This document shows, in pieces, positions 1-44,664 of a stretch of DNA of 44,664 nt. This stretch comes from Chloromonas sp. AAM2 (lineage: Eukaryota > Chlorophyta > Chlorophyceae > Chlamydomonadales > Chlamydomonadaceae): assembly GCA_004335635.1 (NCBI GenBank), contig QAXH01006136.1, positions 1,987 through 46,650 on the forward strand, in the 5' to 3' direction. Position 1 is the stretch's first letter. Each line of letters begins with the position of its first letter. The notes under the pieces are model-generated. The model had not been told where the DNA came from. It saw nothing but the letters and a program-made list of their open reading frames with translations, and ran no database searches. Both the position numbers and the translations under genes were made by a program.

Positions 1-362
1 GCAAATATATATTACCAGGCATCGTGGCTGCAATGTTGAATGACGTTGCAACGTTGAAACACACAAATCACAGGAGGAGAGGGACTCCAGCCCGTCCAAC
101 CTACAAGTGAAGGGAATTACGACACACCGCCATGGTAATGGTGGTGGTCACCCCTCGAGGTACTATCCTCATGTGATTGCTGCTCGCTGTGAGTAAAGCA
201 TTTGTCAACTCAGGCCTGGGTGCATCTCAGCACCTCCACCACTCGCAATTAATAAGTCTGCCAAAACGAAAGAGCCCCTGCATTGTTATCAATCCTGATC
301 ACCAGGCGATCCTATTCCTATCGCCTGATCAGCCGACCCACATGGCCAAGCACTGGGCATGA
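1..362. other. 3' flank of the double UMP/CMP kinase gene
   Basis: This stretch lies downstream of the minus-strand kinase stop and would hold its 3' UTR. I see no coding exon and no TGTAA polyadenylation motif on the minus strand. A phrase at about 79-105 (GGGACTCCAGCCCGTCCAAC) resembles one at 4090-4110, too weakly to call a repeat family. Confidence 0.4.
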
Positions 363-1742
363 TCACACGGCCAGAGGAGCGATGGGATCGAGCGCCTTTT
401 GCACCTCAATGAACACTTCGTCAGGAGGTGCCACTGCGCTGATAACGTGCGCAAGGCCCTTGGTCGCGTAGTGATCCTTGACCGGCAGGCTCTGCTCCAC
501 GAACGTCGTGAAGCGTTTGCGGATTGTCTCCGCGTTGTCGTCTGCGCGACCGCTGGTCTTGCCGCGCTCGATGAGGCGCTTCTCCATCTCCTCCTCGGGA
601 CAGTCGAAGAACAGCACAGCCTTAGGCAGGCCGATGCTCTTCTCGAACACATCAGCCTGGTCGAGCGCCCTGAGAAGTGGCAAGCGTGCGGCAGGTTGAG
701 GAAAGCCAGACAAGCACTTTGGTGACTTGCAAACCCGGTGTTGCTCAGTCGCAGCTGACGAATGCAGACTTCACAACCTGTCATGATCTGTTGATGCTTA
801 GAATTCCAATTCCAAGTGCCTGCACGAGCTCGCCAGGCAGAATTACGACTGTAGTTGCTTGCAGTTGAATCGCAGCCTGCACCTGCCGCAGCCCTGTGGC
901 ACATGCTTTCTATCCCGCTGATCATAATATGGCATGGCGGCGTTACCTTGGAAAACCATCGATGAGAAAGAAAGCGCCGCCACTCTTGATCATCGCGTTC
1001 TTGAGCAGCTGAATGGTGACGCTGACTGGCACGAGCTTGCCCTCGGTCATCAGTGTGTTGCAGGTCTGGCCCACTGCACTGCCGCTCTTGACCTCATCAC
1101 GCAGCAGGTCGCCGGCTGACAGGTGCACAACTCCCTGGTAGCGGGCCTTGATGCGGTCGCATTGGGTTCCCTTGCCGCAGCCGGGGCCACCTGAGGATTA
1201 CATTGAAGGAGGAAACCATAAGCACGTGTGTCTGAATTGACCGTGTGTCAAAACCGCAGCTCTGAATTATCCTGGCAGCGTGGCTGACATCCGTATCAGA
1301 ATGCCAGCTTCGGAACTAAATCTCGAAGAAGCAAAGTTGACAATAGGCACCTGACAGGGCAGCACAAGGTTGCAGGCCTCACAAGTCACTGCCATGGACA
1401 CTACCAGGCATTAGGGACAATCCCTTTGCAATGTGCATGTTGGATCGCTCAGCCGTACTTTACAGTACAGAGCATATCCTGACCGTTTCACCCTGCCCCT
1501 TCAAGGATAGTCGAGCGGGATACAACGCCTGCTGGGCGGAGAATGCTTCTTTAAAGAGCAGAATGCACAGACCACCACGTCACATGCGCAGGGGGCCAAC
1601 CTTGAGGCGGCCCTTTAACCGGGTAAGCTAAACCCTAGCATTCACTGCACCGGCTCTACCAAGGGTATCACTCACCCAGTACGAAGATAACCAATGAGTC
1701 AGCGGGCAGTTCACCAGCCACTGCAGGCACCACTAGCTCCTC
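363..1742 (-). other. Second UMP/CMP kinase domain (exons 5-7)
   Basis: Exon 5 starts [10 protein letters not shown] with no methionine of its own. It is preceded by a TGCAG acceptor in phase 0, which supports its being the C-terminal half of a fusion. Exon 6 repeats the P-loop block; the exon end differs from domain 1 at KSGGAFF versus KSGGKVF. Exon 7 carries [11 protein letters not shown] and the LID, and ends [10 protein letters not shown] before a TGA. There is no S/E/A/K tail here. No key residue is missing, so both halves look catalytically competent. Confidence 0.78.
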
Positions 1743-3900
1743 CTGCACTGCCGCCTGCGCTGGAGCCTGCAACGCGAAAGTACAGAGTGTCAGGTGTTTT
1801 ACATGGTTCAGGTGTTCAGAGCATGAACGTTACAAGCAGGTGTTTTGGTATAACAAACACAACCGTGGCAGATTAGCAACTTGTTTGCTATCTCGCTGTG
1901 CTGCACTTCATGAACTCAAGACTTGGTCATACCAAGATGGAAGGCACCTGCTGCATACTGGTGTGTGTGTATATATACATATATACATTGACAACTGCGA
2001 AATCCTAAGGTACACCCTAGGTACACCCTAGGTACACCCTGTTGGGATACACCGGTTGCTCCAGGTGTTTTCAAGTAAGTATGATTCTGTAGGACATATT
2101 GGATGGAGACCGAAAGCATGTGAAGAGCCGCGCCGTGTACACTCACCTCGGTCTGCTTGGCCTCGCTCTCCTTCGCCTCGCTTTCCTGGGCCTCGCTCTG
2201 CTTTGCCTCGGTCTGCTGAGTCAGGAGCGGGTCCAGCACCTCAGCGACCTTGGCGAACACTTCATCAGGAGGTGCCACCGCGCTGATCACAAAGGCGTTG
2301 CCCTTCGCTCCGTAGTGATCCTTGACCGGCAGGCTCTGCTCCACGAAGGTCGTGAAGCGTTTGCGGATTGTCTCCGCGTTGTCGTCTGCGCGACCGCTGG
2401 TCTTGCCGCGCTCGATGAGGCGCTTCTCCATCTCCTCCTCGGGACAGTCGAAGAACAGCACAGCCTTGGGCAGGCCAATGTCTTGTTCGAAAACGTGCGC
2501 CTGGTCGAGCGCCCTGCGTGGTGGTGGCCAACACGGCATTTCCCTTGGCAGCATTCCCTGGATATCCAAGGTGGGACTATGCCTGGCAGCACACGAATTA
2601 CTCACGCGCGAGCAGGATTAGCAGGCTACACTTACTGCACTCAGCCTGGGCACTGACAACAGTTGAGGCAAACCGAAACAGAAAGGTATCTGGTGGACTG
2701 AACATGTGAGTACATGGTGACGGTTGAAATGTTGACTTGCCTTGTTGCAATTCCAATACCCATCGCTAGGTATGAGGCACTGCAAGATGCTGCATGGCTA
2801 GCTAGTGTGGCGAAGTTTCTTCAGCAATGAGCCTCTCACCTTGGGAATCCATCAATGAGGAAGACCTTTCCTCCACTCTTAATCATCGCGTTCTTGAGCA
2901 GCTGGATGGTGACGCTGACTGGCACGAGCTTGCCCTCGGTCATCAGTGTGTTGCAGGTCTGGCCCACTGCGCTGCCGCTCTTGACCTCATCACGCAACAG
3001 GTCGCCCGCTGACAGGTGCACAACTCCCTGGTAGCGGGCCTTGATGCGGTCGCACTGGGTTCCCTTGCCGCAGCCAGGGCCACCTGAGGGACACAGGCAA
3101 AGAATCAAGCAACCTGCTCAAGTCAAGCAACCTGTGGGCTAGTGTGTGCCGCTACAAGAGGCACTGCACACCACCTGCAGGCTCGAGCCCTGATCAAGAA
3201 AGAACACGAGTGCGTCTGCAACAGGATGAAGAGCAAGAAGCAACAGGAGCTTGTGAAGAGCAAAAAGCAACAGAGGCTTGTGAAGAGCTTGTGGTAGTTA
3301 CTAAAACACCCAATCGTGCGCTGGGCTTGCAGGGGCTGTGCCGCTTGATTGCCAAGTGCATGCGACTGCAGCGCAACCGCCTCGCGCATGGACTGCTGGT
3401 GGGTCAGGTCAACTTCAACAACGCAAGAATGACTATCTCTCAAGGCCATGAGCATGGAGCGGCCTGTGTATCGGAAGTCGGACTTACACATGCGAAGAGC
3501 ACTCACCTAGAACAAAAATCACAAGTGCGTCAGCAGGCAGGCTGCCAGACACTGCGGGTACAATCAGCTCGTCCTGCGCAGACAATCATGGCTCGCTTGA
3601 GTGCATCTGGTGCATACATCTCGTGCATCTCGAGCATGCGACATGCAAAGTCAGACGGTCCGGTGCGAAATTGGTCGTGAACTCCCCAAACGCTGCTACA
3701 TCGTACTCTATAGCCTTTACATTAGGCCATCGCGCTCAATCACGTCAATTAAAGCGAGCGGAAGCGAGACCATCACGCACCTTTCCGGTACCCTCCACTT
3801 TTGTGATCGCCTTCGAATCACCATTTGCTTCTGCCTTCTTGGGTTCAGGAGGGAGAATTCCTCCTTCCCTGGTGGCTGGCTGGGAAGTCCCACAGCCCAT
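363..3900 (-). CDS. Tandem double-domain UMP/CMP kinase with lipidation-type N-terminus
   Basis: Seven exons, read from high to low coordinates: 3900-3781, 3573-3507, 3083-2840, 2513-2147, 1742-1676, 1190-947, 669-363. They total 1416 nt, or 471 residues. Each half carries a full short-LID NMP kinase: P-loop GGPGCGKGT (residues about 63-71 and 289-297), NMP-binding [27 protein letters not shown] and LID motif GRADDN. These are the marks of UMP/CMP kinases, which make UDP/CDP from UMP/CMP with ATP. The halves share identical exon lengths (67 and 244 nt) and splice phases. The first half ends in a charged Q/S/E/A/K linker, then a clean GTGAGT donor at 2146 in phase 0 that fits the phase-0 acceptor at 1743, so I read one fused gene. 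The start MGCGTS offers Gly2 for myristoylation and Cys3 for palmitoylation, suggesting membrane or ciliary attachment (inferred). Alternative: two separate genes, the first reading through to a stop at 1916. Confidence 0.82.
2008..2040. repeat. 11-bp tandem repeat, 3 units, beside a GT/AT microsatellite
   Basis: The unit AGGTACACCCT occurs three times, just after a GTGTGTGTATATATACATATATACAT tract at about 1962-1988. Both lie in the intron joining the two kinase halves. Confidence 0.8.
2147..3573 (-). other. First UMP/CMP kinase domain plus linker (exons 2-4)
   Basis: Exon 2 starts [10 protein letters not shown] and ends VIFVLG. Exon 3 holds the P-loop and NMP-binding region up to FPR. Exon 4 carries the core strand [11 protein letters not shown], the LID and the C-terminal helix, then a linker of repeated S/Q-E-A-K/Q units coded by a short imperfect repeat at about 2150-2215. 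The intron at 3084-3506 holds an imperfect ~33-nt tandem duplication near 3227-3292 (GAAGAGCAAGAAGCAACAG-like). All catalytic motifs are intact. Confidence 0.8.
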
Positions 3901-4800
3901 AGTGTGCGGACTTAAGTGTCTTCGTACGGTCGGCTCCCCGGCTTGGCAGAGACAGAGGCGTAGGCTGACCACAGACTACAAAGATTAGTTGCGTGATGTT
4001 GATGCTGCCGCGTATGTGCAGGCCCCAGATGCATGCATGTGCGTGCACGTCTCGAGACGTTTCTCCGTACAGCTTTTGCATGGGGGGAGGGACTCCAACC
4101 CTTCCACATGCAAGCACACTTTCACACGCATGCGTGCAAAAATGCGTAGAAAAAGGACAGACATGTATCACAAGGAGAGAGCTGTTTACTCGACCAGCTC
4201 AGCCAGCTTGTCATCTTTCCTGGCAGCGTCTACAATATCCCTTAAACCCAATAGAGTCCTCCCACATCCTCGCCCAGAAATAATGCTTTCAGAGTCACAA
4301 GAAAGCATATACTGCCAGCGCCACCAACTGTCCCAGACCCGTACTGCTCTTACTTATTTCTTGTGTCCAGTCCACATACTGGCATCCAACAAGCCTATGT
4401 TGTGAAGGCTCATTGAAGGCATTACATGCTCGAGATAAACACAGTCAAGGGTCGATGATAATTACACTCAACATCACACTGCACAAGCGGTGTGTTGCCC
4501 ATTGTACAGGTGCTCAAGCCCACACTGATCAGGGTCATTGGGTCACATGCAGTACCTAGAGCCATTGGTTAACACTGCCCTAAGGTGCCGATTGTCAGGG
4601 AGTTCTTGATTGACTCAAGGGCAGGCTGTGCACGTCAAGTCCAAACATCACCAGTGCCTGTCAGGCTTTAGCTCAGGCATATCTGTCACGTCAATATCTC
4701 CACCAAAAACCAACAAAAAAGGAATCATATGTGCTTTGATTTCGGGCGGACTGCAACCTAACAATGTTCTACGACTGCAAAACGAGGAGGCGCCAAGGTG
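3901..4800. other. Intergenic: kinase promoter side / NOLC1 3' side
   Basis: Both flanking genes run on the minus strand, so this is the kinase 5' region and the NOLC1-like 3' UTR. I see no convincing coding exon. The kinase frame is open upstream to an ATG at 3972, but MGCGTS at 3900 is the better start because it is the recognisable lipidation motif and nothing upstream resembles a protein domain. Confidence 0.5.
4462..4466 (-). promoter_or_regulatory. Possible TGTAA polyadenylation signal of the NOLC1-like gene
   Basis: On the minus strand this reads TGTAA, the usual green-algal polyadenylation motif, about 335 nt after the stop at 4801. A 5-mer occurs often by chance. Confidence 0.3.
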
Positions 4801-7667
4801 TCATTCGTCATCGCTGTCAGCAAACTTGATAGACATGGTGGCATTAGGATCAATCAGCCCGCCTTTGTATGTGCCTCGTTTCTTCTTGGTCTTCTCATGG
4901 CGGAAATCCCTGCAGAGCCAGTAGACAAGGAAGCGCGTTGGTGTTCATGGCAATAGCCAGCCAAGCCTCTGCCTTGCAGACATCACAGTACATACACTGC
5001 CGCATGGCACCTAGCATGCACATACCCTGCCAACGACCTCAACAACCAAAGGCAACAACCACCAGTGCATTAAGGTTCAAAAAGATAAAGACATTTCAGA
5101 GTCTCAAATCGTGCAGTAGCTGTTCTGGGCCTCGGGGTTGGAGTCTCAAGTAAGAACGGCTGGGGACTACGCCCAATGACCCGCATGGCTGTGTCACGGA
5201 GATTGCGGTGGTTTGGCGGTGCGCAATTGATGTGCTCATGCACCTACTGTTTTGTCATTGTTCATTGCAACGCTGTGCAATACCATGGCAACATGGCCAA
5301 TGCTGGCTTGCCTACGTGTAAGCCCATTAGGCCGCTACGTTCAGCCGCCTGGGGGCGCTTTAGAGTCGCAGCACTGCCCCCACTCACCAACCCTCGACAA
5401 AAACGCTACTGGACGGATTCTGTCAGTGTCCAGAGCCACACATGCATACGAAAACGTTTACTGAAGTTCTTGAACAACGCTCCATCCTTGACATCCAGAT
5501 GCACTCACTTGCCGCGCACGGCTCCCAGGATTTGTTGCGCCTTGTAGCCCCAGCCTGCCTGTCCAAAGGTGGCCTCGTAGTGGTTGTCCCAGGCGCCCGC
5601 CTTGCCCAGCCACTGCTCAGCGTCCACGCGCTGGAAGACCTTGCCCTGCAATCAACGCACCACCCACGCCTGTGTGACGTGACCTGGGATCATTTCGTGA
5701 ACTGCGCTGGCTACCTGCGCCTTTCGCCTGTCTTCCAGTGAAAGCACCGAGCACAGGCTGGTGGAAAACGCTCAAACTATCTTAACGCTTTCAGTCGCCC
5801 GGCTCTTGACAGCGTTCTGCCATTCTTGTGGCACACGTATGATGCTCAGGTCTGCCTTTGGCATCTGCCCAGGCTGCCTCGGCTCTTCTCACAGCGCCTT
5901 GCACCACCCCATATCCGGGCTGCCCAGCGCCTTGCACCACCCCATATCCGGGCTGCCCAGTCCGGGCTGCCCAGCGCCTTGCATCATCCCATATCCGGGC
6001 TGCCCAGCGCCTTGCATCACCTCCATATCCGGGCTGCCCAGCGCCTTGCATCACCCCCATATCCGGGCTGCCCAGCGCCTTGCACCACCCCATATCCGGG
6101 CTGCCCAGCGCCCCATATCCGGGCTGCCCAGCGCCTTGCATCACCCCATACCCGGGCTGCCCTGGCACCCCGCCCCACACACACTCGGCCCGCTCCGTCA
6201 ATGACCGCAGCAACCAGGCATGAAGCGAAGCATGAGAGGCCGAGATGCGACCAGGAGACGTTTCCTTGCCCCAAATCTGCACGGCTTACCTTGCTTTTGT
6301 TGCTTGCGGGTGCACTGTCAGGCGCCTGGGCCACCTCTTCCTCCTCCGCCTGCTCTTGCGCCTGCTCTTCCACTGCCTCAGGCTCTGCTGCAGCTGGCTG
6401 CTCCTCGCCACTCTTCTCACTCTTCTCACCCTTTTCTTTTTTCTTCTTTTTTTTCACCAGCTCTGCTGCTGGGGACGCCTCTGCTGCTGGTGCTGGCTCC
6501 GCGTCCGCAGGCTGCTCAGCAACATCATCTTGCTGCTTCCGCTTCTTATCCTTTTTGCTCTTCTTTGCAGGGGCTGGCTTATCTTCCCCTGGCTCAGCTG
6601 TCACCTGCTCAACTGGGGCTGGTGCTGCGGCTGCGGCTGCTGCGGCTGCTTCTGCTTTCTTATCCTTTTTGCTCTTCTTTATAGGAGCTGGTTCACCGTC
6701 CTCTGGCTCAGCTGATTTTTGCTGGGCTGGTGCCGGTGCTGTGGCTGCTGCGGCTGCAGCTGCTTCTGCCTTCTTTTCCTTTTTCTTCTTGTTCTTTCCC
6801 TTTGCAGGCTCCCCATTGGCAGTCTCAGCTGCTGCTGGTTCTGCTGCTGTTGCTCCAGTTGCAGTCTCACCTGCTGCCGCTGCTGCTTTGTTTGCATTCT
6901 TAGAAGCTTTCTTAGACGCCTTCCCTTTGTCAGCACTGGCCTCAGCCACTATTGCCGACTCCTTCGCTTTGCCATTTTCATGAGAGCCATTAGCTGCTAC
7001 GGACGCAACTGCCTCCTCTGCCGCAGTGGCCTGTTTTTCCTGCTTCTTCTTCTTGCTTGGCTTGGCGGCTGGGTCAGCTGGCTCATTGGTAGTGTCGTCT
7101 GTTGGCTCCTGGCCTTCAGCCTTGCGCTTGGCAGATTTGCCATCTGCGAATTAATACGCTCGTATTCAATCAGGGGGGGAGGGAAGGCAGGAGAATGAGC
7201 ACACGCAGACCAAACTTGAGCAATGTACAGTTGGGATGCAAAAGCCGTGCATCCATTGCCATACCCACACCGGCTGCTTAGATGCAGGGGCATGCAATGC
7301 TTTGCTCACCCTTCTTGTTCTTTTTTGTCTTCACAGCACCATTCTGTGCGTGCTCCTCCTCCTGAGCGGCAGCAGGGGTTGCCTCTTCAGCCTGCACTGG
7401 CGGCGCATGGGCGGCACAGATGCAACCTAGCCGTATTGATGCATGAAGCACTTCGCCACGTTGCGGTGAACAATGACGCTGTCTAAATAAGAATCCACCT
7501 GCGGTCTCCTGTGTCAAGAAGTTTGCTCTGCCCCATGCAAACGACGTTGTCAAGCGAAGGAGCATGGCAAGGAGTACATTTCAAGCAAAAACTCAAGCGT
7601 GAAAACGCATCCATACCTCGACTGGTGCCTCCACCTGCTTCTGCTTGTCCTTTCCCTTCTTTGCCAT
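4801..7667 (-). CDS. NOLC1: NOLC1/Nopp140/SRP40-family nucleolar phosphoprotein
   Basis: Five exons: 7667-7617, 7391-7310, 7143-6290, 5645-5509, 4909-4801. They total 1233 nt, or 410 residues. It starts MAKKGKDKQKQ. Residues about 18-329 are low complexity, alternating Lys blocks (KKSKKDKK), poly-Ala/Pro tracts and acidic Glu runs, as in Nopp140/SRP40 phosphoproteins. The C-terminus (about 330-410) is a clear SRP40_C domain: VFQRVDAEQW, WDNHYEATFG, GWGYKAQQIL, then across a phase-2 intron FRHEKTKKKRGTY and IKFADSDDE followed by TGA. The family acts as a nucleolar/Cajal-body chaperone for snoRNPs and pol I, and is phosphorylated by CK2. The usual N-terminal LisH motif of animal and yeast Nopp140 is not visible. 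The start was chosen because the first exon joins in phase 0 and a basic N-terminus fits. Confidence 0.85.
5893..6165. repeat. Minisatellite, ~33-36-bp unit, about 8 copies, inside a NOLC1 intron
   Basis: The core CATATCCGGGCTGCCCAGCG with CCTTGCATCAC or CCTTGCACCAC recurs about eight times, with one short unit lacking part of the spacer. It lies wholly within the 644-nt intron 5646-6289. It is GC-rich and keeps reading frames open on both strands, producing spurious long ORFs. Confidence 0.9.
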
Positions 7668-8105
7668 TTGAAGCCCTATGTGGGTTTGCACAATCACGGA
7701 CAATTGATGAGTGCTGCTTTGCCACAGTACTGTAGTGCAGCAGCAGCAGCCGTCGCCAAGCCTTTGCGGCGCCGGCCGGTTAGTGGCCGTTTGTGAAGGG
7801 GTTTCACTGACCGGCCGGATAGGTCATGAAATTTCAATGCGTACAGGATGTCTATCACAACAGCGTCCCTTTAAACCCAGTAATCCCCGTCCTGTTGCTT
7901 ACGGAGTTACATCTACTAGCATCCACCATCACCACCACTGCCCTTACTTATTTCATGTCCAGTCCACATATCCATGCACCTCCATGCAAATCTGGAGCAT
8001 GCACATCTGGAGGAGGCGTGCACTCCACAGTTGCTTGCTGATAGAACACGCCATGTGAACATGCATCAACAGATGGCATGACCTGACCTAACTGACCAGC
8101 AAAGA

Positions 8106-8380
8106 AGTTTGCCAGTTCTTGGGACAATTCCTGGGAATATCGCCAGGAACCAGTGTTGGTGATGTGTGTTGTGATTGTAAAATGTGATTGGGTATACTGT
8201 GGATTTTGCGATTTTCACAGGGGTGTGTGTGTGTGTGTGTCAATCGCACACGGTGTGAACAGCGGTGTGAACATCGCGCACAGAGGAAGAAGCAGGACTA
8301 GCTGTGTTACCGGTCCATTCAGAGATGGTTCCACCACGTCACTGTCCATCTCACAGGAATTTTCCCAGAACTGGCAAACT
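8106..8380. mobile_element. Possible small inverted-repeat (MITE-like) element
   Basis: The left arm AGTTTGCCAGTTCTTGGGA (8106-8124) is matched in inverse complement by TCCCAGAACTGGCAAACT (8363-8380), with one extra T on the left. The 275-bp span has no coding capacity. A following phrase, TTCCTGGGA-TATC, occurs directly at 8128-8158 and 8392-8422. Related copies lie at 29891-29940 and 28003-28020. No target-site duplication could be confirmed by eye. Confidence 0.4.
8223..8240. repeat. (GT)n microsatellite
   Basis: Nine GT dinucleotides, flanked by further GTGTGAAC-type phrases to about 8275. Confidence 0.9.
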
Positions 8381-9259
8381 TTCTTTTGGCCGCTTCCTGG
8401 GAGTATCACTGGAACTGGTGTTGTAAACCACTGCAATGTGTGGAAAGCTGCCTGGCAGTAGGGGCAGGGCGATGGCAAGCGCAACAGGCAAGGCGTTGAC
8501 ACTTTCCATGAATTGACTGGCTGAGTTTGAGACTGAGTTTGAGAGTTCAGCCTGGCAATGTCATGTGTGAAACCGTGTGCCAATTGTGTGCCAACAGTAC
8601 AGTACATGGCCTCAGATGAATCTTTCAGCTTTTGGTCATTGCACAGTTCGATGTGTACGGCCAACACAAGGAGCACATGCAGCGTCCTTCCCTTGCTTGT
8701 CATACTCTGTCATAAGTTGTCAAGGTTTACCAAGTACTTGGCATGTGTGGTACCAGATCTGCGCACCAGATCCTGAATGACGATGTTGTGCTGTCTCATA
8801 ATGTATTCAAGTTGTGATGTCTCGTAACGGGCAAGGAATTTTCACACATTGGTACAATTTTACGTGAAATATAGCTGGAAATTCTGTCAATGGTTAGTAG
8901 ATTAAGATTGTCCCAGGACTGGAACGTTGTTTTTGCACAGTCCATCTGGTTGTGCTGAATTGCAGCAGAAAGCAAAATCAGCCTAATCTGGTTTGACTCC
9001 CTGGCTTACAACATACTACGCATGTGAATGAAAAACGGCTGCTCCAAGCTGTCACACAACCGACTCTGCTCTTAGTTGGCTGTCTCGCGTTCCCAGACTG
9101 GACATAACTTTAACGATCACGCATGGGCAGAGGCCCAGCCAACCGTACTCAACAAGCTACCCTGGTTGAAATGGCAAGCACACCATGCAGGGAGGTGCTT
9201 CTCACCGTGCCTGGTTTAGCAAGTTGTCAGTGTCAATCTAGAACAAACATGTATGTCGA

Positions 9260-9264
9260 TTACA
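9260..9264 (-). promoter_or_regulatory. Possible TGTAA polyadenylation signal of the exonuclease gene
   Basis: On the minus strand TGTAA lies about 150 nt past the stop at 9414, a normal distance. A second one lies at 9006-9010. Confidence 0.35.
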
Positions 9265-9413
9265 TCAGGGGGGTTCACAAGAAGAACGTGTTTGGGTTGA
9301 ATACAAGCCTCTCCATCTGGCCAGGCAGGCAGGCTGGTAAACCATTCTGGCGTTGGCCACTCGGTGACAAAGCTTGATTGGCTCTGATGTAAGCATCTAA
9401 GCTGCTGTGAGTC

Positions 9414-12400
9414 CTAAGCTGGCTCTGAAGGTCTCCTCCGCTTCTTGCCCTGCGCAGCTGTCGTGTATGGCCGTGGCATCTCGACCTGAGGCTTGACGTA
9501 CTTCGGCTTCAGTCCATGCCGCTTAGTCACTCCATTATGAGGCTCAGCCCCCTGCACTGGCTCCTTCTTCACCGCCCCCTGCTTCTTCGGCCGCGCCTGC
9601 TCAACCCGCGTCTGCTTAACGTCTCCCTGTGCGAATTTGTACCCATTATGTGCAGCATACTTGCGTACATGCACCATGACGCCGTCGCCCAGCTTTATCC
9701 GCTTGCAGGGCAGCCCAAGGTTATCCTTCTCCGTCTTCCCCTCCAATGCTTTAAATGCTGCATTGGCCTCGCCTGGGTGTTTGAAGAGGAGCGTTGCCCG
9801 CCCATCCCTGATTCCTGGCGTCTTATCAAACACAGGCGCCACTGTGATCGGTGGGCCATTGCTCAACGCCAGCACGGGTGATCCCATATCCGGCACCAGA
9901 TGACTGATCTCTTCTTTATCATGGCTGTCATCATCCAATTCACTCTCATCATCGTCACTGTCAAGCTCGCCCTCGCCTGGGATGCATGGCTGGGGTGTGG
10001 GTGCTAGGCGACCCCGCAAGAGCATGGGGGCAAAGAGTGAGAGAAGTCGCAGTTCTGTGACAGCGGCGGGGATATTGTGCAACAAGAGGCTGCGCAGTTC
10101 GTCCCGCTGGGCCTGCAGCAAAGCATCCGAGCAACGCAGGTCGACTTCCTCTCCATGCGTAATTCAGTGGCTGAATGATCACCAGAGGCAGAATGATTGG
10201 ATGATTCCAGCCACCATGAGTAATGCAGTGGCTGCTGATGATAAAACGCTGATAATGAAGAATTCAGCCAGTGTGTTGCATAACAGGCAGATCAAGCATG
10301 ACCCAATTGCTGTACCGCTGATGAATGGGCCAGCCACTGCACAGCAGCAGCCCTGCGCATGACATGCATGTGCTAGAGATCTTCCCAGTTCCCACCCTGG
10401 TGTCCGGTGCTCGCAGGGGCAGTGTGCGCTGTGCCCTGCCCAGCTCATGCAGCACCAGGCGCATGGCTGCGTACGCGTCCTCTGCACTGTCATGCCGCCC
10501 CGCTCCGCGCGCTGCCATGTCGCTACCCAGGACAATACGGTGCAGGTCACGCAGACTGGGAATGCAACCAGGAAGGGACCTGTCAACACGCACAGTGCAG
10601 ACATCAGTACAACAGGTGGTTTGGCATCGGATGCACACACTGTACTTGCACTAACACCCTAAATGCAATGCCGGCAGTGCTTGTCATCAAAACCTCGAAC
10701 ATTGGCACAAACCGAAAAACAACTGTACTTTGTACGCTCACTTGTATGAGAAGATGTAGGAGGTATCTATGCACGGCTGATGGTCCAGTCGAAGTGCTGC
10801 CAAATCGTTCCTCAGCCCGTGCCCAACAAGAATAGTGGGTACTTTGTGCGATTTCCAGCTCTCAAGCAGCAACGCCTTCACAGCCCGCCTAGCTTGGGAG
10901 CGAGTCGTTGTCACACCCTGAGAAAAGGCCACAAGGAGCCGACCGGTGAGTTCAGAATTTGTGTGTAAACACACAGAGGCCAATAATCCATGCAATCCAC
11001 CACCAGACGCCAATGCAGCCAACACACTGCGTCTGAAATCGTTGTGGCTTGCATGTGACCTGAAGGTCGGCCAAAAGAAGTGAAGCAAAGTGGCACGTGA
11101 AATTGAGCATGGCCAAACTACACTCCATTCTTGCCTTGCAAGTCGTAGTAACTTAGGCCTAGGTCACAGTCCCATGCAGGCAGCCAGCCACACACACCCA
11201 CATCCAAGTCTCCAGGCACGAGCCCAGTGATCTCCGTCCGGTAGTCAGTCACAGCGTGGCGCGGCTGCACCTTGGTCTGCAATCACGTGGGCGTGACACA
11301 ATGTGTGAGTGTAGCCTCAAGGCGACCAGGGGCAGGACAACGCCAGAGGAATGCCAGGTGTGTATAACCAGTCGATTTGTAACAGGAATGCCGCTGGCTG
11401 CTCCCGCACCGCCCGCCCGAGTGCTCAGCGGCTGCAGTGGCGCAGCAAGACCAGCTGATAACTCCCCCACACCTCGAGCCGGAGCCTGCCCCGCCCATCT
11501 GCCCTGCCCGTCTGCCTGGTTTGATCCCCGTTCACACGCCTACACAATCCTAAACCACTTCAACCCACTCACAGTATACACGACCTTGCCCTGTTCGTCC
11601 ACTAGACTGAGATTGACAAGGCAGCTGTTGTCCCCGTCAGCGGTGGCAACCATCTCACAGTCAAGTGCCAGAAGGCGGGGAGAAGCAGCAGGAAGTGCTG
11701 TGCCGTTAGCCACAACCTTAGCCACACCCTTGGGTGCCTGCATTCGGCGACACAGTTGGTGACTATGGCTGATGATGACTGCCAACGCTTGGAAGTCTGT
11801 GTGCGAGCAACACTGGCACAATTGCAGCACTGTCCTTGCACAAGCGCTCCATGCTACGGGATGCAGCCACACATCCATCGCCCACCCAAGTCACCAATTG
11901 TGGCAGAAATGACCCTGCTGGAGGCCCACCCATGCTTAGTATGCTGGCCGGTTGCCAATCCTTGCCATCTGCCATTACCACGCTTCCACACCCCTGCTAC
12001 GTGTTGACTGGCATGATCACTCCTGCTGCTTTCACGTGGGCCTTACGTCTCGTTCAAACTCCTGTGATGCTATGATTATTGATGCTACTACGTAGTGATT
12101 GAGACAGTCTCTCTCAGTGCTTTCACGTGCCCCTTGACCACCCTGTGCGTCTGACCAGCCTACCTGGGCAAGTGTTGGGCGTGACACCACTCTTCGTTTG
12201 GTTCGTGCCCAGCCTGGAAGGTATGACGGAAAGCTGTACGCATGTGAGTACTTTTCGTGTGCGCGAGTGGCATGCACCAAGTGCCATGCATCCACTGGCT
12301 GCTCGGGCTGCTGCGGTTGCTGCTGCGGCTCTGGCTGTTGCTGTTGGCTCTGCTGCTGCAGGCCGTTGGCAATGGGGCAGGCTAGAAGTTGTGCTGCGGA

Positions 12401-13572
12401 CTTGTGGCGTGCACGCGCAATTGGAGGTGCGGATGTGGCGCGCTTGCGTGCCTCCTACATGCGGGGCAGTGACATGACATGATATGGTGCCTCAGTAACA
12501 TGATGATAACGCATGCATTGGAAGGCCAGCGGTACACAGGCAACGAACGTCTGCTAACCCGGTGGAATTGTTTTTTACTTCGGTTTTGGAGTGCAGACGG
12601 GCTGGTGATGTATCCCTCCCACCATGGTACCCTGCCCCGACATTTCTAAGGATCACGAGCCTGGTGCATGGAGTGAGAGCTTAGGCAGCAGTTACTGCAC
12701 CAGGGCATCCACCTTGTCGATGCGTTGCAGCCAGCCCAGGAAACGGGCCAAGAGCCGTTCATTGAGTTGATGATCTGCCATGGCCGGACTGGTGGTGACT
12801 GGGTCGGTGGCAAGCGGCTCCTGTCCGGCTGGGGCGGACCCAGGCTCAATTAGGCTGACCACGAACTCACGAAGAATCTGCAGCATAGGACAACCGAACG
12901 TGTGTATGGCGGTGCCAGCTGCTGTGGATTGGATCACCACCCTGCTCCATGCCACAGCTTCCACGTGCTCTGACCTGCGTTGCATGCTCTCATGCAGCAG
13001 CCTCCACCCCACACTCTAGCCTGGGCTGCATGCCCAGTGACAACATCCTGTGCTGTACTTGCGTGGCGTGTGTTGTGCCAATGGGCCTGTGGAAGAACCG
13101 CACGCCTCAGCTCCCGTTTGAGCCGTCACCCCAACAAGTGCCATCCCCACGGCCTTCGGTGGTGCTGTCAGTTGTGCCTGCCTTTCATGCTTGAAGCAGA
13201 ATGAAATAGGCTGAGGAAGATGGCATAGTTTACCTGTGCATCCAGCTTGGCTGGGTCACGAGTTTTCATGGCTGGTGACAAAGCCTGCAAGGCATACGCC
13301 AAACAGATGCGTGCCTAGTTCACTGCTGCCCATCCATCTCTGTACCACCGTGATACCGTGGTTGTTTCTACATGCAGCACATTCGCATGACACGGCTGCA
13401 CGTCTATTTTGCCTGCAAGACCCGGTCCAGTGGCCGACACCTGCAAACCCTAGCAGGCGGCCATGGCTGCCTGACCTACTTGAAGGAATTCCGGCCATCG
13501 CCTGCCTGTTCGGGGATGCTGTTGGAGCATTTTGACAAGCTTCACCAGCTGCGATGGCGAGAGCCCGGACAT
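9414..13572 (-). CDS. SDN-type (small RNA degrading nuclease) DEDDh 3'-5' exonuclease with C-terminal RRM-like domain
   Basis: Nine exons: 13572-13480, 13284-13234, 12877-12713, 12454-12164, 11737-11573, 11276-11202, 10917-10742, 10579-10396, 10112-9414. They total 1899 nt, or 632 residues. Exo I is LALDCEMV (D226, E228), followed by VTDYRTEITGL; Exo II is VGHGLRNDL (D318); Exo III is HDSAEDA (H368, D373). The catalytic set is complete. The N-terminus (LSPSQLVKLVKMLQ) and the block HEKYSHAYSFPS match the plant SDN layout, in which the enzyme trims 2'-O-methylated small RNAs or other RNA 3' ends. A C-terminal RRM-like stretch (RATLLFKHPGEANAAFKALEG) and a basic KKRRR end suggest RNA binding and nuclear location. 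Exon 4 adds a Gln-rich stretch. The exon 3/4 junction is the weakest: I used the GTGGAT donor at 12712 for phase, while GTAACT at 12695 looks better but breaks frame. An ATG at 13704 is also in frame. Confidence 0.84.
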
Positions 13573-15603
13573 TTCTGCAGGACACTCGACAATTGGCAGT
13601 CGCTGCGAGAGGGCCGAAATCAAGCCTTCGACATCATTGATGAACTGACGGACAAAAAGGACTTGCACAGGTTGCAACCGAGTTGAGAGTCCAAAAAAGG
13701 TCAAGTGTCCAAACAGTGACTGAATGGCCTGTGTGACCTTTCGCCCCCCCCCCCACTGTACCCAGCATGTTGATGTTGATGTTCATGTTATGCATTTACT
13801 TCCGTTGGGGCCGTGCACAACGAAGTTACCCTGGGGATTGCAGACTATGGCCAAGGGCCTGAATCTGACCTAGAGCATGCAATCAAGTTGACTGAGCAGC
13901 ACCGGCTGACAAGATTGGGCTGACAAGACTGGAGAAGCCAAGTAGTTCAGGTTCAGTTTTGTTTCTCACCACCGCACAAGCCTGAGCACAAACGAGCAGG
14001 TGACCAGTAGGCACCATGCGCAAGCGGGACTGGCACCATGGCAGTTTTGCTGTTGAACAGGTCAGTGGTCTGGTGAGTGAAAGATAAGTGCTGACTGCCA
14101 TCTCAGTGAGCTAGGTAGCTAGAGCTGGCCAATGGATAGAGTGGCAGGCTTTAACTAAGTTTAAGTGCCAGCCGTTGGATTGGACTTCATCCACTGACTG
14201 CAGGTCAAGTGTAATAGGTGCAAGCCGCACTAAACAAAATGAGCACCAGCAGCTTATGCACGTACATCGGTTGTGACCACCTTGAAACAGCTGGAGTAGG
14301 CTTTTTTCCTCATGCGTCTGCGCAACTGCCAACATATCGCAAGCCAGGTCCTCCTGGAGTGGTGAACACCTGCTGCTCAGGTTCTCCGTTGCCAAGCCAG
14401 GCTCTGTTTTTCGTCCTTTGTCTCTAGCTTTGCTTGCCTAACCTCTGCCTGTCACTGACAGTGTCAGCCATTGGCAGTAGGCGTTCATTCGACCCGGGCC
14501 TGGCAAGAACATTTGACCCTTCACGCCTTACCTGTCAAATAGGCGAGGTAAGGTGTGTATTTCTGACAAACAGAAGCTTGACGGCAGAAAGCTTGACGGC
14601 AGGCACAGATATGAGAGCTTTTGAATGAAGTAGCAGACAGTTGCGGACAAACAGTGCGCTGCGTGGCGAGCACCACACTTGTCCCTTTGGTTTGTAGTTA
14701 ACGCTTACAGTGGCGAGACTCAGGACACAGCAGCGGCAGGCCAAGGAGAGGCTGGACAGCATCAGGATGCCACCAGCAGCGCTGAGCCATGCACCTTTTC
14801 AATTTGCTCCAGCAGCGATGGCATTGTGGATTGCTTGCGCCCATGTTGACAGTTTACCGAACTGAGATTGGTATCACCTGCTTTGTGGACAGCAAGGCTG
14901 GAAGCAAGGTAGGCAGCAAGGCAAAGGTGACAAAAGGGGTGGCTCGGGGTTGTCATCATGACCAGCACGCGCTGTAACTATATTATGATTGTGTCCTCAA
15001 GCCCTGGGGACCATCGTCGGATGCAATTCGTAACTGAAGCAGCACGAGTCCCTGCATGGGTCACACACGCCTGCCGAATTCGTCATTTCTGCGTCAAAAT
15101 GCTCTGGGTACGGCAGAGATTCCCGAGCTGAGATGCTGCTGTTTGTCGTTTCATGATTCCTTCTGTGGCCTTGACGAAATACGTGTTGTTTGACAGCGCG
15201 GTCAAGGAAGTGGTCGAGTGACCACACTGCAGATCTCAGTACAACTCAATGTCCCTGCCGTAACTTAATGATGCGTTCCGTACAAGACATTGCAGGAACC
15301 TCCCTCCGCTGCAAAGAGCCGTGAACAGACAGTGTGCAACACTTCAAGTGCAGGGCGAAGGCTGGCATCGCGGCTAGCAAACCCGCAGCAGCAGGTGAAG
15401 AGCGAGATACTTGCAAAAAAGATGCCTGCAGCAGAACGCAAACCTTGTTTTCGGAGCATTGCAGCCTCTCTGAAAAACCATGAACTTTATTTGGTGACTT
15501 CTGCTTTGCATAAGTGTGCATGCAAGTGCTACGATGTAGGGTGCCCTGCGGGCATAAGCCCTGTCCCGCTCTGTCGGGTGTTCGACCCTGCCGTGCCGAA
15601 GTA
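13573..15603. other. Divergent intergenic region between exonuclease and receptor A
   Basis: The two genes point away from each other across 2.0 kb, so both 5' regions lie here. I see no coding exon. It contains an 11-C run (13744-13754) and a 14-bp duplication (AGCTTGACGGCAG twice, about 14574-14601). No TATA box was convincing. Confidence 0.5.
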
Positions 15604-18600
15604 ATGGAAGCTATGACCTGCGCTATATGGGCCGGCTTGCTTCTGATTGCTAGCTTGGCAGCTCCTACTCAATGTGACAATACTTTCCAAGTCGGCATCG
15701 TGGCCTCTACAACAGGGAACCTCACTGACTTCTGGAGCGAGTCTGTGAATGGTGCGTGCATTGAATCTCGAAGACGTTTCTCCTCTTTTTGAAGGAATAT
15801 TCAAACGCTGCCGAGAGCAGCTGGACTTGTCCTGCCAGTACTTGTCCGGGTGGTCCGGTATGACCATGGTCATAAGAATTGAAGTGATCTGCTCATGCAG
15901 CAATGCGGTTGCATACGAAGCACACCAATCAACTTCCGAGTTTAGCATGTGCTGGCTGAGTTCAGGTGGCATGCTGATTTTTGTTCTGCATGCTGTGTGC
16001 ATGTGTTGCAGGCACCAAGATGTGGATGCAGCAGCTGAGTGACGTCCTTGGTTCAGGCGGACTGAACATCGTGGATGGTGTTGGAAACAGCATGTCATTC
16101 AATTTCAACCTGACAACAGCTGATGATGCCAGCAGCGAAGCAAACCACCACAGCCTTGTCAATGGCATGATTGCCAGCGGCGTGGATTTCATCTTTAACG
16201 GACAGCCAGCATTTGCAGTGAACGAGTCAGTCGCAGTGGACACTCTGAAGCGCATCAACATCCATGGCTTCACAGGCAATGATGAGGTGTTCAATCGGGA
16301 CCTCAAGGGCGTGTTTGGAGTGTCACAGTCCAACAGCCGGTTTACAGGCGAATTGTTCAAAGCGTACCGGGCAGCATCTATCTTCTCGGTAAGCGTCATG
16401 CATGGCTATGTGGCGTACCCGGCACATTCATTTGGTCCAATCGAAAATGTCAGAAACGTGTCTGAGGCCTTGGCGAATATTGTTGCATAATATATAGCCC
16501 ACTGGTTCACAAGTAACTAGGCTAGTTGAGTAGCCTTCAAGATAGATGCATTGCGACATGTCGAGAGCGCTGAGCCAAAACAGGTTGGCAAGCTGGTTGA
16601 ACAAAAGTTAAGCAAAAATTTTGACTGTTGTATGCTCGTGTATGCCTATGCTAGAAATACAATGCTTCAAGCCCAACCCAGGCTTGGTGAGGCCAACATG
16701 GTCAGGGTGAGAAGCAGGGTCTGGGCTGGCTGATCACAATGACAGGAACTGGATACCAGATGGCAAATGTGGTGCCAGAACTGTGCATGTAGGTGATGTT
16801 TGTGTACCGAGAGGACGTTCCAGAGCTGCGATCAGCATGTGAGGCCGCCATCACACAGGCTCGGACAGAGCTGCTCAAGGTGGGAACGTGCTGCCAGTGC
16901 AAACGAAAACCGCTGTCAGAGGAAACGGAAAGGCAGTCCAGGGAAAGCTGTCCAAGGCACTGGGGCCTGTTCATACATGAAATGGGACAAGCTGGTGTCC
17001 CACTCAGTCCCATTACCGATGTGGGGAGCGTGTGTGTTGACATGGACGGTTTGCTCAAGATGTCTGAGAGTGTACCACCGTCAAGTCTACGAGCTACCAG
17101 GGTGATGATTACAAGAACTAGGCCAGAAAGAACTAGGCCAGAGCAGCACCTGTGTGTGTGCTGTGAGGCGTCTTGTTTACACGGCTAAGAGCCTTCACCA
17201 ACATGAAGAAAGCATGTGGCACGTACCTCACGCTTATCTGCCATCGTCTCGTTGCCTGGCGGTTGCAGGTGGCCGGGAAGATCACATACACAGCCTCTGA
17301 TGTGGCTACCATAACCAGCGTGGCCCAGAAACTCAATGCCAGTACAGGAGAGGAGGTTCTCTTTGCCTGTTCTCTGGCTGATGAGGCAACCCAGCTGGCG
17401 CAGCTGATCGACCAGTACAAGAAACCGCTCAAGAGTATCGTCTTCACCAACGGCCCACTCTTGCCAGTGAGTGCATCTCTAAGCAACTGAATGCAGGCTG
17501 GTAGTTAGCTGTACCAGGAATAGCAAGTGCTAGGCAGCAAGACTGCAAGTACAGTAGCTCATGCACTCCGCTCTGTCTGCAGTTTCGAATTTTCGCTGGG
17601 CAACCCTGCCTCTCTCGAATGCTTGCCGTTGTGCATGCCACATATGCAGAGCTTTTCGGCCAACCTTGGCAACATCTCCCAGTACATCCTGAGCCCAACA
17701 CCATGGTCAGTGATCGGGGAATTGGAGAGCATTCTGATGCGTTCAGACTGTATGACAACGATGTGACTGAGCAACCCTGAGCTCTTTCTAGACTCCAGGT
17801 CTGTCACTTTGGCCTGCGATTCGGTATGCCATGTGATTGTCGCGCTCAGTTTGTATGGTTGCACACTTGCAATGTGGCAGGGGTACACGATGCTTAAAGC
17901 AAGCATGATGCATTTCTTGCTTGGATCTTGCAGGTTCAGAACATTGAAATACGAGGACTCTTTCTACGGCAGCGCATCAGATTTTTCTGTTAAGTTTTCA
18001 ACTCTCTACGGCCACCCTCCCACCTATGTTGCTGCTGGCACAGCTGCCGCTGGGCTGGTGCTCCAGCAGGCGCTCCAAGCAGCCTTCAGCGCATGTGACA
18101 CTTCAGCCACAGGAGGCGATGTCAAGCTGCTGCTGTACAGCACTAACTTGCTAAACTGCAGCGATAACAACAACAATGGCAGACTGCGCCTGATCAGCGC
18201 AATGTCACTGCTGTCCACCTCCACATTCTTTGGAGATGTCAACTTTGACAAGTTCAGGCGCAACTATGCGAACAGCATGCGGGTAACGCAGGTGAGAAGT
18301 GAGGCCATTGTCAATGGACAAATCAATACGTTGTGCAAGGGCATGGAGTTTGTCAAAAACTGTAAAGTTCATGCCTTGCTGAATGCACGATTTCCGTCCT
18401 ATTGATCAAGTGCAAGAGCATGTACTCAATCCGCGGGAACTTAGTAGTTGATTATGTACGTTGTACGACATGCCCTCATCTGAGAGCACTGTAGTTGCTG
18501 TTCCATGTCAGCAAAGGCTTTCCAAGGACTGGGCATGATATGTGCAGGCTACGGGTTTTGTTTGCCTCCTGGCTGCATGACAGGAAACCCGAACTGTCGA

Positions 18601-18803
18601 CCTTGCTGATCCTGTAGGTGTTTGAGACGGTATCCGATCTGCGCAAAGTTACACTTCCATTCGTGGTGCTGCCACTGGGCGACGCTAAAGAGGGCAGCAA
18701 AATACCGCAGCCCAACCGATACGCGCCTGTGTGCCAGCCAGGAACGTACGCGGGCCCAGATCAGTTTCTTCCATGCATCCCCTGTCCAGCGGGATCCTTC
18801 CAG
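15604..18803 (+). other. Receptor A: signal peptide and periplasmic-binding-protein-like ligand domain (exons 1-7)
   Basis: The N-terminus has a hydrophobic core (AIWAGLLLIASLAA) ending near PTQC, then DNTFQVGIVASTTG, the first strand of a Peripla_BP_6 fold. Typical landmarks follow: NFNLTTADDASS (the 'Dd.sdp' helix region), SGVDFIFNG, IHGFTGND, and the C-terminal lobe DFSVKFSTLYGHPPTYVAAG with STFFGDVNFDKF. The domain spans residues about 25-425. This fold binds amino acids or other small molecules in LivJ-type proteins and class C GPCRs. The insert CSDNNNNGRL is an Asn-rich loop. A second in-frame ATG at 15613 gives an equally good signal peptide. Confidence 0.8.
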
Positions 18804-21800
18804 GTATGCTATTGTTCAATGCATGCCAAAGTGACGGTAGCAAGCAACACGTGCTGATTAGATCCAGCTGGCAATGCGAGATTGATAATGGTGACGGCGA
18901 TACCGGAGGCGATTGCGAAGCCTGCGATACAGCCACCTCCGCGTGCTTCGTTGCGTGCAGGAGTTTGCGGCTGCCACTAACTGTGAGCTGTGCGCGCTTA
19001 ACTACTACCAGCCCTCTGCTGGTCAGGCCACATGCCTCACCTGCCCTGACAACAGTCAAACGTTTATTCGTGGTGCCGTCAATTCGACAGACTGCTTCTG
19101 CAAGACCAACTTCTGGTCAAACACACGTGGGTGTTCATGGAAACAGATTGCAGTGGCCTGCAACAGACGCCCTCGAGCCACAATGGGCAACACCAGTACA
19201 CATCATGGGTGCAGTATGTTTGTGTGCCTCTCGCCCGCTCAGTGATATTCACAGCGGGTTTGCTAGGCTCTGCTGTGTGGTGAATCATTCATGGCCTGGC
19301 TAAGATGTGTCCAAAGCCATCATGGTAACGGTGGAACACCGACGGCTTTCGTTGGAGCAGCTCTTTGACCAAGTCCTCCAGTCTACGATGCACCAGATTA
19401 CTTAGTCTTGCTCGGTTTCGATTCTCCAGCACGGTTGCGTGCTGAGGATAGATAACTGTCTGTTTGTGTGCTGGCGTTACTGCAGGAGCACCGGGTAGCG
19501 CATGTGACACATGCCCCATCAATGCTGATTGTGCGGGCGGAGTGGATTTGCCACAGCCACAGTTCGGCTGGTAAGGCACCTGGAAGAAGACCAACACAAA
19601 GCTAGCTGCCACCACAGCTGAGTCAAAGCGCAGTAGAAAAGAACACTGTCTGCGACGATTACCAATGACCTGTTGCATCCTGCTGTCTAATGTAGGTATG
19701 CCGAAGAGCCAGACCCGTCCCTTATGTTCAACTGTGAGTGTCCCCAGTTGCGGTAGCCTGCAGTGCATGCAGACACAGCGCAACAGAGCACATCTTGCAA
19801 TACCTTCTTCAATTCCTTCTGAAGCCTTGAGATGATGGAATGCGATGCAGCAAATCAGGTTGCCAGTTCAAGACAGTTCCAACCTGCCCAGTGCGTTTTA
19901 CACAACCAAGCTAAAAAGAATGAGTTCTGATGTCGTGCGCCTATTCTACATGCAGGCAACCCAAACTACGTGTGTGAAGGCAGCTTTGAATGTGGCACTG
20001 GCTATGCTGGCCGTATGTGTGCATACTGTGACAAAGGCTATTTCATGGCGTTCACAAGGTGAGCATTGGGAACCTGTTGAGTGTTGATGACATCAGGAAT
20101 CCAGAACTTTACTGTCGGTTGCTTTGAAACGGCTATCAGCAGGGTTGGTCACGTGGGAGGCACCCGATAGCCGCCCAGCGCAATCGCACTAACTTAGTTT
20201 GCAGCGCTGTCTCTGAAGATGTGCGTCTGGCTGTTGTCACGTGCAGGTGTTGGCCATGCTCCTCACCTACGTTGAATGTGGTGGCAATGCTGCTTATGTA
20301 CGTGCTGTTCTTTTTCATCAACGTATCTATTTCACGGCAATTCGAATCGTTCCACGTGCTCATGGTGGGTGATGATGCGTCAGGTCTCTCTGCCTAACGC
20401 ACACTCGATGAGCCGCAGAGAGTAGAAAACACAGGCTGGGCCTTCGAAAGTGCTTGAGTTCTCTGCTGCATTTCTGCTCTTTGAATGTGGGATTGCCTGA
20501 TCTACAAGCCTTGGCTAGCTATGACATCTTCAGAACATGTCCTCATTGCCTGCCAAAGGACTGTAAAAAATACGTATGCTGATCTGTGCTACCCGGCTGC
20601 AGAACTTTTGCCAGTACCTTTCTGTTGTCAACGCCTTCAATGTCAACTGGTAAGCCAAAGTCAACACGTGTCAGTGTTTGGAACATGCGGGCCTGTCTGC
20701 TTACAGCACCGCAGGGCAGGCTTTCATTGTGCTGTACCAAGACGCTTCCCCAGGACTGCAGTAGGTGCGGTTGTAGAGCATTCTCCAACAGATCAAGTCA
20801 ATGTGCTGGCCGGCTCCGTGTGGCCATCTCTGGATGTCTGTGGCCCGTTAATTGCATTCCACATAGATTACTAGCATCGCCATTGACATATGCTACTCCA
20901 CGCTTGCTTTGCGTGTGCCCGTATCATCCACACGTGCACTCTTTCATCACACACACGTGCAGGCCCAACACACTGAACGTCATCATGAACTACATGGGTG
21001 TCCTCAGCTTCGAAATGGACATCATCCAGCCCCAGTGTGCGGTGTCTGATTGGGCATTCGAGGAGAATCTGATAGTGCAGGTTGCGGCGCCTGCTGGCAT
21101 TGCCGCACTTGTGGCGGTGTGGACAGGCATCACATGGTTGTGCTACAGGTGCGAGGGAAACGTCAGCAGATGCCACTACCACCAGCAAGTGCTTGGTATT
21201 TCTATTCTCTGTCCTGAGTGGCGTGGTTCAAGCTCACCGTGCTCCGTCCAATCACCACGCGGGTTACCTTTGAAAGTGATATTCATTGGCTCCGCCTTGA
21301 CGCCATTGTCTTCTGCCTGCTGCACTTGACAATCTTGGTGCTACCATCTCAACCTAGCATTAAGCAATGCTTTCCACTTCCGTTTTGATCCATTGGTTGG
21401 TCGTCCTTGGCACCAGCTAACAGACATGCAGCGGTCTACAATAAGTGTCAATACAGTACTCTCAGTTGAGTTTCTTAATACTGGATTTTGTGAAAGTACT
21501 TTTGGCTTCTCAAACTAGAAGTTTCACGTCAAGATCATGAATGCCAAAAGCTCAAACGTGCAAAAATCAAGGCCAAAACCGTTCGTAACCGTGTTTACGA
21601 ACGGTTGTTACAAAACTTAACTGAGATTACGGTATGCAATCATCAGTAGATGTGCCACATCAGGGATGCCATGGTTGCCTTGTGCCTGTCAGCAGGCTTA
21701 AGATGCAGTTTGTCTGCTGTGTGTCTCTTGCTTTGTGACGCAAACCTGCTTCAAGCAGGACTGGCAGCAGCCAGCATGCAGGCAGCTGCTGTGTCTGCAA

Positions 21801-21865
21801 TGAGTACCTGATAACCAATGATTTGCAATACTCAGTGCACGCTGCACATCAGGACTGCATAAAAA

Positions 21866-21917
<52 letters not shown>

Positions 21918-24900
21918 GGCTGCCTTGTGTCTGCAGGTTGAAAATGAGAATCCTGGGTCGCAGCAGTGGAGCCATGGACACTGGTGGTCTATCGCTCCAG
22001 TCATCCAGTTCCATGCACATGGGCTCCATCAGACCCATGACAGGCTCTATCGCCTTGGAGGCCACAGCCACCTCCTCCTGGTGGCTCCTGCTGCAGGTCA
22101 GTGTACCCTCATACACTCTGTGGGGTGTCTGATTGAGTCCCAAGTGCCCCTGCCCCACACTCCGGGGTCCGTCTCATCCTCCTTGGCAGACAGGGCAATC
22201 ACATGGGTCACATGAAGGGCCAGCAGCATCAACACCATGAATCCACACCGTGTCACAAGCCCGCTGCAGGCAATGCGCTGGTTTAGGCCCGTAGCAAAGC
22301 ACAGGTCGCAATGACATGAAGTCATGAGCTGTTGTCGTACTCAACCGTACATTTGTATCCATATGTTGAGGAACATGATGTGCGGTGTGTGTTGCTTCAC
22401 GCGCCTTATGCATTGAGAGGTGATTGATAAACCCGCTTTTCAAAGATGGATGCCCATGCAATCGCCATGTGTTTACTCTGCTGCCTGTGCAGAACATGAT
22501 GCACATCCCAGGCACTCGCACTGAGATGCAAGAACTGTTCCTAGAGCGCATGGGCATTCCGCTCATGTTCCTGAACATCGGCTACCTGGCGCTTCTCAAG
22601 TACCTTCTGGCTGCCTTCTACTGCTTTGACTTCGTCGGCAGCAAGTACATTTACTACAGCCCCAACGACCTGTGCTACACGCCCAAGCACTACCGCATGA
22701 TGATGATCGCTGCAGCGGGACTGATTGTGTATGTGGGCGGCCTATGGTTCATGGTCATTCATGTGCTAAGGCACCTTAGGCGCACACGGGGCTTCGGTGA
22801 GTGCGTTGCCCTCTGCAGTTCATTGCCACATGTTATCCGGCTGCTTCATGCAATGTGGAAGTTGTGCGAGTGACAGACTGGCGCAAACCAAGGTGTGTGG
22901 CTGTTTTCGGTTAGTGAGCCTGGAGTGAATCCTTGACACATCCCATGCTTACATTGCCGATGAGCCTTGGGTTCACTTCATGTAGACCTGATCTTGACGA
23001 ACCTGTTTTTACAAACATGCACTGTGCACTCTGCAGGTAACAAGAAGCCATTGCTGTTGTTCGGCTGGCTGTACGAGCGGTACAAGGCCGAGTACCACTG
23101 GTACGAGATCATTCAAATGGTGCAGAAAACCGTCTTCGTGACTGTCATGGTTTTTCTGCTACCGGACCCAGCATTGCAGGTGCGTTGAGGAGTTGCATGC
23201 TTGCAGCGCATACAGCCACCAACGGCACGCTTACGCTAGACCCTTTGCATCAGGCAGGCATACCAACGACACAAGCAGGTTTATTGAAACAAAATTGCGA
23301 CACGTTTTTCCAACTATCAACACCGCTGGCACAGCAGCAGTACCCTGCCTTGGCCCCTTCTGGCCTTGATCTGCATGTGATCAACAGCGCCAGGGAGTTG
23401 CTGTTGGCATGCTACCCGCACCTCTACCTTGCATCAAGGTCTCCGCTTTTTGAAGTCTCTGCAGCACCAAATCAATGTCTATGCCTCCTGGTTGGTGGCG
23501 CAGGTTCTGATCTGCCTTGTTCTAGCCATCGGATGCTCTCTCATTGACATTCGCACAGCTGCTATGGTCGGTCAGATGGCGCACTACCTGCAAACAGCAG
23601 CGGATGCCGCGCTGTCAGCAATCCTGGTCTTGGGCCTCATCTTCTTCAACAACGTCGTGATAAGCAGCACGGTCAAGGTGGCATACGTAAGTAGCTGGAA
23701 AAAAGCGACAACTGCTGGCTGGCTACAGGGACTTAACAGATGGTTATCTCCCCTTCGTTGATGATTTTCAGCGCCATACGACCATGCATTGTCATGGATT
23801 GTCAGTCAAACTAGCTGTGACAAGTTCTCTCTCCTCCACGTGAAAACAGCAACCGAGTGTGCTTGTGCTGGTGTCAACTGACCTTGTGCGCAGTACGTTG
23901 GAATGATCATGGTGATCGGACTCCTGGTGGTGCTGGTGTGCTACTTGCTCATGGAAGTGGTCTTGTACATCATGGTGAGTCCATGTGAAAGACAATGCTG
24001 TCATGCTTGAGGGCAGCCACAATCCGAGTTGAAACCCACAAGGCAACATTTGATGCACAACAAAATTTGACACGACAGCAGGGAACGAAGGCTGTGTCAT
24101 CTCTACTCAAGCACTTGGTGGCTTGCGTGTTTTGGCCACCTCGTGCTAAGTGCATAAGGCCGGAAAGCAGAACGCGAAGGCAATAAGGATCAAGTCATCC
24201 GCATACAACATGCTGTTTGCAGGTATCCATTCTGATGACGCGTCACAATCGAATTGCCAAGAGATGGGGTCATAACGTGAAGCAGTTCCATCACATGTAC
24301 AGGTAGGCACCAATGCTCAGTGAAGATGGTCGTTGGAATCCAGAATCATTCAGATGGTGACGCAGAAAATATGCATGCATGGTGGGCCAGGCAGCGGAGC
24401 CCATGGTGGAATCCAACTGCGGTGAAATGCTACACATTGTCACAGGCACACGGCGCCTTCAAACCCAGCCACCACTGCTCGTTTCCTACGCAAGTTAAGC
24501 ATTCCTGAGGCAGCGTCTAGTGATGCTTGCTGTTGATGACGTGCCCGTCTGCCACCTTGTTGGTCCATTGTCTACTCAACATATCTGTCCACTAAGTGCG
24601 ACTGTTTCTGTCCTCATTCGCAGTCTCTTTGATCCTCTTTTCATGGTCAGGTAAGCCCAGCTGCACAGCGTCAGGGAATTAATGCACACAGGGCCATAGA
24701 CACAGCCATGCAAGATGAGCGCAAGTTCAGAACCCTCACCGGAGCATGCCTTTCCATGTGCCTGCTGATCCCATCATTTGCCGAGTTCCACCAGCTTGGT
24801 CACCGCTGGATCAGAGACTTGAACTAGCGAACGTACAATAACCCAAAAATGCGGACACGCATTGCAGGTGGCTCTTTAAAGCGCAGCCAGAGGACTGGGC

Positions 24901-27722
24901 ACAGTGGCACAGGCTGTGCATCATGCTGCAGCACAACGTGCATCCAACCAACGAAACGTCCTATCTGTCGGTTAAAAAGGTGGGTGTGTGAAGCTCAGCT
25001 CTTGACATTGCCTGTGCATGTTTGAATTGCATGTCTGAATTGCATGTCCGGAGGGGATTTGACAAGTGCTGACGTGCACAGCCAAGCAGCTGCAGTTCGC
25101 CCTGCCATTTTGCGAACGCATGCTCGTAGTACGGAGAACGACCTTACAACCATCAGGCTGCAGCGGGGTGGTATTCTCGAGCTGACCGGATATGTTTGTC
25201 CAGACATAACGTTACACAAGCATCACGTGACGAAAAAATGTTTCAGGGTCAGAGTTGCAAGTCTGTGCTCAATTGCAGTCCTGCTCCTGCGAACGCAGGT
25301 TGGACGCTTCTGGCGCTACCTGCTGCTCAACTTCCCGGAGACTGTCGACTTTTTGACAACATGTGAGCCGGAGCACCGCGAGAACTTTGGAGCGTTTGCC
25401 GAGGTCATGTGAGTTGCAGGTTTGGTATGTAAACTGCGGTTGAATGTAATCGTTGAATTATGCTTGTACATTGTGTTCATTGAATGAAGGCAGAGTTTTG
25501 ATCGGCAGAAGTGCGCTCACCTCCACTGGTAAGTGCCCTATGATTAAACACACAACGTTGGACCGCCTTGGTGGATGGCGCCGCCTTGATCCCACATTCG
25601 AGTGCGCCGGCGGCATGCAGACACGATTTGTTCCGCGTTTGTGCCGCGTTCGCTCGACATGGTTGTCTGGTCCGTGTTTGCTGCCTCATTCCCACCTCTG
25701 GCCCCTTGCATCTTTGTTGCATTTCATGGCGCAGGTTCGAAGACTATTTTGACACGCAAGAGGAGCTGCCCGTCCAGCTAAACATGATCGTGAACGATAA
25801 GCACAAGGCCGCTCTGTCACAGTGGCTAGCCAGCGCGGAGGAGTCGGAACTGCAATTCCTCCGCAACATCATGACTACCGCATTCGGTCGGGCTCGAGGC
25901 GACCAGGCAAAGGAGGAAATCACCAGGGCCATGAGCCGGAGCAAATCAGGCCTTCAGTCGATGAAAGGACTTCAATTGGGGGACATGAGTTTGAACGCAA
26001 GGAAAAGCAGCAGCAAACTGCAGCTGCAGGAGACCACAAGTCAGCCGATGGGTTCACAATCGACCATCGGGGCGATGATGGATAACGAAGCCTTCAACCA
26101 TCACACGGACGACGGCTCCTGGCCTCAGCTCAAGGCCATGAGCGTGAATGACGATTTGCCTGCTGGCATCGCGACAATCTCGGCAAACGGTGCCCCCACT
26201 GGTGGCAAGTGAGTATGTTTCATGCCAACGCCGGAATGTCTAGTTGTGTTGATGCTTGCCTTGTGTGGCTGCAACATGCTCGTTCTTTCTGAACCCTTGC
26301 CTGTTGGGCTGTACGCTCCCCTGGTCTCTGGTATCTCGTAGTTCGGCATCCCAAAGTATCGGCCGACGGGCGTTTTCTGACGCGCTCTTTCCAAGGCCAC
26401 AGCACGGAACACGGAACACATATCGTCCTTGGGTATGACCTGGAACTCAATCCGCAGGTGCTTTGCATGCTCCGCAGGAACTTCGCGGCCGCGTTCCGCA
26501 GGGCATCAGTTGTGGAGCCTTCCGGCGGGAGTCCACCAATGTCGCCTGCGCCTGCTGGCCCCACACGGCCGAGCATCAGGAATGTCAACAACGAGGCTGA
26601 CGCTGTCTCGCCGTTTTCCCAGGAGGTAGGAGTTCGCCTTGGCCTCGAGCTTCATGTTGCTATGGGGCTCCATGTTGCCAGCGCGATCAATGCATTGATA
26701 CCGACTGGGCACACTGCGTTGTTTAAGTTACATGCGCGCCAAGCAACACACCATGAGATACTCAGTTCAGATGGATGGCCATCGGTCTGTTAAGTGCGCA
26801 ACACACAGGTTTTGCTTGGCGAATGCTCATGCTAACGACCCAGCGTCTGACTGCGGATCACGCTTAGGTTGTGCCCATCATTACGAATGCCCTGATCACC
26901 CTTTGTGGTTTGATTTGTGGTGCAGAACGAACCCCAGCAGCCGTCCATGCGGCAAAAACGCACGGCTGCACGTTTTGCTGATGATGCAGCAGCTCAGGAC
27001 AGGTGCGCTTGCTGCGACCTGCCTATGAAGGCGTGGGTTGGGTTATGAATTCTGCACTCAACTTTCATCAAGGCTTGATTGCCTGGCAGCTGTGTTATTC
27101 GTCATCTGTGCAACTGCCAGAGAGTTGAGCAGCTGGTCCCTATCCTCATGTGTGTGTGAAGGCCTCAAGATACGCAACCCAGACCAACGCCCCTTGACCA
27201 TGCAGGCCTGGCAGCACCGTGACGCTGATCTCATCAAGTGACGCCAGACTCGACGACAATCTGCCCGTAGTCGGAGAGGAGCAGAGATCGCATGCACCGG
27301 TCGCGCCTGTGGTTGGTGTTTCTGCACCGGTCTCACAAGGTTCACTGAATGCATCAACAGGTTCATCAAGTGCATCGCCAAGGCCGCCGAGCGATCCGCG
27401 ACCAGCACCCCTTCAAACCAGCCCGCGCTTGATTGGTGCTCAGGAACTGGCGACGGCAACCCAGGAACTGCTTTCCGACACCGACCTACAGCCAAAGGCA
27501 CTCGTGCCCGAGCTAACGCCTCGCCAAGCGGCTGTGCACGTAGCGACAACAATGTCTACTTCCGGAAGCATGCGTATGCCTCCAACCATAGCAAAATTGC
27601 TGGATTCAAGTCCAGAGGATGATCTGGATGCGGCCATGGCGATGGTGGAAAATTATGTTGCGAACACAGCCGCGGAGCAGGCTGCAGGTAGAAAAGAAGT
27701 AAATTCGGACGCAGATCGGTAA
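15604..27722 (+). CDS. Receptor A: Venus-flytrap ectodomain, Cys-rich stalk, multi-pass membrane protein
   Basis: 27 exons: 15604-15751, 16012-16388, 16793-16879, 17269-17466, 17650-17705, 17934-18291, 18618-18803, 18961-19126, 19486-19570, 19696-19733, 19956-20058, 20247-20364, 20603-20649, 20963-21148, 21937-22096, 22493-22796, 23037-23179, 23504-23686, 23894-23974, 24223-24302, 24624-24650, 24868-24979, 25299-25408, 25735-26208, 26478-26625, 26926-27002, 27206-27722. They total 4569 nt (1522 residues) with no internal stop. Exon edges were set by donor/acceptor sequence, phase, and alignment with copy B, which matches exon for exon. Order: signal peptide, Peripla_BP_6-like domain, GCC2/GCC3 cysteine region, about 8-9 membrane segments, cytosolic tail. 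It is likely a surface receptor or ligand-gated channel (inferred from architecture). The ligand is unknown. The stop at 27720-27722 overlaps a donor-like GGTAAGTG, so a further 3' exon cannot be excluded. Confidence 0.85.
18618..20364 (+). other. Receptor A: cysteine-rich GCC2/GCC3 stalk (exons 7-12)
   Basis: Residues about 430-610 carry regular Cys spacings: CQPGTYAGPDQFLPCIPCPAGSF, then CELCALNYYQPSAGQATCLTC, CDTCPINADCAGG, and CNPNYVCEGSFECGTGYAG with CAYCDKGY and CWPC. The pattern C..C...YY....GQ..C..CP is that of the ephrin-receptor-like / GCC2_GCC3 family. The module sits between ligand domain and membrane, as the cysteine-rich domain does in class C GPCRs. Exon 10 is only 38 nt. Confidence 0.75.
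20247..24302 (+). other. Receptor A: membrane module of about 8-9 segments (exons 12-20)
   Basis: Hydrophobic segments in order: VVAMLLMYVLFFFINVSI; a weak one around TLNVIMNYMGVLSF; LIVQVAAPAGIAALVAVW; IPLMFLNIGYLALLKYLLAA; MMIAAAGLIVYVGGLWFMVI; MVQKTVFVTVMVFLLP; VLICLVLAIGCSLI; LSAILVLGLIFFNNVV; and VIGLLVVLVCYLLMEVVL. Landmark motifs NFCQYLSVVNAFNVNWP, YYSPNDLCYTPKHY and GWLYERYKAEYHWYE recall membrane regions of many protist GCC2/GCC3 proteins, from memory and not by search. I do not recognise it as the class C GPCR 7TM fold or a canonical TRP pore. Confidence 0.65.
21868..21914. repeat. (AAT)n microsatellite next to a splice acceptor
   Basis: About 15-16 TAA/AAT units run to roughly 22 nt before the acceptor of exon 15 of receptor A, at the end of its longest intron (788 nt). 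Confidence 0.92.
24223..27722 (+). other. Receptor A: cytosolic tail (exons 20-27)
   Basis: A conserved helical block follows the last membrane segment: RHNRIAKRWGHN, EDWAQWHRLC, RFWRYLLLNFPETVDF, HRENFGAFAEVM and the E/K-rich LASAEESELQFLRN with KEEITRAMSRSKSGLQ. From about residue 1200 on the tail is Ser/Pro/Thr/Asp-rich and disordered-looking, with many possible phosphorylation sites. It ends with DDLDAAMAMVENYV, a short amphipathic motif also kept in copy B. Confidence 0.6.
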
Positions 27723-28380
27723 GTGATTCCTATGCGTGCCCAAGTGAGTGCAGCTGCACCATGGCTGGAGCAACAGCGAGTCACTATCGCGACCAAGCAT
27801 GCTGGAGGCCACCAAGCATGGCCTCCAGGGTTATCACAGGCCAATCAAACGGTTCACGGCAATATGGATCTGAGCAGACGTCTCATCGCCACATGAAGGC
27901 AGCCATGGATGTGCCACAAACGACCTGGTGCCCAACTACAAGACAGCAATTCATGGCATTGGCGAATGCAATTCGCAAAAAGAAGCCGGCAACAAAAACC
28001 GAAATTTGCCAGTTCTGGGACAGTAACCTGGTAGGCAAGTAACCTGGAGACCTTATGCTTAACATAAGTGGACATCTTGTCCTGTCAAGCAATTGCTTTT
28101 GCAATGAAAGGCATGAGGCTGGAGCATGCTTGCACCATCTGGCGCGCGAAACATAGACGCATGTTGCTGGCACACGGACATCAACACAATCAACAGCATC
28201 AATAAATCCTGTCTGGATCATCAGGATCTGCAATTATTATCTGAGAAGACCGACCAAGAAATCCATCTGGGCTGTTTTCCATCAGTCAGACGCCTTGTCA
28301 GCTGATAGCATCAATGATTACAAGCCTTCATATGGGCTTTGAGCTTCCACGGTCGGCCTCCTCTCTTGGCCGTCCGGTGT

Positions 28381-28400
28381 CTTCTTTCTTTCTTTCTTTC
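28381..28400. repeat. (TTTC)n microsatellite
   Basis: Five TTTC-like units directly 5' of the duplicated GST-like relic. Confidence 0.85.
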
Positions 28401-28420
28401 TAGAATTCTTCGGCGGCTTG

Positions 28421-28573
28421 TTCCTAATGGCCCACCTGCTCCAGCAGTTTCATGATGACTGAGCTCTCCGTGACCACCCGCCCATCAATCTCAATGATGA
28501 ACATTTCCAGCTGTTCCTAATGGCCCACCTGCTCCAGCAGGTTCATGATGACTGAGCTCTCCGTGACCACCCA
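28421..28573 (-). pseudogene. Tandemly duplicated relic of a glutathione S-transferase-like exon
   Basis: On the minus strand, 28505-28440 reads IEIDGRVVTESSVIMKLLEQ and then a GTGGGC donor-like site. This resembles the end of the GST N-terminal thioredoxin fold (…DG..VTES..I...LE). The segment is repeated with a 93-bp period: unit 28421-28513, and 28514 to about 28573, where homology stops at GACCACCC. No neighbouring GST exons, catalytic start or second domain could be found, so it looks like an orphan relic. The family call rests on a short motif. Confidence 0.45.
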
Positions 28574-29890
28574 GCCATTCTTTCTCTTGGTCTTCAAGAC
28601 CTACTTGGCACATCACACGTCTTTTTGTCTCGCCATATATTTGGAAAGCAGTCTCAACTCTGCCTTCCAGCCCATTTGGATGTTCAACCTTTGTCTTGGA
28701 CAGGCACAGATTTGTATCCATGGCATGAAAGCCAGCACTTTCTCAAAACCAAGAAGTGGAACAAGACAAGACTGTACAAGACACGCAAAAGACTGGGGAA
28801 AACGTTCTTTGACGTATTGTGTTCGTGCTTGAAAGTATACTCAATAGCATTGTGCCCTTGTGGTTGTGCACAGCTGCTGATGGTTCTGCAGAACTTCCAT
28901 CTGCTGGGATAAAGAAGGTTACGTCAACACTTGTTAGCACACTATTAAGACACCGCCTGAGCCACGTCATGCCCTTTTGCAAAGCATTCTCAGGGCCGGT
29001 TTGGCATGGCCGGTTTGCTGTTTACTTCTGGATGGGCGAACTGCAAACAACAAAAGCGGAGTGAAATTTATTTATAGCTGCAAGTGCGCTGGGCCTAACT
29101 GTGCTCTTTGCGCCTTGGAGTTGCCTTCTGTTGCTCAGGGTTGGCTCGGACGATATCCAGCCTCTTCTCTTGCATGGCTTGCTGGCATTCGCGCTCGTTG
29201 CATATGAGCCTCCCTGATGTAATCAATGTTTATTCTTACTGGCAAGCTATGTGGTTGCAGAGCTGCAAATGCAAATTCTGGCCCTACGTTGTATCCTGAT
29301 ACTTTCACGTTATACCCTCCTCACGAGTTGCACTGCAGCTAGCGCGTATGTTGATACCTTCAATTACTCACACATGTTGTACCTGCAGGTTCCCTCCTGT
29401 GAAGTATGTTTTAGCGTGGTGCATGTTAAAGCAGGCCTGGTTGTATCAATCTTTGTCAGTACGGTACGAGGTCTGGCCTTTGGATATACAATGGCTTATG
29501 CCGTGCACACGTCATGCAGATGCACGGCCTTTCAGTGTGAGTTTGCAAGTGGACTGTGTCAGTAATTGTGGCAGCGTCCTGCAGACCTGACTGGCCGTCA
29601 GGTCTTTCACTGTAAGTGTAACAGTGACAAGCGTAACCGTATCACCACCACCCATTCTCAACATGTTGGAGAATGTCTGTTTGTGTGACTTTCAGTGTCT
29701 TGAATTTGCCCAGCTCACTGTTCGGACTGCTCGTGATGGGATTGTTATGTGGGATAAGCACCCTGCTGGCACGGTGCAACTGTCCTTTACGTTGAGTGGA
29801 CGGGTTCCTGGTCTAGCTCCCCCCCCCTCATGTAACAGTATTGAGACCAAGAGTAAAGTATTGACACCAAGACGAGCAGAAAAAAAAGGA

Positions 29891-29940
29891 GTTTCCAGTT
29901 CTGAGACAATTCCTGGGACTATCGCCAGGGACCAGTGTTG
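29891..29940. repeat. Copy of the dispersed GTTT-CCAGTTCT-GGGACAATTCC repeat
   Basis: It matches 8107-8157 over about 50 bp with few differences (CAGTTCT, GACAATTCCTGGGA, TATCGCCAGG, ACCAGTGTTGGTG). It is preceded by an A run, which could be a retroposition tail or chance. Confidence 0.7.
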
Positions 29941-30241
29941 GTGTGTGCACCTTAGCAGTGGTGGCACACATATCCTCTGCTAGGGGCTGCCTAGGCTCTG
30001 CCGCCTGCTGCACTCTGCTGCGCGCAGTCTCAAGGTATGGGCTAAAAACTGCTGGACTGTTAAGGAGCCCACTGTGTAAGGCAGAGTGAGCCACCTCCTG
30101 TGTGCAGCTGAGTAGAGGTCACGTGAAGGCTGGCCATCGACTGACCACCTGTTTGTTTTGAGCATCAGAGTGTGCCAGTACGCTACAATGCACCAGACCT
30201 GCTCCACATAGCTGACATGGACGGGTTGGTGATCAGCAAAG

Positions 30242-30366
30242 GCATGCCACCTGGGACGGAACAGCATGCCACATGCGACGGAACAGCATGCCACCTGGGA
30301 CGGAACAGCATGCCACATGGGACGGAACAGCATGCCACATGGGACGGAACAGCATGCCACATGGGA
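30242..30366. repeat. 22-bp minisatellite, 5-6 copies
   Basis: The unit GCATGCCACATGGGACGGAACA recurs with small changes (ACATGCGACGG, ACCTGGGACGG). Each unit contains the palindrome GCATGC. It is about 0.9 kb upstream of receptor B. Confidence 0.92.
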
Positions 30367-31286
30367 CTCCCTGCGCGCAGCCCAGACAGTGTTGCAGGGC
30401 TCTAAGTGCAAAATTTGCGTTGTGAGTGTGTGTGAAAGACATCTCTTGCGGACACACAGTTGCAGGTTCTTGTTTCGCATCACGTTCCTTGCTCGTCAGG
30501 TGATGGCTGCCATCTAACAGCTGCTTGCCGCATGTGGCCACTAAACATACATGTGCTTAGTGTTGTATCAGTGCCACGCCACCTTCCGGTGCAACAAGGC
30601 CACCGGTCCCTGCAGAGGTAGTGTAGCAAACGGCTACTTACCCGTCCTGAGAAACAGCTCGCCAGAAAGGTCGTCGGGTGATGACAAGAATTGCCAAGGT
30701 CGGCGAGTAGAACTGGTTTCAAGCTGACCACAGCGCGCAGACCTGGCGTGAGCCATGTACGTCATTCAGGCATGTCATTTTCGGCAGTTTGCGGTTTCTA
30801 TGGTCCCATATTGCATGGAGGGGCAGTTACAACGACCTTACCTTATTCCATAGATATAAGCATACGCAACGTGTATCTGTGTGTGTGCGGTAGCAGCCGC
30901 CCAACGTCAGACCAACTAGAGCAGTTGGCTTCAAAGCACGAGGCTTCGAAAATCAGCGCCTCTCTTTAGCATCGCTATCTGATATTGTAATTGCAAGCCT
31001 GCCTGGCCGGGGGAAGCCCGAGCTGCCGTACTGAAAGTGGGGCGAGACAGGTTTGTTCACTGTTCTTGCTTTGAGGCGCTTCTGCTGCCCCGCACAAGCC
31101 AGTTAGCTGACCGTAATGTCCAGGCTATGTCGTACAGCAGTCCCACGGTAGTCCTGCTCATTTCCGCCATATGTCCAGCAGCTGCCGACTGAGACTTGAG
31201 CGTCTGTGATGCGCAGGCAGACAGGCAGGCATCGTCGCCTAAGCATGGACGCACATGCTCGCCGGCCTGTTTACAGGCAGCATGCC

Positions 31287-34200
31287 ATGGCTCGCGCTTG
31301 GCAGACAATTTTGCTCCTGATTGCATGCCTAGTGCTTCCAGCCATCAGCGATAACACTTTCCAAGTCGGCATAGTGGCTTCGGCAACAGGGGACCTCACT
31401 GATTTCTGGTCCGAATCTGTGAACGGTGGGTGTGGATTTGTGGGGGACCTGCTTGTCTGGAGCAGGTAGAACTGGGCAGTCTTCCTGTGTCAAGCTAGTG
31501 GCGTGCCCACAAGCATGAAGCAGAGCATGAGACACCGCCTTTTTCAGCCTTGGTGACAGCTCTGTACTGTGGACTGTCCGGGACCTAGCCAATGGCCTGC
31601 ACAGCAGCTGAGCCGCACTGCAATGCCATGCAACCCTTGGTGGTGTGCTTGCAACTGCTAGAGTAACAAGCTTCCTTTCTCCTGCATATGCCCTGCAGGC
31701 ACCAAGATGTGGATGCGGCAAATGAGTGACGTCCTGGGTTCAGGCGGACTAAAGATTGTGGATGGAGCTGGGAACAGCATGTCGTTCAATTTCAACCTGA
31801 CAACAGCTGATGATGCCAGCAGCGAAGCAAACCACTACAGCCTTGTCAATGGCATGATTGCCAGCGGCGTGGATTTCATCTTTAACGGACAGCCAGCATT
31901 TGCAGTGAACGAGTCAGTCGCAGTGGACACTCTGAAGCGCATCAACATCCATGGCTTCACAGGCAATGATGAGGTGTTCAATCGGGACCTCAAGGGCGTG
32001 TTTGGAGTGTCACAGTCCAACAGCCGGTTTGCAGTCGAATTGTTCAAAGCGTACCGGGCAGTGTCCATCTTCAAGGTAGATCGGGGCTTTTACTGGGGGA
32101 TCCAAAGCACCAGCCACCTATGATCATTCATACGGATTTGCGTTGAAGATTAATCATACATTCAGTGTGCAACGATATCAAATTGTTGAGGTTGTTTGCA
32201 TGCTTTTTCTCTGATACAGACATGCACTGAAGATCAATGCGTATCGGTTTGGATGAGGAGCGCCCAACATGTGCAGGGGTCCGCACGTCAGGAAGTGACC
32301 TTGGCCCGATTGCAATGGGATTGTTGTAGGTGATGTTTGTGTACCGGGATGACATTCCAGAGCTGCGGTCGGCATGTGAAACCGCCATTTCAAACGCCCA
32401 GCGGGAGCTTTTACAGGTGTGACAGGGAATGGTTTGCGTGCCTGTACAAATGCTTTGCATCATCGCAAGGACACAGCTGGTTTTGTCGGGCACAATTGTC
32501 ATACCTGGCCTGTCGCTGGCGCTGCACAGGGGTACAAGATGTAGTGCTCATGTATAGTTGCAGAATTCATACAGAACGGTGGTATGACAATACATCAACC
32601 GTCAATGCATAGGTTGTGCATGTCACGAATGCAGGTGGTTGATAAGGTCACGTACAACGCTTCTGATGTCGAAACCATGACCAATGTGTCTCAACTGGTC
32701 ATCGCCAGTTCCAGTGTCGAGGTTCTCTTTGCCTGTTCTCTGGCTGATGAGGCAACCCAGCTGGCGCAGCTGATCGACCAGTACAAGAAACCGCTCAAGA
32801 GTATCGTCTTCACCAACGGCCCACTCTTGCCAGTGAGTTGTCTTCTATCCAAATCTTACGTGATTCCGCTGATGGTGGCGGTGTGCTCACAACAACTGTT
32901 TGCTCAGAATATCCCTGGCATGTTTCTGTGTCCCTGCAGGGTGTTGTTTGCGTACCAGCGTGCTAAGCCAATAGCTGGTCTGTCAACCATTCAACTGTTT
33001 GCTGGTTGTTCACTCTTATGCAGAGCTTTGCGAGCAACTTGGGTAACATCTCCCAGTACATCATAAGCCCAACGCCATGGTCAGTGATCGGATCACTGGT
33101 GACTTGCTGTTTGCGTTGTAGAGGCCGGTAGGCAACTGATAAGTTGAAGTCGTGCAATGTTTTGTGCAATGATGGTCAGCCGTGGGCAGGCAAACGGTAT
33201 ATCTGTTCTGCAGTCTTTGTCACGGTCCAGTAAGGCAACCAGCTGCTCTGTGCGGTGTTGCCAGCACAAAACATGCGCACAATCTCGTACAAAGTTTGGT
33301 GTACGGGCACTACAACCGTCACAGCCGTATCTGCTGCTGATTACCACCGTGCTTGCTGCTGACTTAAAAACGTGTTGCTTCCAAACGCAGGTTCAAAACC
33401 TTGCACTACCAGGACGCTTTCTACGGCACCGCTGCAGATTTCTCTGTCAAGTTTTCGACCCTTTACGGGCACCCGCCCACCTATGTTGCTGCTGGCACAG
33501 CTGCCGCTGGGCTTGTGCTCCAGCAGGCGCTCCAAGCAGCCTTCAGTGCATGCGACACTTCAGCCACAGGAGGCGATGTCAAGCTGCTGCTGTACAGCAC
33601 TAACTTGCTAAACTGCAGCGATAACAACAACAATGGCAGACTGCGCCTGATCAGCGCAATGTCACTGCTGTCCACCTCCACATTCTTTGGAGATGTCACC
33701 TTTGACAAGTTCAGGCGCAACTATGCAAACAGCATGCGGGTAACGCAGGTGAGCAACTGGGTTGGCTGATAACATATGTCAGCATGTTACAAGGAGGGAG
33801 TGCACACCATGAAGCACGTCCAGCGCAAACATCAACTACATGCGCAAGTTGCAAAAATTTCTCGCAAAAATTTCTCGCAAAAATTTGCAAATTGTAAAGG
33901 GGAATCTGACCGTGTCAGCAAGGGGTGGTGAGGTCCTTGTGGCCATCATCCCACAGAACACCTGCTGAAAGCATCCCGTTAGCCATAAAAATGGACTGGA
34001 TTGAAAGATTGTCAGGGTTCGGGTCAGGGTCAGCTAGTGCAATGGCAACCCTCACAATGTCAACTGTTGATAGCGATCATTTAAGCGGCACTTTTTGCCA
34101 ACAGCAGATCAGAAGATGAGCACGTATTCTCACTTTGACTTTTCACGTAGACCCGTTGTAAACGCATGTACCAATCGCTTTCTGCACATTCGGATTTTTG

Positions 34201-34605
34201 GAAGTAACAAAACTGTTTTCAGATGCACATGCTTTGTTTGATTGCACATGCTTTGTTTGACCCTAGTAAATGTTTTGAGATACTTAATTCATTTATTTCA
34301 TTGATCTAATTGAGGTATTATCAGCAACAGAACGCTACTCGAGCCCTCTCAGTATGCCTGCTGCCTAAACTGTGGTCGTTCGCAGCAATGCTATGCCGCC
34401 ATGCCCTGTTTGCCCGCAGATGTTCGAAACAATATCTGATCTGCGCAAAGTTACCCTTCCATTCGTGGTGCTGCCGCTAAGCGATGCGACAGCAGGAAGC
34501 AAGATACCTCAGCCCAACCGATACGCGCCTGTGTGCCAGCCAGGGACGTACGCCGGTCCAGATCAGTTTCTTCCATGCATCCTCTGTCCAGCAGGCTCGT
34601 TTCAG
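31287..34605 (+). other. Receptor B: signal peptide and ligand-binding domain (exons 1-7)
   Basis: It opens DNTFQVGIVASATGDLTDFW. Exons 2, the second half of 4, and 6 are nearly identical in DNA to copy A. Exon 3 (YRDDIPELRSACETAI) and the first half of exon 4 (VVDKVTYNASDVETMT) have diverged in protein. Ligand contacts in Peripla_BP_6 folds come from loops of both lobes, so the paralogues may differ in specificity only through the diverged patches (inference). Confidence 0.75.
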
Positions 34606-37600
34606 GTAGGCCGGTTGCACTGTAGGCCATCACTGAATGCGGCAGTTCTTCAGAAGTGTGTGACGGTGTGTTTGGTGCGTCTGACCTCCGTGTCCGGAGC
34701 GGAGCTCCGGACTCTATCCTGCGGGAACAAGCGCACCACTTTCTGTCCAGGCTTGACAGCTATGAGTATGTACGATATGCAGGCTGCAAAGCAAAATCAA
34801 ACTTGAAGTCATGTGTGCGAGTTGTAGCTGGCGGTGACTGTAGTTATGCTGCCCACTGGCAGCATAACCTGGCAGGCCTGCAGATGGGTTGACTCAAACA
34901 TGATAACACATAAGACAAGCAGGAACAGAGGCAAGAGAGTGGGTAATAAGGTCAAGGGCAGCGATCCAAGAGCTAGACAGTATCATACTGTATTGGAGTT
35001 TAACACATTTGTGAGGCCAAGGTTCACTGCTTTGCTTCATGGCACGAGACGCCGTTGGAGCCGAGTCATGCAGCACAGCATGCTGACGATGTTGCTTTGC
35101 CCTTGAATGTCCAACGAACAGGAGTTTGCCGGGAAAACAAGCTGCGAACTGTGCCCAAAAAACTACTACCAGAATTCTACTGGCCAGGCCACGTGTGCAG
35201 CCTGTCCTGATAACAGCGAAACGTCCTTGAGGGGCGCCACAAGCAGAAAGGACTGTACCTGCCTAGCCAACTTCTGGACGAATGCACGTGAGTGAGAGTG
35301 ACCACTTGCCCCTCATGGCATGGTTCAACGAAGCAGCCTCTAACCCTGAAGTTTGCGTGCAAGAGTTGAAATGAAAGGAACTTCCGGATGGTGTGGAGCA
35401 TCTGGCACTGATGATCACATCTGCTGTCACAGTTCCAGGCATTTCACAGCACGCTTTGATATTAAGTGCAAGGGGTTTGGACCATGAGCCAAAGTATGAG
35501 TTGTGTGGCATCAGTCCTTATCTGAAGCACACCACACTCATGCAGGTGTCACCCGACCCACAAAATGCCAGCAGCCACTTGCCCAAGCAGGTCACAACAG
35601 AGCTTCGGTTGTTGTGTTGTCATCCCGCAGGCCTGCCAGGCAACCCTTGTCATGAGTGCCCTATCAACTCTGAGTGTGCGGGTGGAGTGAGCCTGCCGCA
35701 ACCTGACTTTGGCTGGTAAGGCTGCCATCCTTACTTGCCTTGTACGGATTACGCATGTGGATGTTCTCAGTTGATAGCTTGAAGAGCAGGAAATGAAAGG
35801 GTGCTTGCGGAGTCAAACCCGTCAAAACCTCCATGCAATCTGCTTGTAGAGGTCCGATTGAACCATGAGGGAATGAGGATGAAAGACCGCCTCACCTCAG
35901 TCAGTGAACAGAACTCAGGTCAACCAACTGTCAACCAGACCTTGTTGACAAACTCTGTTGACACATATCCTTCTTGTGCTGCATGCTGCAGGTATGCCGA
36001 ACCGCATGATCCGTCAACCATGTACAACTGTAAGAGTCCATGGCCACATTGCTGTTCAAAGCAGAATTATCAACCCGAAAAATTTGTTACACGCCCTTTA
36101 GAGGAACTGTTGACGCAGTTGCTGGGATCGCCAGTGCCAGAGCAGGAACAACTTGTGCTTGATATTCCAAAAACGTGGAGTCAGGCGGCAAGTCTGCCAT
36201 TTCTTCTTTGCTTGCTTGCAGGCAACCCAAACTACGTTTGTGAAGGCAGCTTCAAATGTGGCACTGGCTACGCCGGCCGTATGTGCATGTACTGTGACAA
36301 AGGCTATTTCATGGCGTTCACAAGGTGAGGCCCTTATCAGCGCTTGTGGGCGTCTGCATGGAACAGTTGTGTTTGCATGGCCCAGTGCATGTGGCGTTTG
36401 CCCATGTTATATGGTCCTGGAACTGTCATACCAATTCTAACCTGCCATCTGAATCTCACGCTACGACCACGACACTTTTCTCCCTCGCATTTGCTGTTGC
36501 TTGCGCAAGCTGTCTGTATGCAAGGCACCACCACCACAAACCAGTGTGATCGCAAAACAGTTAGAATGCCCTGCGTAACAGGGATCATTCTGGCTGTGAA
36601 GATGTAATACGATGTGTTGCTAAAACCATGACATACCTGTTGATTGTGATTGGCACGTGCAGGTGCTGGTCGTGTCCCTCGCCCACTCTGAACGTGATCG
36701 CCATGTTACTCATGTACGTGCTGTTCTTCCTGATCAACGTCTCCATATCTCGCGAATTCGAGTCTTTTCACGTGCTCATGGTGGGTCGCTGATGTGCAGT
36801 GTACGCATCTGTTGCAGCAAGCGAGAAGAGTCAGTGACAATTGAACTATTGGCACTGCATCGGAACAAGCCTAGCGTTCAAGCTATGGACAGTCTGTGAT
36901 TGTTGCAAAGCTGGTGCCTCAATAGGTTTGCATGGTTTCAATGATCAGTGATTCTTTGGGAATGATGAGCACGACCAGGCCTGCCTGCTCAACAGTAAGA
37001 ATTCTCCAGCACGAGGTGGTCCAACAAGCCTTGTACTTGCGGCAATGCCACAACTTTCATGCCTGATGTGTGTCTTCAGAACTTCTGCCAGTACCTATCC
37101 GTGATCAACGCGTTCAACGTGAACTGGTGAGCCAAAGTCAACATAACGGTGGCGACCACGTGTTTACAAACTGTCCCAGACCTGGCAATCATCCTTTGTT
37201 TTTGCGGTTGCCAGCGCAATCACTTTTCGCTAGTACACGTTGATGTTGCCAGCCTTCGGACTTCCGTCATCATTATTCCAGGGTTGCTCCCGCCTTACCA
37301 TGTTTTCACTACCTTCCTAGGCCATTGCTTGAGGATTGTTCCCAATCGTGCTTTGTTTTTTGCGCAGGCCAAACATCCTGAACCTTATGATGAATTACAT
37401 GTCCATTCTGAGCTTTGAGATGGACATCGTCCAGCCTCAGTGCGCTTTTCAAACTTGGTCATTTCAAGAGAATCTCATGGTGCAAGTCATCGCACCTGCT
37501 GGCATCGCCCTCACAGTGGGCATTTGGACATCATTCACATGGGTGTGCTACAAGTAAGTGTGTCACACAACCACACAACCAATTCAGTGAAGTTAGTTAC

Positions 37601-40600
37601 ATTACACTTTTGGCCTCATCGGTGATGAGTATTCCTGATTTGCCATTTCACATTGGATGTCTTGTCACCCTTTAAGAAAACGTACAGCGCCATGTGGCAT
37701 GGTCCTGTTTGCGTTTCTGGCATGCAGTTTCACAGTCACTTGCGAGTCAACAAAGCAACAGCTTAATCAAGGCCGCTGTTGCAGCTGCTGCAAACTATGC
37801 CACTGCCTAGTGCCTGACTGCTGTGTGCATGCCGCTAGATGCATGGCTTTAGATGCATGTTATTTCACCATGTTGATGCAAAGCATTGTAACATGATATC
37901 TGTCTGGTGCTAAGTGACTGCATGGTACCTGTCTACAGGTTCAAGATGCGAATCATGGGCCGCAGCAGCGGTAATCTGGAAGCCAGTGGGCTGTCCATCA
38001 CCTCCACCAACTCCATGCACTTTGGCTCGCTCAACCCGATCACGGGATCCATTGAAATGGAGGCCACCGCTACCTCGTCGTGGTGGCTCCTGCTGCAGGT
38101 CAGGCCTAGGGTCGGCACGACAGATCATAGGCCTAGGGTCGGCATAGGCCTAGGGCCCGCATGATAGATCATAGGCCTAGGGCCGGCACGACAGATCATA
38201 AGCCTAGGGTCGGCATAGGCCTAGGGCCGGCATGATAGATCATAGGCCTAGGGCCGGCACGACAGATCATAAGCCTAGGGTCGGCATAGGCCTAGGGCCG
38301 GCACGATAGGTCATAGGCCAAGGTCGGCACGATAAATCAACTCCATATCCATGACTTGCTTGAGGCAACGAGCCAGGCAAGGCCCGTAGCAAAGCACAGG
38401 CTACCTGGTCATCGTCACTGCATGGCATCTGCAGACAGCACTGAACAGAGTCTGGTAGCAATTGTATCTCGGGTGATCTGTGTCAGGTTGGACAGTGTGC
38501 ATGGCACCTTCATTTGCACGTGCTTGCATGCTGGCAATGAACCTTCACAATGCGCACAGTCGACGGCTTCAAATGGTTCTGTTATCAGGGACACCAGCCG
38601 GCCCCACCAGATGTATCTCCACAGAACCATGTTTGTTAAGCCTGCTCCAGGCGCCCATGAATTACACGAGCATTTGAAAGCTGATTGCTGACTTACCATG
38701 CCTAGCCCTGTAGCTCGTCTTTGCTTAAAGAGTGAAGGGCACACAGGCTCCAAATGCTTGCAAGTCCCTGTGCTGCCTGTGCAGAACATGATGCACATCC
38801 CAGGCACCCACAGAGAGATGCGCGAGCTCATGCTTTCCCGTGCTGCCATTCCGCTCATGTTCCTTAACATCGGCTACCTGGCTCTTCTCAAGTACCTTCT
38901 TGCTGCCTTCTACTGCTTTGACTTCGCTGGCACCGAGTACATTTACTACAGCCCCAACGACTTGTGCTACACACCCAAGCACTACCGCATGATGATGATC
39001 GCTGCAGCGGGACTGATTGTGTACGTGGGCGGCCTATGGTTCATGGTCATTCATGTGCTAAGGCACCTGCGACGTACGAGAGACTTTGGTGAGTGTTCGA
39101 AGCCTTGCAGGTCATGGAAATTGATAAGCATTGCCGAAACTGGGTCGTGGCATGGAGGAGCTGGCGAGTGACTGGCATCAACTGCGGAAATACATCACGA
39201 GCGCTTTCTCGAGCTATAGGCTGATACCATGATTTCAGATGATGTAATGCAATCAAGACATGGATTGTGTACACACAGTTGTGGATCAATGAGCCTAACG
39301 TTTTGTTGTCAAGAGGTGTAGGCAAACCTTACTGTTGTATATGGGTTGTGCACACATGGTTGCTTGTTGATGAGCCAGAAGTGGTTTTTGCCTGCCACAG
39401 GTGGCAAGAAGCCATTGCTGTTATTCGGCTGGCTGTACGAGCGGTACAAGGCCGAGTATCACTGGTACGAAATCACCCAGATGGTGCAGAAGACTGCTTA
39501 CGTGACAATCATGGTATTTCTGCTGCCGGACCCGGCATTGCAGGTGCGTCTGGGAGTCACACCACTTAGTTTAGAGCCGCTTCTATTTCTGCTGCTCTGG
39601 CCTTGGGCAGCTAGAGGTGCAATGCAAATCATGCAGCCGCACAGCTACCCAGGCAAGCAGTTTAGGCCCGGCCCTTGTATCGCGTCTTCAAGTACAATTG
39701 ATGGCTCGTTGCCTGTTCGTGTCCAAGTAATGTTTTATCTGTTGCCTGTGCGTGCCACAGGTGTTGCTTTGCCTGGTGCTGGCAGTTGGCAGTGCGTTGA
39801 TTGATGTGCGCACTGCAGCCATGGTCAATGACGCGGCCCATACGCTGCAGACAGGGGCGGACGCAACCATGGCAGCCCTGCTGGTCCTGGGACTGGTCTT
39901 CTTCAACAACGTGGTGCTGACCCGGACCATGTCCTTGGCATACGTAAGTCTTCAACTCACCAGGTGCTAGTGCAGGCCAACACGACACAGCGCTAGTAGG
40001 CCAAACAAGGCTGCACTTGCTTGGGTGCATGGGTAGCAAAAGGCTGCAGTACTGCGTGGGTGATCGAGGACAGGGCATTTGCGTGCAATGATTGCCTGCA
40101 GTAGTCGAATGCAATCAGCACAGCCAAATGCACGGTTTGACTCTGGAGCTTCAAGTAAATTGAGGCTTGACTGTTGACGGCAGCCTTGTCTGCGGAAGCA
40201 CCATGCTTGATTGCAACCTCAGTCTAAGAATGTAAAGCAGCTGCACGCACACAAGGCACGTCAGCATGTGGAGTCCAGCTGGGTGTTGCGTGCTGTTGTA
40301 CCTGCAGTATGCGAGCATTGTCCTGACGGTGGGGATGCTCGGGTTGCTGATTGCGTATGTACTCGTGGAGATCGTCCTGTACATTTTGGTGAGTGAGCAG
40401 TCATTGTCTCAAGGATAGGCATGCGTGCGTTGAAGTCGGGAGGTTTCAATCCTCATCAATGCAAGTATAGACTGCTCCCTGCTTACGTGGATGTGATGTA
40501 TCACTTTTTACATGGATGTGATGTATCACTTTTTACATGGATGTGATGTATCACTTTTTTATGTTCGCTTCATGATTTTAATTCCTTCCCTTCATTGTCT

Positions 40601-43600
40601 GCTTGGTATAGCATGCAGCTCTCTTGGCTCTGCGTGTAGGTGTCCATCCTTATGGCTCGACACAACCGGATTGCCAAAAAATGGGGTCACAACATGCGGC
40701 AGTTCCATCACATGTACAGGTAACTGTCAGTGGCGGTTATGTTTTCTCATCCATCTATCAATCCATCATCATTCTGCATCATTGTCTTCAACTGAAGACA
40801 CGTTAAGCAGACCAAATACCACCCAAGTGCACAGCCAGCCTTCACTCAGCCTGGCATACTGCCTGTTGCCGGCACAGGGAAGTCTGTCAACCCTGGCTCT
40901 GGTAAACAGCATCCTTGGCTTTGGCATGCATACTAGCTGATACGTTGCCTGGTTGCCGCAGTCACCTGAACATGTAGCTACAATACCAACAGGTCAATCT
41001 CAATTGTGTTCCATTGCACTGTTCTTTTTGCTCGCAGCGTTTTCAACCCCATCTTCATGGTCAAGTGAGTGATATACCCTTTGGCTCCCAGGCACGGTTA
41101 TACTTGAGGACAAGGCGATAACTCCGAGCACTTCCCAACAGTTTCAGACACTGCTGCCAGAACGGCCTCAAGAATACCTGGGTGCCAACGAAACGGGGTA
41201 ATGCCAAGGCATGCATCATCTTTGTTTGCAGGTGGCTGTTCAGGGCAACGGCGGAGGATTGGATGCATTGGCACAGGCTATGTGTCCTGTTGCAGCACAA
41301 CGTGCATCCAACCAACGAGACGTCCTACCTGTCGGTCAAAAAGGTGGGTGTGTGCAGCTTAGGACAACTGCTTGTGCCATTCCGCCATTCCCTTCATTGC
41401 TCACATTGTGTTGGAGGCAATGTTCTGTGACCTCTGGCCAGCATCAGTAACTGAAATGATATGATGCCCAATCAGTTTGAATCACTACCGTGCACGGTGT
41501 ACAGCATTAACACAAATTAGCATGCAGCAAGTGTGCTTAAATGCTGTCCTGCTCTTACGAACACAGGTTGGACGCTTCTGGCGCTACCTGCTGCTCAACT
41601 TCCCTGAAACCATCGACTTTCTGACAACATGCGACCCGGAGCACCGCGAGAACTTTGGCGCTTTCATTGAAGTCATGTGAGTACAGTCGAGTGCAAGTAG
41701 CTAGATGTAAGAACTCTGTTCACAACAACCTTCGTCAGGAGTTTGTGCGAGTGCGAAGTAAGTGGCCTGATGAGTTATCAGCAGCATGTACGAACTTCAC
41801 AGCGGTAAGATAGGAGACACTAGTGATGTGTTAACAGACGTGCTACCAGCAAGAAACACGATTTGGTTTTACAGCAAAGATGACTGGACGAGTGCGTGGT
41901 GGTTGTCTGATTGAGTGCGCCCACCTCCATCTCCCGTCTGCTCATCTGTATCGCATCTTGTGGCGCAGGTACGAGGATTACTTTGACACGCAAGACGAAT
42001 TGCCCGTCCAGCTGAACATGATCGTTAACGATAAGCACAAGGCCGCTCTGTCACAGTGGCTAGCCAGCGCGGAGGAGTCGGAACTGCAGTTCCTCCGAAC
42101 CATCATGACCAACGCATTTGGCCGTGCCCGAGGCGAGCAGGCAAAGGAGGAAATCACCAGGGCCATGAGCCGGAGCAAATCAGGCCTCCAGTCGATGAGG
42201 TCAGGGCATCAATTGGGAGACGCCAGTGTGAGGAAAGGCGGGCTGTCAGGCAGAGGGCAAAGCAGCAACGGCGCGGGCCAACTGACCAGGCGCAATACTG
42301 CTACAAGCGAAGCGGGCTGGGCGCCTTTGAAGCCTGAAAACGCCCTGACTGCCGACATTGGATCGCCGCTAAGCCAAAGCCTACTTGCGGACGGCATCAC
42401 CACAATCGGTGGCAAGTAAGTATGGTTGCTGGCTTTATTACGTCGAAGAAGTGCGCCATTGTGTAAATCGCAGGCCCTCAATCTCCGATGTACCAAATTT
42501 GCAGCACGTATTCAAATCAGCAGAATGGGTTGTCATCAATCTGCTGATGCCGCCCAGCCGCAGAAAGGAACACGATGTGCATATGGTTCGTAACCCAATC
42601 ATCGGCGCATTGGCCAACGCCTGCCTTTGACCTTGTATCGCAGGAATTTTGCCGCCGAGATCCGCGCGCAGCAAAAACACAAGCTTGGTGCAGAGCAATC
42701 TGCATCATCGCTTACATCGCCGATGAAGAGTGCATTTCCCAGTGATCTCATTGCAGTCCCACGCATCGGGGACGGGCCAGCTTCCCCTAACATGCAAGAG
42801 GTACGGGGAAGCTCTTGAGTCAAAAAAAATGTCAGCCGGGTGTAGTCCCAACACACCAGTTGGCTCAGCTCATGTAGATTGAAGAGCCAGTTGTAGAGCG
42901 TGGAGCCTAAGATGCGAGAAGTAGGTGCCTGTCGATACCGTGGATCGATTGGGAACGCTTGCAGCGTAAGTCGTGTGACGTTTTTACAGGCATGTCGTCA
43001 AACAAACGCTCGGCAATTGGAACGTGTTTGCGATTCAATGCCACAGGTCGACAAGGTAAAGGCCAAACGGAAAGTGTCGGTCTTTGTGGACCCTAAGACT
43101 TCGCTTGCTGAAAGGTATGTGACCATCCTACAGCTGCAGGTCACAAATGTTACATTTATTGCATGTTGAGATACAATAACAGAGACCAAATCGATAAGGA
43201 ACAGTGGCATTGTTTGCCATGTGTGTGATTGTGTCTTGGTACAATGATAGCAAATTGGCAAGGAACAGGGTCAATGTTTGCCATGTGTTCTTTTGTATAC
43301 TTTTGAGTAGCATGAGTAGCTAGTGCTCGCTACGGGCTGTGCCCGCTTCTATCCTGCAACACATCAACCAGTCACAAGCCCGTATCATTTGCAGTGAGGC
43401 GACCGGCCTCATTCGCTCAGCCACTTCAAACGACGACCAGCCCGTTCAAATCGTGGCAGAAGAAACCGACGAGGGCGACCTCCAACCTGGCGAAATTCAA
43501 CCCGCCCAGCAAAGGTCTTCCCCTTCCCCGTCTGCGTTCAAGCTCGCCTCTGTCGCCTACCAAGAGGAGGCCTTGCAACCATCGCCACCGTCAGTGTCAC

Positions 43601-43974
43601 GCCCGGTGCAGCTGCGTCCTGCTGCCATGCCGTTGCGAGACCAACCCTTAGATGACGATGCGCGTCTGATCGACGCCACGGATCGGCTCTTGGCTGACAC
43701 AGACCTAAAAGCTGTGCAACCAGAGTCCAGGCTGGCAACAGCTGCTGTTCTGCCTCCAGCATCTCCGCCAAATCCTGGTGCGATCGCAAGTCAAGCAACT
43801 CATGTATCACCACGCTCAACCCAAGCAGAAGGGCAGCCAAGCATCAGTCAGACTGCGGAAGCCTTTGACCTGGACCTCATGATGGCGGCAGTGGAAGGGA
43901 GCGTCGGCTCTCATGCTGCACCGGCACGGCTTGACGATGATGGCGACATGGGTGCGCCACTGGACAAGCCGTAG
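31287..43974 (+). CDS. Receptor B: tandem paralogue of receptor A
   Basis: 27 exons: 31287-31425, 31699-32075, 32330-32416, 32635-32832, 33024-33079, 33391-33748, 34420-34605, 35122-35287, 35631-35715, 35992-36029, 36222-36324, 36663-36780, 37080-37126, 37368-37553, 37939-38098, 38785-39088, 39401-39543, 39761-39943, 40308-40388, 40640-40719, 41038-41064, 41232-41343, 41567-41676, 41969-42415, 42644-42800, 43047-43114, 43395-43974. They total 4596 nt (1531 residues). Exons 2-23 have exactly the same lengths and phases as in copy A; only exon 1 and exons 24-27 differ in length. The start MARAWQTILLLIACLVLPA was chosen over in-frame ATGs at 31206 and 31245 because it gives a clean signal peptide, sits in GCCATGG and aligns with copy A. 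The fold, stalk and membrane module are as in A. No disabling change was seen. Confidence 0.86.
33851..33890. repeat. 13-bp tandem repeat in receptor B intron 6
   Basis: GCAAAAATTTCTC occurs three times, the last unit ending GCAAATT. Confidence 0.85.
34420..36780 (+). other. Receptor B: cysteine-rich stalk (exons 7-12)
   Basis: Cys positions match copy A (CELCPKNYYQNSTGQATCAAC; CHECPINSECAGG; CEGSFKCGTGYAG; CMYCDKGY; CWSCPSPT). Sequence between cysteines differs more than in the ligand domain. Intron 7 (34606-35121) and intron 6 (33749-34419) are longer than in A and unrelated in sequence. Confidence 0.72.
38101..38340. repeat. Higher-order minisatellite (27-bp and ~72-bp periods) in receptor B intron 15
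   Basis: The basic phrase AGGCCTAGGGYCGGCAYGAYAGATCAT is arranged in a larger block of about 72 bp repeated roughly three times, with AAGCCTAGGGTCGGCAT as the internal variant. Each unit contains the palindromes AGGCCT and CCTAGG. It starts right after the exon 15 donor (38099). The corresponding intron in copy A has no such array. Confidence 0.92.
40483..40560. repeat. 25-bp tandem repeat, 3 copies, in receptor B intron 19
   Basis: The unit TACATGGATGTGATGTATCACTTTT repeats three times, the first with ACGTGG. It lies about 80 bp before the exon 20 acceptor. Confidence 0.9.
40640..43974 (+). other. Receptor B: cytosolic tail (exons 20-27)
   Basis: The first ~150 residues after the membrane match copy A closely (NFPETIDFLTTC, ASAEESELQFLRT, SRSKSGLQS). 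Beyond that the tails are essentially unrelated low-complexity Ser/Pro/Gln/Asp-rich sequence, except for FAAEIRAQ versus FAAAFRRA at the start of exon 25 and FDLDLMMAAVEGSV near the end. The tail ends at TAG 43972-43974. Confidence 0.6.
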
Positions 43975-44448
43975 ATTGCCTGGCATAGCTCAGCGACACT
44001 ACGATCAGTGGGTTTGGCTGAAAGGTACAGAGGAACAACGTAGCTCAAGGACGAGAAGTTGGGTGCTGCGATAGGCAACAAAAATGGTTGGGTGCTGCTG
44101 AGAGGTAACAAAAAAGGACAAGCTTGGTTGGCTAAGACTTGCCAAGGAGCAGGGAACGCAGATTTGATAGTCTGAAAATGCTGGCCGTTCGCTTGGCTAC
44201 ATCAGGGTAAGCCCTGACTAACAAGAACATGCGCAGATCAGGTATACGAACCTGGTGGATATGAAGCAGAGGGCAGGGTCACCGGAAGCGCGCATAAATG
44301 ACTAGAAAGCGCGATTTCACGCGTTTTAGCAAATTTCTGACAGAAAGCGAGGAAAGCGTGGCAAAAATCGGTTACCAAACGGTTTTTTTGAATTTATTCA
44401 AAACTGGGCGCTCTGCTTGGCCGGAGACCTGCGCCATCGCATTTCTAG
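43975..44448. other. 3' flank of receptor B
   Basis: No coding exon was seen. Repeated GGTAACAAAAA-like phrases occur at about 44070-44115. No TGTAA is found until 44496, inside the BED-like fragment, so the poly(A) site is uncertain. Confidence 0.45.
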
Positions 44449-44663
44449 CATCATTTACCATACATCAAGGTCCGCAAAGGGCTAGTTTGGGACAATGTAA
44501 CCATAGTCAATGAAAAGCGGGGTGACCCTCAGGTGACATGCAACCTTTGCTCCTACGAGGGGTATGCTGGCGCACCACGCCTGACCCACCACTTCTCAGA
44601 AGGGCAACCAGGTCTGCATTTGTGAGCCAACAACAGAGGAGAACAAGCAGAAGCTGAGGGCTC
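44449..44663 (+). pseudogene. BED zinc-finger fragment (probable hAT-type transposase remnant), frameshifted
   Basis: From 44449 one frame reads VWDNVTIVNEKRG, then VTCNLCSYEGYAGAPRLTHHF, which has the C..C…H…H/F spacing of a BED finger. At 44599-44605 the frame must shift by +1; after that NQVCICEPTTEENKQKLRA continues the usual downstream part (V..C…T.E.K..L). The unshifted frame stops at 44623. The piece is cut off by the window end. A host BED-domain gene with a sequencing indel, or an intron, is also possible. Confidence 0.5.
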
Positions 44664-44664
44664 A

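Follow-up and report, generated by a model that had tools for sequence, protein, structure and literature searches.

A Venus-flytrap head on a shared multi-pass membrane module in a tandem pair of green algal genes: candidate chemical sensors

Domain searches and comparison with relatives indicate that two tandem genes of the green alga Chloromonas sp. AAM2, located in a 44,664-nucleotide stretch of contig QAXH01006136.1 (the window), encode predicted proteins that begin with a signal-peptide-like stretch, followed by a Peripla_BP_6 ectodomain, a stalk rich in cysteines, a shared multi-pass module and a long tail. The best reading of this layout is a cell-surface solute receptor in which a Venus-flytrap sensor has been placed on a widespread stalk-plus-multipass module. 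Both proteins are good candidates for chemical sensors, and 'chemosensory receptor or channel', as proposed in the initial annotation, is the best guess at their putative function.

Gene models and duplication

The initial annotation described two 27-exon genes, the first starting at position 15604 and the second ending at 43974, and the spliced models bear this out: in each gene, all 26 introns are GT-AG, the phases are identical between the genes, and the sole stop is the terminal one.

15604..27722, + strand: gene 1, 27 exons, 1522 aa; all introns GT-AG; phases as in gene 2; relative P0001
15604-15751, 16012-16388, 16793-16879, 17269-17466, 17650-17705, 17934-18291, 18618-18803, 18961-19126, 19486-19570, + strand: gene 1 exons 1-9
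19696-19733, 19956-20058, 20247-20364, 20603-20649, 20963-21148, 21937-22096, 22493-22796, 23037-23179, 23504-23686, + strand: gene 1 exons 10-18
23894-23974, 24223-24302, 24624-24650, 24868-24979, 25299-25408, 25735-26208, 26478-26625, 26926-27002, 27206-27722, + strand: gene 1 exons 19-27
31287..43974, + strand: gene 2, 27 exons, 1531 aa; all introns GT-AG; same 27 phases as gene 1
31287-31425, 31699-32075, 32330-32416, 32635-32832, 33024-33079, 33391-33748, 34420-34605, 35122-35287, 35631-35715, + strand: gene 2 exons 1-9
35992-36029, 36222-36324, 36663-36780, 37080-37126, 37368-37553, 37939-38098, 38785-39088, 39401-39543, 39761-39943, + strand: gene 2 exons 10-18
40308-40388, 40640-40719, 41038-41064, 41232-41343, 41567-41676, 41969-42415, 42644-42800, 43047-43114, 43395-43974, + strand: gene 2 exons 19-27
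24223..27722, + strand: gene 1 exons 20-27, tail with conserved proximal and fast-evolving distal part (P0001 alignment; between-copy identity)
40640..43974, + strand: gene 2 exons 20-27, tail (gene model and copy comparison)

A relative alignable across ectodomain and membrane part, the hypothetical protein FOA52_014182 of Chlamydomonas sp. UWO 241 (P0001), shows 37% identity over 98% of gene 1 residues 1-1120 (the query came from a 25-exon model without the two short exons) and aligns from the N-terminus to the proximal tail, with the stalk cysteines and membrane landmarks in common. Because this relative runs from the head through stalk and membrane part into the proximal tail, one gene appears to encode both ectodomain and membrane part, which speaks against the case, raised in the initial annotation, that their exons belong to separate genes. 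P0001 is uncharacterised and differs in a longer loop behind the third segment and in a distal tail unlike that of gene 1. Alignment with it also placed two short exons in each gene (23894-23974 and 24624-24650; 40308-40388 and 41038-41064).

The two copies share 72% amino acid identity, with a dN/dS of 0.27 overall (both over 1479 aligned codons) and of 0.16 in exons 12-20, which encode the membrane module. In the distal tail, between-copy identity is 0.39 for exon 25, 0.21 for exon 26 and 0.33 for exon 27. Silent sites are much alike between the copies in head exons 2, 4, and 6, and stalk exon 11 is fairly alike; head exons 3, 5, and 7 show no homogenisation, and to say that only the sensor is kept alike in the duplicates is a simplification. 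The models were derived from genomic sequence alone, which could favor an annotation artefact, with unrelated genes joined or pseudogenes mistaken for genes; nevertheless, this is extremely improbable in view of the 27 matched exons in two copies with GT-AG throughout and one stop, the overall dN/dS, and the extent of P0001 across head and membrane part.

The flytrap head and the cysteine-rich stalk

15604..18803, + strand: gene 1 exons 1-7, signal-peptide-like start and Peripla_BP_6 (Venus-flytrap; 48.8 bits, residues 28-409)
31287..34605, + strand: gene 2 exons 1-7, signal-peptide-like start and Peripla_BP_6 (49.2 bits, residues 25-405)
18618..20058, + strand: gene 1 exons 7-11, stalk, Ephrin_rec_like followed by a DUF7630-like box (residues about 446-605; 44.0 bits)
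34420..36324, + strand: gene 2 exons 7-11, cysteine-rich stalk (Ephrin_rec_like 59.2 bits; cysteine box at residue 564)

Both ectodomain assignments of the initial annotation, a Peripla_BP_6 ligand domain and a GCC2/GCC3 cysteine stalk, hold in both proteins. Downstream of a hydrophobic N-terminus of the signal-peptide type, as judged from hydropathy, Peripla_BP_6 (PF13458) matches over nearly its full length at 48.8 bits in gene 1 and 49.2 bits in gene 2 (Pfam cut-off 31.7; in the profile search of the spliced proteins, gene 2 was represented by the first 1192 of its 1531 aa). Ephrin_rec_like/GCC2-GCC3 (PF07699) likewise exceeds its cut-off of 23.1, with 44.0 and 59.2 bits, respectively. NCBIfam returned nothing notable for the head alone. 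Taken by itself, P0001 does not match Peripla_BP_6 at E<=10, and hence ligand binding may not be conserved.

Within the stalk of gene 1, a pattern search places the cysteine box at residue 567. DUF7630 (PF24633) scores 21.2 bits (gene 1) and 18.6 bits (gene 2) in the spliced proteins, under the cut-off of 27; single exon frames were flagged over the cut-off at 27.0 and 26.8 (27.3 with neighbors), and the relatives P0007 and P0004 pass it. The literature searched, which excluded most subscription papers, yielded no mention of this domain.

The genome was searched for these families exon by exon, a weak procedure by which PF13458 gave 0 matches even though both spliced genes carry it, and DUF7630 matched only the two genes of the window. 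Ion_trans was detectable elsewhere in the genome (38 matches). Of the 17 Ephrin_rec_like matches, 15 fall at other loci, on contigs C2025, C962, C309, C1209, and C414; the membrane-module profile reached a best E of 5.6 in the five stretches scanned there, which total 44.5 kb, omit two of the six C962 matches and may end short of the genes.

The membrane module and its relatives

20247..24302, + strand: gene 1 exons 12-20, membrane module with nine predicted segments (residues 609-1009) and tail start (hydropathy, charge; P0007)
36663..40719, + strand: gene 2 exons 12-20, multi-pass membrane module and tail start (landmarks and phases as in gene 1)

Hydropathy and charge, with segments picked by eye, give nine membrane segments, in agreement with the earlier count of about 8-9. 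In the predicted topology, five inner stretches (171 residues) hold 24 K/R and the four outer loops (63 residues) 3; another 3 K/R lie in the final 30 ectodomain residues, and both loop cysteines fall outside. Two AlphaFold models of low confidence (pLDDT 45.0 and 47.6) both contain nine membrane-length helices here, with strands between the fourth and fifth; used as queries, they found no match in PDB at E<=0.001, and a PDB search by sequence with head and module found no meaningful relative (best rows E 0.23-0.88).

The TRP domain (PF06011; cut-off 28.5) scores below its cut-off in gene 1, with 20.5 bits for the whole protein, 24.5 (E 1.5e-5) for a 643-aa piece and 23.8 for a 462-aa piece; residues 840-1023 align with profile positions 229-418 at this sub-threshold level. 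A near relative passes the same cut-off, namely P0007, a Dunaliella tertiolecta 'TRP C-terminal domain-containing protein' that is 46% identical to the 643-residue query (module plus proximal tail) across 96% of the query length. P0007 scores 36.3 bits for TRP (28.5) and 29.3 bits for DUF7630 (27), and its record begins within the stalk and so does not cover the head. The Pfam check of the module suggested in the initial annotation thus gave a divided answer, positive for P0007, below the cut-off for gene 1, and with no PF06011 match at E<=10 for the gene 2 protein (first 1192 aa). The exon-by-exon genome search with PF06011 was silent here and in every control.

The idea that these motifs fall outside every known group is not supported: GWLYERYKAEYHWYE and YYSPNDLCYTPKHY are local forms of landmarks that read GWMYERYESKFYWFE and YFDPDTKCYTPEHF in P0007 and, in the FG-GAP protein P0004, GFLVARFAPHSWWFE and DADPGRSCYNSSWW. 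Motif patterns composed after inspection of these same sequences recur across the module proteins (cysteine box in 7/8, F-x-Q..W-P in 8/8, L-Y-E motif in 6/8), and none of 2000 shuffles of gene 1 contained the cysteine box or L-Y-E pattern. Given these shared landmarks and the PF06011 score of P0007, the membrane class is already present in databases and functionally obscure; the Peripla_BP_6 head on top of it looks unusual.

The landmarks recur in four distant proteins, three of which have other ectodomains, and the heads on related modules include LRR/TIG (P0002), FG-GAP (P0004), and Chlam_PMP (P0006, recovered at E 9.1e-3 only). When profiles were compared, the algal module matched P0008/P0004 with a probability of 97% and an E of 6e-11 over 119 of 463 columns, without the later helices. 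Each protein search scored the roughly 8000 candidates with the most shared words. Two of the five hits in the P0001 search (P0003 and P0005) were dropped as matching cysteine-rich parts only, judged from coverage and patterns, and P0009 was set aside as a 132-aa fragment. No relative was found among viral contigs (query P0008, 6 peptide patterns) or prokaryote contigs (query A4, 2 peptide patterns).

The further claim that the membrane part is neither that of a class C GPCR nor that of an ionotropic receptor is supported, in that 7tm_3, Lig_chan, SBP_bac_3, Ion_trans, and PKD_channel are absent among the matches listed for either protein at E<=10 (HMMER filters discard most of those above E 0.1). 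A class C GPCR that has diverged strongly and signals through a G protein would account for the order of flytrap and cysteine-rich stalk and for the weak NCD3G score of gene 1 (17.3 bits, cut-off 38.9; none among the matches listed for gene 2). Nonetheless, such a receptor is very unlikely: 7tm_3 was found neither among the matches listed at E<=10 for the two proteins nor, at E<=0.01 in the insensitive exon-by-exon search, in the genome; hydropathy gives nine segments instead of seven; the nearest membrane relative, P0007, is over the PF06011 cut-off; and, according to the accessible text of a 2025 survey, the ANF plus NCD3G layout occurs in no non-metazoan GPCR yet identified (PMC12716839).

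Proposed function

Under the mechanism that we favor, the flytrap would close on a small solute and the stalk would relay this movement to a module of nine passes, with the N-terminus outside and the C-terminus inside, that is probably akin to the PF06011 'TRP' domain and would resemble the nine-pass core of CRMPs as described. The module might then alter cation flux, most likely of Ca2+, or dock cytosolic partners. In the duplicates, a closely similar sensor and diverged tails would fit one ligand with two readouts. That both genes encode a solute receptor on a TRP/CRMP-type multi-pass module, with the likeness to CRMPs taken from descriptions only, is in our estimate slightly favored over its negation, and a Ca2+ output is a tentative proposal that we hold to be doubtful.

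The same layout could instead belong to a CRMP-like contact or adhesion sensor, in which surface or polymer contact triggers an internal event, such as exocytosis, and the flytrap has lost small-ligand binding. In the published descriptions available to us, CRMPs join Ephrin-receptor-like repeats to nine transmembrane segments (Toxoplasma and Plasmodium), act in the triggering of regulated exocytosis, which requires them, and have been proposed as sensors (PMC9815656, PMC9670195). The LRR/TIG, FG-GAP, and Chlam_PMP heads on related modules and the lack of a recognizable Peripla_BP_6 match in P0001 point the same way. We nevertheless regard a contact sensor as rather unlikely, since both genes retain the nearly full-length Peripla_BP_6 match, head exons 2, 4, and 6 have been kept very similar in the two copies, and CRMPs enter here by description and not by sequence comparison.

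Peripla_BP_6 proteins serve bacterial uptake systems, and a binding-protein-assisted transporter, in which solute caught by the head would pass to the membrane module for import, would be in line with this. Fungal PF06011 proteins were proposed as flavin carriers, a name that would suggest such import; however, recent yeast studies point to calcium signaling, as far as the available part of the source goes (PMC9600462). Moreover, related modules bear heads that are not known as solute binders, and the long tail suggests signaling, all of which makes a transporter improbable.

Returning to the solute receptor, were solute binding by the head to drive the module, these genes would offer a small-molecule handle on a poorly understood multi-pass family, and what the module puts out, be it ion flux, G-protein signaling, or exocytosis, would become directly testable. 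The flytrap-plus-cysteine-stalk layout would then also have been put together a second time, with another membrane engine and within a lineage to which the literature matches listed assign no such receptor. On a broader scale, we can envisage, as a speculation less likely to be right than wrong, that green algae possess a receptor class with nine passes and gating by solutes, possibly acting as Ca2+ channels. In this class, a bacterial-type flytrap and the stalk would have been assembled, independently of the class C GPCRs of animals, on a module of TRP/CRMP type that would serve as a common eukaryotic signaling chassis with swappable heads.

Comparison with known systems

Among the literature matches listed, in a search that excluded most subscription papers, no paper describes this architecture in algae. 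Comparison with the fungal FLC family (PF06011) is limited to the partial, sub-threshold match in gene 1, gene 2 having none. The portion of one paper available to us indicates that most of the fungal Flc1 homologues tested bear an ML-like or ML head and that fungal PF06011 proteins influence Ca2+ homeostasis (PMC9600462).

With CRMPs, compared by description only, both algal proteins share Ephrin-receptor-like repeats before the membrane core. The nine segments predicted by hydropathy, alongside models of low confidence, may or may not match the CRMP count. The apicomplexan and ciliate CRMP heads are Kringle, MAR, and EGF-like, unlike the algal flytrap; five segments are predicted for the Tetrahymena CRMPs in the accessible text (PMC9815656, PMC9670195). 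Trypanosome receptor adenylate cyclases, as portrayed in the part of the source available, provide a protist precedent for Venus-flytrap heads on a membrane receptor (PMC6027212), but, unlike the algal proteins, they have a single membrane span and a cyclase domain. Finally, the algal proteins differ from class C GPCRs (mGluR/CaSR/T1R) in the missing 7tm_3 match, the nine predicted segments and an NCD3G score far below the cut-off, and resemble them in joining a flytrap head to a cysteine-rich stalk.

Structure of the tandem gene pair

The 44,664-base window is a part of contig C1970 in a genome of 74.4 Mb (2,324 contigs) and contains the following features:

366-770, minus strand: partial copy of an adenylate-kinase-family exon (ADK, 39.0 bits)
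1919-2617, minus strand: second partial copy of this exon (ADK, 35.8 bits)
15604-27722, plus strand: gene 1
30220-30389: 22-bp tandem repeats between gene 1 and gene 2
31287-43974, plus strand: gene 2
38102-38323: array of AGGCCTAGGG(T/C)CGGCA-like units within intron 15 of gene 2

The kinase exon copies, which we take to be UMP-CMP kinase-like, form a tandem local duplication. Genes 1 and 2 lie in tandem, separated by 3,564 bases, and comparison of the copies with each other and with a relative yields 27 exons per gene; the exon count and end points proposed in the initial annotation are exactly those of the final models. All introns are GT-AG, with identical phase at every junction, and the spliced products comprise 1522 (gene 1) and 1531 (gene 2) amino acids; both spliced coding sequences have 51-66 stops in each of their two alternative frames. 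These features bear out the earlier description of two intact genes, and the pair is real and apparently intact.

The Peripla_BP_6 (Venus-flytrap) head and the GCC2/GCC3 (Ephrin_rec_like) stalk that had been noted score above the Pfam cut-offs in both genes: the head at residues 28-409 of gene 1 (48.8 bits) and 25-405 of gene 2 (49.2 bits; cut-off 31.7), and the stalk with 44.0 bits in gene 1 and 59.2 bits in gene 2 (cut-off 23.1). In the stalk, Ephrin_rec_like is followed by a DUF7630-like cysteine box, which the spliced proteins match below the cut-off of 27 (21.2 for gene 1, 18.6 for gene 2) and single exon frames at about the cut-off. Each gene encodes 8 N-glycosylation sequons before residue 610.

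The distribution of lysine and arginine, with 24 in the five inner stretches (171 residues) of a nine-segment model versus 3 in the four outer loops (63 residues), and 3 more in the final 30 ectodomain residues, fits this topology, as support rather than proof because the segments were picked by eye from hydropathy. Both AlphaFold models are unreliable.

Relatives of the membrane module

In a database of 5.8 billion proteins, 7986 candidates were scored and five matches (P0001-P0005) obtained. The Chlamydomonas sp. UWO 241 protein FOA52_014182 (P0001) aligns with the window proteins from the head through to the proximal tail, P0002 and P0004 share the stalk and membrane module, and we judged the likeness of P0003 and P0005 to be confined to cysteine-rich parts. 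A P0001-based search added P0006 (E 9.1e-3), and a module-based search added P0007 from Dunaliella tertiolecta, the compact P0008 and one fragment. The two nearest relatives found are both from chlorophyte algae, which suggests that the window, too, comes from a green alga.

P0007 exceeds the cut-offs for both PF06011, the TRP domain of the fungal FLC family (36.3 bits; cut-off 28.5), and DUF7630 (29.3 bits; cut-off 27). For PF06011, gene 1 scores 24.5 bits as a 643-residue piece, 23.8 as a 462-residue piece and 20.5 as a whole, and the first 1192 residues of gene 2 give no match at E<=10. The alignment of P0008, P0007, P0001, P0004, P0002 and P0006 preserves throughout the order of cysteine box, first helix, F-x-Q..W-P, conserved loop cysteines and aromatic L-Y..W-x-E motif; the landmark patterns, composed after the alignment had been seen, occur in 6 to 8 of the 8 module proteins. 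Comparison of the algal module with P0008/P0004 by hhalign gives 97% over 119 of 463 columns, the later helices being tied to these proteins by alignment landmarks alone. Thus, with database relatives at hand, one of them above the PF06011 cut-off, the suggestion of an undescribed membrane class is not supported: judged by sequence, the membrane part is not undescribed, and the module, sub-cut-off in gene 1 and unmatched in gene 2 for PF06011, would be best described as 'TRP PF06011-like / CRMP-like multi-pass'.

The ectodomains vary among the module proteins: LRR and TIG in P0002, FG-GAP in P0004 and, from a precomputed entry, Chlam_PMP in P0006; P0007, which begins in the stalk, and P0008, with little before the cysteine box, are uninformative on heads. 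A Peripla_BP_6 head on this module seems unusual, and no account of this combination appeared among the papers that the literature searches listed. Residues 28-460 of P0001 align with the flytrap head, yet are not recognized as Peripla_BP_6 at E<=10; the head therefore appears to evolve fast between species.

Genomic copies and possible gene conversion

A genome search with 1159 residues of a 25-exon model gave at least 41 matches, all on C1970 and only in the two window genes, and DUF7630 gave at least 2, both in these genes; the counts are lower bounds, since only the best candidates were scored and exons were read singly. The Peripla_BP_6 family search of the genome missed even the heads of the window genes. 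Further cysteine-rich Ephrin_rec_like stretches, some with a proline-rich end, occur on contigs C2025 and C962; no membrane module was found near them in the pieces read.

Between the copies, agreement at fourfold-degenerate sites is 0.89, 0.89 and 0.83 in head exons 2, 4 and 6 (16012-18291 versus 31699-33748) and 0.31-0.36 in exons 9, 12, 15, 18, 25 and 27. Head exons 3, 5 and 7 are less alike (0.55-0.60) and non-head exons 11, 16, 17 and 23 are alike (0.71-0.83; exon 11 on 12 sites), so that homogenization leaves out parts of the head and also reaches beyond it. The dS is 0.11 in exon 2 and 0.16 in exon 6, and exceeds 1 or is saturated in 13 of the 27 exons. In a clustering test on 513 sites, the best segment spans residues 27-426 (150 of 181 sites alike), a score reached by none of 5000 shuffles. 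Of the 26 introns, 24 have no match between the copies, and the remaining two match over 17 and 21 bases. The simplest reading of these patterns is exon-confined gene conversion; the alternative would be selection on silent sites.

Predicted function and comparison with known receptors

The arrangement suits a role in which a solute sensor would move a multi-pass effector, and by analogy with the fungal PF06011 proteins (PMC9600462) the output may be Ca2+; for Flc1 itself, the authors of that study do not decide between a Ca2+ sensor and a channel. Rival readings would make the proteins contact sensors or assisted transporters. A third rival is a divergent GPCR. At E<=10, Pfam lists neither class C GPCR domains nor domains of ionotropic receptors in the two proteins (gene 2 as its first 1192 residues), in agreement with the mismatch of the membrane part with both families that had been remarked on.

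The layout resembles that of the CRMPs of apicomplexans and ciliates as described in the literature. The Toxoplasma CRMPs are reported to combine nine segments with Ephrin-receptor-like repeats, and one group considers them GPCR-like, yet not bona fide GPCRs (PMC9815656, PMC9670195).
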